From Pseudorhodobacter sp. MZDSW-24AT (lineage in GTDB: Bacteria; Pseudomonadota; Alphaproteobacteria; Rhodobacterales; Rhodobacteraceae), in contig NZ_PGOI01000001.1 in NCBI RefSeq assembly GCF_002794355.1, forward strand, positions 248,001 to 312,000: DNA of 64,000 nt. Direction: 5' to 3'. Below are positions 1-64,000 of the stretch, piece by piece. Both the position numbers and the translations under genes were made by a program. The notes below the pieces were generated by a model. The model was not told where the DNA came from, did no database searches, and was given only the letters and a program-made list of their open reading frames with translations. How positions within the stretch are numbered: position 1 is the stretch's first letter; every line of letters begins with the position of its first letter.

Positions 1-959
1 CCGCCCCCGCCGACAAAGACCGCATCGGGCAAAGGCAGTTCGCCAAGGCAGGCGGGGGCGCGGCCTTCGCGCACCTCGATCCGATGCGCGAGGCCAAAGC
101 TGGAGGCATTGGCCCGGATATTGGCGGCACGGTCGCCGCGCGCCTCGATACACAGCGCGCGCCCCCCGGCAAGCGCCCATTCCACCGACACCGAGCCCGA
201 GCCTGCGCCGATGTCCCACAGAAGTTCGCCGGGGCGCGGGGCAAGGCCGGACAGGGTGATGGCGCGGATCGCGGCTTTGGTGATCTGGCCGTCATGCTGA
301 AACAGCGCATCCGGCAGGCCATTGGCGCGCGGCAGGCCAGCGGTTGCGGGAAGCGCCGCGCCGTCGATCGCCACCGCCACCGGGGCCGTGATATCGGGCC
401 AGTCAGCCCCTTGTCGCAGCCGCTCTCGCGGGCCGCCCAGCGCCTCGGCCACCGTCACCTGTGCGGCGGCAAAGCCGTTTGCGGCAAGCCAGAGGGAGAG
501 CTCGGCCACCGCCTGCGCATCGCGCAGTGTGCAGATCACCCGCACCCCGCGCGCCAGCACCGGGCGCAGACGCGCGAAGGGGGCCGCGTGCAGGCCAAGG
601 CAGAGCACCTCTTCCAGCCGCCAGCCCATGCGGGCGGCGAGCAGGGAGAACACCCCCGCCACCGGATGCGCCACCCATTCGTCGGGGCGCAGATGCGCGG
701 CGACAGAGCCGCCCGCGCCAAACCAGAACGGATCGCCCGAGACAAGCATGGCAACCCGCCGCCCCCGCAAGGCAAGCAAAGGGGCAAGGTCAAACGGCAC
801 CGGCCACGCTTGGCCGCGCGCGCCCAGCGCCATCAGCGCCAGATGCCGGGGCGCGCCGAACACCACCTCGGCCTTGGCGACCGCGGCGCGGCTTGCATCC
901 GACAGGCCCGCCGGTCCATCTTCGCCCAGACCGATGATCGAGAGCCAAGGTTCAGACAT
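1..959 (-). CDS. cobL: Precorrin-6Y C5,15-methyltransferase (decarboxylating), 3' end cut by window edge
   Basis: CobL methylates precorrin-6Y at C5 and C15 and decarboxylates the C12 acetate in aerobic cobalamin synthesis. Reading the minus strand from ATG at 959 gives an N-terminus MSEPWLSIIGLGEDGPAGL, typical of the CbiE-type tetrapyrrole methyltransferase half. The frame stays open to the left edge, where LPDAVFVGGG of the CbiT-type half is visible. About 319 codons are present and the C-terminal part is outside the window. The start codon overlaps the divergent cobK start within the tetranucleotide CATG (957-960), so there is no intergenic promoter space. Recognition is strong; only the end is missing. 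Confidence 0.93.
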   Translation of the reverse strand, partial: MSEPWLSIIGLGEDGPAGLSDASRAAVAKAEVVFGAPRHLALMALGARGQAWPVPFDLAPLLALRGRRVAMLVSGDPFWFGAGGSVAAHLRPDEWVAHPVAGVFSLLAARMGWRLEEVLCLGLHAAPFARLRPVLARGVRVICTLRDAQAVAELSLWLAANGFAAAQVTVAEALGGPRERLRQGADWPDITAPVAVAIDGAALPATAGLPRANGLPDALFQHDGQITKAAIRAITLSGLAPRPGELLWDIGAGSGSVSVEWALAGGRALCIEARGDRAANIRANASSFGLAHRIEVREGRAPACLGELPLPDAVFVGGG

Positions 960-1710
960 GACACGCATCCTGCTTTTGGGCGGCACGACAGAAGCCAGCC
1001 TGATGGCGCGGGAACTGGCCCAAGCGGGGGTGACGGCGGTGTTTTCCTATGCCGGGCGCACCGAGCACCCGGTGGCGCAGCCCTTGCCCATGCGGGTGGG
1101 GGGCTTTGGCGGGGTGGCAGGGCTGGTGGCCTATCTGAAGGCCGAAGGCATCAGCCATGTGATTGATGCCACTCACCCGTTTGCCGCTCAGATGAGCCGC
1201 AACGCGATTGCCGCCTGCGCGCAGACGGGTACCCCGCTGATCGGGCTGGAGCGCGCGCCGTGGCAGGCGCAGGCGGGCGACCGCTGGCAGACGGTGGCGG
1301 GGAACGCGGGCGCCCTGCGCGCCCTGCCCCAAGCCCCGGCGCGGGTGTTTCTGGCCATCGGCAAGCAAGGCCTTGCCGCCTTCGCCGCCGCCCCGCAGCA
1401 CCATTACCTGCTGCGGCTGGTCGATCCGCCCGCCGCGCCGCTGCCCTTGGCGCAGGCCACGGTGGTGATCGCGCGCGGGCCCTTTGATGTGGCGGGCGAC
1501 AGCGCGCTTTTGCGCGACCACGCCATCACCCATATCATCGCCAAGAACGCAGGCGGCAGCGGGGCCGAGGCCAAGCTTCTGGCCGCGCGCGCGCTGGGGC
1601 TTCCGGTCATCCTGATCGATCGGCCCGAGCTGCCGCCGCGCCATGTGGTGGCGTCGGTCGGCGCGGTGATGGCGTGGCTGGGTCATGGTGCCACCGCGCG
1701 CGGCGTGTAG
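958..1710 (+). CDS. cobK: Precorrin-6A reductase
   Basis: CobK reduces precorrin-6A to precorrin-6Y with NADPH. The 250-residue protein begins MTRILLLGGTTEASLMA, the dinucleotide-binding start typical of CobK/CbiJ, and contains the family motif region IDATHPFAAQMS near residue 76. The ATG at 958 shares bases with the opposite-strand cobL start. The 3' end overlaps the convergent cobJ by 28 bp. It is the only plus-strand gene within an otherwise minus-strand cob block, so its transcript would be antisense to any read-through from cobJ into cobL. Longer in-frame extensions upstream run through cobL and are not credible. Length fits the family. Confidence 0.93.
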   Translation: MTRILLLGGTTEASLMARELAQAGVTAVFSYAGRTEHPVAQPLPMRVGGFGGVAGLVAYLKAEGISHVIDATHPFAAQMSRNAIAACAQTGTPLIGLERAPWQAQAGDRWQTVAGNAGALRALPQAPARVFLAIGKQGLAAFAAAPQHHYLLRLVDPPAAPLPLAQATVVIARGPFDVAGDSALLRDHAITHIIAKNAGGSGAEAKLLAARALGLPVILIDRPELPPRHVVASVGAVMAWLGHGATARGV

Positions 1711-2423
1711 ATCCAGCGCCCCACCCGGCGGGTCGCCTCGTTCCCCACGATCACCACCGTGCGCATGTCGGCCATGCTGTCTTGCGCTTCGGACAATGGC
1801 ACACAGGTCAGCCGTTCTTCGGGCGTGCTGACGGCGCGGGCAAACAGGATCAGCCGCGCGGGTTCACATTCCTGCCGCAGGATCTCCAGCACTTGGCCGA
1901 ACTGATGCGGGCGGGACTTGGACCTTGGGTTGTAGAAGGCCATCGCAAAGCCACCGCGCGCGGCGTGGCGCAGGCGACGCTCGACCTCGGCAAAGGGTTT
2001 GAGATTGTCGCTCAGGTTGATGGCGCAGAAATCATGGCCCAAGGGCGCCCCCGCCCGCGCCGCCGCCGCCAGCATCGCGGTGATGCCGGGCAGGATGCGG
2101 ATCTCGGTGTCATGGCGGTCGGGCCGCGCCTCAAGCGCCTCGAACAGGGCCGAGGCCATGGCGAAAACCCCCGGATCGCCCGAAGACACGATCACCACCC
2201 GCGCGCCCGTGGCGGCAAGGTCGAGCGCGTGCTGGGCGCGGTCAAGCTCCACCCGGTTGTCGGTGGGGTGCAGCGTCAGCCCGGGGCGCGGGGCGACGCG
2301 GGCGACATAAGGGATATAGCCGATCACATCGGTGGCCTGCGCCAGCGCCGCTGTCACCTCGGGCGTGACCAGCGCGTCGTCCCCCGGGCCAAGCCCTGCC
2401 ACCACCACCCAACCTTGCGTCAT
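1683..2423 (-). CDS. cobJ: Precorrin-3B C17-methyltransferase
   Basis: CobJ performs the ring-contraction step of the aerobic pathway, methylating C17 of precorrin-3B. The 246-aa product starts MTQGWVVVAGLGPGDDALVTPE and carries the tetrapyrrole methylase signatures GLGPGD, VSSGDPGVFAMA and the late FYNPRSK motif of CobJ/CbiH. The ATG at 2423 overlaps the cobI stop as ATGA, which indicates translational coupling. The longer frame upstream of 2423 lies inside cobI. The 3' end overlaps cobK. It is the last gene of the riboswitch-led operon before the cobK inversion. Confidence 0.93.
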   Translation of the reverse strand: MTQGWVVVAGLGPGDDALVTPEVTAALAQATDVIGYIPYVARVAPRPGLTLHPTDNRVELDRAQHALDLAATGARVVIVSSGDPGVFAMASALFEALEARPDRHDTEIRILPGITAMLAAAARAGAPLGHDFCAINLSDNLKPFAEVERRLRHAARGGFAMAFYNPRSKSRPHQFGQVLEILRQECEPARLILFARAVSTPEERLTCVPLSEAQDSMADMRTVVIVGNEATRRVGRWIYTPRAVAP

Positions 2424-3166
2424 TCCTCGCCCCCCGCGACGGGGCGGCGGCCGTGGCCATGCACCAGCACGATCGCGAAATAGGGGCAATCGGCGGCGTC
2501 CACATCCGCCAGCCGCGCCATGCGCTGCGTGGGCATGGTGCCGCGCTCGATTAGCCAAGCGTCCTGCAAGCGCCCCGCCGCCGCGAGCGCGCGGCGCACG
2601 CGCGGCAGATTGCGCCCGGTCTTCATGATCGCCAGCGCATCTGACGCCTGCATGTGGCGGATCAGATCCTCTTCGGGCAGCGTGCCCATCAGCACGGTCA
2701 GCACGTCATCGCCCCAGGTGATCGGCTCGGCCGTGGCGTTCCAGCAGCCCACCATGCCGGGGATGCCGGGGATCACCTCGACCGGCACCAGATCGCGCAG
2801 GCGGACGTAAAGATGCATGAACGATCCGTAGAAGAACGGGTCACCTTCACAAAGCACCACCACCTCATGGCCTTGCGCCACCAAGGCGTGCAGGCGCGCG
2901 GTCCAGTCGTCGTAAAAGGCGGAAAGCACCGCGTTATAGTCGGGGCTGTCAAAGGGCATCTCGGTGGTGACAGGATATTCCATCGCATATTCGATGGCAC
3001 CGGGGGCCAGCATCCCTTCGACGATGCGGCGCGCCTGACCTTGGCGGCCAGCCTTGCGGAAATAGGCGATGTGGCGCGCGCCGCGCACCACCCTATCGGA
3101 CCGGACCGAGATCAGGTCGGGGTCACCGGGGCCTAGCCCGGCGCAGATGATACGGCCATGGGACAT
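2420..3166 (-). CDS. cobI: Precorrin-2 C20-methyltransferase
   Basis: CobI methylates precorrin-2 at C20 with S-adenosylmethionine. The product MSHGRIICAGLGPGDPDLIS (248 aa) has the methylase motifs GLGPGDPDL, LCEGDPFFYGS and VIPGIPGM. I prefer ATG at 3166 because an AAGGA sequence lies 12 nt upstream. An alternative ATG at 3178 overlaps the cobH stop (ATGA) but has the AAGGA directly abutting it. The 3' end overlaps cobJ by 4 bp. The gene sits in the co-translated cobN-G-H-I-J run, so expression should follow the upstream B12 riboswitch. Confidence 0.92.
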   Translation of the reverse strand: MSHGRIICAGLGPGDPDLISVRSDRVVRGARHIAYFRKAGRQGQARRIVEGMLAPGAIEYAMEYPVTTEMPFDSPDYNAVLSAFYDDWTARLHALVAQGHEVVVLCEGDPFFYGSFMHLYVRLRDLVPVEVIPGIPGMVGCWNATAEPITWGDDVLTVLMGTLPEEDLIRHMQASDALAIMKTGRNLPRVRRALAAAGRLQDAWLIERGTMPTQRMARLADVDAADCPYFAIVLVHGHGRRPVAGGEE

Positions 3167-3174
3167 GGGGGGCT

Positions 3175-3804
3175 TCATTCCTTGCGGCTGGCAAGCGCGT
3201 TGACCGCCGCCACCGTGATGGCCGAGCCGCCCAGACGGCCCTCGACCACCACTGCGGGCACCGGGGCGGCCGCCATCAGCGCGGCCTTGGATTCGGCGGC
3301 CCCGATAAAGCCCACCGGGCAGCCGATGATGGCGGCAGGGCGCGGGCAATCGGGATCTTCCAGCATGTTGAGCAGGTGAAACAGCGCCGTCGGCGCATTG
3401 CCGATGGCCACCACCGCGCCCGCCAGATGCGGCCGCCACAGCTCCACCGCCGCCGCCGAGCGGGTGTTGCCGATGCGGGCGGCAAGGGCGGGCACCGATG
3501 GGTCGTGCAGGGTGCAGATCACCTCGTTGTTCGCGGGCAGGCGCGGGCGGGTGATGCCTTCGCTGACCATGCGCGCGTCGCACAGGATGGGGGCTCCCGC
3601 TTCGAGTGCGGCGCGCGCCGCAAGCGCCATGCCGGGGGTGAACCGGACATGACGCTCCAGCCCCACCATCCCGGCGGCATGGATCATGCGCACCACCACC
3701 ACCTCTTCCTCGGGGGTAAAGGCGGCCAGATCCGCCTCGGCCCGGATGGTGGCAAAGGACTGAAGATAGATCGTCGCCCCGTCCTTTTCGTAGTGATGTG
3801 GCAT
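3175..3804 (-). CDS. cobH: Precorrin-8X methylmutase
   Basis: CobH moves the methyl group from C11 to C12 of precorrin-8x to give hydrogenobyrinic acid. The 209-aa protein starts MPHHYEKDGATIYLQSFATI and has the CobH/CbiC active-site segment MIHAAGM with the catalytic histidine at residue 42, plus the later IGNAPTALFHLL and IGCPVGFIGAAESK blocks. Its ATG shares one base with the cobG stop (TGATG), a coupling signal. Length is normal for the family. Confidence 0.95.
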   Translation of the reverse strand: MPHHYEKDGATIYLQSFATIRAEADLAAFTPEEEVVVVRMIHAAGMVGLERHVRFTPGMALAARAALEAGAPILCDARMVSEGITRPRLPANNEVICTLHDPSVPALAARIGNTRSAAAVELWRPHLAGAVVAIGNAPTALFHLLNMLEDPDCPRPAAIIGCPVGFIGAAESKAALMAAAPVPAVVVEGRLGGSAITVAAVNALASRKE

Positions 3805-4937
3805 CAGAAAAGCCCCTTCAGATCAATCGCAGCGGCGGACAGGCCGCGCAGTTCGGGTTGGGTGGCGGCGGCGGTGCCGTCGCGGATCAGGTCAAAGCCC
3901 GCATCGGTGGCCACCAAGGTGATGGCGGCCCGCCCCGGATGCGCGCAGCCCTTGGCGCAGCCCGAGACATGCAGCCGCTTGCCCGGCGGCACCTGCGGCG
4001 CGAGCCTGCGGGCCAGATCGCGCACCGGGGCCAGCCCTTGCAGGCAGGCGGGCGCGCCGGAACAGGCCTCGACCCGGCGGATGGGATCATCGGGCGCGCG
4101 GATCACATCAGGCAGGTCCGGCAACTGGCGCAAGCCCTGCACCAGCAGCATCCGCCAAGGCGTGACGCGCAAGGGGCCAAGCGTGGCAAGGGTGGCCAGC
4201 GTTTCGGCCTGCATCCGGCCAAAGGCAAAGCCCAGAAGCGCGCCTTCGGCGCGCAGACCGGGGCCGGGCGGCGCGGCGGCGGGGGCCGGGGCAAGCCGGC
4301 CCGCCAGCGCGCCGGAGGGCACGGCGCCGCGCGCGATCAGTGCGGCCATGCGCCCCCGTCCGTCGCTTACCCCGCCTGCGGCGACGAACCATTGGGCCAG
4401 CGCCACCGCCCCCGCCGCCAGATCGGTCACCGGCGCGCCAAGCGGGGCGCCTTCGCAGCGCAGGATCAGCTGACCATCCGCCGCGCGCTCGGCCCGGATA
4501 TCGGCGGTGATGCCAGACAGAACGGGCGCGGGGCCAGTGTCGACGGCAAAGCCGAACTTGCCCGGAAGCGCGGGCATCTGCGCCAGCGCGCCCTGCACCT
4601 GCGCGGCAAGGGCAAGCGTCTGGGCGTCAGCAAAAGGCGTGACAAGGAGATTGCGCCGCTGTTCCGCCTCGGCATCGGCGTCGATCAGGCCAAGGGCGGC
4701 GAGTGCGTCGATCAGCGCCGGGTGGGTCGCGTCCGAGACGCCGCGCAGCTGCACATTGCCGCGCGCCGAAAGATCGATCTGCCCGTTGCCAAAGGCCCGC
4801 GCCGCCTTGGCGATGCCCAGCGCCTGCGCGGGCGTCAGGCGGCCCAGATCGGGCCGGATGCGCACCACCAGCCCATCGCCTGACAGCATCGGGCGCAAGG
4901 CACCGGGGCACCAGCCTTGCACCTGAAAGCGGCTCAT
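3804..4937 (-). CDS. cobG: Precorrin-3B synthase (oxygen-dependent monooxygenase)
   Basis: CobG oxidises precorrin-3A to precorrin-3B using O2 and an iron-sulfur centre, which defines the aerobic branch. The 377-aa protein resembles nitrite/sulfite reductases. It has ferredoxin-like half domains and a C-terminal cysteine cluster, CSGAPAC followed by SGCAKGC, a CX5C...CX3C 4Fe-4S arrangement. ATG at 4937 overlaps the cobN stop (ATGA); the longer in-frame start at 4985 lies within cobN. Some Rhodobacter species use CobZ at this step instead, so cobG is informative about lineage and lifestyle. Confidence 0.92.
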   Translation of the reverse strand: MSRFQVQGWCPGALRPMLSGDGLVVRIRPDLGRLTPAQALGIAKAARAFGNGQIDLSARGNVQLRGVSDATHPALIDALAALGLIDADAEAEQRRNLLVTPFADAQTLALAAQVQGALAQMPALPGKFGFAVDTGPAPVLSGITADIRAERAADGQLILRCEGAPLGAPVTDLAAGAVALAQWFVAAGGVSDGRGRMAALIARGAVPSGALAGRLAPAPAAAPPGPGLRAEGALLGFAFGRMQAETLATLATLGPLRVTPWRMLLVQGLRQLPDLPDVIRAPDDPIRRVEACSGAPACLQGLAPVRDLARRLAPQVPPGKRLHVSGCAKGCAHPGRAAITLVATDAGFDLIRDGTAAATQPELRGLSAAAIDLKGLF

Positions 4938-7900
4938 CCCGACACCTGAAGGCTGGCGGCGATGGAATTGCGGCGCGTGACCCACAATCCGGCTTCGGCC
5001 AGACGGCGGAACAGATCGCGCAGCGCCGCAAGGGCCGCCGGGTTTTCGCGCGCCATGAAGGCCACCAGATCATCACGGCCAAGGGTGGCGTCGTGATACA
5101 GGTCAAACAGATGCGGCGGCACCACCCCCGCCAGATGCGCAAAGGCGGCCATGTGATCGGCGGTGGCGGCGATTTCGGCGGCCCCGCGAAAGCCATGGCG
5201 CATCATGCCATCGGCCCATGCCGGATCGCTGGCACGGGCGCGCACCACGCGGGCGATTTCCTCGGTCAGGCTGCGGGCGCGGGGACGGTCGGGCTGGGTC
5301 GCGTCCAGATGATAAAGCGCCGGGGCGGCTGCGCCCAGCCGCGCTAGGGCTGCGGCAAAGCCCGCCTCATGCGCGGCGTAATCGGCGGCGAGCAGAACAT
5401 CGCTTTCGGGCAGATCCTGCGCGTGAACAAAGCTGTCGGCCCCGCGCAGGCGGGCTTCCAGCCCCGCGCGGTCATCGCGCGACTGGCCATCCACCCCGAT
5501 GGCCCAGCTCGACGCCGCGATCCAAGCCTCGCCTGCGGCGGCGCGGGCCTGGTCGGTGAAGTCATCCATCGCCACCCCCATGCCAAGGCCGTAAAGCCCC
5601 GGCTTCGGCCCATAGACCCGGGCGGCGGCGGCGCGGTAGGGGTTGTCCTCGGCGGATTCATCCCGCGCGGCCAGCATCTGCGCCCCGGTTTCAAACAGCG
5701 TGGCCAGACCCGGGAACACATCGCGGAACAGGCCCGAGACCCGCAGCGTGACATCAATGCGCGGGCGGCCCAGAAGGGCGAGCGGCAAGACCTCGACCCC
5801 GGACACGCGGGCCGATTTCGCGTCCCAGACCGGGGCAAGGCCCGCCAGATGCAGCGCCATGGCGAATTCCTCGCCAGCGGTGCGCATGGTGGCGCTGCCC
5901 CACAGATCCACCACCAACCCGCGCGGCCAATCGCCGTGATCCTGCAAATGGCGGCGCAAGAGTTCTTCGGCCAGCTTCACGCCCTGCGCCTGAGCCGCGC
6001 GGCTTGGCACCGCGCGCGGATCGACCGCGAACAGGTTGCGCCCGGTGGGCAGCACGTCCGAGCGCCCCCGCGCGGGCGAGCCCGAAGGCCCCGCCGCCAC
6101 CCGCCGCCCCGCAAGCGCACGGCGCAGGCCCGCGCGCTCTTCCGTGCCACAGGCCCCCTGCCCCAGCACATGCAAGCCGTCGCCGTATTGGCTTTCCTTG
6201 ATGTCGCAGACAAAGCGGTCAATCCGGGTGATCGCCTCGGCGGCACTGGCGCCGGCGGGGATGCCCAGATCGGCCTCGACCCCCGAGGCCTGCGCCTCGG
6301 CCCGCACTTGCGCGATCAGCCGGTCGCGGCGGGCCGGGTCCAGCCCGTCGGCGGTGGAATATTCGTCCAGCAGCCGCTCCAAACGGTGCATGTTTTCCGG
6401 CACGCTGGCCGCGCGCAAGGGGGGCGGCAGATGGCCCAGCGTCACCGCGCCGATGCGCCGCTTGGCCTGCGCGGCCTCGCCCGGATCGTTCACGATGAAC
6501 GGGTAGATCACCGGCAGCGCGCCCACCAGCGCCTCGGGCCAGCAGGCATCGGACAGTGCCACCGATTTGCCGGGCAGCCATTCCAGCGTGCCATGCGCGC
6601 CCATGTGCAGCAGCGCGTGCAGGCCTTGCGCGCGCAGCCACAGGTAAAAGGCGACATAGCCATGACGCGGCACCCGCGCCAGATCGTGATAGTCGTCGTC
6701 GCGCGCGGCGACCTCCCCCCGTTCGGGTTGCAGCGCGATCAGCGCGGCACCGCGGCGGGTGGCGGCGAAATGAAAGGCCCCGTCACGAAAGGCCGGGTCC
6801 GCCTCGGGCGCGCCCCATGCGGCGTGAAGGGCGGTGCGCAAGGGTTCGGGCAATGTGCCCAGCGCGGCGCGGTAGTCTGCCAGTGGCCAGCTTTGGGTGT
6901 CCGCTTGCAGCGCGGCCGCAAGCGGCGCGGTGGTGACGTCATAGCCTTCGGCGGCCAGATCGGCCAGCAGCGCCTCGGTCGAGGCGAGCGCGTCGAGCCC
7001 GACGGCATGGGCCATCTGATAGGCGCGGCCCGGATAGGTGGAGAGCACCACGGCAAGCTGCCGCGCGGGCGCCGGGGCCTCGGCCAGACGCCGCCAGCCT
7101 TGCACCCGCGCCACCACCGCCGCCACCCGGGCGGCATCGGCGCGATGGGCAAAGCGCGAGAATTGCAGATCGGGGTCGCGTTTTCCGGCTGTCTTGAAAG
7201 AGACCAGCCCCGCAAACAGCCGCCCGTCCACCTCCGGCAGAACCACATGCATCGCGAGATCGGCGGGCGACAGGCCACGGTCGGACCCGGCCCAGTCGCG
7301 GCGGCGCGCGGTGGAAAGCGCCACCTGAAACACCGGGCACTCGGCGGCATCAAAGGGGGTGCTGCCATCCTCGGCGCGGGCCGAAAAGGCGGTGGCATTG
7401 AGGATCGCGGGCGGATCGGCCTGCGCCAGCACCGGGCGCAGCCACTCGGCAAAGCCCGGGGCCTTGAGCGAGGGCGCAAAGACACCGATCGCCGCAAGGC
7501 CCTCTGCGCGCAAGGCGCGGATCAGCGCATCCACCGGGGCGGTGTCAGCCGCGGTCAGATAGCTGCGGTAAAAGCTGACCAGCACCACCCGGCCCGGTGG
7601 CAGCGTGTCCACCACACCCTGATCGGGGTCATAAAGCCCCATATCGGGCACCCGCTTGTCCCCCGGCACCGGCCCGGCATAAAGCCCCGCCGCCAAGGCC
7701 AGCTGCGCCAGCGCCGCCTGCGCCGCCACCGCGCCCCCTGCATCGCATAGATCGGCCAGCCGCCGCAGGGTGGAGACCGGCAGGGTCGAGGCCGCATCCA
7801 GCGCCGGATCGGGCCGCCCGTCGGCGGGCAGCACCGCCAGCGCAATGCCCCGCCGCCGCGCCAGATCCTGAATCGAGGCGATGCCATAGGGCCAATAGGC

Positions 7901-8170
7901 CTCCCCGCCGATCAGACGAATCAGGATGGCGCGCGCCCCCGAAAGCGTGCGTTCCACATAGGTGTCGACCGAAACCGGGTGCTTGAGCGCCACGATGTTT
8001 TGCAACCGCACCGAAGGCAGCTTGCCCCCGGCCCGCGCCCAGCCTGCCGCGAAAGCGCCAAGGTCGCTGTCGGAAAACGACAGCACCACCAGATCCGCCG
8101 GGTCCTGACCCGGATCGAACGGCGCCTCTGCCGCATCAAGCCCCTGACTGTCGCGGAAGACGACGTGCAT
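4934..8170 (-). CDS. cobN: Cobaltochelatase large subunit CobN
   Basis: CobN is the large subunit of the ATP-dependent aerobic cobaltochelatase (CobNST) and inserts Co2+ into hydrogenobyrinic acid a,c-diamide. The 1078-aa protein begins MHVVFRDSQGLDAAEAPFD. It shows CobN/Mg-chelatase-H family blocks such as RLIGGEAYWPYG, HMGAHGTLEWLPGK and the late DLYHDATLG region. The length is at the shorter end for the family, with no sign of truncation. The start lies 8 nt after cobW and the stop overlaps cobG. The partner subunits CobS and CobT are not in this window. Confidence 0.94.
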   Translation of the reverse strand: MHVVFRDSQGLDAAEAPFDPGQDPADLVVLSFSDSDLGAFAAGWARAGGKLPSVRLQNIVALKHPVSVDTYVERTLSGARAILIRLIGGEAYWPYGIASIQDLARRRGIALAVLPADGRPDPALDAASTLPVSTLRRLADLCDAGGAVAAQAALAQLALAAGLYAGPVPGDKRVPDMGLYDPDQGVVDTLPPGRVVLVSFYRSYLTAADTAPVDALIRALRAEGLAAIGVFAPSLKAPGFAEWLRPVLAQADPPAILNATAFSARAEDGSTPFDAAECPVFQVALSTARRRDWAGSDRGLSPADLAMHVVLPEVDGRLFAGLVSFKTAGKRDPDLQFSRFAHRADAARVAAVVARVQGWRRLAEAPAPARQLAVVLSTYPGRAYQMAHAVGLDALASTEALLADLAAEGYDVTTAPLAAALQADTQSWPLADYRAALGTLPEPLRTALHAAWGAPEADPAFRDGAFHFAATRRGAALIALQPERGEVAARDDDYHDLARVPRHGYVAFYLWLRAQGLHALLHMGAHGTLEWLPGKSVALSDACWPEALVGALPVIYPFIVNDPGEAAQAKRRIGAVTLGHLPPPLRAASVPENMHRLERLLDEYSTADGLDPARRDRLIAQVRAEAQASGVEADLGIPAGASAAEAITRIDRFVCDIKESQYGDGLHVLGQGACGTEERAGLRRALAGRRVAAGPSGSPARGRSDVLPTGRNLFAVDPRAVPSRAAQAQGVKLAEELLRRHLQDHGDWPRGLVVDLWGSATMRTAGEEFAMALHLAGLAPVWDAKSARVSGVEVLPLALLGRPRIDVTLRVSGLFRDVFPGLATLFETGAQMLAARDESAEDNPYRAAAARVYGPKPGLYGLGMGVAMDDFTDQARAAAGEAWIAASSWAIGVDGQSRDDRAGLEARLRGADSFVHAQDLPESDVLLAADYAAHEAGFAAALARLGAAAPALYHLDATQPDRPRARSLTEEIARVVRARASDPAWADGMMRHGFRGAAEIAATADHMAAFAHLAGVVPPHLFDLYHDATLGRDDLVAFMARENPAALAALRDLFRRLAEAGLWVTRRNSIAASLQVSG

Positions 8171-8178
8171 CGGCTGCC

Positions 8179-9213
8179 TTACGCCTCCAGAACCGCGCGG
8201 ATGGCAGCCGGGTCGATGTGGTGATGTTCAGCGATCACCACCAGCCGGGACTGGCGCGGCGCATCGGCCCAAGGGCGGTCATATTGCTGGCGCACCCGCT
8301 CGCCCACCGCCTGCACCAGAAGGCGCATCGGCTTGCCCACCACCGCGACATGGCCCTTGACGCGCAGGATGTGCTGCTCGCGCGCCAGACGCTGAATGCG
8401 GGCGGTCAGATCGGCAGGATCGGCGATTTCCGGCAGGTCGATCACCACGCTGTCGAAATCTTCATGCTCGTGATCGTCATGGCCATCATGATGGCTGGGA
8501 CGGGCGGCAAGATCATCTTCGGCGGCGGCGTTCAGGCCCAGCAGAACACGCGGGTCCACCACCCCATCGGTGACCGCGATCACCGGCAGGCGGCGCGGGG
8601 TTTCGGCATCGATCACGGCGCGGGCGGCGGCAAGCCCTGCCTCTCCGGCCAGATCGGCCTTGGTCAGCAGGATCAGGTCGGCACAGGCGATCTGATCCTC
8701 GAACACCTCGGACAGCGGGGTTTCATGGTCAAGACTGTCATCCGCCGCGCGCTGTGCATCCACCGCCGCCACATCAGGGGCAAAGCGCCCGGCCGCCACC
8801 GCCTCGGCATCGGCCAGCGCGATCACGCCATCCACGGTGATCTTGCTGCGGATGGCAGGCCAGTCAAAGGCCTTGAGCAAGGGCTTGGGCAGCGCAAGGC
8901 CCGAGGTTTCGATCAGGATGTGATCGGGGCGCTGGGGCATGGCCATCAGTGCCTCGATGGTGGGAATGAAATCATCGGCCACGGTGCAGCAGATGCAGCC
9001 ATTCGCCAGTTCGACGATGTTTTCGACGGGGCAGTTTTCATCGGCACAGGATTTCAGGATATCGCCATCCACGCCGACGGTGCCGAATTCATTGACCAGA
9101 ATGGCCAAACGCTTGCCTTGCGGGTTCTGCATCAGATGGCGGATCAGCGTGGTCTTGCCCGCCCCCAGAAAGCCGGTGATCACGGTCACGGGGATTTTTG
9201 TCAGATCGGTCAT
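8179..9213 (-). CDS. cobW: CobW-type metal-chaperone GTPase
   Basis: CobW is a COG0523 G3E-family GTPase believed to deliver Co2+ for corrin metallation. The 344-aa protein has the P-loop GFLGAGKTT at residues 14-22, the metal-binding CxCC motif NGCICC with cysteines 73, 75 and 76, and an NKxD-like LTKADL guanine motif. A histidine-rich run HHDGHDDHEHED precedes the CobW C-terminal domain. It starts 3 nt after the DUF1636 gene stop and is followed 8 nt later by cobN, so all three are in the riboswitch-led operon. Confidence 0.95.
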   Translation of the reverse strand: MTDLTKIPVTVITGFLGAGKTTLIRHLMQNPQGKRLAILVNEFGTVGVDGDILKSCADENCPVENIVELANGCICCTVADDFIPTIEALMAMPQRPDHILIETSGLALPKPLLKAFDWPAIRSKITVDGVIALADAEAVAAGRFAPDVAAVDAQRAADDSLDHETPLSEVFEDQIACADLILLTKADLAGEAGLAAARAVIDAETPRRLPVIAVTDGVVDPRVLLGLNAAAEDDLAARPSHHDGHDDHEHEDFDSVVIDLPEIADPADLTARIQRLAREQHILRVKGHVAVVGKPMRLLVQAVGERVRQQYDRPWADAPRQSRLVVIAEHHHIDPAAIRAVLEA

Positions 9214-9216
9214 GGC

Positions 9217-9573
9217 TCAGGCCTCCATCGGGGGAATACGGGCAAGGCTTTGCTTGCGAAAGATCACCGGGCGGTCCCGCCACGGCACAATACCATCGGA
9301 CGTGGCGGCATAAAGCCCCGCCCCGCGCAGAATTTCGGGCGCGTCCTCGGCAGACATCCGGCCATAGACATAAGACCAGGCGCCGGGCTTGCTGAGCGCG
9401 ACCGCGCAGCCATGATCGCAGGCCGAAAGGCATTCCACCGCGCGCAGGCGCACGCCTTCGGGCATGGCTTCCTGTGCCAGAAGATCGTGCAGCGCCTTGC
9501 CCGGACAGGCCGTACCCTCGGCCACGGGTTGTCCGGCGCGACAGGTGGTGCAGATGTGCAGAACGGCTGTCAT
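9217..9573 (-). CDS. DUF1636 family cysteine protein (probable 2Fe-2S, thioredoxin-fold) of the cobW operon
   Basis: This 118-aa protein, MTAVLHICTTCRAGQPVAEG, belongs to the DUF1636 family commonly found beside cobW and cobN. It has CTTCRAG near the N-terminus and CLSACDHGCAVAL in the middle, a four-cysteine pattern like thioredoxin-type 2Fe-2S ferredoxins. The function is unproven. Position suggests electron transfer or metal handling during cobalt insertion. ATG at 9573 has a GGGAGAGG ribosome-binding site; the longer frame to 9645 runs into the riboswitch leader. It is the first gene after the riboswitch. Confidence 0.82.
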   Translation of the reverse strand: MTAVLHICTTCRAGQPVAEGTACPGKALHDLLAQEAMPEGVRLRAVECLSACDHGCAVALSKPGAWSYVYGRMSAEDAPEILRGAGLYAATSDGIVPWRDRPVIFRKQSLARIPPMEA

Positions 9574-9611
9574 GGCCTCTCCCGGATCAGCGTCGGGGAC
9601 AGCCTGCGGCA

Positions 9612-9870
9612 TGGGCCCCGCGCGGGCCCAAACTCCGAAGGTCACGGCACACCCCGTCCGCGCGTTTCAGTTCGGGCTCTGGCAGGTCTCCCGGCTTGCG
9701 GATATCGGGTCAGGCGCGGGCCTGCCCCGGCGGCCTGCCCGTCTTCCCGAACCTTGCGGCCAGTGACATGCGGCAGACCTTTCCGGTCACGGTCGCGGGG
9801 GCGGCTGCGCTTGGGCTTGCGACGTGGCGCGCCGCAAATCCTGTCGCATTCCCTTTTCACCTGCCCTAAG
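9612..9870 (-). ncRNA. Cobalamin (B12) riboswitch and leader hairpin upstream of DUF1636-cobW-cobN
   Basis: Read on the minus strand, the leader has the conserved riboswitch elements in order. GGTGAAAAGGGAATGC is near 9864-9849. CCGCCCCCGCGACCGTGACC is near 9802-9783. CACTGGCCGCAAGG is near 9766-9753, followed by GGGAAGAC. A near-perfect B12 box, AAGCCGGGAGACCTGCC, lies at about 9691-9675. A 7-bp-stem hairpin TGGGCCC/GGGCCCA (9630-9612) follows without a U run, so control may be at translation initiation of the first gene. Adenosylcobalamin binding should repress the whole cobW-cobJ operon. Exact boundaries are approximate. Confidence 0.92.
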
Positions 9871-9940
9871 ACAGGCACCAGCGCCTTCGCTCCCTAGTCT
9901 GCCACAAGGGTCGCACTGTCAAGAACAAGGATACGCCGCG

Positions 9941-10582
9941 ATGACCGACGCAAACGACATGACCGCCCCGGACGACAGCGCCGATCTTGCCCGCCATGCC
10001 AGCAAGATGGCCAAGAAAAAGGCCGCGCGTGACAAGATCATGGCGGGAAAGGCGGGGGAAAAGGGTCTGGTGATCGTGCACACCGGGGCGGGCAAGGGCA
10101 AATCCTCCTCCGGCTTTGGCATGATCCTGCGCTGCATCGCGCATGGAATGCCCTGTGCGGTGGTCCAGTTCATCAAGGGCGCCTGGGACACCGGCGAGCG
10201 GCGGCTGATCGAAGGGCATTTCAGCGCGCTGTGCCAGTTCCATGCGATGGGCGAAGGTTTTACCTGGGAAACGCAGGACAAGGCCCGCGACATTGCCGCC
10301 GCCCAAGCCGGCTGGGAAAAGGCCAAGGCGCTGATCCGCGACCCGGAGATCCGCTTTGTGCTGCTGGATGAAATCAACATCGCCTTGCGCTACGACTATC
10401 TCGATCTGGAGGAGGTGCTGACCTTCCTGCGGGACGAAAAGCCCCCCCTCACCCATGTTTGCCTGACGGGGCGCAACGCCAAGGAGGCGCTGATCGAGGC
10501 CGCCGATCTGGTGACCGAGATGACGCTGGTCAAGCATCCCTTCCGCGCGGGGATCAAGGGCCAACCCGGGGTCGAGTTCTGA
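9941..10582 (+). CDS. cobO: Cob(I)yrinic acid a,c-diamide adenosyltransferase
   Basis: CobO adds the upper 5'-deoxyadenosyl ligand to cob(I)yrinic acid a,c-diamide using ATP. The 213-aa protein carries the CobA/CobO P-loop GAGKGKSS at residues 49-56 and ends KHPFRAGIKGQPGVEF, the typical CobO C-terminus. ATG at 9941 has AAGGA 9 nt upstream; upstream in-frame codons belong to the riboswitch region. It is divergent from the riboswitch operon, so its promoter must lie within sequence antisense to that leader. cobQ follows 277 nt downstream on the same strand. Confidence 0.95.
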   Translation: MTDANDMTAPDDSADLARHASKMAKKKAARDKIMAGKAGEKGLVIVHTGAGKGKSSSGFGMILRCIAHGMPCAVVQFIKGAWDTGERRLIEGHFSALCQFHAMGEGFTWETQDKARDIAAAQAGWEKAKALIRDPEIRFVLLDEINIALRYDYLDLEEVLTFLRDEKPPLTHVCLTGRNAKEALIEAADLVTEMTLVKHPFRAGIKGQPGVEF

Positions 10583-10624
10583 TGGGCCTGCCCCCGTTGC
10601 CGGCCCCCGGGGTTCCACCCCGGA

Positions 10625-10820
10625 CCCCGGGATATTTGAGCCAAGATAAAGGCAACGAAGTTTTAACCTCTCCCTGCGAAGGTGACATCACGGTACAGGG
10701 GGGGACCCCGATGACCGTCCAAGGTAAAGGCGCCGCGCCTCCCCCGTGCAAACGGCCCGAGGCGCGGCTGCTGACCTTTTCCCGGCCCTTTGCCTTTATC
10801 TTGGCGGCAAATATCCCCGC
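10625..10820. repeat. Inverted pair of ~31-bp repeats bounding a 196-bp spacer between cobO and cobQ
   Basis: The left copy (10625-10655) reads CCCCGGGATATTTGAG then CCAAGATAAAGGCAA. The right copy (10820-10789, other strand) reads CGGGGATATTTGCCG then CCAAGATAAAGGCAAA. Between them lies a smaller dyad (ACGGTAC...GTACCGT-like, with AGGGG/CCCC, near 10692-10721). There is no credible gene in the spacer. The layout resembles a small non-autonomous repeat element (MITE- or REP-like). I believe similar GATATTTG/CCAAGAT sequences recur in Rhodobacteraceae genomes, but could not check. No target duplication is obvious. Confidence 0.6.
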
Positions 10821-10859
10821 CGGAGGCTCCTGCCCTCTCCGCTTGCGGCGAGGGGTCAG

Positions 10860-12305
10860 ATGAAGGCGCTGATGATTCAAGGCTGCGGGTCGAATGTCGG
10901 CAAGTCGATGCTGGTGGCGGGCCTGTGCCGCGCGGCGCTGCGGCGCGGGCTGCGGGTGGCGCCGTTCAAGCCGCAGAACATGTCGAACAATGCCGCCGTG
11001 ACCGTCGATGGCGGCGAGATCGGGCGCGCGCAGGCGCTGCAGGCGATGGCCTGCGGGCGGGAGCCGGTGACCGACATGAACCCGGTGCTGCTCAAGCCCG
11101 AATCCGAAGTGGGCTCGCAGGTGATCGTGCAAGGCAAGCGGCTGACCACGGTGCGCGCGCGCGATTATGCCAAGCTCAAGCCGCAGTTGATGGGCGCGGT
11201 GCTGGAGAGTTTTCACCGGCTGCGCGCCCAGAATGATCTGGTGATCGTCGAGGGCGCGGGCAGCCCGGCCGAGGTGAACCTGCGGGCGGGGGATATTGCC
11301 AATATGGGGTTTGCCCGCGCGGCGGATGTGCCGGTGGTGCTGGTGGGCGATATTGACCGCGGCGGGGTGATCGCACAGATCGTGGGCACGCAGGCGGTGA
11401 TCGACCCCGATGATGCCGCCATGGTCGCCGGGTTCCTGATCAACAAGTTCCGCGGCGATCCCCGGCTTTTCGACGACGGCTATGCCTTTGTCGCCCAGCG
11501 CACCGGCTGGCGCGGCTTTGGGGTTCTGCCATGGTTTCCAAAGGCACATCTGCTTCCGGCCGAAGACGCGCAGGACCTTGCGGGGGCCGCGCGCCAAGGC
11601 GGGGTGACGATTGCGGTGCTGTGCTTTTCGCGCATTGCCAATTTCGACGATCTTGATCCGCTCAAGGCGGAACCCGGTGTCAATCTGGTGATGGTGCAGG
11701 CCGGGCAGGCGATCCCGGGCGATGCGCGGCTGGTGATCCTGCCGGGCTCGAAATCGACGCGCGGCGATCTGGCCTTTTTGCGGGCGCAAGGCTGGGATGT
11801 CGATCTGGCGGCGCATCTGCGGCGGGGGGGGCAGGTGCTGGGCATTTGCGGCGGCTATCAGATGTTGGGTCAGAGCATCGCCGACCCCGAAGGCATCGAA
11901 GGCCCCGCAGGCGACATGGCAGGGCTGGGGCTGCTGGAGGTGGACACACGGATGACGCCCGACAAGCGGCTGTCACGCGTGGCGGGGGCGCATCTGGAGA
12001 GCGGATTGCCGATTGCCGGCTATGAGATCCACATCGGGCGCAGCACGGGCACCGATTGCGCCCGCCCTTTTGCCACCATCGAAGGCCGCCCCGAGGGCGC
12101 GCAAAGCGCCGATGGCCGGGTCATCGGGACCTATCTGCACGGCATGTTCCTGTCAGATGCCTTTCGGGCGGCCTTTCTGGCGCGGCTGGGGGTGGCGGCA
12201 GCGCCGCGCCGTCATGGCGCCGAGGTCGAGGCGGCGCTGGAGGCGCTGGCCGACCATCTGGAAGCGCATCTGGACGTGCCCGGACTGCTGGCCCTTTCGC
12301 GCTAG
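10860..12305 (+). CDS. cobQ: Cobyric acid synthase (glutamine-hydrolysing)
   Basis: CobQ amidates the b, d, e and g carboxylates of adenosylcobyrinic acid a,c-diamide. The 481-aa protein opens with [18 protein letters not shown] (dethiobiotin-synthetase-like ATP domain) and ends with a class-I-like glutamine amidotransferase domain: the nucleophile motif [10 protein letters not shown] and the later GTYLHGMF histidine motif. ATG at 10860 is preceded by GAGGGG; the earlier in-frame start at 10746 would read through the repeat spacer and is rejected. Its TAG stop shares CTAG with the convergent cobC stop. Confidence 0.95.
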
Positions 12306-13267
12306 CGGGCCAGAGCCGCGGCGAGCCTGTCCCATTCCGGCTCGGGGCCGGGAAGGCCAAGGCGCAACAGCGTGTCGGACCATGGGAAGATCCGGCTCCA
12401 GATCTTGTGGCGCGCAAGGTGCTCTTGCGCGCTGCGCGCATCGGGCGTCGTGTAAAGGCGGAACAGCGCGGTTCCCCCGGCAAGGGGCCAGCCCGCCGCC
12501 TGCGCCAAGGCATCGGCGCGGGCGGCATCGGCGGTGAGCTGCGCGCGCATGGCGGCGGCCCAAGCGTCATCTGCCAAGGCCTGACGGCCGATCTCGATGG
12601 CCGGGCCAGAGACAGGCCATGGCCCTGCATGCTGCGCAAGGCTGGCAATCGTGGCGCGCGCGCCGAAGGCAAAGCCCAAGCGCAGCCCGGCGAGACCGTA
12701 GAACTTGCCAAAGGAGCGCAGGATCAAGAGGTTGTCCGGGCCAGCCTGCGGCAAGAGCGACAGCTCGGGCGTGATGTCGCCAAAGCTTTCGTCCACCACC
12801 AGAAGCCCGACCTGCTGGCGCAGCGCCAGCAGATCCCGAGGCGCGTGGCAGCGGCCGTCGGGGTTGTTGGGGTTCACCACCACGGCCAGATCGGCGCCCT
12901 GCGCCTCGGCCAGCGTGGCCACCGTGTCCACCGCCCAGCCGGATTGCTTCAGGCAGGCGGCGTGTTCGTTATAGGTGGGGCCCAGCACCACCGCCCGCCC
13001 TGCCGGGCGCAGCATCGGCACCATCTGAATCGCCGCTTGCGCGCCCGCCAGTGCGACGCCTTCGGCCCCCTCGGATAGCCGCCAAGCCTGTGCGGCTTGT
13101 GCCACGAGCGCGGCTTGGGCGGCGCGGGTGGGAAGGTGGCGCCAGAGCGCGGCCCCCAGTTCGGGGATCGGCCACGGGCGGCGGTTGATGCCGGTGGACA
13201 GATCGATCCAATCGCCATCACCGTGGCGCGCCATCGCCGCATCCAGATTGCCGCCGTGATCGCGCAT
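12302..13267 (-). CDS. cobC: L-threonine-O-3-phosphate decarboxylase-like PLP enzyme CobC
   Basis: CobC (Pseudomonas/Rhodobacter naming; CobD in Salmonella) makes the aminopropanol phosphate arm that links corrin ring and nucleotide loop. The 321-aa protein is a class I/II aminotransferase fold. [10 protein letters not shown] is the substrate/PLP loop, VVDESFGD the aspartate motif, and [15 protein letters not shown] carries the PLP-binding lysine. It follows bluE by 14 nt with an AAAGGGGGG ribosome-binding site, which matches its biochemical partner. Convergent with cobQ; the two stop codons overlap in CTAG. Confidence 0.9.
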
Positions 13268-13281
13268 GACGCCCCCCTTTG

Positions 13282-14965
<1,684 letters not shown>

Positions 14966-15061
14966 GCGGGGCACCAGACAGATCATGCCTAACGAAGCGC
15001 GGGCGCGCCTGCAACTGTGCTGCATCCGATGCCTTGCGCGCAGCGGTGCCGTGAAACGCAA

Positions 15062-15085
15062 AGAGGGGCCCCGAAGGGCCCCTCT
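15062..15085 (-). terminator. Intrinsic terminator after the TRAP permease gene
   Basis: AGAGGGGCCC and GGGCCCCTCT form a perfect 10-bp stem around a CGAA/TTCG loop. On the minus strand it is followed by TTTGCGTTT. It lies 18 nt beyond the permease stop codon and insulates it from the bluB riboswitch. Confidence 0.85.
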
Positions 15086-15102
15086 GCCGGGTCTGGCCGC
15101 TG

Positions 15103-17163
15103 TCAGGCGGCGGCCTGCGGGGTGCCGCGTCCGGCGAGCCATTGGCGCAGCACCACGGCGCCAAAGAGGGCGGCACCGATGGAGGAAGACACCAGTTCGG
15201 GCGCGATCAACAGCAAGGCCGCGATCGGCAGCACGATCCGCTCGATCAGCAAGAGCGGGCGCAAGAGCCAGTTGGTGATGGCAGCCGACAGCGCCACGAT
15301 GCCCAGAATCGCGCCGGTGAAGGAGAGTGCAAAGGCCCCCCAAGTGAAATCGGCGGTCACCAGCAAGAGCGAGGGGGAGAAGACGAACATGAACGGCACC
15401 AGCGCCTTGCCCATCGACAGACGGAAGGCGGTGTTGCCGGCCTTGAAGGCATTCGCCCCCGCGATGCCCGAGGCGGCATAGGCCGCCATCGCCACCGGCG
15501 GGGTCACATCGGCCAGCACCCCGTAATAGAACACGAAGAAATGGGCGACGATGGGTTCGACATTCATCATGGCCAGCACCGGGGCGGCGACGGCCACCAT
15601 GATGATGTAATTGGCCGTGGTGGGAATGCCGCAGCCCATCAGGATGCAGACCACCGCCGTCATCATCAGGGTGAACAAGAGCGCCAGCGACGGCATGGTG
15701 ATCAGTTCGAACGGCAGGAAAGACAGCGAGGCATGCAGGCTTTCTGCCCAGCCTTGGGCAAGGCTGGTGAGCATGAAGGCGATCTTGAAGCCGATCCCCG
15801 TGAGCGTCACCACCCCGATCACCACACCGACCAGAGCGGCGGCGGCGGTGACGGCAAGCGAGCTTTTCGCGCCCGAGATGAAGCCTTCGGTGATGCCCAC
15901 CACAAATTCCCGCGCGCCTTGCGAAACGCCCGAGGCCATGATGCGCTGCACGGCATAGACGGCGATGCAGGCGGTGATGGCCCAGAAGGCGGCGAGGAAG
16001 GGCGTGCGGCCCGACATCAGCATATAGACCAAAAGCAGAAGCGGCAGCACCGACAGCCAGCCTTCGCGCAGCACCTTGACCGCATTGGGCAGTTCTTCCT
16101 TGGTCAGGCCGCGGATGCCAAGGCGCTTGGCCTCAAGGTGCACCTGAACCAGCACGCCAAAGAAGTGCATGAAGGCCGGCACGATGGCGGCGATCAGGAT
16201 GGTGCGCAGCGGGATGCCCAGATATTCCACCATCAGGAAGGCCACGGCCCCCATCACCGGCGGGGTGATCTGACCACCGGTCGAAGAGGCCGCCTCGACC
16301 GCCGCCGCGAAATGGCGCTGGAAGCCGATCTTGATCATGGTGGGAATCGTCAGCGCGCCGGTGGTGACGGTGTTGGCGATGGACGAGCCCGAGATCGAGC
16401 CCAGAAGCGCCGAAGACACCACCGAAACCTTGGCCGGGCCGCCGGAATAGCGCCCAGTCAGCGCGGTGGCGAGGTCGATGAAGAGTTGCCCCAGCCCGAT
16501 GCGCTGCGCCATCACCCCGAAAAGGACGAAGTGAAACACATAGGTGGCGATCACGCCCAAGGCGGTGCCGTAAACGCCTTGCGACGACAGGTAAAGGTGG
16601 TTGACGATCCCCGACCAGTCGGCCCCCGGATGCACGAAGATGCCCGGCATGGACTGGCCGAAATAGGCGTAGCCGATGAACAGCAGCGCAATCACCGGCA
16701 GCGGCCAGCCCATCGAGCGCCGCACCGCTTCCAGCAGCGTGACCAGCAGAATGGTGCCCATGGCCACGTCGAGCGGCAGCGGATTGCCGATGCGGAAGGC
16801 CAGTTGGTCATAGATCCACGGCACATAAAGCGCGCTGACCAAGGCAGCGATGGCCAGCAGCCAATCCAGCACCGGCAGGCCAAGGATGACAAAGCCCGTC
16901 GTCTTGTGCCGGGCCGAACTCACGACCGCGAAGCTGAGGAAAATCAGGAACAGCGACACGCCCATATGCACCCCGCGATGGGTGGTGGCGCGCGGAAGGC
17001 CGAAACCGGCGGTGTAATAATGATAAATGGCGAGGGCGAACAGGATGACCCCGGCCAGAATGGCGACCGGACGGGTAACAGTTCTGAAGCGCGCCTCGGG
17101 ATCGAACTCTTCCTCGATCGCGGCCAGTTCAGCTTGGGAAAGCGTGCGGTTGCCGTCGGTCAT
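15103..17163 (-). CDS. TRAP transporter fused permease (DctQM type, TAXI family)
   Basis: This 686-aa membrane protein is a fused small-plus-large TRAP permease of the TAXI class. An N-terminal four-helix DctQ-like part (about residues 30-160) is followed by the long DctM-like part with the motif ALLGSISGSSIANTVTTGALTIP and later repeats such as AASSTGGQITPPVMGAVAF and LADVTPPVAMAAYAASGIAGAN. It imports a small organic acid driven by an ion gradient together with the binding protein encoded upstream. A hairpin separates the two genes. The substrate cannot be read from sequence; TAXI systems often carry glutamate, dicarboxylates or related acids. Confidence 0.92.
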   Translation of the reverse strand: MTDGNRTLSQAELAAIEEEFDPEARFRTVTRPVAILAGVILFALAIYHYYTAGFGLPRATTHRGVHMGVSLFLIFLSFAVVSSARHKTTGFVILGLPVLDWLLAIAALVSALYVPWIYDQLAFRIGNPLPLDVAMGTILLVTLLEAVRRSMGWPLPVIALLFIGYAYFGQSMPGIFVHPGADWSGIVNHLYLSSQGVYGTALGVIATYVFHFVLFGVMAQRIGLGQLFIDLATALTGRYSGGPAKVSVVSSALLGSISGSSIANTVTTGALTIPTMIKIGFQRHFAAAVEAASSTGGQITPPVMGAVAFLMVEYLGIPLRTILIAAIVPAFMHFFGVLVQVHLEAKRLGIRGLTKEELPNAVKVLREGWLSVLPLLLLVYMLMSGRTPFLAAFWAITACIAVYAVQRIMASGVSQGAREFVVGITEGFISGAKSSLAVTAAAALVGVVIGVVTLTGIGFKIAFMLTSLAQGWAESLHASLSFLPFELITMPSLALLFTLMMTAVVCILMGCGIPTTANYIIMVAVAAPVLAMMNVEPIVAHFFVFYYGVLADVTPPVAMAAYAASGIAGANAFKAGNTAFRLSMGKALVPFMFVFSPSLLLVTADFTWGAFALSFTGAILGIVALSAAITNWLLRPLLLIERIVLPIAALLLIAPELVSSSIGAALFGAVVLRQWLAGRGTPQAAA

Positions 17164-17193
17164 CTTGGCGTCCTTGAAGCAGTGGATGAAGAA

Positions 17194-17225
17194 GGGGATG
17201 CGAACCGTCTGACGGCCGCATCCCC
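17194..17225 (-). other. Intercistronic hairpin between TAXI binding protein and permease genes
   Basis: GGGGATGCG and CGCATCCCC form a 9-bp stem extended by CCGTC/GACGG. There is no U tract. Such hairpins usually stabilise the upstream mRNA segment, which fits a higher demand for the periplasmic binding protein than for the permease. Confidence 0.6.
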
Positions 17226-17249
17226 CGGGATCAGATCAGCAAAGCGGGA

Positions 17250-18260
17250 TCACTCGATCGCGCCGACTTCCTTGTAAAAGCGCTCGGCGCCGGGGTGGAA
17301 CGGGATGCCCGCGCCCTGCACAGCGTTTTCAAGGGTGATGAACTTGCCCTTGACGTGGCCGTTGCCGAACAGCTTTTGCGTGGTTTCGTTGAACATCGCC
17401 TTGGTGATGCCATAGACCAGCTCTTCCGACAGGTCAGCCGAGGTCACCATCTGCGCACCCACCGAAAGGGTGTTCACTTCGGCATCCTGACCGCGATAGG
17501 TGCCTGCGGGCACGGTGTCGGCGGCAAAGAAGCTGTATTCTTCGCGCAGCGCATCGACCTCGGGGCCGGTGATCGGAACGATGACCACATCATGCTGGCT
17601 GGAGAGTTCGGCGATGGCACCGGCCGGGTAGCCGCCCACGAAGAAGAAGGCATCCATCGCGCCATCGCGCATCCGGTCCGATGCCTGATCGGGCTTGAGG
17701 TATTCCGGGGTGATGTCGGCTTCGGTCAGGCCGAAGGCTTCGAGGATGATCTTTGCGTCCACCAGCGTGCCCGAACCGGGTTCATCGAGCGACACGCGCT
17801 TGCCGCGCAGATCGGCGACCGAGGTGATGCCCGAGGCCGCGCTGGCCACGAGGTGGATGGATTCCGGGTAAAGGTTGGCGATCAGGCGCAGCTTTTCCAC
17901 GGCAGGCTGGCCTTCCCAGATGCCGGTGCCGGTTTGCGCCCAATAGGCCACGTCCGACTGGCTGAAGCCCGCTTCCAGCGTGCCGCCGTTGATCGAGTTC
18001 ACGTTGCCGACCGAGCCGTTCGAGGCGACGGCGGTGGCGATCAGGCCGGGAACGCCGCAAGAGCCGCCTTCTTCACAGGCGCGCGAGCCGGGTGGGTTCG
18101 AGATCGCGTTGGCGATGAGTCCGCCGATCGGGTAATAGGTGCCCGCGGTGCCGCCGGTGCCGATCCGGAAGAACTGCATATCCTGCGCCACGGCCCCCTG
18201 TGCCATCACGCCGACGGCAAGAACGGCCCCCGCAAGGGACCGGAAGGAAAAGAGTTTCAT
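17250..18260 (-). CDS. TRAP transporter solute-binding protein, TAXI family
   Basis: A 336-aa periplasmic receptor with a Sec signal peptide (MKLFSFRSLAGAVLAVGVMA, predicted cleavage after AVAQ). The mature start FFRIGTGGTAGTYYPIGGL is the TAXI family signature. Other typical segments are TAVASNGSVGNVNSI, LRGKRVSLDEPGSGT and MDAFFFVGGYPAGAI. A cysteine pair lies in the SRACEEGGSCG insertion. ATG at 18260 is preceded by GGAGGTG; longer frames lack a reasonable start. It feeds the fused permease downstream. Confidence 0.93.
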   Translation of the reverse strand: MKLFSFRSLAGAVLAVGVMAQGAVAQDMQFFRIGTGGTAGTYYPIGGLIANAISNPPGSRACEEGGSCGVPGLIATAVASNGSVGNVNSINGGTLEAGFSQSDVAYWAQTGTGIWEGQPAVEKLRLIANLYPESIHLVASAASGITSVADLRGKRVSLDEPGSGTLVDAKIILEAFGLTEADITPEYLKPDQASDRMRDGAMDAFFFVGGYPAGAIAELSSQHDVVIVPITGPEVDALREEYSFFAADTVPAGTYRGQDAEVNTLSVGAQMVTSADLSEELVYGITKAMFNETTQKLFGNGHVKGKFITLENAVQGAGIPFHPGAERFYKEVGAIE

Positions 18261-18592
18261 GGGTAGCACCTCCAGAATTTCGGTTGGACAGATCGCGCCA
18301 CTTGCAGGCGGACATCCTAGCCATAAGTTATGATTTGGGAGAGGTCCACCTTTGAAAGCTGCGGTTCGGGCGGTCCTGCGGCCCTGATGCGCGTGAAACC
18401 TGCCCCCGGATGCCCGCGACCTGCGCAGACAGCACGGCGCTGGCCTTTCCCCCTGCCCTGCCAGAACGATCTTTGCCCCGCTGGGCGCGCGCCGCTTGAC
18501 GCAGGGGAAAAGAAAAAGGCGCGCGCTGTGAAACTTGGGCCAAACCCTGTTCGTAGGCCAAGGGCACCGATGGGAAACAGGGAGAGTGTGAC
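18261..18592. promoter_or_regulatory. Divergent promoter region, TRAP operon / beta-barrel gene
   Basis: This 332-bp gap must carry promoters for both divergent genes. An AT-richer patch (about 18315-18355, containing TAAGTTATGATT) may be promoter sequence. I could not define convincing -35/-10 pairs or operators, and saw no small gene. Confidence 0.4.
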
Positions 18593-19357
18593 GTGACAAG
18601 ACGTATGGTTGCTGCAATGGCCGGGGCTGTGCTGATGCTGGGCGGGTCGGCTTCGGGCCTGTGGGCCCAGTCATGGGAAGGCGCCTATGGCGGCGTGCAA
18701 TTCGGTCGGGCGAATTCTGGCGACGCCGGGGTGTTCGGCCTGTCGCCGCTGCCGCCGGGCGGGGCCTTGGAAACCGCTTTCAGCCCCAATGAAGCCGTGC
18801 CGGACGCGGGCTTTTTCGGCGAAAAGGCCAAGGGCAATGTTGGCGGGGTGCAGTTCGGCTATGACTGGCAGAGCGGCATGATGGTCTATGGCGCGGTGGG
18901 CGCCTTGCAGTTTGGCGATGTGACCGACCGCCAGCAGGGCAAATCGCGCACGCCTGCCGTGTATACGATCGAGCGCAAGATGGACAATTACGCGACCCTT
19001 GCCGGGCGTGTGGGCTATCTCGCCCAGCCCAATACGCTGGTTTATGGTCTGGCGGGTGTCGCCATGGGCAAGGTCGATTTTGCCTATAGCCAGCCCGGTT
19101 CGGCCGCCACCACGGTAACCAGCGGCGGCCAAAAGAACCGCTTCGGTTATGTGATCGGCTTTGGTGTCGAGAACAAGGTGACCGAGCAGGTCAGCATCGG
19201 TCTGGAATACACCTATGTGAACATGGGCAGCAATGATTTTCAGGCCACTCTGACGGGCGGGCCGTTCAGTGCCGCAGCCCCGAGCACCACGGCACGCGGC
19301 ACCGACCGCGACTTCGACTTCGGTCAGGTGCAGCTCAAGATGAACTACCGCTTCTGA
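18593..19357 (+). CDS. Outer-membrane beta-barrel protein (porin-like, Omp25/OmpA-barrel class)
   Basis: The 254-aa product has a signal peptide (MTRRMVAAMAGAVLMLGGSA, cleavage after LWAQ). A series of alternating strands follows, such as GAYGGVQFG, GGVQFGYDW, VYGAVGALQFG, ATLAGRVGYL, VYGLAGVAMGKV and VSIGLEYTYV. It ends QLKMNYRF with the C-terminal phenylalanine expected for BAM recognition. This is the eight-strand barrel pattern common in alphaproteobacteria. GTG at 18593 has GGGAGAG 8 nt upstream; ATG at 18605 is an alternative. A terminator follows. Exact role unknown. Confidence 0.85.
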   Translation: MTRRMVAAMAGAVLMLGGSASGLWAQSWEGAYGGVQFGRANSGDAGVFGLSPLPPGGALETAFSPNEAVPDAGFFGEKAKGNVGGVQFGYDWQSGMMVYGAVGALQFGDVTDRQQGKSRTPAVYTIERKMDNYATLAGRVGYLAQPNTLVYGLAGVAMGKVDFAYSQPGSAATTVTSGGQKNRFGYVIGFGVENKVTEQVSIGLEYTYVNMGSNDFQATLTGGPFSAAAPSTTARGTDRDFDFGQVQLKMNYRF

Positions 19358-19390
19358 TACGACCCTCTTTCGGGGCGCGACGATCCTCAG

Positions 19391-19420
19391 AAGGCTGGCC
19401 TTTGCGGGCCAGCCTTTTTA
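19391..19420 (+). terminator. Intrinsic terminator after the beta-barrel gene
   Basis: AAGGCTGGCC and GGGCCAGCCTT form a perfect stem with a TTTGC loop and a trailing TTTTT. It lies 33 nt after the stop codon. Confidence 0.9.
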
Positions 19421-19434
19421 CGTTGTGCGGCGGT

Positions 19435-21069
19435 TCATCCTTGCTCGGCGGGCAAGAGAGCGCCAAGGTTTTTGCCAAACATCTCCATCAGGATGCCGAG
19501 ACGGGTTTGCAGGCACTCCGGCTCGGGCCATGTGCGCGCGGCGAAATCGGCGATCAGACTGGCATAGACAGCGCGCCGGTCAGGCGGGATGAAGGCGCCG
19601 GCAAGCGCACCGGCGCTGCGGGCGGCATACCAATCGGTCAGCAGATCCAGCAAGGAAAAGCCCGGCGCGCCAAGCGGCAGATCCGGGTCGGTCGCAAAGG
19701 CGGGCTTGTCACGCAAGGCGAGCGCCTGAAGATCGCCGGTGCTGCGCCCTTGGACGAAGCTGCGCAGGTCTTGCGGCCAGTCGCGCGGGAGGAAGCGGTG
19801 CTGCACCAGCTCGCGGATGTGGAAATAGAGGAATTCCGGATAGCTCCGGGCGGCCAGCCAGTCCGGCCCCTCCGTGGCCGCAAGGCCGTAGAGCGGAAAG
19901 ACGGCATCAAAGCCCGAAAAGTCGATCATCTGCGGGGTGATCTGAAGACCCGAGGCATCGGCAACCACGTGCAGAGACGCGGGCGGGAAGGCGACAGGCG
20001 ACGGCACCGCGATATTGGTGAGCGCGGGGCCATCGGCCGGGCCTTGCGCTTGGCCCGAAAAGTGCAGGTGGCCCGAGAAATGCGTGCCGATGCCCGTGGC
20101 GGCGATGCGCGCGGTGGTGGCGGGCGTGGGGTTGCGCTGTGCCGAAGCGGTGGCGCCGAACAGCGCCCGCTCGCCCGCCAGCGTGCCTTGCAGCACATCG
20201 GCCACCGGATAATGCGAAAAGCAGATCAGGGTCTTGCCCGCAGCCTTGGCGCGCCGCGCCACATCGGCCATCCAGTCGAGCAGAAAGGGTTTGTGCTGGA
20301 TCAGCGCGTTCCACCCGGCATTGGTGCTGTCTTCAAAGGCCTGCGGATCGGTGTTGTCAGGCCTGCCGCTGCGCGGCGCGAACACATTGGCATCGATAGA
20401 GAGCAGCCAGAGGCCGGGTTCAGGCTCGACCAGATAGGAGGTGTCGATCTGGCGATGGGTGGTCAGGCCATCGGGCGCGGTCATGGTGAAGACGCGGGTT
20501 TCGGCAGCATCCTCGGGGCCGAAGGGGCTTTCCCAATGCAGATCACGCGGATCGCGCATCAGCCCGTGATCGCCCCACAAAGGGATAAGGCCTTGATAGC
20601 CTTGGCAGCCCATGCGCGGATCATAGACGGTGGACGCGTCGGCGCTGGCTTGCGCCTCGGGATGGCTGCTGACGGTGACACGCCCCCCGGTTGCGGTAAG
20701 AAAGGCCTTGGCATGGGGCCGCCCGCTCATCCCGTAGACATCGTGATTGCCGGGGGTAAGGAAGAACCGCATCCCATGGCGAACCCGGTAGTCTTGCAGC
20801 ACGGCAAGCGCGGCCTGCATGCTGGGGGCTTGCCCGTCATCGGTGAGATCGCCGGGGATCAGCACAGTGCGAATGCCGGCAGCCGCGCAGGCATCAAGCG
20901 CCACCGGCAGGGCAAGCGCGCTTTCGTTGAAGATGCGGGTGGATTCGGCGCTGTCCTGCCGTGGCCGCAGGCAGGCGCCCGCGCGCCCTTGAAACGGCAC
21001 GCCCGCCACCGGGTAGCCGGGAAACAGGGCATGGTAATGCGGATCGGCCAGAACGGCGAAACGGTGCAT
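19435..21069 (-). CDS. Calcineurin-like metallophosphoesterase with C-terminal extension
   Basis: A 544-aa enzyme of the binuclear metallophosphoesterase superfamily. Metal-ligand motifs appear in order: LADPHYH (residues 7-13), IPGDLTDDG, TPGNHDVYG, CFSHYP and FSGHLHFSG. No signal peptide is visible, so it should act in the cytoplasm. The last ~170 residues form an unassigned, mostly helical region. It follows the Na/Pi carrier gene by only 3 nt, in an operon with a tyrosine-type phosphatase. The substrate is unknown; context suggests a phosphomonoester or phosphodiester from the adjacent transport systems. Confidence 0.85.
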   Translation of the reverse strand: MHRFAVLADPHYHALFPGYPVAGVPFQGRAGACLRPRQDSAESTRIFNESALALPVALDACAAAGIRTVLIPGDLTDDGQAPSMQAALAVLQDYRVRHGMRFFLTPGNHDVYGMSGRPHAKAFLTATGGRVTVSSHPEAQASADASTVYDPRMGCQGYQGLIPLWGDHGLMRDPRDLHWESPFGPEDAAETRVFTMTAPDGLTTHRQIDTSYLVEPEPGLWLLSIDANVFAPRSGRPDNTDPQAFEDSTNAGWNALIQHKPFLLDWMADVARRAKAAGKTLICFSHYPVADVLQGTLAGERALFGATASAQRNPTPATTARIAATGIGTHFSGHLHFSGQAQGPADGPALTNIAVPSPVAFPPASLHVVADASGLQITPQMIDFSGFDAVFPLYGLAATEGPDWLAARSYPEFLYFHIRELVQHRFLPRDWPQDLRSFVQGRSTGDLQALALRDKPAFATDPDLPLGAPGFSLLDLLTDWYAARSAGALAGAFIPPDRRAVYASLIADFAARTWPEPECLQTRLGILMEMFGKNLGALLPAEQG

Positions 21070-21072
21070 GGA

Positions 21073-22752
21073 TCAGGATTTCTTCTGTTCGGGCTGCAAC
21101 CGGGTGTCGCCCAGCGCGCCGATGCCATCCAGGATGGGATAGGCGACTGAAATCAGATGCGCGTTCACCCGTTTCAGATCGCGCAGGATATCAAGGTGCA
21201 GGCTGGAGGTTTCCACCGTTTCCAGCCGCCGTTCGCGCAGGCGTTCCATATGGCGTTCGGCCGAGAGGGTTTCCATGCGGCGCACCTCGACCTTGCATTT
21301 GACAAGTTCGCGGGCAAGGTTTTCATCACGCGACAGAAACACGCTTTGCGCCACCGCAAGGATCTCGATGGTGCGCTGGTAGAACTCCGAGATCTCGGTC
21401 AGCCCTTCGGGCGAGAAGGACAGGCGGCGGCGGTCTTTCTTGACCGCGAGTTCCGAAAGGCCGGAATCGATCAGGTCGCCGATGTGCTCCAGATTGACGG
21501 CATAGGACAGGATTTCCGACATCCGCCGGATGTCATCGGCATCAAGATCTTCGCGCGACAGACGGGCCAGATAGATCTTGATGGCATTGTGCAGGCGGTC
21601 GACCTGATCTTCGGTGGCGGACAGCCGGTCATGCGCCAGATCGTCATGGCCCTGCACGGTGGCAAGGCTGAGCCGCAGCATGTCGCCCACCAGATCGCCC
21701 AGCCGCAGCGTTTCGCGCGCGGCGGCGGCCAGCGCGATGGTGGGCGAAGACATCGCACTTTCATCAAGGTATTTCGGCGCAAAATCCACGGTGGGTTGCT
21801 TGGGCATCCAGCGTTCGACAAGCGCCGAGAGCGGGCCCAGCACGGGCAGGAACACCAGCGCAAGCACAATGGAAAAGCCGACATGCGCGCCCAAGGTCAG
21901 GGCAGCGGTGTCCGCGAAATAGGGCTGCACCAGCGGCGCAAGCAAGGGCGCGGTGAGGGTAAGGACAGCCGCTCCGGCGGCGCGCACGCCAAGGTTCGTC
22001 ACCACCAGACGACGGGCCTGCACGCCTTCGGACATGACCGCAAGCCAAGGCGGGATGGCACCGCCCAGATTGGCCCCTGCCACCAACACCAGTGCAAGTT
22101 CGGCCGACACCACCCCGGCCTGCGCCAGCAGCATGACGAACAGCACGGTGGCGAGGCTGGACGAGGCAAGGGCCGCCAGCCCGGTGGCAAAGATCAGCGC
22201 GAACAGCGGCGCATCGCCCAAGCCCACCAGCACCTGCCGCACCAGAACCGAGTCGCGCATCGGCCCGGTGGCCTGCCCCATCAGCTCCAGCGCCAGCAGC
22301 ATCAGGCCAAGGCCAAGGATGGCGCGGCCGATGCCTTTGCCCCCTGCCCGGCCGCTGCGGGAAAACACCACCACGCCGATCAAGATCAGCAAGGGCGAAA
22401 GCCAGTGCAGGTCGAGCGACAGAACCGCCGCCGCAATGCTGGTGCCGACATTGGCCCCCAGCATCACCGCCTGCCCCATCGCGCCCGACAACAGATCCCG
22501 CGCGGCGAAAGAGGCGGTGATGACCGCCGTTGCCGTGCTGGACTGCACGGCCAGTGTCGCCACAAGCCCCGCGATCAGCGCCTTGACCCGGTTGGACGCG
22601 CCGCGCCCGATCCACACCCGCAGCGCACTGCCAAAGGCGCGCAGCATCCCGGTCTTGATCAGGCGCAACCCCCAGAGCAGCAGCGCCCCGGCCCCGAGAA
22701 TATCGATCAGAACAAGCGTGGAGTCGATTTCAGCAGTCCTCCAGATGGTCAA
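21073..22752 (-). CDS. Na/Pi cotransporter-family carrier with PhoU-like domain (YjbB/NptA type)
   Basis: A 559-aa protein with an N-terminal double NptA repeat and about eight to ten membrane helices. The QSSTATAVITASFAARDLL and later LASSSLATVLFVMLLAQAG repeats carry the QSSTA/SSSLA motifs. A soluble PhoU-like four-helix C-terminus follows (about residues 340-540). This is the YjbB architecture; E. coli YjbB is reported to export phosphate. The TTG start at 22752 overlaps the upstream phosphatase by 23 bp; no ATG lies nearby, so the exact start is uncertain. It sits between two phosphatase genes, which fits removal of phosphate released in the cell. Confidence 0.88.
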   Translation of the reverse strand: MTIWRTAEIDSTLVLIDILGAGALLLWGLRLIKTGMLRAFGSALRVWIGRGASNRVKALIAGLVATLAVQSSTATAVITASFAARDLLSGAMGQAVMLGANVGTSIAAAVLSLDLHWLSPLLILIGVVVFSRSGRAGGKGIGRAILGLGLMLLALELMGQATGPMRDSVLVRQVLVGLGDAPLFALIFATGLAALASSSLATVLFVMLLAQAGVVSAELALVLVAGANLGGAIPPWLAVMSEGVQARRLVVTNLGVRAAGAAVLTLTAPLLAPLVQPYFADTAALTLGAHVGFSIVLALVFLPVLGPLSALVERWMPKQPTVDFAPKYLDESAMSSPTIALAAAARETLRLGDLVGDMLRLSLATVQGHDDLAHDRLSATEDQVDRLHNAIKIYLARLSREDLDADDIRRMSEILSYAVNLEHIGDLIDSGLSELAVKKDRRRLSFSPEGLTEISEFYQRTIEILAVAQSVFLSRDENLARELVKCKVEVRRMETLSAERHMERLRERRLETVETSSLHLDILRDLKRVNAHLISVAYPILDGIGALGDTRLQPEQKKS

Positions 22753-23359
22753 TCGCGGCGGCGGCCTGACGGGCGGCTTCGATCAACATGGGTTTGGGTG
22801 TTTCGTACCACTCATCCGGCGGCAGAGCCCGCATCTTGCGCACATGCGCGATGGCATCGTCAAGGGTCGGGAACCCGTCCGGTTGCGTCTTGTGCAGGTA
22901 AAGCGCCGTGAGCGCAACCGACCGGCTGCGCCCGCCCCGGCAATGCACAAGGACATGGCCGCGCGCCCGGTTGGGATAGCTGCTGCGCTCGGGCATCACC
23001 TGTTTCAGCGCGCCGTCAAGGATGTAATAGCCCGCCAGCATCATGCGCCCCGGATTGCCGTTGCCGTCGATCAGGCCGATCTTGTAGCTGCGGATCGGCG
23101 CATGACCGACCGCGCATTTGCCAGGGGCTGCGGGATCAACCGGGTCGGCGACATAGTTGATGTCAAGGTTCACCGCGCAGTTGATGACGGTGGTGATCCC
23201 AAGGTCCGCCAGCCGCGCCACATCGCGCGCGCCATCGGAATTGCCGATATAAAGCGAAACGCCGTCCGCGCCCACGCCGGTGGCGATCAGACTTAGCGGC
23301 GTCAGCGTGGCCGCCTGTTTCTTGGGCTTGGGGTCTGAATGAAAAAGGGCGTCGGTCAT
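22730..23359 (-). CDS. Dual-specificity/tyrosine-type protein phosphatase family protein
   Basis: A 209-aa cytoplasmic protein with the CX5R catalytic loop HCRGGRSRS (cysteine 140, arginine 146) of the cysteine-dependent phosphatases, preceded by an alpha/beta domain with GNSDGARDVARL and ITTVINCAVN. It could act on a phosphoprotein, or on a small molecule such as an inositol phosphate. It is the first gene of the phosphatase-NptA-metallophosphoesterase operon. A TTGACA -35-like element and a 16-bp palindrome lie about 105-130 nt upstream, pointing to LacI-type control shared with the ABC transporter. Confidence 0.82.
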   Translation of the reverse strand: MTDALFHSDPKPKKQAATLTPLSLIATGVGADGVSLYIGNSDGARDVARLADLGITTVINCAVNLDINYVADPVDPAAPGKCAVGHAPIRSYKIGLIDGNGNPGRMMLAGYYILDGALKQVMPERSSYPNRARGHVLVHCRGGRSRSVALTALYLHKTQPDGFPTLDDAIAHVRKMRALPPDEWYETPKPMLIEAARQAAAAIDHLEDC

Positions 23360-23459
23360 GCGGGACGGTTCCGATCAGGCTGAAGGACAGGGGGGCCAGC
23401 TCAGGCGGCTGGCGAAAGAGATCTGACGCCGGGGCGTCAGCATGCGCGGGCGTAGCGGG

Positions 23460-23488
23460 AAACTTGCACAGCTGTGCAAACCTGTCAA
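23460..23488 (-). promoter_or_regulatory. Candidate promoter overlapped by palindromic operator (phosphatase operon)
   Basis: On the minus strand a perfect TTGACA (23488-23483) is followed by a 17-nt spacer and AAGTTT (23465-23460). The spacer contains most of the TTGCACAGCTGTGCAA palindrome, the classic position for repression. The -10 is weak, so the exact promoter is tentative. Confidence 0.5.
23464..23479. promoter_or_regulatory. Perfect 16-bp palindromic operator, copy 1
   Basis: TTGCACAGCTGTGCAA lies in the 279-bp gap between the phosphatase operon and the divergent LacI-type regulator. An identical 16-mer lies at 33381-33396 upstream of the fused-permease ABC operon. The repeat next to a LacI gene makes it a likely regulator binding site. 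Its central dinucleotide is GC rather than the usual LacI-family CG. Confidence 0.75.
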
Positions 23489-23505
23489 CATCCCGAGCAG
23501 ATTTG

Positions 23506-23535
23506 TTGAATCCCGCAGCGGCCTTGCTGTATAGA
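23506..23535 (+). promoter_or_regulatory. Candidate sigma70-like promoter of the LacI-type regulator
   Basis: TTGAAT (23506-23511) and TATAGA (23530-23535) are separated by 18 nt and point toward the regulator gene at 23639. The palindrome lies about 27 nt upstream of the -35. Confidence 0.45.
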
Positions 23536-23638
23536 CGAAGGAAATGCCGTTCTTGCGTGCCGTGTTCCGCGACATGCGAGGGCAGCAAGATGCCTGACGA
23601 CCGAAAGGTGAGCCTGTGACCCATCAGAGCATGACCCC

Positions 23639-24676
23639 ATGACCGACGTGGCCACGGGCAAGCAAAGGCAGCGGTCCTTTGTCAGCGCGCAGCAGGTGGC
23701 CGCCTTGGCGGGTGTGTCGCGTTCGGCGGTCTCGCGCACCTTCACCGATGGGGCCAGCGTGTCGGAAAGCACGCGGGCGCGGGTGATGGAAGCCGCCGAG
23801 GCCTTGGGCTATCACGTCAATCATCTGGCGCGCGGGCTGATCCATGACCAGTCCAACATCGTGTCGCTGGTGGTGACCGACATCAACACACCCTATCAGG
23901 CCCGGATGATCGATGCGCTGACCAGCCGTCTGCAACGGGCCGAGAAAGTGGCCATGGTCATCAACACCTCGGGTCAGGCGGAAAGCGTGGAAAAGGCACT
24001 GCGGCAGACGCTGCAATACCGGGCGGATGCCACCATCGTGCTTTCGGGCCAGCCCGCAGGATCGCTGATCCAGACCTGCCTGAACAATGGCCAGCATGTC
24101 ATCATGGTCAACCGCGATGACCCGGTGCCGGGGCCTGATACCATCATCGTCACCAACCGCACCGCCGCGCGCGAGGCTTTTGCGCAGTTGCAGGCGGCAG
24201 GCTGCCGCAAGATCGCGGTGGTGGCCTCCGAAGTGGGCACCGCCAGCGTGGTGACGCGCGAACAGGCCTTTGTCGCCGCCGCGACCGAAGCCGGGGTCGC
24301 GGTGCAGGTGATGCGCTATGGCCCGACCGCCTATGCCTCGGGCGCCGAGATCGCGCGGCGCTTGCTGGCCGGCGCGGACCGTCCTGATGGTGCCTTCTGC
24401 GTGACCGATCTTTTGGCCTGTGGTTTCATGGACACCGCGCGCAACAGCTTTGGCCTCTCGATCCCCGAGGATCTGTGCGTGATCGGCTTTGACGATATCG
24501 AGCAGGCCGGGTGGTCTTCGTTCAACCTGACAACCTTTCGTCAGCCGATCGAACAGATCGCCGAGCGGATCGTCGGCCTGTTGCAAGGACCGCCGCCCCC
24601 CAGCACCCGGCGCGAGCCGATCCGGTTTCAGGCCGAACTGGTCTGGCGCAATTCCGTGCGCGGCAAACCTGTCTGA
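23639..24676 (+). CDS. LacI-family transcriptional regulator (1)
   Basis: A 345-aa LacI/GalR-type regulator. The N-terminal helix-turn-helix, SAQQVAALAGVSRSAVSRTF at about residues 16-35, is followed by the hinge HLARGLIHDQ. A periplasmic-binding-protein-like effector domain follows, with IVSLVVTDINTPYQ, AFCVTDLLACGFM and CVIGFDDIEQAGW. The recognition helix GVSRSAVSR is identical to that of the second regulator at 38413. It is divergent from the phosphatase operon and convergent with the IMPase genes, overlapping the latter by 49 bp. The effector is probably a sugar or sugar-phosphate-like molecule imported by the neighbouring transporter. Confidence 0.93.
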   Translation: MTDVATGKQRQRSFVSAQQVAALAGVSRSAVSRTFTDGASVSESTRARVMEAAEALGYHVNHLARGLIHDQSNIVSLVVTDINTPYQARMIDALTSRLQRAEKVAMVINTSGQAESVEKALRQTLQYRADATIVLSGQPAGSLIQTCLNNGQHVIMVNRDDPVPGPDTIIVTNRTAAREAFAQLQAAGCRKIAVVASEVGTASVVTREQAFVAAATEAGVAVQVMRYGPTAYASGAEIARRLLAGADRPDGAFCVTDLLACGFMDTARNSFGLSIPEDLCVIGFDDIEQAGWSSFNLTTFRQPIEQIAERIVGLLQGPPPPSTRREPIRFQAELVWRNSVRGKPV

Positions 24677-25527
24677 GCGGGGGCCGCGCGCAAGGGCACC
24701 TTGGTGGCGCGGCTCATCAGATCGGCCAGACCGGGGGCGGCGGCCAGAACCGCGCCGCCCCGGTTCAGGCCATCGGCTTCCAGATAGGCGCAGACGCGCC
24801 CCCCTGCCTCTTCCACCAGCAAAAGGCCCGCAAGACAATCCCACGGGTGCATATGAAGCTCGGCATAGCCGTCCGAGCGGCCGTCGGCGACATAGGCCAG
24901 CCCCAGCGCGCCGGTGGCCGCGCGGCGCACATTGGCCCCGGCGTTGAGCATGGCGGTCAGCGCCTCAAGATAGGCGGCATTGGGCAGGCGGTTCGACCAG
25001 CCCAATTCCAGACAGGCGGCATCGGCGCGCGCGGTTTGCGCGACGCTGAGCGGCACGCCGTTGCGGGTGGCGCCCCTGCCCTGCCGGGCGGCGTAAAGCT
25101 CGTCATGGCTGGGGTCATAGATCGCGCCCAGCCGGATTTCGCCCCCCGCCACATAGGCGATGGAAATGCAGTAATGCGGGATGCGGCGGGCGAAATTGGC
25201 GGTGCCGTCGATGGGATCGACCACCCAGCAAGGATCGGCCACGCTGCCCCCGGTTTCCTCGCCCAGAAAGCTGTCGTCGGGGAAGCTGGCCTGAATGCGG
25301 CTGCGCACCAGATGCTCGACGGCCGCATCGGTTTCGGTGAGAAAATCCTGCGGGCCTTTCATGCCAACCTGCGGGGCAGAGGCCTCGGCAAAGGCGCGCC
25401 GCGCGACGGCACCAGCCTCGCGGATCAGATCGGCCAGAAACACCTCGCGCGCGGTGAGCGCCGCCGGGTCCAAGGTGGCGGGGCGCTGGGCGGCGGTGCG
25501 GGGCAAGGCGGAGGAGGTGAGGGTCAT
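24628..25527 (-). CDS. Inositol monophosphatase family protein (1)
   Basis: A 299-aa Mg2+-dependent phosphatase of the IMPase/FIG superfamily. Metal ligands are in GEETGG (residues 89-94), DPIDGTANF (104-112) and the C-terminal HPWDCLAG. No signal peptide, so cytoplasmic. Substrates in this family include inositol phosphates, sugar bisphosphates and histidinol phosphate. ATG at 25527 leaves 44 nt to the preceding IMPase gene. It is the last gene of the operon; its 3' end runs 49 bp into the LacI gene on the other strand. Confidence 0.9.
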   Translation of the reverse strand: MTLTSSALPRTAAQRPATLDPAALTAREVFLADLIREAGAVARRAFAEASAPQVGMKGPQDFLTETDAAVEHLVRSRIQASFPDDSFLGEETGGSVADPCWVVDPIDGTANFARRIPHYCISIAYVAGGEIRLGAIYDPSHDELYAARQGRGATRNGVPLSVAQTARADAACLELGWSNRLPNAAYLEALTAMLNAGANVRRAATGALGLAYVADGRSDGYAELHMHPWDCLAGLLLVEEAGGRVCAYLEADGLNRGGAVLAAAPGLADLMSRATKVPLRAAPAQTGLPRTELRQTSSA

Positions 25528-25571
25528 GCGAATCTCGGCTTCTTGTGGTGTGTGGGGGGGCATGCGGCGGG

Positions 25572-26468
25572 TCAGGCCCGCGCCCGGGCGGCATCGCGGC
25601 GGTCGGAAATGCCTTGCGCGATGCGGGTGAGGGTGGGGTAATTGGCGCCCTGCCCCGTGGCGATATAGCCGGGGCACAGGAAATCCGCCGCGTCAGGCGC
25701 GACCTTGCCAAGCGGCAGCGGATGATAGCTGCCGCCAGCCTGTTTCAGGATCAGGATGGCGGCGGTCACATCCCAAGGATTGACGCCAAAGCCTGCGGCG
25801 GCATCGGCCCACCCCGCCGCGACATGCGCGATCGACAGGGCCGCACTGCCGGGGCGCCGCAAGGTTGCAAAGCTTTCCGCCAGTTGCGCAAAATTCTCAA
25901 GCGCTTCGGCGCGCCCGTCGGCCCGCAGGTCGCGGGCGACGGGGTAGCCGGTGATGAGCACGGCCTCGCGCTCTTGCGCCGCCGCGCGGGCGCGCAAGGG
26001 CACCTCTCCCGCCCAAGCCCCGGTCAGATCGGCGCTGAACATCGTGCCCGAGATCGGGTCGAGAATGGCCCCCGCAAGGATCTGCCCGTCGACGACCGCG
26101 CCGATGGAAATGCACCAGAAGGCCAGCCCGCGCGCAAAATTGGCGGTGCCGTCAATCGGATCGACATACCATTGCACGCGGCCCGACCCGGTGGCCCCGC
26201 CCTCTTCGCCCAAAATGGCGGAATCGGGCATCTCGCGCAGGATAAAGGCGATCAGGCGCTCTTCGGTGGCCTTGTCATGGATGGTGACGATGTCGTGGAA
26301 ATCCACCTTGGTGTCGATGTCCATGCGCGAGCGGAAGGCCTCGATCAGCGGGCCTTGCACGGCGCGGGCCGCAGCCATGGCCACCGCGCGGCAGCGCTGC
26401 GAAAGGGCAAGAAGGGAAGGCGCCGGATCCGACGCGGCCTGTGGCCCGGGACTTTCAAGAAGCGTCAT
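25572..26468 (-). CDS. Inositol monophosphatase family protein (2)
   Basis: A 298-aa paralogue with the same complete active site: GEEGG (87-91), DPIDGTANFARG (103-114) and NPWDVTAA near the C-terminus. Outside these motifs it differs greatly from its neighbour, so the two enzymes are not a recent duplication and may split substrates. It lies downstream of the third ABC binding-protein gene, separated by a terminator-like hairpin. It should therefore be expressed at a lower level than the transporter. Confidence 0.9.
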   Translation of the reverse strand: MTLLESPGPQAASDPAPSLLALSQRCRAVAMAAARAVQGPLIEAFRSRMDIDTKVDFHDIVTIHDKATEERLIAFILREMPDSAILGEEGGATGSGRVQWYVDPIDGTANFARGLAFWCISIGAVVDGQILAGAILDPISGTMFSADLTGAWAGEVPLRARAAAQEREAVLITGYPVARDLRADGRAEALENFAQLAESFATLRRPGSAALSIAHVAAGWADAAAGFGVNPWDVTAAILILKQAGGSYHPLPLGKVAPDAADFLCPGYIATGQGANYPTLTRIAQGISDRRDAARARA

Positions 26469-26485
26469 GCAAACTCCGTTCGGTT

Positions 26486-26516
26486 AAAAAGGGAGGGCAG
26501 ACAGCGCCTGCCCCCC
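26486..26516 (-). terminator. Terminator/attenuator between binding protein 1 and the IMPase genes
   Basis: On the minus strand GGGGGGCAG and CTGCCCTCCC form a stem around GCGCTGT, followed by TTTTTAA. The hairpin begins 11 nt after the binding-protein stop. It may be leaky, allowing reduced read-through into the phosphatases. Confidence 0.75.
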
Positions 26517-26527
26517 GCGTGGCGGAC

Positions 26528-27646
26528 TCACCGGGAGTAATTGAGCCGCCAGTGATCCTGCCAATCCTGCCGGCGGTCGAAATCATCGGCCGCGCTGGCC
26601 ATGTCGAAGCGCATCATCTTGTCCAGATGCGCGGCCACACCCGAGGCTTCGTCCGCATGGACGGGGACCTGCGGGTTGCTCGAGATCTTGCCGTCGACGG
26701 TCTGATTGGCGATGCCCTCTTCGCGGAGCAGGAAGTGGATGAAAAGACGCGCGGCATTCGGGCTGTCGGTGCCTGCGGCGATCATGCCCGGTCCGGGATA
26801 CAGCCAGCCGCCAAAGGGCTGCATGTCGGCGCAAAGACCCAGCTTATAGCCTTCGCTGGCATTGGCGCGGAATTTGGCGGTGGAGGTGATGCCGAAAAAG
26901 GGCTCGGCCTGCCCCGGCGCGCCGATGGCGGAAGACACAGTATCAGAGTCGCCCAAAAGCGGCTGGTTCTTGGCAAAGGCCGCCACCCAAGCTGCCGTGG
27001 CGGTGCCCGACGCCGCATCGAAAGGCTTGCCGAAATGCGATTCATAGGCGGCGGCCATGGCCGCATCATGGTGCATTTCCATCTGGTTGAACCAGTCGGC
27101 GTAATTGGGCTTCACCAGCGGATCAAGCATGGCCACCTTGCGCGCGTGCTGCGGCTCGGTCAGTTCCCAGATGTTCTTGACCGGGCATTCGCCGTGGACT
27201 TCGGTGTTATAGGCCCAGACATGCGGATCGCTGACCACCACCAGCGGGTCGCGCAGCGCCGGGTCGATGCTGTCGGCCAGATCGCCGGGCACCCAGCTTT
27301 CCACGATGCCCGCCGAAAGAAGCTGCGCCGAAATCGCGGCAACATCGGCGGCAAGCGAGACATCGCCTTGCACATTGCCAGCCTGATGTTCGCGGATCAG
27401 AAGTTCCACCTGATCGGCCTCGTTCACCTTGCGGCCTTCGGCCTGCACGCCATAGGCGGCGCTGAAGGCGGCGGCGGTGTCGACGATCTTGCCGGTGACG
27501 GCATAGACAGTGATCGGCGGTTCGGTCTTGGCGGCGGCGATCAAGGCGTCAAGATCAACGGCATCTTGCGCCCAAAGGCTGCCGGGGGCAGCGCCTGCAA
27601 GGCCAAGAGCCAAGGCGACGGCGGTTTTGGTCTGGTGTCTGAACAT
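26528..27646 (-). CDS. ABC transporter solute-binding protein (paralogue 1 of 3)
   Basis: A 372-aa periplasmic binding protein with a Sec signal peptide ending near SLWAQ. The mature start DLDALIAAAKTEPPITVYA and the block ITVYAVTGKIVDTAAAFS resemble the FbpA/AfuA-type extracellular binding proteins. The C-terminus DFDRRQDWQDHWRLNYSR is shared by all three paralogues. Cysteines in HGECPVKNIW and LGLCADMQPF are conserved among them and may form a disulfide. It is the most divergent of the three by eye. Ligand unknown; FbpA-type receptors include iron, thiamine, phosphonate and hexose-phosphate binders. Confidence 0.88.
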   Translation of the reverse strand: MFRHQTKTAVALALGLAGAAPGSLWAQDAVDLDALIAAAKTEPPITVYAVTGKIVDTAAAFSAAYGVQAEGRKVNEADQVELLIREHQAGNVQGDVSLAADVAAISAQLLSAGIVESWVPGDLADSIDPALRDPLVVVSDPHVWAYNTEVHGECPVKNIWELTEPQHARKVAMLDPLVKPNYADWFNQMEMHHDAAMAAAYESHFGKPFDAASGTATAAWVAAFAKNQPLLGDSDTVSSAIGAPGQAEPFFGITSTAKFRANASEGYKLGLCADMQPFGGWLYPGPGMIAAGTDSPNAARLFIHFLLREEGIANQTVDGKISSNPQVPVHADEASGVAAHLDKMMRFDMASAADDFDRRQDWQDHWRLNYSR

Positions 27647-27694
27647 GGGGTTACCTTTGGTGTCCTAAGGCCTGTCGGCCAGTCTGTGAGGGCA

Positions 27695-27715
27695 GGCGCG
27701 GCGGTGGCCCGCGCC
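27695..27715 (-). other. Hairpin after binding-protein gene 2
   Basis: GGCGCGG and CCGCGCC form a 7-bp stem in the 76-bp gap after the paralogue 2 stop. There is no U run. It belongs to a series of hairpins that follow each ABC binding-protein gene here. Confidence 0.5.
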
Positions 27716-27722
27716 CGATGGA

Positions 27723-28856
27723 TCAGCGGGTGTAATGAATGCGCCAGAAATCCTGCCAGTCCTGACGGGCTTCCCAATCGTCAAGCGCGGTGGCCGCGTT
27801 GTAGATGAAGATGCGATCCGCCACCGCCATCAGGCCCGAAGGTTCATCGGCGGGCATGGAAATGGTGCGGTTGGTGGGGATCTTGCCATCGACCATCTGG
27901 GGCATGATGCCCTCTTCGGTCAGGGTGTAATGCACGAAAAGCCGCGCCAGATTGGGGCTTTTCGTGCCCGAGGCAATCAGCGCCAGCTTGGTGTAATTCC
28001 AGCCCACCCAAGGGGTCAGCGTGTCGCACAGGCCCAGTTTATAGCCCTGATCGCTGTTGTCGCGGAACTTGGCCGAACTGAGCAGGCCAAAGAACGGCGC
28101 GGCCTGACCGGGCGCGCCAATGGCGGCCGAGGCGGCATCGTCGCCATCGGTGAGCAAGGGCGCATTGGCGGCCAGCGCCTTGACCCAAGCCGCGGTGGCG
28201 CTGGCTTCCTCGGTTTCCAGCGGCTTGCCGTAATGGGCCTCATAGGCTGCGGCAACCTGCGCGTCGGCATGAGATTGCATCTGGTTGAACCAGTCGGGAT
28301 AGGTGCCCTTGGTCAGCGGGTCGACAAAGGTGACCTTGCGGTGCCACTCCGGGTCGGTGAGTTGCCAGATGTTGGTGACGGGGCAGCTGTCATACACTTC
28401 GGTGTTATAGGCAAAGACATTGGCATTGGTGGTGATGGCCAGCGGGTTGTGAAATTGCGCGGGCACCACATCCACCATGTCTGGCGGAATCCAGCTTTCC
28501 ACGAAACCTTCGGGCAGCAATTGCGCCACCCCGGCGGGGGTATCGGTGATCAGCGCCACATCGCCTTGCACATTGCCCGATTGCGCTTCACGCACGATCA
28601 TTTCCAGCTGGGCATTGGCCGAAACCTTGATGCCCGTGACCTGCATGCCGTATTTGGCGGAGAACGCCTCGGCCATGTCGACGATCTTGCCGGTGCTGTC
28701 ATAAACGTTGATGGGCGCTTCACTGCGGGCGGCGGTGACAAGGGCCTCAAGATCAAAGGGCGGCGCTGTCTGGGCCTGCGCGGCGGCGGCTTGCACGACA
28801 AGCGCAAGCGCGGAGGCAAGAGCAAGCGACGGCCTTGGCGTTTTGGGGGATGTCAT
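27723..28856 (-). CDS. ABC transporter solute-binding protein (paralogue 2 of 3)
   Basis: A 377-aa periplasmic receptor; the signal peptide MTSPKTPRPSLALASALALV is cleaved near AAQAQ. It shares PFDLEALVTAARSEAPINVY, DSTGKIVDMAEAF, QSGNVQGDVAL and the end DWQDFWRIHYTR with its neighbours. Identity to paralogue 3 looks like about half of residues in the first 100 aligned positions. ATG at 28856 has AGAGGT upstream; an upstream GTG extension would destroy the signal peptide. Same operon as one ATPase and one fused permease, so the three receptors probably share a single membrane complex. Confidence 0.88.
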   Translation of the reverse strand: MTSPKTPRPSLALASALALVVQAAAAQAQTAPPFDLEALVTAARSEAPINVYDSTGKIVDMAEAFSAKYGMQVTGIKVSANAQLEMIVREAQSGNVQGDVALITDTPAGVAQLLPEGFVESWIPPDMVDVVPAQFHNPLAITTNANVFAYNTEVYDSCPVTNIWQLTDPEWHRKVTFVDPLTKGTYPDWFNQMQSHADAQVAAAYEAHYGKPLETEEASATAAWVKALAANAPLLTDGDDAASAAIGAPGQAAPFFGLLSSAKFRDNSDQGYKLGLCDTLTPWVGWNYTKLALIASGTKSPNLARLFVHYTLTEEGIMPQMVDGKIPTNRTISMPADEPSGLMAVADRIFIYNAATALDDWEARQDWQDFWRIHYTR

Positions 28857-28900
28857 GGGATCTACCTCTGTTGGGGCGCGGCGGCCCCGATGCAACAGGG

Positions 28901-28930
28901 GGTGGCCGGGGCTTGCGCGCTCCGGCCACC
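28901..28930 (-). other. Hairpin after binding-protein gene 3
   Basis: GGTGGCCGG and CCGGCCACC form a perfect 9-bp stem with a 12-nt loop, 10 nt beyond the paralogue 3 stop and before the paralogue 2 start. There is no U run, so mRNA stabilisation is more likely than termination. Confidence 0.6.
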
Positions 28931-28940
28931 GGGGCCAAGC

Positions 28941-30095
28941 TCAGCGGGTGTAATGCGTCCGCCAGAAGTCCTGCCAATCCTGCCGCAGGTCATAGTCGGA
29001 CAGCGCCGAGGCCGAGGTGTAGGGCATCATCTGATCAAGGATCTCACCCACGCCCGAAGGCTCTTCGGCATGCAGCGGCACCTCGGTGTTGGACGAGATC
29101 TTGCCGTCCAGCGTTTGCGGATGAATGCCTTCCTCGGTCATCAGAAAGCGCAGGAACAAGCGCGCGGCATTGGGGCTTTTCGACTTGGTGGAGACCACGC
29201 CAAAGCCCGGATACATCCAGCCCGAAAAGGGCGCCATCCCGGCGCACAGGCCCAGTTGCAGCCCATCAGGCGCATTGTCGCGGAACTTTGCGGTGGAGAC
29301 GAGGCCAAGGAAAGGCTCGGCCTGTCCCTTGGCCCCCACGGCCTCACCGGCAGCCGAATCCGAGTCCGTCAGCAAAGGCGCGTTCTGGGCCAAGGCCCGA
29401 AGCCAAGCCTTGGTCGCGGTCGGCGCATCGGTTTCCAAGGGCTTGCCATAATGCGCCTCATAGGCGGCGGCGACTTCGGCATCGAAATGGGTTTCCAGCT
29501 GGTTGAACCAATCGGTGTAGGACGGTTTGCCCAGCGGATCTTGGAAGGCGACGCGGCGGTTCCACTCGGGGTCGGTCAGCGCCCAGATGTTGCTGACGGG
29601 GCAAGTGTCATAGACCTCGGTGTTATAGGCCCAGACGTTGGGGGCCGAGACAACCACCAGCGGGTCCTGCTGTGCCTCGGGGATCGTGGCGGCCAGATCC
29701 GGGGGCAGCCAGCTTTCCACCAGCCCCATGGGGAAAAGCTGCGCCACGGCAGGCGGGACATCATGCACCACCGCGACATCGCCGATGATATTGCCCGACT
29801 GGCCTTCGCGGGTCAGCAATTCGATCTGCTGCCCGCTCGACACTTTGGACCCATTGGCGGGGATGCCGTATTTTTCGGTGAACGCGGCGGCGATCTCGAC
29901 GATCTTGCCGGTGGAGTCATAGGCGGTGATGGGCGGCTCGGCCTTGGCGGCGGCGATGAGCGCTTCAAGGTCGAAGCCTTCGGCATCCCATGCGTTTTGC
30001 GCCAGCGCCGCTTGCGCCAGCATCAGCGTGGCAAGGCCGGTGCCGAGCAGTGTGGCCCGGTTCCTGACGGTCCGGCGGGTCTTCAAGTGGGTCAT
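28941..30095 (-). CDS. ABC transporter solute-binding protein (paralogue 3 of 3)
   Basis: A 384-aa periplasmic receptor, with signal peptide MTHLKTRRTVRNRATLLGTG and on to AALAQ. It carries GFDLEALIAAAKAEPPITAY, YDSTGKIVEIAAAFTEKYG, YDTCPVSNIWALTDPEWNRR and the shared end DLRQDWQDFWRTHYTR. It directly follows the ATPase gene (38 nt) and precedes paralogue 2. It lacks the metal-ligand tyrosine pair typical of ferric-binding proteins as far as I can see, which argues for an organic or phosphorylated ligand rather than iron. Confidence 0.88.
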   Translation of the reverse strand: MTHLKTRRTVRNRATLLGTGLATLMLAQAALAQNAWDAEGFDLEALIAAAKAEPPITAYDSTGKIVEIAAAFTEKYGIPANGSKVSSGQQIELLTREGQSGNIIGDVAVVHDVPPAVAQLFPMGLVESWLPPDLAATIPEAQQDPLVVVSAPNVWAYNTEVYDTCPVSNIWALTDPEWNRRVAFQDPLGKPSYTDWFNQLETHFDAEVAAAYEAHYGKPLETDAPTATKAWLRALAQNAPLLTDSDSAAGEAVGAKGQAEPFLGLVSTAKFRDNAPDGLQLGLCAGMAPFSGWMYPGFGVVSTKSKSPNAARLFLRFLMTEEGIHPQTLDGKISSNTEVPLHAEEPSGVGEILDQMMPYTSASALSDYDLRQDWQDFWRTHYTR

Positions 30096-30133
30096 GGTCC
30101 AGTCTCCTCCCTGGGGTGTGGTGTGCCTGTTGG

Positions 30134-31288
30134 TCAGGCGATCTTTTTTGTGGTGTGAGGTTGGGCGCGCGCGACAGCGGCCAGCATGTCATCGGCTTGG
30201 GTCAGGCGGGTGCCGTCGGCGGCAAAGACATGCAGCGCGTCGGGCGCCACCCAGAAGCGGGCGCGGCTGCCGTCCTTGAGGCGCGGCGCGATATGGGTGG
30301 TGGCGAACAGCGTGGTTTCCGCCGTGCGCAGTTCCAAGATCCAGCTGCCGCCGGTGGGCAGAACACCCGTCACCGTGGCATCCACGCCAAAGGCGCCGCG
30401 CGGCATGTCTTCGGCGCGTTCCGAAACGCTGATCGCCTCGGGACGCAGGCCAACCGAGCCTGCATGACCAAGCGCCGGAACATGATCGCTGAAGTATCGC
30501 CGCGCCGCCATCGCCAGATCAGACCCCGCGCCCAGTTCAATGATGTTGATGGGCGGGCTGCCGACAAACTCGGCGACAAAGCGGTTGGCGGGTCGGTCGT
30601 AGATGTCATTCGGGCTGCCCACTTGTTGCAGGCGCCCTTCGCTCATCACGGCGATCGAGGTGGCGAGCGTCATTGCCTCCCATTGGTCATGGGTGACAAA
30701 AACGATGGTGGTCTTGAATTCCGCGTGCAGGCGCTTGAGTTCCGCCCGCATTTCCAGTCGCAGACGCGCATCAAGGTTTGACAGCGGCTCGTCGAGCAAA
30801 AGCACATTGGGGTTGACCGCAAGCATCCGGGCCAAGGCCACACGCTGCTGCTGACCGCCCGAAAGCTGGGTGGGGTAACGGTCGCGGTATTTCTCGATGC
30901 CCAGCGTTTTCATCACCGCATTCACACGGGCTTCGCGCTCGGCCTTGGGCACGTTGCGCAGGCGCAGGCCGAAATCGGTGTTGCGTTCGATGGTCAGATG
31001 CGGCCAAAGCGCATAGCTTTGGAAGACCAGCCCCATGTCGCGCCGTTCCGGCGGCACGAATGTGGCGGTGGCCACGTTGTCCACCACGCGCTCGCCCACC
31101 TTGATCTCGCCCGAGGTCAGGTTTTCCAGCCCGGCGATCATGCGCAAGGTGGTGGTCTTGCCACAGCCCGACGGCCCCAGCAGGCACATGAAGGCGCCAT
31201 CTTCGATGTCGAGGTTCAGGTCCGACACCGCGTTGATGATGCCGTTTCCATAGCTTTTGTCTGCGTCGCGCAGGGTAATCTTGGGCAT
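30134..31288 (-). CDS. ABC transporter ATP-binding protein (CUT1/FbpC-like, with TOBE region)
   Basis: A 384-aa ATPase with Walker A GPSGCGKTT (residues 38-46), a Q-loop in LVFQSYALWPH, signature LSGGQQQR, Walker B VLLLDEPLSNLD and the switch VTHDQWEA. A C-terminal TOBE-type regulatory domain starts near residue 240. It follows the fused permease by 5 nt. This is the only ATPase gene of this operon, so it must power the single transporter served by three receptors. Confidence 0.93.
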   Translation of the reverse strand: MPKITLRDADKSYGNGIINAVSDLNLDIEDGAFMCLLGPSGCGKTTTLRMIAGLENLTSGEIKVGERVVDNVATATFVPPERRDMGLVFQSYALWPHLTIERNTDFGLRLRNVPKAEREARVNAVMKTLGIEKYRDRYPTQLSGGQQQRVALARMLAVNPNVLLLDEPLSNLDARLRLEMRAELKRLHAEFKTTIVFVTHDQWEAMTLATSIAVMSEGRLQQVGSPNDIYDRPANRFVAEFVGSPPINIIELGAGSDLAMAARRYFSDHVPALGHAGSVGLRPEAISVSERAEDMPRGAFGVDATVTGVLPTGGSWILELRTAETTLFATTHIAPRLKDGSRARFWVAPDALHVFAADGTRLTQADDMLAAVARAQPHTTKKIA

Positions 31289-31293
31289 TGGTC

Positions 31294-33138
31294 TTAGCTC
31301 CCCAATCCGTCGGCCAGATTGGTCTTGGTGACCTTCTGCGCCAGAACTGTTCCGAAATAGGCGACCCCGGCGATGATGAGCACCACCGCATTGGCGGCCT
31401 GGGTGTAGTTGTAATCAATGAGCCGCAGCGAATAGGTCGTCAGCACATCGGTGGCGGGCACGGCGAGGATGACAAAGAGGCTGAGCCCCTTGATCCCCGA
31501 AATGAAGGGCAGCAGCACGCCGGTCACCAAGGCCCCTTTCTGGATCGGAATGATGATGGCGGTCATGCGGCGGAACCACCCTGCCCCTGCGATCTGCGCG
31601 GCCTCTTCGGGGTCGCGGCCCAGCTGCATCATGGCCGAGATCCCGGCGCGCGAGGCATAGGGCATCTGATCGGCGATCAGCGCCAGCATCAGGATGGCGG
31701 CGGTGCCGTAAAGCGCCGGAACCGGGCCCCGCTGCACGGCAAAAAGCGACAGGTAGGCGGCAGCGAAGGCGATCCCCGGCACCAGATAGGGCAAGAAGGT
31801 GACCTGACGCAGGAAGACCGACAGCGGTTTGACAGGGGTGCGCACCACGACATAGCCCACCAGCAGGCCCAGAAGGCCGGAACAGGCCGAAGCGATGCCG
31901 ACGATCCACAGCGTGTTCCATGCCGCGCGCCACAGATCGGGTGTCAGCAGCACCCCGCTGCGCATGGCGACGGTTTCAAGATTGGTGCCGATCCAGTAAT
32001 CCAGCGTGAAGTTGGACCATGCAAAATTCGCAGGCACCCGCATCACGGTGGACAGCACCAGCGTCAGCAGCGGCAGGCCGACCGAGATCAGGAACACCGT
32101 GGCGGCAAAGCCGGTGGCCGGCAGGCGCCATTTGCCAAGGCTTTTGCGGCGCGCCATCGCGCCCTTGCTGCCCACGGTGACAAAGCGGCGCGCCTCGCGC
32201 ACCAGACGGGCATCGATCATCAGCGAGATCACCCCGATCAGCATGATCGCCCCGGCCAGCACCGCCGCCACGCCAGTCTGGCGCGAGCCGATGCTGCGAT
32301 ACAGCGAGGTGGCCAGCACATCGTATTTCACCGGCAGGCCAAGCACATAGGCCACGCCAAATTCCCCAAGGCACTTGGCGAAGATCAGGATCACCGCGCT
32401 CATCAGCGACGGCAGCATCAAGGGCAGGATGATCTGCCACGCCACCACGCGCGGCCCGGCCCCAAGGATGCGGGCGGAATCTTCCAGCTGCGAGTCAAAG
32501 CGGCGCAAGGCATTGCCGACCAGCAGGATGACGAAAGGCGTGTAATGCAGCGCCAGAATAAGCGTGATCGGCACTTGCCCATAGGCAAGCCAATCGGGCG
32601 GCGAGAAGCCAAGGTTCTCCATCCAGCCTTGCTGGCCACCGACAGAGCGGTTCTTGAACAAGGTGGTCCACGCCAGCGCAAAGGTCCAAGCGGGCAGCAT
32701 GTAAGGCACGATCAGCGCGGTGGCAAACCAGCGGCGCGCGAACATATCGGTGCGGCTCAAAAGCCAGGCAAGGATGCAGCCGATCACCAGCGAAATGCCG
32801 ATCACACTGAACGAGATGGTGAAGGTGTTGACCAGCGGTTTCCAGAACAGGTCGCTGGCCACCGGCGAGGTCAGGGTGCGCAGCACATAGTAAAAGGTGA
32901 AGCTGCCCGCAGGCTCGCCGATGCGGCGTTCATCGCCGAATTGCACGCGGCCTGCATCCAGCAGAAGCGAGAGGATCGGCACCACGATCAGATAGGCAAA
33001 AAGCAGCGCCACCAGCACGCCGATCAGCGTGGTCGGCTCGCGCAGGGCGATCTTGGCACGATAGCGCAGCACGGCGCTGCGCGAGGGCTTGGCGGCCCGT
33101 CCGGCGGGCGCGACGGTCGAAACTCCCACACCGCTCAT
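31294..33138 (-). CDS. ABC transporter fused permease (two BPD-type membrane domains)
   Basis: A 614-aa permease with about 12 membrane helices. It holds two copies of the binding-protein-dependent EAA loop region (SARILGAGPRVVAWQIILP near the middle and AAQIAGAGWFRRMTAIIIP near the end), so one polypeptide supplies both channel halves. The architecture matches FbpB, ThiP and AfuB. AfuABC in some Pasteurellaceae/enterobacteria imports hexose phosphates. ATG at 33138 has GGGGG 9 nt upstream; the GTG at 33177 has no ribosome-binding site. It is the first gene of the operon, 243 nt downstream of operator copy 2. Confidence 0.9.
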   Translation of the reverse strand: MSGVGVSTVAPAGRAAKPSRSAVLRYRAKIALREPTTLIGVLVALLFAYLIVVPILSLLLDAGRVQFGDERRIGEPAGSFTFYYVLRTLTSPVASDLFWKPLVNTFTISFSVIGISLVIGCILAWLLSRTDMFARRWFATALIVPYMLPAWTFALAWTTLFKNRSVGGQQGWMENLGFSPPDWLAYGQVPITLILALHYTPFVILLVGNALRRFDSQLEDSARILGAGPRVVAWQIILPLMLPSLMSAVILIFAKCLGEFGVAYVLGLPVKYDVLATSLYRSIGSRQTGVAAVLAGAIMLIGVISLMIDARLVREARRFVTVGSKGAMARRKSLGKWRLPATGFAATVFLISVGLPLLTLVLSTVMRVPANFAWSNFTLDYWIGTNLETVAMRSGVLLTPDLWRAAWNTLWIVGIASACSGLLGLLVGYVVVRTPVKPLSVFLRQVTFLPYLVPGIAFAAAYLSLFAVQRGPVPALYGTAAILMLALIADQMPYASRAGISAMMQLGRDPEEAAQIAGAGWFRRMTAIIIPIQKGALVTGVLLPFISGIKGLSLFVILAVPATDVLTTYSLRLIDYNYTQAANAVVLIIAGVAYFGTVLAQKVTKTNLADGLGS

Positions 33139-33380
33139 GACGGGGCGCCCCCGCGCAAGCCTCGGGCGCGGTTGCACCAGGGTGCAAGATTGGGAGCGCC
33201 CAAGGGCACTGATTGTAGCGGCATGACGTTCCTCCCGTGACGGGCCCTGCCCTCCCCGGCAGGTGACCCGACGTGTTCCCTCTGGCCCGTGCCAAGGCGC
33301 GTCCGTGACTCGCCCCGCAAACCAGAAACTTTCTGTGCAAGCTCAGCATCGGCAGGGATTGCCCTCAAGTCAAGGAGTTT

Positions 33381-33396
33381 TTGCACAGCTGTGCAA
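33381..33396. promoter_or_regulatory. Perfect 16-bp palindromic operator, copy 2
   Basis: TTGCACAGCTGTGCAA is identical to the copy at 23464-23479, and flanking A/T bases are also similar. It lies upstream of the fused-permease/ATPase/three-receptor/two-IMPase operon. The shared site predicts coregulation with the phosphatase-NptA-metallophosphoesterase operon. Confidence 0.75.
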
Positions 33397-33458
33397 GATG
33401 CCCGGCGTCGCTGTTTTCAAGGGTTTTGCGACGGTGCGGGCGCCGGTGTGGGCAAGAC

Positions 33459-33489
33459 AAAAGGGCTCTGCCTTTTGCTGGCAGAGCCC
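33459..33489 (-). terminator. Intrinsic terminator of the second ABC/phosphodiesterase operon
   Basis: On the minus strand GGGCTCTGCC and GGCAGAGCCC form a perfect 10-bp stem around an AGCAAAA loop, followed by TTTTGTCTT. It lies 46 nt past the phosphodiesterase stop. Confidence 0.9.
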
Positions 33490-33534
33490 CGTTTTGCAAG
33501 ATGCGCGAAGACGGCGGCGGCCAGGGTCCGCAGC

Positions 33535-34332
33535 CTAAGGCGCAAGATCGCCGCGCGGCGGCAGACTGACCTGTCGGGGATGCACGCCAAAACTGCCATC
33601 GGCACGCCGATGGTGCAGCCAATAGGCATAGGGCCCGTCGCTCAGCGGCGGCTCTTCGGTGCCGTCAAAGCCAAAGCCATATTGAAACGCCGGACTGCCG
33701 CCCACGGCGGCATAATGCCCTGCCCACTGGCTGTGAAAAGCCTGATGCACATGGCCGCACAGCAAGCGCAACGGCGTTCGATGCGCCTCTAGGAGTGCCG
33801 CCAGCCGCGCCCCGCCTTGTCGCAGGGCGCTGGCATCCCAATGCGCGTTGCCGGTGGGAAACGGCGGATGGTGCAGCAGCAGGAACACCGGGCCTTGCAC
33901 CACGGCAAGACGCGCCTCCAGCCAGTCCAGCTGGGCCGTGTCCAGCGCGCCCTCGACCCGTCCGGGGATCAGACTGTCAAGCCCCAGAAGATGCGCGCCC
34001 GCGACCTCGGCTTCAAAGTGCAAGGTGTCGGGCGCGGCATAGGGGATGGTGCTGTCAAACGCCGCCCGCATCGGACCGCGCTTGTCGTGGTTGCCGGGCA
34101 CCACGAACACGGGCATCGGCAGCGGCGCAAGAATGTCGCGCACCAGCGCATAATCGGCGTCCGATCCGCCATCCGCCACATCGCCGGTAATCAGCACCGC
34201 ATCGGGCGCCTGCGGCAGGGCCAGCAGATCCGCCACCACGCGGGCGGCCATCTGCGGTGCATCGAGGCGCACGGGCGCGGTTTCCGGCGCGCCCGCGCTG
34301 ATGTGCAGATCCGAGAGATGGGCAATCAGCAT
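33535..34332 (-). CDS. GpdQ/CpdA-like metallophosphodiesterase
   Basis: A 265-aa cytoplasmic class III phosphodiesterase. It starts MLIAHLSDLHISAG and has GDVADGG, VPGNHDKRG, LLHHPPFPTGNAHWD and CGHVHQ, the ordered metal ligands of the binuclear site. The HHPP-x-x-GNAxxD segment closely parallels GpdQ, which hydrolyses glycerophosphodiesters; the fold also includes 3',5'-cyclic nucleotide phosphodiesterases. It is the last gene of an ABC transporter operon, 5 nt after a permease gene, so its substrate is probably what that transporter brings in. Confidence 0.88.
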   Translation of the reverse strand: MLIAHLSDLHISAGAPETAPVRLDAPQMAARVVADLLALPQAPDAVLITGDVADGGSDADYALVRDILAPLPMPVFVVPGNHDKRGPMRAAFDSTIPYAAPDTLHFEAEVAGAHLLGLDSLIPGRVEGALDTAQLDWLEARLAVVQGPVFLLLHHPPFPTGNAHWDASALRQGGARLAALLEAHRTPLRLLCGHVHQAFHSQWAGHYAAVGGSPAFQYGFGFDGTEEPPLSDGPYAYWLHHRRADGSFGVHPRQVSLPPRGDLAP

Positions 34333-34337
34333 GGGGC

Positions 34338-35162
34338 TTACCTTCCGATCCGCGACAGCACATCGGCCTTCAGGAACCGCTCGATCACCAGCATGAACCC
34401 GATGGACGGGATCAAAAGGATCAGCGCGGTGATGGCGGCGATCTGGTAATTCCCGCCCATCGAGGCGTTGAACATCAGGATCGGCAACGTGGTGATGTCG
34501 GGGGTGCCGACAAAGAAGGTGCCGGTGAATTCGTCGATGCTGTCAAGGAACACAAAGATCGACGCCGCGACAAGGCCGGGGAACGCCTGAGGCAAGGTGA
34601 TGTCCCAGAAGGTGCGCAAGAGCGCAGCGCCAAGGTTGCGGGCGGCCTCTTCCATCGTGCGGTCGACGGCGGAAAAGGCGGCGGTGGCGATCCAGACGGC
34701 ATAGACAAGCCCGGGCAGCGAATGCACCAGCACCACGCCGGTATAGGTGCCGTTCAGCCCAAGGCCATAGAACATCTGCGCGATGTTCACAAAGATCGGC
34801 AGGCTGGGAAAGGCCTGTGGCAAAAGGAAGATCAGCATGATCAGCGCGCGCGCGGGCAGGCGCAGCCGCGCCAGCGCATAGCCCGCAGGCACCGCAAGCG
34901 CCATCGACAGCGCCACCGTCGCCAGCGCGATCCAGACCGAGTTGAAGAGCGAGGTCCACGCCCCTGCGCGCGGGCGGAACACCCGCGCCCAGAAGTCAAA
35001 GCCGAATTCGGTGGGGTAACGCGCCGGAAAGAACCACTTTTCAGCAAAAGCCCAAAGAAACAGGTTCGTCAGCGGCCCGAACACCACAAAGGCGCAAAAG
35101 CCGATCATCACGGCGGGCATCAGATGGGAAGCCCCGCGCCGGGCAAGCTGTGCAATCGCCAT
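34338..35162 (-). CDS. ABC transporter permease, second transporter (inner-membrane subunit B)
   Basis: A 274-aa permease with six predicted helices and the EAA loop EEAARNLGAALLRTFWDITLP. It belongs to the binding-protein-dependent permease family of the PotC/spermidine-phosphonate type. It starts next to the companion permease stop, with essentially no gap, and precedes the GpdQ-like gene by 5 nt. The segment FVFLDSIDEFTGTFFVGTPD is typical of these PotC/UgpE-like subunits. Confidence 0.9.
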   Translation of the reverse strand: MAIAQLARRGASHLMPAVMIGFCAFVVFGPLTNLFLWAFAEKWFFPARYPTEFGFDFWARVFRPRAGAWTSLFNSVWIALATVALSMALAVPAGYALARLRLPARALIMLIFLLPQAFPSLPIFVNIAQMFYGLGLNGTYTGVVLVHSLPGLVYAVWIATAAFSAVDRTMEEAARNLGAALLRTFWDITLPQAFPGLVAASIFVFLDSIDEFTGTFFVGTPDITTLPILMFNASMGGNYQIAAITALILLIPSIGFMLVIERFLKADVLSRIGR

Positions 35163-35163
35163 C

Positions 35164-36030
35164 TTAACGCACCCCTTCCTTGTGCTGGCTCAGCGTCATC
35201 CGCAAGTAAACGTAAGCGGCCACGGCTGTGATCAGGTAGGAGAACAGGCCCAGCGCATTGGCGACCGCGTAATCGCCGTAATAGGTCACCCGATGCGCCA
35301 TCATCGCCGTCATCATGGTGGGATTGCCCGCAATCACCATCAAGGGCACCGACAGCACCGAAAGGATGGTGACCAGCGACAGGATCAGCCCGACCAACAG
35401 CGTGCCACGCACTTGCGGCAGCACGATCTGCAACAGGCAGCGCAGGCGCCCTGCCCCCATGTTGCGCGCGGCCTCGATGGTCGAGCGGTCGACCGAAGCC
35501 ATCGCCCCCGCCAGCAGCAGCGTCACGAAAGGCACCTGCTTCCATGCGAATGTCAGCACCAACCCGCGCCAGTCCAGCAGGCTTTGCGCCAGCGCAGGGT
35601 CCATCAGGCCGGAATCGATCAGCAGGCCGTTCATCAGCCCATTGCGCGCCAGAAAGCTGCGCGCGGTTTGCCCCGCCACGATGAACGGGATGAACAAGGG
35701 CCAACGATAAAGCCAGCGCAACGCCGTCACCGCCCAAGGCGTGGCCCCCAGCGTGAGATACCCCGCAATCGCAATCGAGATGACCGAGATCAGCGCCAGC
35801 GAGCCCAGCGTCACCAGCACGGTAAAGATCAGGTCACGGCCATAAAGCTCGATGGCGGTGCGCAGATGCGCGGTGGTCAGCCCGCCTTCGGCATCGACAA
35901 AGGCAAAGATCACCGACCGCGCCAGCGGCACCACATACAAAAGCGCAATCGCCAAAAGCGCGGGCGCAATCAGCAAAAGGCCGGGCAACATCCCGCGCAA
36001 GGGCGACGGAGGGGCGTGGACGGTGGACAT
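35164..36030 (-). CDS. ABC transporter permease, second transporter (inner-membrane subunit A)
   Basis: A 288-aa permease with about six helices and the EAA loop IEAARNMGAGRLRCLLQIVLP. Start ATG at 36030 (MSTVHAPPSPLRGMLPG) has GAAGG about 10 nt upstream; the longer frame to 36096 lies in the hairpin region and is rejected. It lies downstream of the binding-protein gene and pairs with the permease encoded 2 nt later. Confidence 0.9.
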   Translation of the reverse strand: MSTVHAPPSPLRGMLPGLLLIAPALLAIALLYVVPLARSVIFAFVDAEGGLTTAHLRTAIELYGRDLIFTVLVTLGSLALISVISIAIAGYLTLGATPWAVTALRWLYRWPLFIPFIVAGQTARSFLARNGLMNGLLIDSGLMDPALAQSLLDWRGLVLTFAWKQVPFVTLLLAGAMASVDRSTIEAARNMGAGRLRCLLQIVLPQVRGTLLVGLILSLVTILSVLSVPLMVIAGNPTMMTAMMAHRVTYYGDYAVANALGLFSYLITAVAAYVYLRMTLSQHKEGVR

Positions 36031-36063
36031 CGGGCGCAGACCTTCGGGAAACGGATGGAAAAC

Positions 36064-36093
36064 GCCGGGGCGACGGCAGCGCCGCGCCCCGGC
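36064..36093 (-). other. Attenuator-like hairpin after the second transporter's binding-protein gene
   Basis: GCCGGGGCG and CGCCCCGGC form a 9-bp stem, followed on the minus strand by GTTTT. It is 6 nt past the binding-protein stop. It could reduce read-through into the permease genes. Confidence 0.65.
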
Positions 36094-36099
36094 CAAGGG

Positions 36100-37230
36100 T
36101 CAGTTGGCAACCTGCCGTTCGTAGGCTTCCAGAATGGTGCGAAAGTAATCCGCCTGCGGCATCGCCAGCCCGCGCTCGGCCAGCACTTCGGGCGAAACAT
36201 CCGTGAACAGGGCGCTCCATTCCTCGGCCGTCAGGTTTTCCTTGACCGCATTGGCATCGATGCCCGGCAGCCAGTTGAAGCGGCGCACGATGCCTTCGGC
36301 CTGCACCTCGGGCGAGGTGGCCAGCTCGATGAACTTGACCGCCAGATCGGCCTCAGCCGCCTTTTCCGGCACCACATAATACATCGGCTGTCCGGGCATC
36401 CCCGGCGCGGGGATCAGAAGCTTGAGGTCCGGGTTCAGGCGGCCATCGGCAACCCAGGTGTAGAACATGTCCATCCAGACCGGACCCATGGCGATTTCAC
36501 CACGGTTCATCGCATCCAGCGTGCCCGCATTGCCGGGGGTGATGGTGGCGACGCTGTTGAACTCTTTCAGGCTGGCCAAAGCCGGGCCCCAAGACTCGGC
36601 GGCGGCGGCATCGAACGGCCCGCTGCGCAGCGCATCGGCCATGTCGGAAAAGGCATACATCCAGCCAAAGACAAAGCCCACGCCCGCCATGCCGCCGGTG
36701 ATGCCGTTATAGCCGAACTGACCGGGGTTGGCCTTGGCCCAGTCCACCAGCTCGGCATAGCTTTGCGGCGGGTTGGGCACCAGCGCGGGGTTATAGGCAA
36801 TGGCGATTTGGCTTTGGAACATCGGCATCACATAGCCGCCCACATCCACGCCCAGCGCGTTCTCGGCGCTGCCCGTGGTGACCAGATCGCCGGTCGCGGC
36901 GCGGTCACGGTAGGATTGCAGCAGACCTTCGGTCACCATCTGCCCGGCCATGCGCTGATGCACCACGCCGACATCGACATCCCAGACGTCATTGTCCTTT
37001 TGCGCGGCCAGCTTTTCATACAGCGCCTGGCTGCCGCCATCGCCGGGGCCGGTGCCCAGCGCGCGCACGGTGACGCCGGGGTTCTGTTCCTCGAACAAGG
37101 GCCCGAGGTAATCGTTGATGTAATCCACCATATTGGTGTCGCCCGCTGTGACCACATTCAAGGTCTGGGCGGCGGCAGGAAGGCTGAGGACGGCACTGAA
37201 GGCCGCGCCGAGAAAGACAGAACGTTTCAT
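36100..37230 (-). CDS. ABC transporter solute-binding protein, second transporter
   Basis: A 376-aa periplasmic receptor with signal peptide MKRSVFLGAAFSAVLSLPAA (cleavage near AAAQ). The mature part TLNVVTAGDTNMVDYINDYL and the later GPVWMDMFYTWVADG and YYVVPEKAAEADLAVKFIE are typical of PotD/YnjB-like extracellular binding proteins. It is not close to the three paralogues upstream. ATG at 37230 has GGAG 8 nt before. It follows the ATPase gene by 25 nt. The GpdQ-like enzyme in the same operon suggests a phosphodiester ligand. Confidence 0.88.
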   Translation of the reverse strand: MKRSVFLGAAFSAVLSLPAAAQTLNVVTAGDTNMVDYINDYLGPLFEEQNPGVTVRALGTGPGDGGSQALYEKLAAQKDNDVWDVDVGVVHQRMAGQMVTEGLLQSYRDRAATGDLVTTGSAENALGVDVGGYVMPMFQSQIAIAYNPALVPNPPQSYAELVDWAKANPGQFGYNGITGGMAGVGFVFGWMYAFSDMADALRSGPFDAAAAESWGPALASLKEFNSVATITPGNAGTLDAMNRGEIAMGPVWMDMFYTWVADGRLNPDLKLLIPAPGMPGQPMYYVVPEKAAEADLAVKFIELATSPEVQAEGIVRRFNWLPGIDANAVKENLTAEEWSALFTDVSPEVLAERGLAMPQADYFRTILEAYERQVAN

Positions 37231-37255
37231 TGGCTAGTCTCCGCTGTGGATGGGA

Positions 37256-38263
37256 TCAGTTCGGCAGCAACTTCTGGTCGGCGCCAAACGCCATGAGCGA
37301 TGCGGTCGGCACGGCGACACACACCTGCGACCCCGGCGTGACAGGCACGTCGGACATCGCCGAAATCACCTCGGCTCCGCTTGCAAGCTGAAGGTGATAG
37401 CCCCCGCCCGTATAGGCACAGTCCTGAACCGTGCCATGGCGGATGAGGGAATTCTGCGGGGGCTGCGCATGGATGCGGGCATCGCTGCTGCGAAAGCCCA
37501 AGGTCTCGCCCGCCACCGGATCATCGGGGCGCGCGACCACCACATTGTCGACGCCCAGAAAGCGACCCGCGTCCAGATCGGCGGGGCGGGTGTACAGGTC
37601 TTGCGGGGCGGCGACCTGCACCACCTCGCCGGCGCGCATCAGGACGATGGTATCGGCCATCGCCAGCGCCTCTTCCTGATCATGAGTGACCATGATGGTG
37701 GTGATGCCCAGCCGCTGTTGCAGGCGGCGCAGTTCCCCGCGCAGATTGCGGCGGATGGCGGCATCAAGGTTCGACAGCGGCTCATCCAGCAGCAGGATCG
37801 GCGGGTCGATGATCAGGGCCCGGCCCAAGGCCACGCGCTGGCGCTGCCCGCCCGACAGATTGGCCACCTTCCGCGCGCCATAGCCGGACAGCCCCAGCAT
37901 CTCCAGCATCGCCTCGGCCCGCGCCTCGCGTTCCGCCCGGGGCACGCCGCGCAGTTTGAGCGGATAGGTCAGATTGCCCGCCACCGTCATATGCGGCCAC
38001 AGCGCATAGGATTGGAACACCATCGCGGTGCCGCGCTTTTCCGGCGGCAGAGCGGCGATGGAGCGCGCGCCAAGCCGGATATCGCCCGACGCAGGCGGCG
38101 CAAATCCCGCGATTGAACGCAACAGCGTGGTCTTGCCACAGCCCGAAGGGCCCAGCAGGCAGGTGAAGCTGCCCGCAGGCACATTCAACGTCACATCATG
38201 CAGGATCTGGGTGCCTCCCAAACGAATGGAAAGCCCCTGCAGCTCCAGCGCCTCGACTCCCAT
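37256..38263 (-). CDS. ABC transporter ATP-binding protein, second transporter
   Basis: A 335-aa ATPase with Walker A GPSGCGKTT near residue 38, LSGGQRQR, Walker B ILLLDEPLSNLD and MVTHDQEEA, plus a TOBE C-terminus. I chose ATG at 38263 (MGVEALELQGLSIRLGG) because a strong GGAGGA lies 4 nt upstream; an in-frame ATG at 38305 lacks that. It is the first gene of the operon ATPase-receptor-permease-permease-phosphodiesterase. Confidence 0.92.
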   Translation of the reverse strand: MGVEALELQGLSIRLGGTQILHDVTLNVPAGSFTCLLGPSGCGKTTLLRSIAGFAPPASGDIRLGARSIAALPPEKRGTAMVFQSYALWPHMTVAGNLTYPLKLRGVPRAEREARAEAMLEMLGLSGYGARKVANLSGGQRQRVALGRALIIDPPILLLDEPLSNLDAAIRRNLRGELRRLQQRLGITTIMVTHDQEEALAMADTIVLMRAGEVVQVAAPQDLYTRPADLDAGRFLGVDNVVVARPDDPVAGETLGFRSSDARIHAQPPQNSLIRHGTVQDCAYTGGGYHLQLASGAEVISAMSDVPVTPGSQVCVAVPTASLMAFGADQKLLPN

Positions 38264-38327
38264 TTCGTCCTCCCTCGACGCGGTTTTGAAAGCGTGTGCA
38301 TTCATCGTTTGCGATTCTTTCCCTTTG

Positions 38328-38388
38328 TGTCAAGGCTGATTAATCTTGAAATGTAACAGCCCTGTGTCTATCGTGAAATCGCGTTCAC
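38328..38388. promoter_or_regulatory. Divergent control region with a LacI-type operator (38373-38388)
   Basis: An imperfect palindrome, GTGAAATCGCGTTCAC (38373-38388), has the GTGAAnnCGnnTTCAC form with central CG expected of LacI-family operators. It lies 25 nt before the second LacI gene. On the minus strand a TTGACA (38333-38328) could be the -35 of the ABC operon, though no good -10 follows. One operator could control both directions. Confidence 0.6.
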
Positions 38389-38412
38389 TTTCTCGAACCA
38401 GTTGGGGGCAGC

Positions 38413-39396
38413 ATGCGGGTGACGGCGGATGATGTGGCGGCGCGGGCCGGGGTGTCGCGTTCGGCGGTGTCGCGGGCCTTTACCGAAGGGGCCAGCATCC
38501 AGCCCGACAAGCGGGCCCATATCCTGCAAGTGGCGGAAGATTTGGGCTATCGCCCCAATCTGATGGCGCGCAGCCTCACCGGCGGCGCCACCGGGCTGAT
38601 CGCGGTGGTGGTGGGGGCGCTCTCCAGCCCTTATGAAAGCTGGTTTCTGGACATCCTGTCGCAACGCATCCGCAGCCGGGGTCTGTGGCCGCTCTTGGTG
38701 CCGGTCTCGCCGGGACAGGAAATCGAACCCGCGCTCGACCATGCGCTGGCCTATCAGGTCGATGGCGCGGTGATCGCGGCGGGATCGGTGAACCAGAAGC
38801 TGGCCGAACGCTGCACGGCCAATGGCGCGCCCATCGTGGTGGTGGGCCGCGTGCTGGACGGCGGCGGCGCCGATTCGGTGTGTTGCGACAACCGCGCCGG
38901 GATGGCGATGATCGCCGAGCGGCTGGTGGCCACAGGCCGCCGCCGCATCGCCTGGATCGGCGGGCGCGCCGACACCTTTTCCAATGTGGAACGCTTCGAG
39001 GGGTTGACGGCAGCGCTGGCGGCGCAGGGCCTTGCGCTGACCGACACCCGGCGCGGCGATTACACCACCGACAGCGGGATGGTGCAGGCGCTCGCACTGC
39101 TGACCGCGCCCAGTCGGCCCGATGCGATTGTCTGCGGCAATGATGCCATGGCCATCGGCGCCATCGCGGCCGCCCGCCGTCTTGGCCTGCGCGTGCCCGA
39201 GGATGTGGGGATCTGCGGTTTTGACGATATTCCCGCCGCCGCATGGGAGCCGTTCAGCCTGACCACCGTGGCCAACCCAGTGGCCGATACGGTGGATGCG
39301 GCGCTCACTCTGCTCACCCGCCGCATCGCGGGCGAAAAAGGAGCGGTGTCCACCATCCGCCTGCCCCCTGCCCTGCGCTTGCGCCAAAGCCTCTAG
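38413..39396 (+). CDS. LacI-family transcriptional regulator (2)
   Basis: A 327-aa LacI/GalR-type repressor, with HTH VTADDVAARAGVSRSAVSRA at residues 3-22, hinge LMARSLTGG, and an effector domain including DAIVCGNDAMAIGAI and VGICGFDDIPAAAWEPF. It is divergent from the second ABC operon, which it probably represses. Its recognition helix GVSRSAVSR is identical to regulator 1, so cross-talk between the two operons is plausible. It converges closely (22 nt) with the P-type ATPase gene. Confidence 0.93.
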   Translation: MRVTADDVAARAGVSRSAVSRAFTEGASIQPDKRAHILQVAEDLGYRPNLMARSLTGGATGLIAVVVGALSSPYESWFLDILSQRIRSRGLWPLLVPVSPGQEIEPALDHALAYQVDGAVIAAGSVNQKLAERCTANGAPIVVVGRVLDGGGADSVCCDNRAGMAMIAERLVATGRRRIAWIGGRADTFSNVERFEGLTAALAAQGLALTDTRRGDYTTDSGMVQALALLTAPSRPDAIVCGNDAMAIGAIAAARRLGLRVPEDVGICGFDDIPAAAWEPFSLTTVANPVADTVDAALTLLTRRIAGEKGAVSTIRLPPALRLRQSL

Positions 39397-39418
39397 CCGC
39401 GCCGATCCTGCCCTCCGG

Positions 39419-41302
39419 TCAGGAAAACCCCTGTCCCGTCGGGCCGGGGGCCGCGGGCACAGGCGCTGCCAAGGCCGGGGTGATCCGCAGCGCCCGCAGC
39501 GCGTTCAGGATCACCGCCACGTCAATCGCCTCTTGCAGCAAAGCGCCCTGCACGGGGGTCAGATGGCCCAACGCGGCCGCGATCATGCCCAGCACCGACA
39601 GCCCAAGGCCTGCGCCGACACTTTGCAGCGCGATCCGCCGCGCGCCTTGGGCGATGGACAGCCCCGCCAGCAGCCCGTCAAGGCGGTCGACTAGCAGCAC
39701 CACATCCGCCGCTTCGGCCGAGGCCGCCGCCCCGCGCGCGCCCATGGCGATGCCCACATCGGCGGCAGCCAGCGCCGGGGCATCATTCACGCCATCACCC
39801 ACCATCATGACGCCACCGCCGCCGCGCGCATGCTCGGCCCGCACCAAAGCCACCTTCTGCTCCGGGGTCAGCTCGGCGTGAAGCGCATCCAGACCCAGAC
39901 CCGCCGTCACCGCCTCGGCCACCGCGCGCCGATCTCCGGTCGCCAGCAGGATTCGCCCCACGCCAAGGCGGCGCAGACCCGCCAGCAGCGCGGCGGTGCC
40001 GGGTCGCAGTCCGTCGGCCAAGACGACCCGCCCCGCCAGCCGCTGCCCAATGGCCACCGCCACCTGCACAGACCCGGCCTGCGCGGCCGGACCGGACGGC
40101 AGGTCTCCCCCCAACTGCACGGCCACAAAGCCAAGGCCGCCGACCGCGACCCACTGCCCCTCCACCCGGCCGGTGACGCCTTCGCCGGGGGTTTCCATGG
40201 TTTCCTGAGGGATCGGCAGCATCGGCCCGCGCGCCAGCGCCGCCGCAACCACCGCCTGCGCGATCGGGTGATGTGACGCCTGATCCAGCGCGGCGGCCGC
40301 GCGCAGCACCTCCTCCGCGCTGAAACCGGCTTCCGTGTGGATCGCCACGATCTGCGGCCGCCCGTCGGTCAGGGTGCCGGTCTTGTCCAGGATCAGCGTG
40401 CCGATCCGTGCCAGAGCTTCCAGCGGACGCGCGCCCTTGATCAGCACGCCATGGCGCGCGGCGCGCGACAGCCCTGCCACCAGCGCCACCGGCACCGCCA
40501 GAATCAGCGGGCAGGGCGTGGCCACCACCAGCACCGCCACCGCCCGGATCGGGTCGCCACTGGCCCACCACGCCGCCGCCGCCAAACCCAGCGTCAGCGC
40601 CAGAAACACCAGCGACCAGCGGTCGGCCAGCCGCGCCATCGGCGCTTTCGAGGCCTGCGCCGCCTCGACCAGCCGGATGATCCCCGCATAGGTGCTGTCG
40701 GCGGCGCGGCGCGCGGCGGTCAGTTCAAAAGCCTCGCCCACATTGGTGGCGCCGCTCATCACCTCTTGCCCTTGCGACTGCCGCAGGGGAAGCGATTCAC
40801 CCGTCAAGGCTGAAAGATCCACCAGCGCGCTTGCGCTGTGCAGCGTCCCATCCACCGGCACCACATCGCCCCGGCGGATCAAGACAAGATCGCCCGGGCC
40901 CAGCGCCTCCAGCGGCACCTCCTGCAACGCTCCGCCCACCAGACGGGTGGCGCGCCGGGGCACCCGCGACAAAAGGGCCGTCATGTCGCGGCGGGCGCGC
41001 GTTTCGGCATAGCTTTCCAGAAAGGTGCCGCCAGAATACATCAGCGCGACCACGGCGGCGGCCAAGGCCTCCCCCAGCAGCAAAGCCGCCGACATCGACA
41101 CCGCCGCCACGATGTCAAGCCCCACCTCGCCGCGGCGCAGGCTGCGCAGGATCTCGACCAAAAGCCCCAGCAAGACCGGGATCACCCCCGCCGACCAGAG
41201 CTGCGCGGCAAGGCGCGCATCCCCCGCAAACCAAAGCGCCGCGCCGCCGGTCAGACCGGCAAGGGCGCAGCCCAACAGGGCAAAGCTCAGGCGCGACGGC
41301 AT
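39419..41302 (-). CDS. P1B-type heavy-metal-translocating ATPase with TPC motif
   Basis: A 627-aa P-type ATPase. TGES is at residues 168-171, phosphorylation motif DKTGT at 306-310, the P1B histidine pair SHHPIAQAV follows, and the hinge is MMVGDGVNDAPALAAADVGIA. The membrane metal motif is TPC (262-264) instead of the common CPC. There is no N-terminal CxxC metal-binding domain and no C-terminal hemerythrin-like domain. TPC pumps are a poorly characterised P1B group, so the metal cannot be assigned. ATG at 41302 has AAGGA 8 nt upstream. An FNR-like box lies about 100 nt upstream. Confidence 0.9.
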   Translation of the reverse strand: MPSRLSFALLGCALAGLTGGAALWFAGDARLAAQLWSAGVIPVLLGLLVEILRSLRRGEVGLDIVAAVSMSAALLLGEALAAAVVALMYSGGTFLESYAETRARRDMTALLSRVPRRATRLVGGALQEVPLEALGPGDLVLIRRGDVVPVDGTLHSASALVDLSALTGESLPLRQSQGQEVMSGATNVGEAFELTAARRAADSTYAGIIRLVEAAQASKAPMARLADRWSLVFLALTLGLAAAAWWASGDPIRAVAVLVVATPCPLILAVPVALVAGLSRAARHGVLIKGARPLEALARIGTLILDKTGTLTDGRPQIVAIHTEAGFSAEEVLRAAAALDQASHHPIAQAVVAAALARGPMLPIPQETMETPGEGVTGRVEGQWVAVGGLGFVAVQLGGDLPSGPAAQAGSVQVAVAIGQRLAGRVVLADGLRPGTAALLAGLRRLGVGRILLATGDRRAVAEAVTAGLGLDALHAELTPEQKVALVRAEHARGGGGVMMVGDGVNDAPALAAADVGIAMGARGAAASAEAADVVLLVDRLDGLLAGLSIAQGARRIALQSVGAGLGLSVLGMIAAALGHLTPVQGALLQEAIDVAVILNALRALRITPALAAPVPAAPGPTGQGFS

Positions 41303-41404
41303 GGCACAATCCTTTCGCGCCAAGGGCGCCCGGTAAAGGACAGCGCGCGTTGCGCTCCCTGCCCCTTCAGGCTCTTGGGATGGCAGGTCTTGCGCGGCGG
41401 GGAC

Positions 41405-41418
41405 ATGATCTCGATCAA
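41405..41418 (-). promoter_or_regulatory. FNR/FnrL-like box upstream of the P1B ATPase
   Basis: The minus strand reads TTGATCGAGATCAT, matching 9 of 10 conserved bases of TTGAT-N4-ATCAA. It lies 103 nt upstream of the ATPase start and points to oxygen-responsive control. It is also 22 nt inside the end of the antiporter operon's intergenic region, but downstream of that operon. Confidence 0.6.
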
Positions 41419-41440
41419 GTCGCCGCCATGCCAAGGCGGC

Positions 41441-41803
41441 TCAGTCCTGTTCCCCCCGGTCCGGCGCCGGGGGAATGTCGGGCTGGCCTTCGGCACGGTC
41501 ACGGTGCAACGCCGCCCGCCCCAGCAACATCAGCGTGACCGGGGTGGTCACCATGACGCAAAGCCCGATCACCAGCTCATGCACGAACACCCGGTCCTGC
41601 ACCCAAGACCAGCACAGCATCGACGCAAGCAGGATCGCCGCCGTGCCCCAGCTGGTGCCAAGGGTGGGCGCGTGCAGGCGGTCGTAAAAACTTTTCAGAT
41701 GCAGCAGGCCAAAGGCGCCCAGCAGTGTCAGCGTGCTGCCCAACACCAAAAGCGCCGCCACCAGCAGCATCAGCCAAGGCGGAAGCGTGGCCAGCGCGGT
41801 CAT
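41441..41803 (-). CDS. mrpG: Mrp/Pha Na+(K+)/H+ antiporter subunit G
   Basis: A 120-aa membrane protein with three helices, [20 protein letters not shown] and on. [20 protein letters not shown] is the MnhG/MrpG family signature. ATG at 41803 overlaps the subunit F stop (ATGA). It is the last gene of the antiporter operon. The longer frame to 42121 lies within subunit F. Alternative symbols are mnhG and phaG. Confidence 0.92.
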
Positions 41804-42084
41804 TCGATCACCTCGCCGCGCAACAGGAACTTGGCCAGTGTCACCGTGGCGACAAAGCCGCCGACCGAAATCACCAGCGCCGCCTCGAACAAGAAAGGCG
41901 TGCCCAAGCGCAGCCCGGTGACAAGAAACAAAAGCATGATGGCGATGTAAAGCGCGTCCAGCGCCAGCACCCGGTCTTGCGCGCGCGGCCCTCTCACCAT
42001 GCGCAGCGTGGCCAGACAGGCGGCCAGCGCCAGCGCGATCTGGGCATAGGTCAGGGCAAGCCAAAGCAGGGTGTCGGGGGTCAT
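41800..42084 (-). CDS. mrpF: Mrp/Pha antiporter subunit F
   Basis: A 94-aa, three-helix subunit. [20 protein letters not shown] is the MrpF signature (R-G-P-x-x-x-D-R-V-x-A-x-D). Its start overlaps the subunit E stop by 4 bp and its stop overlaps subunit G, so all are co-translated. Confidence 0.93.
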
Positions 42085-42569
42085 GCGAAAGCCTCCAGCA
42101 GCAGGGCTTCGTAGCGGTCACGGATCAAGGCGTGCCATTCGGCCTCGTCGATCATGTCAAAGACATGCAAAAGCAAGGTGCCCGCTTCGGGATCATATTC
42201 CAGCCAAGCGGTGCCCGGCGTGGCCGTCAGCACCACCGCCAGCACGGCCAGCGCCACCGGATCGCGCAGGCGCAAGGGGATGCGCACAAAGCCCGACTTG
42301 CGCGCGCCATGCCGCCCGTTGGTCAGCATCAGCCGTGCCACCGCCCAGTTCGACCGCACAATATCGACCGAGACAATGCCCACCAGCCGCAACAGCGGCG
42401 TCCACGCCCGGATGCGCGGGGCCTGTGGCTCGATCCGGGCGAAGGCCAGCCCCGCAAACAGCGCAATGGCACTGCCCAAGACCAGATGGCCCAGCGAAAA
42501 CCGCGTGAGCAGCAGCCACATCAGCGTCAGCGCGCAAGACAGCAAAGGGTGCGGCAGAAAGCGGCTCAT
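42081..42569 (-). CDS. mrpE: Mrp/Pha antiporter subunit E
   Basis: A 162-aa subunit. N-terminal helices ([20 protein letters not shown]) are followed by a soluble domain with the MrpE segment [22 protein letters not shown] and [11 protein letters not shown]. Overlaps the subunit D stop by 4 bp and the subunit F start by 4 bp. Its role in the complex is assembly or stability rather than a clear ion path. Confidence 0.92.
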
Positions 42570-44191
42570 GGGCTGGCATCCTCGGCCCGGGGCGCGCCCA
42601 AGACACCTTGCGCATAGATCGAGGGGCGCAGCAGCGCATCAGCGGTGTCGTTCATATAACCCAGCGTGACATCGGCCTTGATCGTCAGGAAGACAAGCAG
42701 CCCGATCAGCCCCACCACCGGCGCGAGTTCCAGCGCCAGCACGCGCGGCGGCGCGCCATCGCTTGCCCAGAAGGTCTGGATACCCACCCGCACCAGCCCT
42801 GTCAGCGTGGCAAAACCGGACAGGATCAGAATCGCCACAAAGATCCAGGCCATCGGCCCGGTTGCACTGCCGCTGGCGACCAGCGCCTGCAACAGCCCAA
42901 GCTTGCCGATAAAGCCCGAAAGCGGCGGCAGCCCTGCCAGCACGATCAGACAGGCCGCAAAGCAGATGCCCAGCACCGTCAGCGATCCGGGAATGGCCAG
43001 CCCCACCTCGGGCTGGCGGTTCTCCTCGCGTTCGTCCAAGCCATAGGCATCGGCGGTCAGCGCCAGCAGGGCGGCTATGCCCCCTTCTTCGCGGCCCATC
43101 GGCTCGATCAGCAGGAAAAGTGCGCTGGTGGCCAGCGTCGAGCTCAGCAGATAGAACAGCGCCGCCGCCAAGATCTGCACCGGCCCCCCGGCCAGCACGA
43201 ACCCCGTCGCCGCCAGCACCGTGCCCGAAGACACCAGCACCAGATGCGCGGCCATGCGCCCCAAGCCTTGCGAGGCCAAGACCCCCAGAAAGCCAAAGAC
43301 CACCGTGGCCATGCCGCCCGCGATCAGCACCTCGGCCCCGAACCCGGCCGAGGCCCCTGCCCCGGCGCCAAAGATCAACAGCGCCAGCCGCAACAGCACA
43401 TAGACGCCGACCTTGGTCATGATGGCGAACATCGCGGCCACCGGGGCCGCACCCGCCATATAGGCCGTCGGCAACCAGAATGACAAAGGCCAGATCCCCG
43501 CCTTGATCAGGAAGGCCAGCCCCATGATCGCCGCCCCCGCATGCAGCATCACCCGCTGCGGCTCGGGCAGCATCGGCACCATCAGCGACAGATGCGCCAT
43601 GTTCAGGGTGCCGCTGGCCGCATAAACCATGCTGACGCCCACCAGAAACAGCAGCGACCCGGTCAGGTTGATGGCGATGTAATGCAAGCCCCCGCGCACC
43701 CGCAACTGCCCGCCGCCATGCAAAAGCAACCCATAGGACGCCGCCAGCAGCACCTCGAAGAACACGAACAGGTTGAACAGATCACCGGTCAGGAAAGCCC
43801 CGTTCAACCCCATCAGCAGAAACTGGAACAAACTGTGGAAATGCTGGCCCTGCCGGTGCCACCCCGCCGCCGCATAGATCAGCGCGGGCAGCGCCAGCAG
43901 CGCGGTCAGCACCAGCATCATCGCCGACAGCCGGTCGATCACAAGAACAATCCCAAAGGGCGCGCCCCTGTCACCCAGCAGGTAAAAGCCGATGTCATTG
44001 AAACCGGTCAGCGCGCTGCCCTTGGAGCGCATCAAAAGCTCGACGCCCACCAGCAGCATGGCCATCACCGCGCCAAGGCTGATCGCCAGCTTGGCGCTGC
44101 GCTGACGCTCGTCATAGATCAGCATCAAGGCACCCGCGAAGAACGGGATCAGGATCGGCGCAATGATCAGATGCTCGGGCCCGGGGGTCAT
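42566..44191 (-). CDS. mrpD: Mrp/Pha antiporter subunit D (NuoN-like)
   Basis: A 541-aa polytopic protein of the complex I antiporter-like family, about 14 helices. LFVFFEVLLAASYGLLLHGG contains the conserved helix-5 glutamate. The GIWPLSFWLPTAYMAGAAPVAAMFAIMTKVG helix 7-8 region carries the key lysines. It overlaps subunit C and E genes by 4 bp each. Confidence 0.94.
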   Translation of the reverse strand: MTPGPEHLIIAPILIPFFAGALMLIYDERQRSAKLAISLGAVMAMLLVGVELLMRSKGSALTGFNDIGFYLLGDRGAPFGIVLVIDRLSAMMLVLTALLALPALIYAAAGWHRQGQHFHSLFQFLLMGLNGAFLTGDLFNLFVFFEVLLAASYGLLLHGGGQLRVRGGLHYIAINLTGSLLFLVGVSMVYAASGTLNMAHLSLMVPMLPEPQRVMLHAGAAIMGLAFLIKAGIWPLSFWLPTAYMAGAAPVAAMFAIMTKVGVYVLLRLALLIFGAGAGASAGFGAEVLIAGGMATVVFGFLGVLASQGLGRMAAHLVLVSSGTVLAATGFVLAGGPVQILAAALFYLLSSTLATSALFLLIEPMGREEGGIAALLALTADAYGLDEREENRQPEVGLAIPGSLTVLGICFAACLIVLAGLPPLSGFIGKLGLLQALVASGSATGPMAWIFVAILILSGFATLTGLVRVGIQTFWASDGAPPRVLALELAPVVGLIGLLVFLTIKADVTLGYMNDTADALLRPSIYAQGVLGAPRAEDASP

Positions 44192-44532
44192 GGCTCACGC
44201 TCCTGCGCATCGACATGGTCGGTGCCCGTCAACCCGCGTGAGGCGATCAGCACCACCAGAAACAGCGCCGTGGTGGCAAAGCTGATGACAATGGCGGTCA
44301 GAACCAGCGCCTGCGGCAACGGGTCGGCATAGGCGGTGGGGTCGATGAACCCTCCGCGCGGCATGATCGGCGGCGCGCCCAGCACCAGCCGCCCGGTCGC
44401 AAAGATGAACAGGTTGACAGCATAAGACAGCAGGCACAGCCCGACGATCACCTGAAAGGTGCGCGGCCGCAGCACCAGCCAGATGCCAGAGGCGGCCAGC
44501 ACACCGATGGCACCAGAAAGAACCCCTTCCAT
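44188..44532 (-). CDS. mrpC: Mrp/Pha antiporter subunit C (NuoK-like)
   Basis: A 114-aa, three-helix subunit homologous to NuoK. LLSYAVNLFIFATGRL and the DPLPQALVLTAIVISFATTA segment are diagnostic of MnhC/MrpC. Its start shares one base with the AB fusion gene's stop. Confidence 0.93.
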   Translation of the reverse strand: MEGVLSGAIGVLAASGIWLVLRPRTFQVIVGLCLLSYAVNLFIFATGRLVLGAPPIMPRGGFIDPTAYADPLPQALVLTAIVISFATTALFLVVLIASRGLTGTDHVDAQEREP

Positions 44533-47420
44533 CAGGCGCCCTCCGTCTCGGCTTGGCCGCCGCTGTCACGGTCGCGCAGACGCGCGACCCGCAAGGACTG
44601 GTGCGCAATGGCGATCAGCATGAGCACCGTGGCCCCGACGACCAGCGCAAAGACCCCGGCATCAAACAGCAGCGCGGTGGCCGCCGGGACCTTCCCGATC
44701 AGCGGCAGGGTGATGTATTGCGCATGGGCCGTCAGGAAGGGATAGCCAAAGACAAAGGCGCCCATCCCGGTCAGGCCCGCGATGACCAGGCCAATCCCCA
44801 TCCAGCGGATCGGCAGGATCGTCAGCCGGTCCTCGATCCAGCGCACATCATGCGCAAGGTATTGCAGCAGAAACGCAATCGACATGGTCACCCCGGCCGA
44901 GAATCCGCCGCCCGGCAGATCATGGCCACGGAAGAACAGATAGGCCGCCAGCACCATCATCACCGGGAACATCCAGCGCATGATGACCGCAGGCACCCGC
45001 AGCGCATGGGCAAGGCTGGTGTCCTCCAGCCGCGCGGCCGCTTCTGCAAGCGCCACGCTCTCTGCCGAAGGCCGGAAGCGGCGCAGCAGCGCAAAGACGG
45101 TGACGCCCACGATGGCCAGCACCGTGATCTCGCCAAAGGTGTCAAAGGCGCGGAAGTCCACAAGGATGACGTTCACCACATTGGTGCCGCCGCCTTCGGC
45201 ATAGGCATTGCGCAAGAACCAGTCCCCCACGTTCGGGATCAGCGGCGAGGTCATCACCACATAGGAAATCGCCGCAAGCCCCGCCCCCGCCACCACGGCG
45301 ATGATGAAATCGCGCAGGCGGCGGATGCGGGCCGGGCGCAGCTTGTCTTCGGCAATCTCTTCGCGCCGCTTTGGCATCCAGCGCAGCCCCAAAAGCAACA
45401 GCACCGTCGTCACGATCTCGACCAGCAGTTGCGTCACCGCCAGATCGGGGGCCGAAAGCCAGGCAAAGGTCAGGCAGGTCACCGCCCCGGCCCCGCCCAG
45501 CAGCACGACCGACGCAAAGCGGTGATACTTCGCCAGCGTGGCCGCGCCGATGGCGCAGACCGCGCCCACCAGCCACATGGCCGCAAAGGCGGGGTTGAGC
45601 GGGGTTTCCAGCGGCGAAGGCGAAACGCGCAAGCCCCCCCACAGCGTCGCCAGCCCGGCGGCCAAGGCCAGCAGCAGGATCAGGCGCAATTGCGGTTGCA
45701 GCCGCTCGGTGCCGATGAAGCGGTGCAACTGGCGCGGCAGTTTCCATGTGAACAGCAGCAAGAGCCGCTCGAACACCCGCTGCGCGCGCAGGCGGTGCAG
45801 CAAGGGCGGGCCTTCCGGGCCTTGTGAAACGCGCCCCCCCGCCAGCGCGTAAAGCGCCACCCCCGCGCCAAGCGCGATCAGGCTCATGCCCAAGGGCAGG
45901 TTGAAGCCATGCCAGACGTGAATGGCCTTGTAAGGCAGATCAGGCCCCAGAACCGCCTGCGCGGCAAGGTTCAGCACCGGCCCCAGCGTCAGCCCCGGCG
46001 CGATGCCCACCAAAAGACAGACCAGCACCAGCAATTCGACCGGGCGGCGCATCCACGCGGGCGGTTCATGCGGCGACTTGGGCAGATCGGTGGCGGGCGG
46101 GCCGAAAAACACGGTGGCAATGAAGCGCAGCGAATAGGCCACGGCGAAAACCCCGGCCAGCGTGGCCAGATACGGCAGCGCATTGTCCAGCCATGTGCCA
46201 TTGTGCCAATCGGCGGCCTCGGCAAAGAACATTTCTTTCGAAATGAACCCGTTCAGCAACGGCACGCCCGCCATCGCCGCCGAGGCCACGATGGCCAGAC
46301 TGCCCGTCACCGGCATGAAGCGGATCAGACCGCTCAGCCGGCGCATGTCGCGGGTGCCGGTCTCATGGTCGAGGATTCCCGCCGCCATGAAAAGCGAGGC
46401 TTTGAACACGGCATGGTTCACGATGTGAAAGATCGCCGCCAGAATGGCCCCGTTGCTGCCGATCCCGGCCAGCGCGGTGATCAGGCCCAGATGGCTGATG
46501 GTGGAATAGGCCAGCAAGCCTTTCAGATCGTGCCGGAACAGCGCGATCACCGATCCCAGCACCAGCGTAAGCATGCCGGTGCCGGTGACGGCGAAAAACC
46601 AAAGCTCGGTCTGGCCCAGCACGGGCGAAAAGCGCACCAGCAGGAACACCCCCGCCTTCACCATCGTGGCCGAATGAAGAAAGGCCGACACGGGCGTGGG
46701 CGCGGCCATGGCCCCCGGCAACCAGAAGTGAAACGGCATCTGCGCCGATTTGGTGAAACAGCCCAGCAAAAACAGGGCCAGCACCAGCGGATACAGCGGA
46801 TGCGCGCGCACCACATCGCCCGAGGCCAGAACCCGGTCCAGATCATAGCTGCCCACGATCTGCCCCAGAAGCACCATCCCCAGCAACAGCCCCAGACCGC
46901 CCAGCCCCGTCACGATAAGCGCCATGCGCGCGCCATCCCGCGCCGCCTGTCCCTGATGCCAATAGCCGATCAGCAAGAAAGACAGGATCGAGGTCAGTTC
47001 CCAGAACACCACCAGCATCAGGATATTGCCCGACAGCAACACCCCCAGCATCGCGCCGGTAAAGGCCATCAGAAAGGCGTAGAACCGCGGCACCGGATCG
47101 GATTTCGACAGGTAATAGCGCGCATAGATCAGCACCAGAATCCCGATGCCGAAAACAAGGCTGGCGAAAAGCCAGACAAAGCCATCCATGCGGAAGGTCA
47201 GGGTCAGACCCAAGGATGGCACCCAAGCCAAGGTGCTGCGCAGAACCTCGCCCTCGGCGATGGGGGCATGCAGCACCGCCAAGATCGCCAGCCCCATCGC
47301 CAGAAGCCCGCCCGAAACCCACGCCGCCGCGCTATGCGCTGTCGTCGGAACCGTGCTCGCAGCCAGTGCTGCGGCAAAAGGCAGTCCGACAAGAATGAGC
47401 AGCAGGTTTTCTTCGATCAT
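44532..47420 (-). CDS. mrpA: Mrp/Pha antiporter subunit A-B fusion
   Basis: A 962-aa fusion of MrpA (NuoL-like N-terminal ~600 residues with VFWELTSILSFLLIGYWHQ and HSATMVKAGVFLLVRFSPV, then the MrpA extension near 640-780) with an MrpB domain at the C-terminus (about 810-962, RWMFPVMMVLAAYLFFRGHD). This AB fusion is the PhaAB form known in rhizobia and relatives. The operon therefore has six polypeptides. Function: cation/proton exchange for Na+ or alkaline tolerance, energised by the proton gradient. It is the first gene; about 190 bp separate it from the next gene. Confidence 0.94.
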   Translation of the reverse strand: MIEENLLLILVGLPFAAALAASTVPTTAHSAAAWVSGGLLAMGLAILAVLHAPIAEGEVLRSTLAWVPSLGLTLTFRMDGFVWLFASLVFGIGILVLIYARYYLSKSDPVPRFYAFLMAFTGAMLGVLLSGNILMLVVFWELTSILSFLLIGYWHQGQAARDGARMALIVTGLGGLGLLLGMVLLGQIVGSYDLDRVLASGDVVRAHPLYPLVLALFLLGCFTKSAQMPFHFWLPGAMAAPTPVSAFLHSATMVKAGVFLLVRFSPVLGQTELWFFAVTGTGMLTLVLGSVIALFRHDLKGLLAYSTISHLGLITALAGIGSNGAILAAIFHIVNHAVFKASLFMAAGILDHETGTRDMRRLSGLIRFMPVTGSLAIVASAAMAGVPLLNGFISKEMFFAEAADWHNGTWLDNALPYLATLAGVFAVAYSLRFIATVFFGPPATDLPKSPHEPPAWMRRPVELLVLVCLLVGIAPGLTLGPVLNLAAQAVLGPDLPYKAIHVWHGFNLPLGMSLIALGAGVALYALAGGRVSQGPEGPPLLHRLRAQRVFERLLLLFTWKLPRQLHRFIGTERLQPQLRLILLLALAAGLATLWGGLRVSPSPLETPLNPAFAAMWLVGAVCAIGAATLAKYHRFASVVLLGGAGAVTCLTFAWLSAPDLAVTQLLVEIVTTVLLLLGLRWMPKRREEIAEDKLRPARIRRLRDFIIAVVAGAGLAAISYVVMTSPLIPNVGDWFLRNAYAEGGGTNVVNVILVDFRAFDTFGEITVLAIVGVTVFALLRRFRPSAESVALAEAAARLEDTSLAHALRVPAVIMRWMFPVMMVLAAYLFFRGHDLPGGGFSAGVTMSIAFLLQYLAHDVRWIEDRLTILPIRWMGIGLVIAGLTGMGAFVFGYPFLTAHAQYITLPLIGKVPAATALLFDAGVFALVVGATVLMLIAIAHQSLRVARLRDRDSGGQAETEGA

Positions 47421-47610
47421 GCCCCGAGCGGTTTCCTTTTGGGTCTAGAGTTTGCACATCACAACGCGCCCTCCTTGCGGTGGCGCGCGGGTCTGCCAGA
47501 ATGACATGCTGAACTGTATCCCCTCCGCTTACGGGCACCGCCCCACTGATTCAAGGGCGAAGATCGTCCGAAACGGAAAAAGCGGTTGCAGGCGCGCGCG
47601 GGAACGGCGC

Positions 47611-49134
47611 TCAGGGCCGGTCCGGGTGCGGGATTTCAAGGCGCAGGCCAAATCCCGGCGGCGCGCCCTGCAAAATCTGACCCTGCCACTTCTGCTCGAC
47701 CAGCGCGCGCACCAGCTTGGCGCCAAACCCCGCGGGTCCGTCGCCTGCCGCGTCGCCCGCGGCATCGCGCCAGTCCAGACAAAAGACACGCGGCCCGCTG
47801 GGATCGGCCCGAAAGGTCCAGTGCAGCGACACGCTGCCGTCCACCTTGGCCAATCCGCCGTGCTGGCGCGCGTGGCTGGCCAGTTCATGCAAGACAAGCC
47901 CCATGTCAAAGCACAGGTCCGGGTGCAGCAGGATATCCCGGCCCGAGGTGGTGATGCGCGTGCCATAAGGCTGCAAGACCTCGGCCACCAGCTCGGCAAA
48001 GCGCGTCGGCGCCCATCCCCCGCGCGACACGATGTAATTGGATCGCGCAAGCGCCCCCAGCCTTTCGCTAAAGCTGTGCCGCGCCGCCCTCGGGTCCGCA
48101 CTGGCGTTGAAGGTCTGGCCCGCGATGCTGTTGATCAGCTGCAACATATTGCCAGCCCGATGCGCCATTTCGCGCATCAGCACAGCCTGATGCCGTGCAG
48201 CCTCCACCTGACGCGCGGCCCCCGCCACGATATTGGCCAAGGACAGCAGAAACTCGGCATCGGCGGCTTCAAACCGGCGCACCTCGCGCGCATGGATTCC
48301 AAAGACCCCAAAGGGACGCAGCCCGCTGCCGGGGATCGTCACCGACACGCCGCTGCGCACCCCGTGATCGTGCAGAATCTGCGGCCCGTCAAAGCGTGTC
48401 TCGTGCTGCAAATCCTCGACCAGAACCGACTCGGACGACAAAAGGGTGAACCCCGCCTGCGACTCCCGCTCGATCCCCACCTTCCCCGTGCCGACCAGAC
48501 CGTCTTTCCAGCCAAGGCCTGCCACCAACACCAGATGATCGGCGGTATCCGCGAATTGCAGGATCTTGGTCAGCGGCACCGCCAGAACATCGGCGGCGAT
48601 CTCCACCGCGCGGTCAAGCACCTTCTGGAAGTCAGGCTCCGCCAAGGCGTAAGAGCCAAAGCGCGCCACCGCATGATGCTGGGCCAAGCGACGGGCAAGC
48701 TGCTGTTCCCCCCGCACCCGGGCACTGACCTCGGTGCAGATCCCCGTCAGATAGCGGGTGCCATCCGGCGCATGGCTGATCCCGCCCGACGCCTCGATCC
48801 ACAGATCCGGCTGCCCCGCCCGCGGCGCGGTGCGATAAAGGCAGCGATACGGCGCGCCGGTATCCAGCGTGGCAAGGATCTGCTGCCAGACAGCCGCGGA
48901 ATCCTCGGGGTGCAGATCGTTCTGGAAGCTGGCAAGGGTGCCGTCAAAGGCCTCGGGCGGCAGCGCATGCACTTCGGCAAGGTGGGCCGTCCACTCCAGC
49001 TCATTGCTGTCGATCTTCCAGCGCCACACCCCCGCACGGCCAAGCCGCAGGCCTTCGGCCAGCGCGGGGCCATCCGTCAGGAACACGCCAGAGCGGGCCG
49101 GCGCCGATGGTCTTGCCGTCATGTCGCCCGTCAC
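47611..49134 (-). CDS. PAS-GAF sensor, HWE/HisKA_2-type histidine kinase with altered N-box
   Basis: A 507-aa soluble sensor. A PAS fold spans about residues 25-145. A GAF domain spans about 160-320. The dimerisation segment LMREMAHRAGNMLQLINSIA holds the candidate phospho-histidine. A HATPase-like domain ends with PAGFGAKLVRAL. The N-box reads HELASHARQHGGL, where the family normally has the magnesium-binding asparagine (HELATNA...). A histidine replaces it, so kinase activity is doubtful. GTG at 49134 has AAAGGG 6 nt upstream; ATG at 49122 is an alternative. It lies 130 nt downstream of the Hpt gene. Confidence 0.85.
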   Translation of the reverse strand: MTGDMTARPSAPARSGVFLTDGPALAEGLRLGRAGVWRWKIDSNELEWTAHLAEVHALPPEAFDGTLASFQNDLHPEDSAAVWQQILATLDTGAPYRCLYRTAPRAGQPDLWIEASGGISHAPDGTRYLTGICTEVSARVRGEQQLARRLAQHHAVARFGSYALAEPDFQKVLDRAVEIAADVLAVPLTKILQFADTADHLVLVAGLGWKDGLVGTGKVGIERESQAGFTLLSSESVLVEDLQHETRFDGPQILHDHGVRSGVSVTIPGSGLRPFGVFGIHAREVRRFEAADAEFLLSLANIVAGAARQVEAARHQAVLMREMAHRAGNMLQLINSIAGQTFNASADPRAARHSFSERLGALARSNYIVSRGGWAPTRFAELVAEVLQPYGTRITTSGRDILLHPDLCFDMGLVLHELASHARQHGGLAKVDGSVSLHWTFRADPSGPRVFCLDWRDAAGDAAGDGPAGFGAKLVRALVEQKWQGQILQGAPPGFGLRLEIPHPDRP

Positions 49135-49264
49135 CGTGACCCTTTCCGTTCCGAACCCAATGCCGCATCTCCCCGACCCGATCCGCCGCTGCGGCGCAGC
49201 GGGCCGGATCAGCGCTGCGCGGCCCCCGTCTGACGGCCCGGCAGCGCCAGCGCCCTGACACAGA

Positions 49265-49597
49265 TCACTCCGCAGATCCCAACGCGGGCAGATCCTTCAC
49301 AAAGGCCGCACGGGATTGCGCCAGAACCGCAGACACCTGCGCAAGCGGCAGATCGGTTTCGCCCTGCTCGGCCCGGGTTTCCAAAGTCTGGCACAGTTGC
49401 GCGATCTCCGTGAATCCCAAATTCAACCCGATGCCCTTCAGCGTATGCAGCGTGTGCCGCAATTCAGGGGCGGTCGTCGCCGCCTGCAACTGCGCCTCTG
49501 TCTCATCCAGTTCGGCAAGGAACAGCACGATCACCTGATCGAAGGCCTCGGCCCCGATCTCGTGTCGCAGTTCCTTTACCCTTTGCCACTCTATCAT
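49265..49597 (-). CDS. Stand-alone histidine phosphotransfer (Hpt) protein
   Basis: A 110-aa four-helix Hpt domain protein. ELRHTLHTLKGIGLNLGF carries the phosphoryl-accepting histidine (residue 51) in the H-x-L-K-G context. No other domain is present. It would shuttle phosphate between a hybrid kinase receiver and a final regulator. The divergent neighbour at 50107 is a hybrid kinase that ends in a receiver, a likely partner. ATG at 49597 is preceded by AGGACGGAG; the longer frame to 49747 is intergenic. Confidence 0.88.
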   Translation of the reverse strand: MIEWQRVKELRHEIGAEAFDQVIVLFLAELDETEAQLQAATTAPELRHTLHTLKGIGLNLGFTEIAQLCQTLETRAEQGETDLPLAQVSAVLAQSRAAFVKDLPALGSAE

Positions 49598-50106
49598 CTC
49601 CGTCCTGCCTTTTGTGTCCCGTGACACATTTAAAGTGCGCTTATCACTCGCAAAACCAAGAGACCAGATACGCAGGTTGACGTTCAGCCCTGCCTTGGCA
49701 AAACCAGCCACTGACCCAGTCTTCGCATGCCTCATCCCGTGCAGCAATCCTGTGCAAACGCAGCGGGGCCTCTTTTTACTGCGGCTTTCCGTGATCGGCG
49801 GCTGCCCAAGCGCAAACAGGGCAAAGCGGTCACAGAACAGCGCCTTTGCACGAAAGGCCCCGCAAAGACGCTTGATTGCGGCTATTTTTCAGGCAAGAGT
49901 CTGCCCGCAAGCAGTGTGTCATGGAATGCGTCCCAAGAAACGCAAGGCACATGCGGCACAACAGGGGGCGCGCAGATGTCATATGTCTCTGTCCTTTCAT
50001 GCCAGCGTCTTGCCCCCGCGCCAGACCGGGCCACAGGCAAAGATGCGGCGCCGCGCCGAGGCACCTGCCCAAGCCAAGTCCGCAGCGCCTATGGAAAGGA
50101 CTGCGG
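49598..50106. promoter_or_regulatory. 509-bp divergent region between Hpt and hybrid kinase genes, with a dyad at 49613-49628
   Basis: The gap holds TGTGTC-CCGT-GACACA (49613-49628), a perfect 6-bp-arm dyad 16 nt upstream of the Hpt start, probably a protein-binding site. On the minus strand a TTTAAATG patch just beyond it could be part of a promoter. I see no credible gene in the rest. The in-frame extension of the kinase (from 49876) lacks typical coding character. Confidence 0.5.
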
Positions 50107-51960
50107 GTGATCACCTCCGTCGATATCAGAGTTGTGGTGATGATCGCCGCGATCATGCTGATCGTGGCCATCGTGCTGTGCCTGCTGGAGCGCCGCACCC
50201 GGGTGTCGGATACGAACCTGCGGCACGCGAATGACTGGCTCTGTGTCGCCAACGGGGCACTGCTGCTGTCCTGCGTCACGCTGTTGCTGCATTATTCGCT
50301 GCCGTTCTGGCTCAGCGCGAGCATAATCATCCTTGGCGCGCATGCGGGGATTTTATGCGCCTTCTTTGCGATCCAATGGGGTTTGAACACGCGCCCGCGC
50401 TATGGGCTCTTTGCCACGATCAGCGCCAGCATCCTGCTGCTGCAAATGTCGCTGACCACCTCTGGCGCGGGCGCGGCGCTCTTGTTCGTCAGCACCGGCA
50501 TCGCCAACGGCCTGCTGACACTGACGATGGGGCTTATCATCCTGCGCCTGTCGCGCCCGCATGAAATCGAATTGCGGGTGCTGGTCAGCTTTCCGTTTTT
50601 CGCGCTGGCCTTCGGCTATGTGATGCGGCTGATCTTGCTGGCGATGGAGGCGACAACCGCAGTGGTGCTCACAACCACCGCGCTGATCGCCTTTTCCCTC
50701 GCCTTTGCCGCGCTTCAATGGTGCTTTGGCCTGATTGCCCTGCGCGCGGCATGGCTGAACCAGTCCCTCACGGTGGAACGCCAGCGCGCACAGGATCTGG
50801 CCGAGGCGCGGGCGCGCTTTCTGGCGCATATGAGCCACGAAATCCGCACCCCGCTGAATTCCGTGCTGGGCTTGGCCGATGTGCTGCACGGCACCGTCAA
50901 GCAGCCCGAAGCGCGCGAGCTTGTCGGGCATATCCAGAATTCCGGCGATCTGCTCATGCACATCGTGAACGATATCCTCGACGTCTCGAAATTGCAGGCC
51001 AATGCGGTGACGCTTGAACAGCGCCCCTTCGACCTTGATGCCCTCCTGCGCCAGATTGCCGCCAGCCACGCCCTGACCTGCCGCGAAAAGCGCCTGTTGC
51101 TGGATGTCGAAATCCAGCCGGGGGCTTCGGGCTTCTGGATGGGCGACCCGCATCGGGTGAACCAGATCCTGCAAAACGTGATCGGCAATGCCGTGAAGTT
51201 CACCGAAACCGGCAGCGTGCGGGTGGTGGCGCGCGGCTCGGATCATCTGACACTGGTCGTGGAAGACACCGGCATCGGGATGAGCGAGGCACAGGTCGGC
51301 TCGATGTTCGATGAATTCACGCAGGCCGACGAAGGCATCACCCGGCGCTTTGGCGGCACCGGTCTGGGCATGTCGATCGTGCACAAGCTGACAAAGGTGA
51401 TGGGCGGCCAGATCGAGGTGCAAAGCGCGCCCGGCCAAGGCACGCGCTTTACCATCACCCTGCCGCTGCGGCGCGCAGAAACCGTCGAGATCCTCCCGAT
51501 CCCCGCCGCTCCGGCGGCGCAGATGGATTTCTCCACGCTCAACGTGCTCTGCGCCGATGACAGCAAGAGCAACCTTCTGATGCTTTGCGCCATGCTGCGC
51601 CAGATGGGGATCGAACCGCAGACGGCCGAAGACGGCCACGCCGCGATTGCCATGACAGAACGGCAAAGCTTTGATCTTTACCTGCTCGACATTTCGATGC
51701 CCGGCCTGTCGGGGATCGAAACGCTGCACCGCCTGCGGCAAGTGGAAAAAGACGGTCTGCGCCCGCCCGCCTATGGTGTGGCCGCCACCGCCAATGCGCT
51801 GGCCCCGGATCTGGATCTCTACATGGCCTCGGGCTTTGATTCCCATCTGTCCAAGCCCATCCGGCTGGAAGCCTTGCGCGCCATCCTTCTGGCCTGTCAG
51901 CAAAGCCGGCTGGCGCACCCCCTTCACGCGCCGGGCGTGGGTCACAGGGTCTGGGGCTGA
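50107..51960 (+). CDS. Membrane hybrid histidine kinase with receiver domain
   Basis: A 617-aa protein. About seven N-terminal membrane helices (residues 7-215) lack a large periplasmic sensor. The HisKA domain has phospho-histidine 244 in HMSHEIRTPLN. The HATPase has NVIGNAVKFTETG (N-box), VEDTGIGMSE and RFGGTGLGMSI. A C-terminal receiver has ADDSKSN, the phospho-aspartate in LYLLDISMPG and the lysine in HLSKPIRL. GTG at 50107 has AAAGGA upstream. All catalytic residues look intact, in contrast to the neighbouring HWE kinase. Target unknown; probably relays through the Hpt protein. Confidence 0.9.
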   Translation: MITSVDIRVVVMIAAIMLIVAIVLCLLERRTRVSDTNLRHANDWLCVANGALLLSCVTLLLHYSLPFWLSASIIILGAHAGILCAFFAIQWGLNTRPRYGLFATISASILLLQMSLTTSGAGAALLFVSTGIANGLLTLTMGLIILRLSRPHEIELRVLVSFPFFALAFGYVMRLILLAMEATTAVVLTTTALIAFSLAFAALQWCFGLIALRAAWLNQSLTVERQRAQDLAEARARFLAHMSHEIRTPLNSVLGLADVLHGTVKQPEARELVGHIQNSGDLLMHIVNDILDVSKLQANAVTLEQRPFDLDALLRQIAASHALTCREKRLLLDVEIQPGASGFWMGDPHRVNQILQNVIGNAVKFTETGSVRVVARGSDHLTLVVEDTGIGMSEAQVGSMFDEFTQADEGITRRFGGTGLGMSIVHKLTKVMGGQIEVQSAPGQGTRFTITLPLRRAETVEILPIPAAPAAQMDFSTLNVLCADDSKSNLLMLCAMLRQMGIEPQTAEDGHAAIAMTERQSFDLYLLDISMPGLSGIETLHRLRQVEKDGLRPPAYGVAATANALAPDLDLYMASGFDSHLSKPIRLEALRAILLACQQSRLAHPLHAPGVGHRVWG

Positions 51961-52295
51961 CCCAAGCGCCAAGGGCAAGCGCAGCAACCCCGCAACAGCG
52001 CCACGGGTTCCCGCACCCCGGTGGACCCCGCGCCACAGCGGGGCGATCGGCGGAAGCTTGCTCACAGCTTTGCGAGACGTCACGAAACTTCGCTTAGCGC
52101 GATCAAAGCCGATGGCAACCGCGCGCGTCCCTTCCTATATGGGCGCCACCGGCACAGGGCCGCGGGCGCTGCACAGCAGCATTGCAGGGAATGCATGCCT
52201 GCAATGCCTAAGGTGCAATGCAAGCGTTCTGGTGCCGTCACGGATAACCTGCCATTGATGCTTAGTTTTTCTCGAATCGAAGACTGGGATACACC
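51961..52295. promoter_or_regulatory. Leader of the opg operon with inverted repeat 52179-52207
   Basis: This 335-bp gap has a perfect 10-bp inverted repeat GCATTGCAGG / CCTGCAATGC with a 9-bp spacer containing ATGCAT, followed closely by GTGCAATGCAAG. The cluster of TGCAATGC words 90-120 nt upstream of opgG may be a regulator site or an RNA hairpin. Nothing else is recognisable. Confidence 0.5.
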
Positions 52296-53903
52296 ATGCC
52301 GTCTCACCCGCGGTCCACAACAGACATGCCACGTCGCACCTTCCTTTCGGTGCTGGGCGCAGCCGCCGTTCTGCAGTGCAGCACCAGCCTGACGGGAATG
52401 GCGCGCGCGCAAACGGCGCCCGCCCCGGCTGCGGAAGCCTCGGGCCTGCCGTTCACTTTTGACAGCCTGACCGAAGACATGCGCCTTCTGGCGCAGGCCC
52501 CGCATGCCCCGGCTCCGGTGGCGCAGGGATTCTTCTCGGACTTCAGCTATGACGACTATCAGGCGGTGCAGTTCAATCCGGAACAGGCCCGCTGGCGCGG
52601 CCCCGACTCCGGGTTCCAGCTGCACACCTTCCATCTGGGCTGGCTCTTCGCCGAACCGGTGACCCTGTTCGAGGTCGAGGATGGCACCGCCCGTCCGATG
52701 ACCTTCACCACCGACGATTTCCGCTATTTCGACCGCGTCAAGGATCGCGTGCCCGAGCATGACCCCTTGCCGGGCGTGGCCGGCTTCCGGCTGAACGCGC
52801 CGCTGAACCAGCTGAACCGTTTTGACGAAGTGATCGCCTTCTTGGGCGCCAGCTATTTCCGGGCCGTGGGCCGCGACAACGGCTATGGCCTCTCGGCACG
52901 CGGGCTGGCCATCAACACCGGTCTGGGCAAGCCCGAGGAATTCCCCCGCTTTTCCCGCTTCTGGATCGAAAAGCCGGTGCCCTTCGCGCGCGAGATCACG
53001 GTGTATGCCGCGCTGGAAAGCCAAAGCTGCACCGGCGCCTATCGGCTGGTGATCCGTCCGGGCCGCGACACCGTGGTCGACGTGACCGCACGGCTGTTCT
53101 TCCGCACCGAGGTGGATCAGATCGGCATCGCGCCGCTCACCTCCATGTTCCTGTTCTCGGAAAAGAACCGCGCCGAGTTCGACGATTTCCGTCCCAATGT
53201 GCATGACAGCGACGGCTTGGCCATCCACCGCCGCGACGGGGATCACATCTGGCGCCCGCTGAACAATCCGGTGCGGCTGACCGAGTCGTGGTTTGTCGAG
53301 GAAAGCCCCGCCGCCTTTGGCCTGATGCAGCGCGACCGCGACTTTGAAAACTATCAGGACGCGGTGTCGCATTACGAACGCCGCCCGTCCTTGCTGATCG
53401 AGCCTTTGGGCGATTGGGGCCGGGGCGCGGTGCGTCTGGTCGAGATCCCCACCCCGCTCGAGGTGAATGACAACATCGTCGCCTTCTGGGTGCCCGAGGC
53501 CAAGCCGGTGCCGGGCGTGATGATGGAATTCGCCTATCGTCAGCATTGGGGCGCGCTCCCCGTCGATCCGCTGGCCGACATCGCCTATGTCAAGGAAACC
53601 CGCGCCGGAGAAGGCGGGGTTTCGGGTGTGGCCAACACCGAAGGCACCCGCAAATTCGTGGTGGATTTCGCAGGCGGCACCATCGCCAACCTCCCGGGCG
53701 ATGCCAAGATCGAACCGGTCGTTTCGCTGACCGGTGGAAAAATAAGCGTTCAGACCCTGTCAAAGATCGACAGCGAGCAAATCTGGCGTCTTGTCGTCGA
53801 TGTGCTGCCCGAAGCGGGAAAAACCGTGGAACTCAACGCCCACATTGCAGGTTTCGGTCGCAAGCTTACCGAAAACTGGCTCTATCAATGGGTGACCGCA
53901 TGA
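52296..53903 (+). CDS. opgG: Periplasmic glucan biosynthesis protein OpgG
   Basis: OpgG (MdoG) is a periplasmic protein required for the backbone of osmoregulated periplasmic glucans. The 535-aa product has a twin-arginine-like signal MPRRTFLSVLGAAAVL starting at residue 11 and the OpgG/D fold thereafter, with PFTFDSLTEDMRLLAQAP, SRFWIEKP and FVVDFAGG near the C-terminal immunoglobulin-like domain. Its stop overlaps the next small gene as ATGA. ATG at 52296 or the internal methionine 11 could be used. Confidence 0.93.
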   Translation: MPSHPRSTTDMPRRTFLSVLGAAAVLQCSTSLTGMARAQTAPAPAAEASGLPFTFDSLTEDMRLLAQAPHAPAPVAQGFFSDFSYDDYQAVQFNPEQARWRGPDSGFQLHTFHLGWLFAEPVTLFEVEDGTARPMTFTTDDFRYFDRVKDRVPEHDPLPGVAGFRLNAPLNQLNRFDEVIAFLGASYFRAVGRDNGYGLSARGLAINTGLGKPEEFPRFSRFWIEKPVPFAREITVYAALESQSCTGAYRLVIRPGRDTVVDVTARLFFRTEVDQIGIAPLTSMFLFSEKNRAEFDDFRPNVHDSDGLAIHRRDGDHIWRPLNNPVRLTESWFVEESPAAFGLMQRDRDFENYQDAVSHYERRPSLLIEPLGDWGRGAVRLVEIPTPLEVNDNIVAFWVPEAKPVPGVMMEFAYRQHWGALPVDPLADIAYVKETRAGEGGVSGVANTEGTRKFVVDFAGGTIANLPGDAKIEPVVSLTGGKISVQTLSKIDSEQIWRLVVDVLPEAGKTVELNAHIAGFGRKLTENWLYQWVTA

Positions 53904-54097
53904 CCTTCCAATCCCGCATCCCGTCGGCGCAACCGATGACCGGTGAGGATGGTCTGGTGGCAGCGCCACCGCATGCGCCGCTTCAGATGCCACGGCAGAC
54001 GCTGCAACGCAGCCCCGGCAGCTTCGGACTTTGGGCAGGTTCCTTGCTCGCACGGCTCGGCGCGCTCTTGCGCGTCAACCAGCGGCGCGCAGGCTAA
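53900..54097 (+). CDS. opgI: Small opg-operon protein, OpgI candidate
   Basis: A 65-aa ORF whose ATG overlaps the opgG stop (ATGA) and whose TAA lies 2 nt before the opgH start. It reads MTFQSRIPSAQPMTGEDGLV near the start, and ends with the basic amphipathic stretch GSLLARLGALLRVNQRRAG. In Rhodobacter sphaeroides a gene named opgI lies between opgG and opgH and is required for backbone synthesis. The assignment here rests on position and coupling, not on sequence that I can recall. It could act as the missing N-terminal part of the shorter alphaproteobacterial OpgH. Confidence 0.7.
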   Translation: MTFQSRIPSAQPMTGEDGLVAAPPHAPLQMPRQTLQRSPGSFGLWAGSLLARLGALLRVNQRRAG

Positions 54098-54099
54098 AG

Positions 54100-55875
54100 A
54101 TGACGGCGCGTCCGGGCTCGGCTCCGGTGGCCGAACAGCGCCCCGCCGCCGCGCGGGCGGTGGCGCTCGTGGCCAGCCTGACAGCGGCCATCGCGGCGGG
54201 CATGGTGTTCCTGACCTATGGCGCCGCCGATGGCGTCTCGTCGCTCGATATCCTGCGCAGCGCGCTGATCATCCTGTCCACTTGGTGGCTGGCTTGGGGC
54301 GCGGCCACGGCCTTGCTCGGTCTGGCCACGCGGCGCGCCCCCGCCATGCCCCGCCACAGCGGCCCGATCCGCGGCAAGACCGTGGTGATCGTGCCCGTCT
54401 ACAACGAAGATCCGGTCGCCACCTTCACCCGCATCGCCGCGATGGACGATTCCTTGCGCGCGGCGGGCGATCCGGCGCAGGTCGATTTTGCCATCCTCTC
54501 CGACACCCGCGATCCGGGGGTGGCTGAGGCTGAAACCCGCTGCTTTGCCCGTCTCGTCGCGCAGCAACACGGCGAAGGGCGCATGTTCTATCGCCGCCGC
54601 AGCGCCAATACCGGGCGCAAGGCGGGCAATATCGAAGAGTTCATCACCACCTCGGGCGCGGCATGGGATTACGCGATCATCCTGGATGCCGACAGCCTGA
54701 TGGAAGGCGCGACGATGATCGAAATGATCCGCCGCATCGAAGCCGACCCGTCTCTGGGCCTTTTGCAAACCCTCCCGCGCGTGATCCGCGCCCGCTCGAT
54801 CTTCGGGCGCGCCATGCAATTCGCAGCCGCCTTCCACTCGCCTGCCTTTGCGCGCGGGCTGGCCGCCATGCAAGGCCGCTCTGGCCCTTTCTGGGGCCAC
54901 AATGCCATCGTGCGGGTGCGGGCTTGGGCGCAAAGCTGCGGCCTGCCCGAGCTGTCGGGACCGCCTCCCTTTGGCGGCCATATCCTCAGCCATGACTCGG
55001 TCGAGGCCGTGTTGCTGGCACGGGCCGGATGGACGGTGCGGCTGGATGACGACCTGACCGGAAGCTATGAAGAAGGCCCCGAGAATATCCTTGACCACGC
55101 CAAGCGCGACCGCCGCTGGTGTCAGGGCAACTTGCAACACGCCAAGATTCTCGCCGCCCCCGGCCTGCTGGGATGGAGCCGCTTTGCCCTGTTTCAGGGC
55201 ATTTTCGCCTATCTGGCCCCGGTGATCTGGCTGGTCTTCATCGCGGCTTCGATCGCCGCGATCCCCGCCACCGGACAACCCGATTACTTCCCGCTGGAAC
55301 ATTGGCGCTTCCCCGTCTTCCCCAATGATGAAACGCCCAAGGCCATCGGGCTTGCGGTCGGGATTTTCGGGCTTCTGGTGATGCCCAAACTGCTGGTGGT
55401 GCTGGACGCCATCTTCACCGGGCGCGCGCGACAGTTCGGCGGCGCGGGCCAAAGCCTGCGGGCGGTGCTGTCGGAACTGGCGCTTTCCTCGCTCTTTGCG
55501 CCCGTGCTGCTGGCCTTCACCACCCGCTCTGTGCTGCAAGTCGTCTCGGGCCGCGACGGCGGCTGGCCCAGCAACAACCGCGATGCCAGCGGCCTGACAT
55601 GGGCCGAAAGCTGGCGCGCCGGGCGCTGGATCACCCTGTGCGGGGCCTTGGGGCTCGCCTTGACCCATACCGTGGCCCCCAACCTCACGCTGTGGCTGCT
55701 GCCTGTCACCGGCCCCATGCTGCTGGCCCCGCTGCTGATCTGCTGGACCTCGCGCCCGGCCAAACCCGGCCAATTCCCGGTGCCCGCCGATCGCCACCGC
55801 CCCGAGATCGTGGCGCGCCACGATGCGATCCTCGACCACTGGACCCGCACCACAAGGGAGCGGCAGGTTGCCTGA
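54100..55875 (+). CDS. opgH: Glucans biosynthesis glucosyltransferase OpgH
   Basis: OpgH (MdoH) is the inner-membrane processive GT2 enzyme that polymerises glucose from UDP-glucose into the glucan backbone. The 591-aa protein has GT2 motifs: VPVYNEDP, ILDADSLMEG (DxD-type), GHILSHDSVEA, and RDRRWCQGN, the Q/RxxRW-type motif. Membrane helices flank the catalytic part. It is shorter than the ~850-aa E. coli protein at both ends. ATG at 54100 follows the small gene by 2 nt. Confidence 0.93.
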   Translation: MTARPGSAPVAEQRPAAARAVALVASLTAAIAAGMVFLTYGAADGVSSLDILRSALIILSTWWLAWGAATALLGLATRRAPAMPRHSGPIRGKTVVIVPVYNEDPVATFTRIAAMDDSLRAAGDPAQVDFAILSDTRDPGVAEAETRCFARLVAQQHGEGRMFYRRRSANTGRKAGNIEEFITTSGAAWDYAIILDADSLMEGATMIEMIRRIEADPSLGLLQTLPRVIRARSIFGRAMQFAAAFHSPAFARGLAAMQGRSGPFWGHNAIVRVRAWAQSCGLPELSGPPPFGGHILSHDSVEAVLLARAGWTVRLDDDLTGSYEEGPENILDHAKRDRRWCQGNLQHAKILAAPGLLGWSRFALFQGIFAYLAPVIWLVFIAASIAAIPATGQPDYFPLEHWRFPVFPNDETPKAIGLAVGIFGLLVMPKLLVVLDAIFTGRARQFGGAGQSLRAVLSELALSSLFAPVLLAFTTRSVLQVVSGRDGGWPSNNRDASGLTWAESWRAGRWITLCGALGLALTHTVAPNLTLWLLPVTGPMLLAPLLICWTSRPAKPGQFPVPADRHRPEIVARHDAILDHWTRTTRERQVA

Positions 55876-57013
55876 TCTTCCCCACCAGCGCGATCAGCGG
55901 ATAGACCTGTTTCGGGGCATCGCGCTGGTGATGATCTTCATCAACCACATTCCCGGCACCCTCTGGGAAAACTTCACCTCGCGCAACTTCGGCTTTTCCG
56001 ACGCGGCCGAGGGTTTTGTGCTGATGTCGGGGATCGCCGCCGGGCTCGCCTATGGCCCGGCCTTTCTGAAACGCCAACCGCTGTGGCCTGCCACGCTGCG
56101 GCCTTGGCGCCGCGCGCTGACGATCTGGGCGGTGCATGTGCTGGTGGTGGCGCTGGTGCTGGCGCTGTTCTTGGCACTGGCCGAGCATCCGGCCATCGCC
56201 GAGATGGCCAAACGCCGCAACATCCTGCCAGCGATCCAAGATCCGGCCAGCTATCTCTTGCCGCTCACCCTGTTGTCCCATCAGTTCGCCTATGCCGACA
56301 TCCTGCCGATGTATGTGGTGCTGATGGTCGTCGCCCCCGGCATCCTGTGGTGCGCCGTGCGCGCGCCGGGGTGGACGATGGCGGCCTCGCTCGCGCTGTG
56401 GTTCCTGATCGGGCTGCTCCGCATCCGGGTGCCGACCTGGCCGCTCGACAATGGCTGGTTCTTCAATCCGCTGGCATGGCAAGTGCTGTTCGTCGCCGGC
56501 ATCCTGACCGGGCTCGCCCTGCGCCAGCGCCGCCGTCTGCTCCCCGTGCGGCCTTGGGCCGTCTGGCTTTCGGCGGCGGTGGTGATCGCAGCCGCCTTCT
56601 GGGTGCAGGTCCCGGTGATCGCGGCTTGGGGCGGACACGGGTTCTGGTTGCTGCACGAATACGCCGGCTTGCCGCCGGTGCTGACCGCCTTTGACAAAAG
56701 CTTCGTCTTTTTCCCGCGCCTGCTGCACATCCTTGCGCTGGCCTATCTCATCAGCGCCTTGCCTTGGCTGCGCACAGCGGCGGCACATCCGCGCCTCGCC
56801 CCGCTCACGCTGCTGGGCCGCCATTCGCTGCCGGTCTTTGCCTCCAGCACCGTGCTGGCCTATGGCGCGCAGGTCATCAAAGCGATGTCCCCGCCGTCAC
56901 TGCTCTTGGACAGCGCGCTGATCGCCGCCGGACTGGCCATCCTTTTCGCCATCGCCGTGGTCCGCGACCGGCAGAAACCCCCAAAGGCCCCGGCCCCGGC
57001 CCCAGCACCCTAA
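55868..57013 (+). CDS. opgC: OPG succinyltransferase OpgC
   Basis: OpgC adds succinyl groups to periplasmic glucans. The 381-aa polytopic protein (about ten helices) begins PDLPHQRDQRIDLFRGIALV and has the OpgC signature FINHIPGTLWENFTSRNFGF. I choose TTG at 55868, overlapping the opgH stop by 8 bp, with GGGAG about 9 nt upstream; an ATG at 55823 would overlap opgH by 53 bp. Same gene order as in Rhodobacter sphaeroides. Confidence 0.9.
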   Translation: MPDLPHQRDQRIDLFRGIALVMIFINHIPGTLWENFTSRNFGFSDAAEGFVLMSGIAAGLAYGPAFLKRQPLWPATLRPWRRALTIWAVHVLVVALVLALFLALAEHPAIAEMAKRRNILPAIQDPASYLLPLTLLSHQFAYADILPMYVVLMVVAPGILWCAVRAPGWTMAASLALWFLIGLLRIRVPTWPLDNGWFFNPLAWQVLFVAGILTGLALRQRRRLLPVRPWAVWLSAAVVIAAAFWVQVPVIAAWGGHGFWLLHEYAGLPPVLTAFDKSFVFFPRLLHILALAYLISALPWLRTAAAHPRLAPLTLLGRHSLPVFASSTVLAYGAQVIKAMSPPSLLLDSALIAAGLAILFAIAVVRDRQKPPKAPAPAPAP

Positions 57014-57035
57014 ATCGCCCCCTGCCCTGCCAAGC

Positions 57036-57067
57036 AAAACGGGCGCGGCCTCATGGCGCGCGCCCGT
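57036..57067 (-). terminator. Terminator between convergent opgC and lepA
   Basis: ACGGGCGCG and CGCGCCCGT form a 9-bp stem. On the minus strand it is followed by TTTTG, so it mainly serves lepA. Confidence 0.75.
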
Positions 57068-57073
57068 CTGTGA

Positions 57074-58873
57074 TCAGCTGTCCATCTTCAAGGCCGAGAT
57101 GAAGGCTTCCTGCGGAATCTCCACCTTGCCGAACTGGCGCATCTTCTTCTTACCCGCCTTCTGCTTGTCCAGCAGCTTGCGCTTGCGCGTCGCGTCGCCG
57201 CCATAGCACTTGGCCGTCACGTCCTTGCGCATCGCGCTCAGCGTTTCACGCGCGATCACCCGCGCGCCGATGGCGGCCTGAATCGGGATCTTGAACATAT
57301 GGCGCGGGATCAGCTCTTTCAGCTTTTCCACCATCGCCCGCCCCCGCGATTCCGCCCGGTCCCGGTGCACCATCATCGACAGCGCGTCGACGGGTTCCTC
57401 GTTCACCAGAATCGACATCTTGACCAGATGATCCTCACGATACTCACTGATCACATAGTCAAAGCTGGCATAGCCCTTGGTCACCGACTTCAACCGGTCG
57501 TAGAAATCGAACACCACCTCCGCCAGCGGCAGGTCATAGACCACCATCGCGCGGCTGCCGGCATAGGACAGATCCAGCTGAATGCCGCGCCGGTCCTGAC
57601 AGAGCTTCAGAATATCGCCAAGGTAATCATCGGGCACCATGATGGTGGCCTTGATGCGCGGCTCTTCGATATGATCCACATAGGTCAGATCGGGCATGTC
57701 GGCGGGGTTGTGCAGATCGCGCACCTCGCCATCCTTCATATGCAGCTTGAACACCACGCTTGGCGCGGTGGTGATCAGGTCAAGATCATATTCCCGCTCC
57801 AGCCGGTCCCGGATCACCTCAAGGTGCAACAGGCCCAGAAAACCGCAGCGGAAGCCAAAGCCAAGCGCCGCCGAGGTTTCCATCTCGGAACTAAAGGACG
57901 CGTCGTTCAGTTGCAGCTTTTCAATCGCGTCGCGCAGATCCTCGAAATCATTGGCATCCACCGGGAACAGACCGCAGAACACCACCGGCTGTGCAGGTTT
58001 GAACCCCGGCAGCGGCGTTTCGCAGCCCTTCTTCTCAGAGGTGATGGTGTCGCCCACGCGGGTGTCACGCACCTGCTTGATCGACCCGGTCCAGATGCCA
58101 ATCTCGCCCGGCCCCAGCTCTTCGATATCCACCATCTGCGGCTTCAGCACCGCCAGCTTGTCCACGCCATAGACCGCATTGGTCTGCATCATGCGGATGC
58201 GGTCACCCTTGCGGATCACACCGTCGATCACCCGGATCATCACGACCACGCCCAGATAGCTGTCATACCAGCTGTCCACCAGCATCGCCTTCAACGGCGC
58301 GTTGCGGTCCCCTTTCGGCGCGGGCAGGCGCGTCACGATCGCTTCCAGCACGTCCGGAATCCCCAAGCCCGACTTGGCCGAGATGTTGATCGCATCCGAA
58401 GCATCCAGCCCGATCACATCCTCGATTTGCGCCTTCACCCGCTCGGGCTCGGCCGCCGGCAGGTCGATCTTGTTCAGCACCGGCACGATCTCATGGCCCG
58501 CGTCCAAGGCCTGATAGACATTGGCCAGCGTCTGCGCTTCGACCCCTTGGCTGGCATCCACCACCAAGAGACTGCCTTCCACCGCCTTCATCGACCGGCT
58601 GACCTCATAGGCAAAGTCGACGTGGCCGGGGGTGTCGATCAGGTTCAGGATATAGGTCCGCCCATCCTTGGCCGGATATTCGATCCGCACCGTGTTGGCC
58701 TTGATCGTGATCCCGCGTTCCCGCTCGATCTCCATACTGTCCAGCATCTGCGCCTTCATGTCGCGCGCAGCCACCGTCCCGGTCAATTGAATGAGCCGGT
58801 CGGCAAGGGTGGATTTTCCGTGGTCGATATGGGCCACGATCGAGAAATTGCGGATGAGATCAAGCTGGGTCAT
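57074..58873 (-). CDS. lepA: Elongation factor 4 (LepA)
   Basis: A 599-aa ribosomal GTPase that back-translocates or remodels stalled ribosomes. G1 AHIDHGKST, switch [10 protein letters not shown] and the NKIDLP G4 motif are at the N-terminus. The LepA-specific C-terminal domain holds [20 protein letters not shown] and ends [24 protein letters not shown] at 58873 gives [19 protein letters not shown], the usual length; ATG at 58882 (MPRM...) has a slightly better ribosome-binding site. The longer frame to 59209 is not supported. Confidence 0.96.
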
Positions 58874-58882
58874 GCGCGGCAT

Positions 58883-59229
58883 ATAGCCTGTAAATATGGG
58901 GGCGGGAAGAGGGTTGCCGCGTTTGCCGCAGGCAAGGATCACACGCGTCGAAATGCCCTGCCTCAGCCCGCTGATTCTCTGCCTTTCGCTGGGGTGCAGC
59001 CCCCGCGCGCGGGCCTTGTGCGGCCGTCTGGGCCGCCTCTCGCGGGGCAGCCGCCCCCTGATCTGGTGGCAGGGTGGCCGCTGACCGCAACCCCTGCCCC
59101 GGCCTTGGGCAATCCCCCGCTCAGCGCTGCCCCGGCATTGAAAAACGCGCCACGAATCGTCATGATCGTGCCACAAAAGCGACCAGAGGCGAGGGTGAAC
59201 CCTCCCCACGGCAAAGAGGCAGATTACCG
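58883..59229. other. Intergenic region between divergent lepA and the small secreted protein gene
   Basis: This 347-bp gap should contain promoters for both genes. It is very GC-rich. I find no convincing promoter pair, repeat or small gene. Confidence 0.4.
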
Positions 59230-59544
59230 ATGATGAAACCTGTTGTTCTGGCAGCTTGCGCCGCCATGCTGATGTCCCTGTCCACCGGCGCCGCCCTCGC
59301 CGGCCCGATTGAGCGCGCCTGTCTCAACTCCGACCGCAAGGCCGCCACCCGCCCTGTCTGCGCCTGTGTGCAGCAGGTGGCCGACATGACCCTGCGCGGC
59401 GGCGACCAGCGCAAGGCCGCCTCCTTCTTCAAGGATCCCGACCGCGCGCAAAAGGTGCGCATGTCCAAATCCGACAACGACAATGATTTCTGGCGCCGTT
59501 ACAAGGCCTTCGGCGATCAGGCCGCCGCCTTCTGCGCCAGCTGA
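59230..59544 (+). CDS. Small secreted cysteine-containing protein, Rhodobacterales-type
   Basis: A 104-aa protein with a signal peptide (cleavage after AALA, residue 24). The mature part has cysteines 31, 44, 46 and 102 and the segments [20 protein letters not shown] and [20 protein letters not shown]. Similar short proteins are frequent in Rhodobacterales and are sometimes labelled arginine transporter without support. Function unknown; the even cysteine number suggests one or two disulfides. GAGG lies about 10 nt upstream of ATG. Confidence 0.8.
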
Positions 59545-59613
59545 AGCCGCAAGGCCGGGCGCGCACGCCGCTGCGCCCGGCCCGGTCCGCCCCGCAAGGG
59601 CGCGCCGAACATG

Positions 59614-59648
59614 AAAAAACCCGCCACGCAGTTCTGCGGGCGGGTTTT
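59614..59648. terminator. Bidirectional terminator between small secreted protein gene and rpmB
   Basis: AAAACCCGCC and GGCGGGTTTT pair around an inner CGCAG/CTGCG stem. The T/A tracts on both sides suit termination in both directions, strongest (six U) for rpmB. A second hairpin without a U run (59554-59581, GCCGGGCGC/GCGCCCGGC) lies closer to the plus-strand gene. Confidence 0.9.
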
Positions 59649-59668
59649 CAAATGTCTGTCGAAAGCGA

Positions 59669-59956
59669 TCAGGCCGCGGCCTGTGCCTTTGCGATCTCTT
59701 TCTTGATCTTCAGCGCGGTGCCCGACAGCTCTTCATCCTTGGCCTTGGCAAGGAAAGCGTCCAGCCCCCCACGATGGTCCACGGTGCGCAGGGCAGCCGC
59801 CGAAATACGCAGCTTGAACGACTGGCCCAGAATATCCGAGATCAGGGTCACTTCGTTCAGGTTCGGCAAGAAACGGCGACGCGACTTGTTGTTCGCGTGG
59901 CTGATGGTGTTACCGGTCATCGGGCCCTTGCCCGAGAGTTCGCAGACACGCGACAT
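59669..59956 (-). CDS. rpmB: 50S ribosomal protein L28
   Basis: A 95-aa ribosomal protein L28: [20 protein letters not shown], then [14 protein letters not shown] and [20 protein letters not shown]. The single cysteine in CELSGK is not part of a zinc-binding set, so it looks like a zinc-independent form. ATG has AAGGA 8 nt upstream. It is monocistronic between the terminator and hrpB. Confidence 0.96.
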
Positions 59957-60310
59957 CGTCGTAATCCTTCAAGTCAACGCCGACACGGCGTAAGGTGCAA
60001 AAACAACAAGGCCCGCGCAGACGCGACCTCGAATTCGATGGCTGCGTTTACGCGCGATTGCCGCCCTCGTCAAGCGATTCACCCGTCCCCCGCCAAGAAT
60101 TGGGCCGCTTCGGGCGCGCCCGGGCCTGACACGTCCCCCCCGCCCCATCCGTGGCAAGATGAGTATTTGGAAAAGGTGCAAGCCAAAGCGAGGCTCTTGT
60201 GCTTTTGCACCTTTCTTAAATACTCCCCGCGGAGCGGACGTCCGCAGGCGGTTGGCCGCAGGCCAGAGCCAAGACAAAAACAACGCGCGCGCCAGCGCGC
60301 ACATTTGCCT
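59957..60310. repeat. 354-bp intergenic with a long inverted repeat (60161-60224)
   Basis: The arms read GAGTATTTGGAAAAGGTGCA (60161-60180) and TGCACCTTTCTTAAATACTC (60205-60224), which pair over about 20 bp with three mismatches around a 24-nt loop. The motif (C)GGGGAGTATTT...AAGGTGCAA resembles the repeat pair near 10625 and 10820. The rest of the gap must hold the rpmB promoter; no gene is evident. Confidence 0.6.
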
Positions 60311-62740
60311 TCACGTCCCCCGCGGCTTGGCGCGCAACGTGGGGGCGGCTTGGGTCGGGTCTTCCGGCCAAGGGTGGCGCGGGTATTGGCCGCGCATGTC
60401 CTTGCGCACCTCCGTATAGCTGTTCGCCCAGAAGCCCGGCAGGTCCAGCGTCACCTGCACCGGGCGGTGCCCGGGCGACAACAGCGTCACGCGCAGCGGC
60501 AGGCGCGCGGCCCCCACCGTGGGGTGGCGGGTCAGTCCGAACATCTCTTGCAGGCGTACCTCGATCGAGGGGTGGTCACCATCATAGTCAATCGGCACCC
60601 GACGCCCCAGCGGGGTTTCGAAATGGGCGGGCACCTGCGCATCGGTCTGCGCCATCCGCTCCCAGCCGATCAGGGCGCGCAACGGCTCGGTCAGGTCCAG
60701 TGCGCGCAAATCAGCGGCGCTGCGCTTGCCCGCCAGATGCGGCAGCAGCCAGTCTGCGGCGCTTGCCAGCAGGCTTTCATCATCCAGTTCGGGCCAATCG
60801 GCCCCCCGCGCCAGCGCCAGCCGCGCCCGCAGCCGCCGGGCCGACGCGCTCCAAGGCAGACCGATCTGGCGCAGCCCCTCCAGCGCCGCGCACGCCAACG
60901 CTTCGGGCGGGGCCTCGGGCCAGTGCCGCTCGGCCAGCACCAGCGCGCCAAAGCGTTCCTGTCGCCGCGCCAGCACCTTCCCTTCGCGCCGCGACCATCG
61001 GCAGACCTCTTCCCACGCGATCTGATCGGCGGAAAGCGCGCGCAGCTCGGCCTCCGTGAGGGCAAGCGCCTGCCGCACCTGCGCCTCGCGCGGGTCACCG
61101 TCCAGATCGGTGGCCACGATCAGCCGCGCGCCCGACAGCGAAAGCCCCGCCGCCATCGCCGCCCCCTTGCCGCCCGAGAGCACCCAGCGCGGCGCGTCAC
61201 CGGCCCGGCGCAGCCCGATGCGGTCAGGATAGGCCAGCGCCGCGCGTTGCGCCGCCGAAAGATCCGCCCGCTGCGCCTGTGGCACCAGCCGCGCCAGCCG
61301 CCGTGCTTCGGAACGGATGCGGTCCAGCGTCGGGCGATGCGCCTCGGGCGGCGGGCGGTCGAGGGCGTTCAGCCGCGCCAGCAGATCAGGCCCCGCCCCC
61401 CGCAGCGGGTCGCGCTCGGCCAGCAGCGCCGCCAGCGGCGCGGCCTCGGGTCCCGCGATCACCAGCATATGCGCGAGCCGCGGATGCAGCGGCAGCGCCG
61501 CCAGCGCGCGGCCATGCGCGGTGATCGCCCCGCGCGCATCCAGCGCCCCCAGCCCGCGCAACAGCCCCTGCGCCTCGGCCAGCACGCCCGGATGCGGCGG
61601 TGTCAGGAACGGCAGGTCCACCGCCCCCCACAGCGCCAGCTCCAGCGCCAGCGGCGCCAGATCCGCCGCCTCGATCTCGGCGGGCGGAAAGGCCGCCATG
61701 CCCCCCTCTTCGCCGCGCGTCCACAGCCGATAGCAGACCCCCGGCGCCACCCGGCCCGCGCGGCCCCGGCGTTGCTCTGCCTCGGCCCGCGTCACCCGTT
61801 CCGTCACCAACCGCGACATGCCGGAGCCCGCATCAAAACGCGCCCGCCGCGCGCGGCCGCCATCCACCACCACCCGCACGCCCGGAATGGTCAGCGAGGT
61901 TTCGGCGATCGCGGTCGCCAGCACCAGCTTGCGCCCCGGCGCAGGGGCCAGCGCCGCCTGCTGGGCGGCAAAGTCCATTGCGCCAAACAGCGGGCGCAGG
62001 GTCATGCCCGGCATGCCCTGCACCTGCGCTTCCACCCGGCGGATTTCGCCTTCGCCGGGCAGAAACACCAGAATATCGCCTTCGGGCACCTCCTCCGCCG
62101 CCTGCCGGATCAGACCCGCCACCGCCGCCTCATAGCGCAGCGAGGCATCGGGCGGGCGCGGCAACCAGCGCGTCTCCACCGGAAAGGCGCGCCCTTCCGA
62201 GGTGATCAGCGGCGCATCCCCCATCAGCGCCGCCACCGGGGCCGCGTCCAGCGTGGCCGACATCACCAGAAGCTGCAAATCGGGCCGCAGCGCGCCGCGG
62301 ATTTCAAGGCACAGCGCCAGCCCCAGATCGGCCTGCAAGGAGCGCTCGTGAAACTCGTCAAAGATCACCAGCCCCACGCCGGGCAGTTCGGCATCGGACT
62401 GGATCATCCGGGTCAGGATGCCTTCGGTCACCACCTCGATCCGGGTGGCGGCACTGGTGCGGGACTCGCCCCGGATGCGGTAGCCCACGGTCTGGCCCAG
62501 ATCCTCACCCAGCGTTTCGGCCATGCGGGCGGCGGCGGCGCGGGCGGCAAGCCGCCGTGGCTCCAGCATCAGGATGCGGCCCGCGACCTGCTCCAAAAGC
62601 GCCAGCGGCACCCGCGTGGTCTTGCCTGCCCCCGGCGGCGCTTGCAGCACCGCCAGCCCCCCTGCCGCCATCGCGGCTTGCAGGGCGGGGATCACCTCAT
62701 CAATCGGCAGTGCATCGGCGGTTGGCAGGGTGCGGGACAT
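60311..62740 (-). CDS. hrpB: ATP-dependent helicase HrpB
   Basis: An 809-aa DEAH/RHA-family helicase. Motif I is APPGAGKTTRVPLALL, motif II DEFHERS, motif III MSATLD, and motif VI EQRRGRAGRVAPG. The HrpB-specific C-terminal domain includes YTEVRKDMRGQYPRHPWPED. ATG at 62740 gives MSRTLPTADALPIDEVIPAL; extension to 62845 is not supported. Physiological role in bacteria is poorly defined (RNA processing or membrane-linked RNA metabolism). Confidence 0.93.
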   Translation of the reverse strand: MSRTLPTADALPIDEVIPALQAAMAAGGLAVLQAPPGAGKTTRVPLALLEQVAGRILMLEPRRLAARAAAARMAETLGEDLGQTVGYRIRGESRTSAATRIEVVTEGILTRMIQSDAELPGVGLVIFDEFHERSLQADLGLALCLEIRGALRPDLQLLVMSATLDAAPVAALMGDAPLITSEGRAFPVETRWLPRPPDASLRYEAAVAGLIRQAAEEVPEGDILVFLPGEGEIRRVEAQVQGMPGMTLRPLFGAMDFAAQQAALAPAPGRKLVLATAIAETSLTIPGVRVVVDGGRARRARFDAGSGMSRLVTERVTRAEAEQRRGRAGRVAPGVCYRLWTRGEEGGMAAFPPAEIEAADLAPLALELALWGAVDLPFLTPPHPGVLAEAQGLLRGLGALDARGAITAHGRALAALPLHPRLAHMLVIAGPEAAPLAALLAERDPLRGAGPDLLARLNALDRPPPEAHRPTLDRIRSEARRLARLVPQAQRADLSAAQRAALAYPDRIGLRRAGDAPRWVLSGGKGAAMAAGLSLSGARLIVATDLDGDPREAQVRQALALTEAELRALSADQIAWEEVCRWSRREGKVLARRQERFGALVLAERHWPEAPPEALACAALEGLRQIGLPWSASARRLRARLALARGADWPELDDESLLASAADWLLPHLAGKRSAADLRALDLTEPLRALIGWERMAQTDAQVPAHFETPLGRRVPIDYDGDHPSIEVRLQEMFGLTRHPTVGAARLPLRVTLLSPGHRPVQVTLDLPGFWANSYTEVRKDMRGQYPRHPWPEDPTQAAPTLRAKPRGT

Positions 62741-62976
62741 GATGCCGGGGTTAGGCCCAGAACCGGCGCAGATCAAGGCCCCGGCGCGACAGCGGCCCTG
62801 AAACGACACGGCGCCCTCAGCATCTCCGGCGCCTTTCGAACCCACACAGACATGCTCTGGCCTCGCCCCCCACGATAGGGCATGAAGGGCAGCAGACAGA
62901 ACCCGATCTGCCCCCGGGGGCGGGACACCCCCGCAGACCGTGCCAGATCAACCAGATGTGACAGGTGGGCGCTGCG

Positions 62977-63954
62977 ATGGACATGACCGAACTGGCCAAG
63001 GCCGTCATTGCGGGCGACCGCCGGGCCTTGGCGCGGGCGATCACCCGGGTCGAAAGCACGCGCGCCGATCACCGGGCAGAGGCGGTGGCGCTGGTGGCGC
63101 ACGCCCGCGCCGCCGGACGGCAAGCGCTGCGCATCGGCCTGTCGGGCACGCCGGGCGTCGGCAAGTCCACCTTCATCGAAGCCTTCGGCATGATGCTGGT
63201 GGCCAGCGGCCTGCGGGTGGCGGTGCTGGCGGTGGACCCAAGCTCCGCCCGCTCGGGCGGGTCGATCCTGGGCGACAAAACCCGGATGGACCAGCTCAGC
63301 CGCGCACCGGCCGCCTTCATCCGCCCCTCGCCCAGTCAGGCACAGATGGGCGGCGTGGCACGCCGCTCGCGAGAGGCGGTGGCGCTGTGCGAGGCCGCAG
63401 GCTTTGACGTGGTGCTGATCGAAACCGTCGGCGTGGGCCAGTCGGAAACCGTGGTGGCCGAGATCTGCGATCTGTTCATCCTGCTGCTCGCCCCGGCGGG
63501 GGGGGATGAGTTGCAAGGTGTCAAGCGCGGCATCATGGAAATGGCCGATATGATTCTGGTCAACAAGGCCGATGGCGATCTCAAAGCGGCGGCAATGCGC
63601 ACCCGCGCCGATTACGCTGGTGCCCTGCACCTCTTGCGCCGCCGCCCGCATGATCCCGAAGGCTTCCCCAAGGCGGTCTGCGTCTCGGCGGTGGAAACCA
63701 CCGGACTGGCCGAGGCTTGGGCCGACATGCAGGCCCTTGCCGACTGGCGCAAGCAGAACGGCCATTGGACGACGCGCCGCGCTCAACAGGCCCGCCACTG
63801 GTTCGGGGAAGAGGTGCGCCAAGGGCTGCTCGCGGTGCTCGACCGGGAACCGGCCAAGGGCGCGATGGCCGCTTTGGGGGCAAAGGTCGCGGCGGGGGAT
63901 CTGTCGCCCGAGGCCGCCGCGCTGCACATGCTGGCCGCTTTGGGCCGGCAGTGA
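62977..63954 (+). CDS. meaB: MeaB/ArgK-type G-protein chaperone of a B12-dependent mutase
   Basis: A 325-aa G3E GTPase. P-loop GTPGVGKST, switch-region DPSSARSGGSILGDKTRM, IETVGVGQSE and NKAD match MeaB. It gates and protects adenosylcobalamin in methylmalonyl-CoA mutase or a related acyl-CoA mutase. ATG at 62977 has AGGTGG upstream; a GTG at 62965 would add four residues. The mutase gene is not in the window but could follow beyond the right edge. Confidence 0.92.
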   Translation: MDMTELAKAVIAGDRRALARAITRVESTRADHRAEAVALVAHARAAGRQALRIGLSGTPGVGKSTFIEAFGMMLVASGLRVAVLAVDPSSARSGGSILGDKTRMDQLSRAPAAFIRPSPSQAQMGGVARRSREAVALCEAAGFDVVLIETVGVGQSETVVAEICDLFILLLAPAGGDELQGVKRGIMEMADMILVNKADGDLKAAAMRTRADYAGALHLLRRRPHDPEGFPKAVCVSAVETTGLAEAWADMQALADWRKQNGHWTTRRAQQARHWFGEEVRQGLLAVLDREPAKGAMAALGAKVAAGDLSPEAAALHMLAALGRQ

Positions 63955-64000
63955 CGTCATGACGTAAGCCATACGCAGGCCAGACGCGGGCCAGACACCA

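Follow-up and report, generated by a model that had tools for sequence, protein, structure and literature searches.

A conserved gene cluster of Pseudorhodobacter proposed to import phosphorylated organic compounds and to export their phosphate

The stretch of DNA analysed here (the window) comprises 64,000 nucleotides of a contig of Pseudorhodobacter sp. MZDSW-24AT (NZ_PGOI01000001.1, positions 248,001 to 312,000), in which positions 19435-39396 are of interest. A sequence-only reading had listed two ABC transporters, five hydrolase genes, an NptA/PhoU carrier and two LacI regulators in this region, with no unrelated genes among them. Pfam profiles, translation and BLAST confirm this inventory at the coordinates given below, as every gene is present and belongs to the family that had been named. 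The region encodes two ATPases, one fused and two single permeases, receptors, hydrolases, the carrier and the two LacI regulators; no unrelated gene was found inside it. It is bounded by an OmpA-like gene (18593-19357, plus strand) on one side and by a P-type ATPase gene (39419-41434, minus strand) on the other. The genes form two units. Unit A (19435-33177) carries a fused ABC permease, an ATPase, three receptors, two inositol-monophosphatase (IMPase) family enzymes, a CX5R phosphatase, the carrier, a 544-aa metallophosphoesterase and one LacI regulator, and unit B (33535-39396) carries the second ABC transporter, a GpdQ-like enzyme and the second LacI regulator.

The transporter of unit A is encoded on the minus strand by the fused permease (31294-33177, likely start 33138; two BPD_transp_1 stretches), the ATPase (30134-31288; PF00005 and TOBE_2) and three receptors that match PF13531, namely SBP1 (28941-30095), SBP2 (27723-28895, start uncertain, with 28862 or later likelier; 57% to SBP1) and SBP3 (26528-27646; 59% to SBP1). 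The presence of three paralogous receptors in the fused-permease unit is an observation that the earlier reading did not contain. A structure model of SBP1 (pLDDT 93.9) compared by Foldseek best matches HitA/FbpA, and also matches the glucose-6-phosphate binder VcA0625 and AfuA, which places the receptors, as modelled, in the AfuA/FbpA fold class. The AfuA residues that contact sugar are not retained, as hhalign (probability 95%, E 3.8e-8) pairs AfuA H205 with A269 and D206 with K270, and reveals no Glu equivalent to AfuA E229 in the unit A receptor profile. A kinship with AfuABC, as had been suggested, is thus upheld for the modelled fold but not for the sugar-binding residues. K270 is invariant in 78 aligned rows, as are K84 and R272, and K190 is present in 90% or more. 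As a control, the motif F.HD is found in 38 of 39 AfuA sequences and PCEGTG.E in 36 of 39.

Ferric receptors carry a pair of tyrosines, which serve as iron ligands, where AfuA has H-D. At this place, as located by profile alignment to AfuA rather than by FbpA superposition, the unit A receptors read STAKFR and lack the paired tyrosines of FbpA. These data bear on the possibility that unit A transports ferric iron or some other non-phosphate ligand, with the phosphatases as mere bystanders. The modelled fold is indeed closest to ferric-binding proteins, and a gene named afuA in Rhodobacter sphaeroides belongs to an iron regulon according to PMC4618611. However, the receptors have A-K in place of the H-D of AfuA, and 74 of 77 related loci also carry the CX5R phosphatase, leaving transport of iron or another non-phosphate ligand very improbable.

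Four enzymes of unit A, all encoded on the minus strand, are candidates for removing phosphate. The metallophosphoesterase (19435-21069; PF00149, 33.2 bits) is calcineurin-like and has all of the motifs DxH, GDxxD, GNHD, H and GHxH; residues D9, H11, D74, N108, H109, H286, H334 and H336, which we take to be metal ligands, are invariant in 36 aligned rows. Its structure model (pLDDT 93.3) has Lmo2642 (2xmo, E 2.1e-15) as best PDB match. The CX5R phosphatase (22730-23359; PF00782, 37.8 bits against a cut-off of 33.5) is of the dual-specificity (DSPc) type, and its profile matches VHR/DUSP3 with an E value of 1.8e-11. Among the 55 PDB sequences listed for this profile, VHR-type enzymes are the best matches and none is a phytase by name. 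The loop residues C140 and R146 are invariant in 39 rows, including one wrong-frame ORF (L071) that was kept in the alignment, and the putative general acid D98 is present in 90% or more. Of the 38 rows in which the residue preceding the loop cysteine could be read, 16 have the usual His and 22 have Asn; the enzyme of the window has His. The remaining two enzymes, IMP1 (24628-25527, in an ORF that opens at 25677; 196.6 bits) and IMP2 (25572-26468; 156.8 bits), both score above the cut-off for PF00459. The best solved relatives of IMP1 are inositol-1-monophosphatases (5zhh, E 1.2e-43), members of a family that is broad in substrate.

All of the hydrolases had been described as devoid of signal peptides. 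As a proxy we used a crude hydropathy scan, taking the highest mean of 12 residues within the first 45. The four unit A enzymes yield values of 1.06 to 1.44 and GpdQ yields 1.74, compared to 1.86 to 2.43 for four receptors. Values of at least 2.0 are reached by 53 of 78 related receptors, by one of 36 metallophosphoesterases and by none of the 39 CX5R rows. On these values it is likely that the hydrolases lack signal peptides, and they look cytoplasmic, although GpdQ is near the receptor SBP1 on this scale.

The carrier gene (21073-22752, minus strand; start uncertain, 22713 used) encodes a Na/Pi carrier with PhoU domains of the NptA/YjbB type, scoring 132.8 bits for PF02690, 59.9 bits for PF01895 and 111.7 bits for NF037997 (cut-off 50). 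YjbB is a phosphate exporter according to PMC11389368. Sequence does not fix the direction of transport by NptA-type carriers.

The LacI2 gene (23639-24676, plus strand), recognised by translation and by a BLAST match (E 4e-39) to a Pfam-confirmed LacI protein, encodes the putative repressor of unit A. The 16-bp palindrome TTGCACAnnTGTGCAA precedes both unit A operons. Predicted operators that are exact palindromes, TTGCACAGCTGTGCAA, are located at 23464-23479, between the phosphatase and LacI2 genes, and at 33381-33396, upstream of the fused permease; a weak second operator-like site, TTGCACCAGGGTGCAA, with two mismatches lies at the permease start (33172-33187) and may be due to chance. The two exact palindromes before the two operons were absent from the earlier reading. 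When three mismatches are allowed, 9 of 100 shuffles reach two matches. We therefore dropped any claim of significance from the window by itself, and the case for the operator is made by the exact palindromes and by sites in related loci. With at most one mismatch to TTGCACAnnTGTGCAA, 55 sites are present in 35 of the 77 unit A loci. All of them precede a cluster-type gene by no more than 500 bases, none lies inside a coding match, and the reversed control sequence yields no sites. Fourteen of the 55 fall between the phosphatase and LacI2 genes, and 29 are upstream of a fused-permease gene, which in one case (locus L075) is a homologue of more distant kinship. In the other 42 loci no sequence comes within one mismatch of the palindrome, and many of these have LacI2 homologues that are only 38-41% identical. 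LacI2 is predicted to bind this operator under the control of an effector; the effectors of LacI proteins are mostly carbohydrates according to PMC4052901.

The 77 loci were collected by SBP1 alone with flanks ending at 10 kb, and five are shorter than 15 kb, such that gene absences there mean little. The receptor is accompanied by the ATPase and the permease in 76 loci each, the CX5R phosphatase in 74, any IMPase in 71 (separate IMP1 and IMP2 counts being best-match labels), and a LacI2 homologue in 70. The metallophosphoesterase is encoded in 58 loci and the carrier in 45; no carrier was seen in the remaining 32, within the limits of flanks and contigs. Unit A is a coherent, conserved unit, and it is also rare. 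At E 1e-60 its receptor is found in five of 198 family genomes but not in the only further Pseudorhodobacter genome of this sample, and among 289 class-sample genomes it is found only in the genome under study. Neither the cluster nor the extra genes common to at least three loci include an enzyme that we recognised as carbon-degrading. Within the 10-kb flanks of the 77 loci there is no match to GpdQ, SBPa, PERMa, PERMb, LacI1 or iol genes at 40% or more over half the length. One search placed the unit B ATPase (ATPa) in eight of the 77 loci and PERMb in two; another placed ATPa at 40% in 44 loci, which we take as cross-matches between ATPases.

Elsewhere in the same genome lies a true afuABC-IMPase operon, whose AfuA matches the solved AfuA with an E value of 6.6e-84, and which has the same type of operator. 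The only exact sites in the genome are the two in the window, and its only one-mismatch site precedes this operon and is followed after 31 bases by a site with two mismatches. Neighbours of the operon are iolC, with 326.9 bits against a cut-off of 300, and genes resembling iolB and iolE, which at 156.9 and 173.9 bits do not reach their cut-offs of 205 and 290. In five of the 77 loci, homologues of afuA or afuB lie no more than a few kb from unit A. Among 39 other afuA copies, 13 have an IMPase within 6.5 kb and three have an NptA-type carrier; no IMPase is near the other 26, although some of these contigs are short.

The iol neighbours raise the possibility that unit A serves inositol (poly)phosphate catabolism, in which phytate breakdown products would be taken in whole via the three receptors, the CX5R enzyme and the metallophosphoesterase would strip phosphates, the IMPases would yield myo-inositol as a carbon source, and the phosphate surplus would be exported. 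The likeness of IMP1 to inositol-1-monophosphatases and the conserved basic residues of the receptors (K84, K190, K270 and R272) are in keeping with this scheme, and several phosphates per carbon skeleton might explain a phosphate exporter. However, homologues of iolB, iolC and iolE were found at the thresholds used near none of the 39 other afuA loci and near none of the 77 unit A loci, and we therefore rejected this linkage as proof and retained the inositol scheme only as a rival. Given also the breadth of the IMPase family, and a CX5R profile that matches VHR-type enzymes best with no entry named phytase among the 55 PDB sequences listed, we judge it quite unlikely.

Unit B consists of the GpdQ-like gene (33535-34332; PF00149, 65.8 bits), permeases PERMb (34338-35162; PF00528) and PERMa (35164-36096, likely start 36030; PF00528), receptor SBPa (36100-37230; PF13416, 75.1 bits) and ATPa (37256-38305; PF00005), all on the minus strand, and of the divergent LacI1 gene (38413-39396, plus strand; PF00356 and PF13377), the putative regulator of the unit. 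By phmmer, SBPa has no solved relative at E 0.001. The initial proposal was that units A and B constitute one 20-kb system. They are adjacent in the window, and close together in one other genus, represented by genome G050 (locus L027). There, unit A, afuABC and unit B share a stretch of about 30 kb, and a one-mismatch operator separates LacI1 from unit B; because of G050, we keep a single functional system as a rival. Unit B of L027 lies some 20 kb away, outside the 10-kb flanks that were searched. In the family sample, both receptors occur in two of five carriers (our own counted). Against a single system, the unit B receptor is present in 14 of 289 class genomes, 13 of which lack the unit A receptor at E 1e-60. 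Moreover, unit B has a LacI regulator of its own, and in the window it is not preceded by any site within two mismatches of the operator; in G050, where such a site does precede unit B, none was found around unit A. Behind the permeases of 18 unit B loci, a GpdQ homologue is present in four and an IMPase homologue in two, but 10 have no evident phosphoesterase. The proposal was therefore not borne out and was dropped as the main reading, and a single system appears unlikely; the linkage of transporter, phosphatases, carrier and LacI gene is upheld for unit A over the 77 loci, and unit B usually occurs without unit A. We take unit B as a separate importer with a putative phosphodiesterase, its purpose probably being related to that of unit A.

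On balance, we consider it likely that unit A, under LacI control, takes in phosphorylated sugars or polyols whole, dephosphorylates them in the cytoplasm and exports phosphate. LacI2 would repress this scavenging system, and the three periplasmic receptors would pass a set of related phosphorylated compounds to the one fused-permease importer; sugar or cyclitol phosphates, perhaps with more than one phosphate each, are the likeliest. The metallophosphoesterase, CX5R phosphatase and IMPases would then remove the phosphates, the freed sugar or polyol would enter general metabolism, and surplus phosphate would exit via the NptA/PhoU carrier. The import, cleavage and export scheme of the earlier reading thus survives in part: the linkage in unit A, the common operator, the cytoplasmic look of the hydrolases on the crude scan, the AfuA-type fold and the afuABC-IMPase operon favour it, but the single 20-kb system and the AfuA sugar residues do not. 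Also counting against our reading are the missing carbon-degrading enzyme, the 32 loci without a carrier and the 42 without a near-exact operator, the rarity of the system, and the 26 afuA copies with no IMPase nearby.

That carbon rather than phosphate is the purpose of unit A we also infer. The organics might instead be imported mainly for their phosphate, in which case the NptA-type carrier would take up or balance this ion. In favour of this view, the cluster encodes several phosphatases but no enzyme that we recognised as carbon-degrading, and its carrier is of a family whose direction sequence leaves free. The conserved LacI gene and operator argue otherwise, given the effectors typical of LacI proteins, and no two-component Pho regulator is among the genes identified; we find this account rather unlikely.

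Removal of phosphate from organic molecules commonly takes place on the outer side of the inner membrane. If the LacI-controlled import scheme is true, whole-molecule import, dephosphorylation inside the cell and expulsion of phosphate would be a further route from organic phosphorus to phosphate in soil and water. Unit A may let many bacteria use phosphorylated sugars or inositols and shed the extra phosphate, and its three receptors and four phosphatases are concrete targets for a ligand search.

A literature search by listing of open-licence papers yielded no recognised description of this gene combination, but several known systems resemble its parts. The unit B enzyme matches Enterobacter aerogenes GpdQ over residues 1-243 (2dxl, E 6.8e-31, its best solved relative), and adjoins an ABC importer. 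In its logic, unit B most resembles UgpBAECQ, a system for uptake of glycerol-3-phosphate and glycerophosphodiesters that combines ABC import of an intact phosphoester with a hydrolase, although its receptor and hydrolase families differ from those of unit B. PMC11389368 describes UgpBAECQ as PhoB-dependent, whereas unit B is LacI-linked. YjbB/NptA carriers (same paper) share Na/Pi cotransporter repeats and PhoU domains with the unit A carrier, but the latter sits inside a putative organophosphate import cluster. The pyridoxal-phosphate importer P5PAB uses an AfuA-related receptor for a phosphorylated organic, as proposed for unit A, and the word phosphatase is absent from the main text of PMC8427247; its receptor (6wce) matched the AfuA of our genome (C24) and was not among the matches of SBP1 or its profile. 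Finally, unit A shares its modelled receptor fold and its set of receptor, permease and ATPase with the hexose/heptose-phosphate importer AfuABC (PMC4546632), but differs in having three receptors, in which the H, D and E that contact the sugar are missing, and in being joined by several phosphatases, a carrier and a LacI gene.

All genes listed in the sequence-only reading were found in the 20-kb stretch. The flanking genes encode an OmpA-like protein (18593-19357) and a P-type ATPase (39419-41434), and within the stretch every gene but the two LacI genes lies on the minus strand. Unit A (19435-33177) comprises, in order, the fused permease, the ATPase, receptors SBP1, SBP2 and SBP3, and the IMPase genes IMP2 and IMP1, followed by LacI2 on the opposite strand and then by the CX5R phosphatase, the NptA carrier and the metallophosphoesterase. 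Unit B (33535-39396) has the order ATPase, SBPa, permease a, permease b and GpdQ-like gene, with LacI1 divergent.

Elsewhere in the window, and likewise on the minus strand, Mrp/Mnh-type Na+/H+ antiporter genes (41441-47420) adjoin the heavy-metal P-type ATPase gene. The permease of a TAXI-type TRAP transporter (15103-18674) is a fusion (TIGR02123, 679.7 bits); in the 474-aa ORF of its TAXI receptor, the family match does not begin until about residue 147. Cobalamin riboswitches occur at 9664-9897 (78.1 bits) and at 14808-14993 (110.3 bits), the latter just upstream of a nitroreductase-family gene (14081-14764).

SBP1 served as the sole query against species genomes and yielded 155 relatives, the best 80 of which represent 77 distinct loci; all of these were compared with the proteins of the window for gene content. 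The linkage of transporter, phosphatases, carrier and LacI regulator in related genomes is upheld for unit A by these loci, which carry the ATPase and the fused permease (76/77 each), the CX5R phosphatase (74/77), any IMPase (71/77; IMP1-like in 70, IMP2-like in 57), a LacI2 homologue (70/77), the metallophosphoesterase (58/77) and NptA (45/77). The sole locus lacking permease and ATPase (L024) is on a contig of 7 kb. Three loci without the CX5R phosphatase (L031, L035, L068) retain IMPases and the metallophosphoesterase. The six loci without an IMPase match, three full-length (L056, L061, L067) and three on contigs shorter than 7 kb (L044, L060, L065), hold only transporter, receptor and CX5R phosphatase. 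Because it is kept even there, the CX5R phosphatase is the most constant enzyme partner of unit A. Hosts include Pelagibacterium, Devosia, Ensifer, Rhizobium, Martelella, Microvirga, several Rhodobacteraceae and the gammaproteobacteria Saccharospirillum and Marinomonas, with receptor identities of 52-80%. Near the IMPase genes of four loci, a HAD-hydrolase-like gene, recognized by eye (L068:11785-12696; relatives in L035, L051 and L066), perhaps represents one further phosphatase-type family.

That the whole stretch forms one single system was not borne out. At a receptor threshold of E 1e-60, 5 of the 198 genomes sampled from the family and 14 of the 289 from the class have the unit B receptor; the unit A receptor occurs in 5 family genomes and, within the class sample, in the own genome only. 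The own genome and G050 have both receptors. Behind the permeases in 18 inspected unit B loci (own, 4 family, 13 class) lies a GpdQ-like gene in four (own, G026, G050 and, at 34%, G091), an IMPase in two (G086, G237), an MBL-fold-looking gene, judged by eye, in two (L185, L186) and no evident phosphoesterase in ten. Since its receptor distribution differs and a phosphoesterase gene is present only sometimes, unit B is an independent importer that is sometimes found near unit A.

A putative operator, an exact 16-bp palindrome, occurs in the window at 23464-23479 and 33381-33396, the only exact sites in the own genome. Scanning the 77 loci (1.54 Mb) for TTGCACAnnTGTGCAA with at most one mismatch gave 55 sites (22 exact) spread over 35 loci and none in the other 42, versus 0 sites for the reversed pattern. 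All of these sites are upstream of a match to a unit A-type gene, at a distance of no more than 500 bases, and none falls within a coding match. The downstream gene is the permease for 29 (two shared with LacI2; one, in L075, preceding a more distant homologue), LacI2/CX5R phosphatase for 14, IMP1 for 8, NptA/LacI2 for 2 and LacI2 for 2. With up to two mismatches, the own genome has 13 places versus 2 for the control. G050 holds unit A, afuABC and unit B inside about 30 kb, with a one-mismatch operator upstream of unit B and none with up to two mismatches around unit A.

On contig C24, the own genome's only one-mismatch site, which is followed after 31 bases by a two-mismatch site, lies upstream of an afuA-afuB-afuC-IMPase operon that adjoins its own LacI gene. 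The encoded AfuA matches solved AfuA (E 6.6e-84) and VcA0625 (E 1.2e-83). Homologues of afuA and afuB lie no more than a few kb from unit A in 5/77 loci (L005, L008, L011, L063, L072), and an AfuA relative (E 1e-60) occurs in 38/198 family genomes. These genomes contain 39 other afuA loci, several on short contigs; 13 of them have an IMPase within 6.5 kb, 4 a LacI homologue and 3 an NptA homologue, and none has iolB, iolC or iolE at the thresholds applied. The C24 operon and its two operator-like sites (L094, about 1500-14033) adjoin iolC (above cut-off), iolB- and iolE-like genes (below cut-off) and a class II aldolase-like gene. A second AfuA homologue (C1:13357-14349; 51% to the C24 copy) accompanies afuB and afuC, with no operator site of up to two mismatches in the surrounding 19 kb.

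Among the enzymes, the motif residues of the metallophosphoesterase are retained across 36 aligned rows, and structurally it matches Lmo2642 best, then sphingomyelinase-like phosphodiesterases and GpdQ. In the CX5R enzyme, whose nearest relatives are VHR-type phosphatases, the Cys and Arg are conserved across 39 rows; of the 38 rows that are readable, 22 carry Asn instead of the customary His preceding the catalytic Cys, which is an uncommon loop variant. IMP1 is nearest to inositol-1-monophosphatases. A crude hydropathy scan found no strong N-terminal signal in the metallophosphoesterase, the CX5R enzyme or the IMPases. The simplest account would be LacI-controlled import of a substrate, its dephosphorylation in the cytoplasm and phosphate export by the NptA carrier, with ligand, effector and carrier direction all putative. 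In a literature search of open-licence papers, we recognized no publication describing this gene combination.

Comparison with known receptors bears on the possible ligand. The confident SBP1 model (pLDDT 93.9) places ferric-binding proteins at the top of a Foldseek search (6ivy, E 3.1e-13), with VcA0625 at rank 30 (E 6.9e-11) and AfuA at rank 40 (E 1.8e-10); profile alignment of the receptor family with AfuA gives a probability of 95% (E 3.8e-8). However, the AfuA sugar-site residues H205 and D206 are replaced in this alignment by A269 and K270, and no Glu stands at the place of E229. Together with residues invariant in 78 receptor rows (K64, K84, R96, K270, R272, K332, R371), these differences argue that unit A receptors, as judged from sequence, are not of the AfuA hexose-6-phosphate type and are probably not ferric receptors, and their positive residues would be compatible with an anionic ligand.
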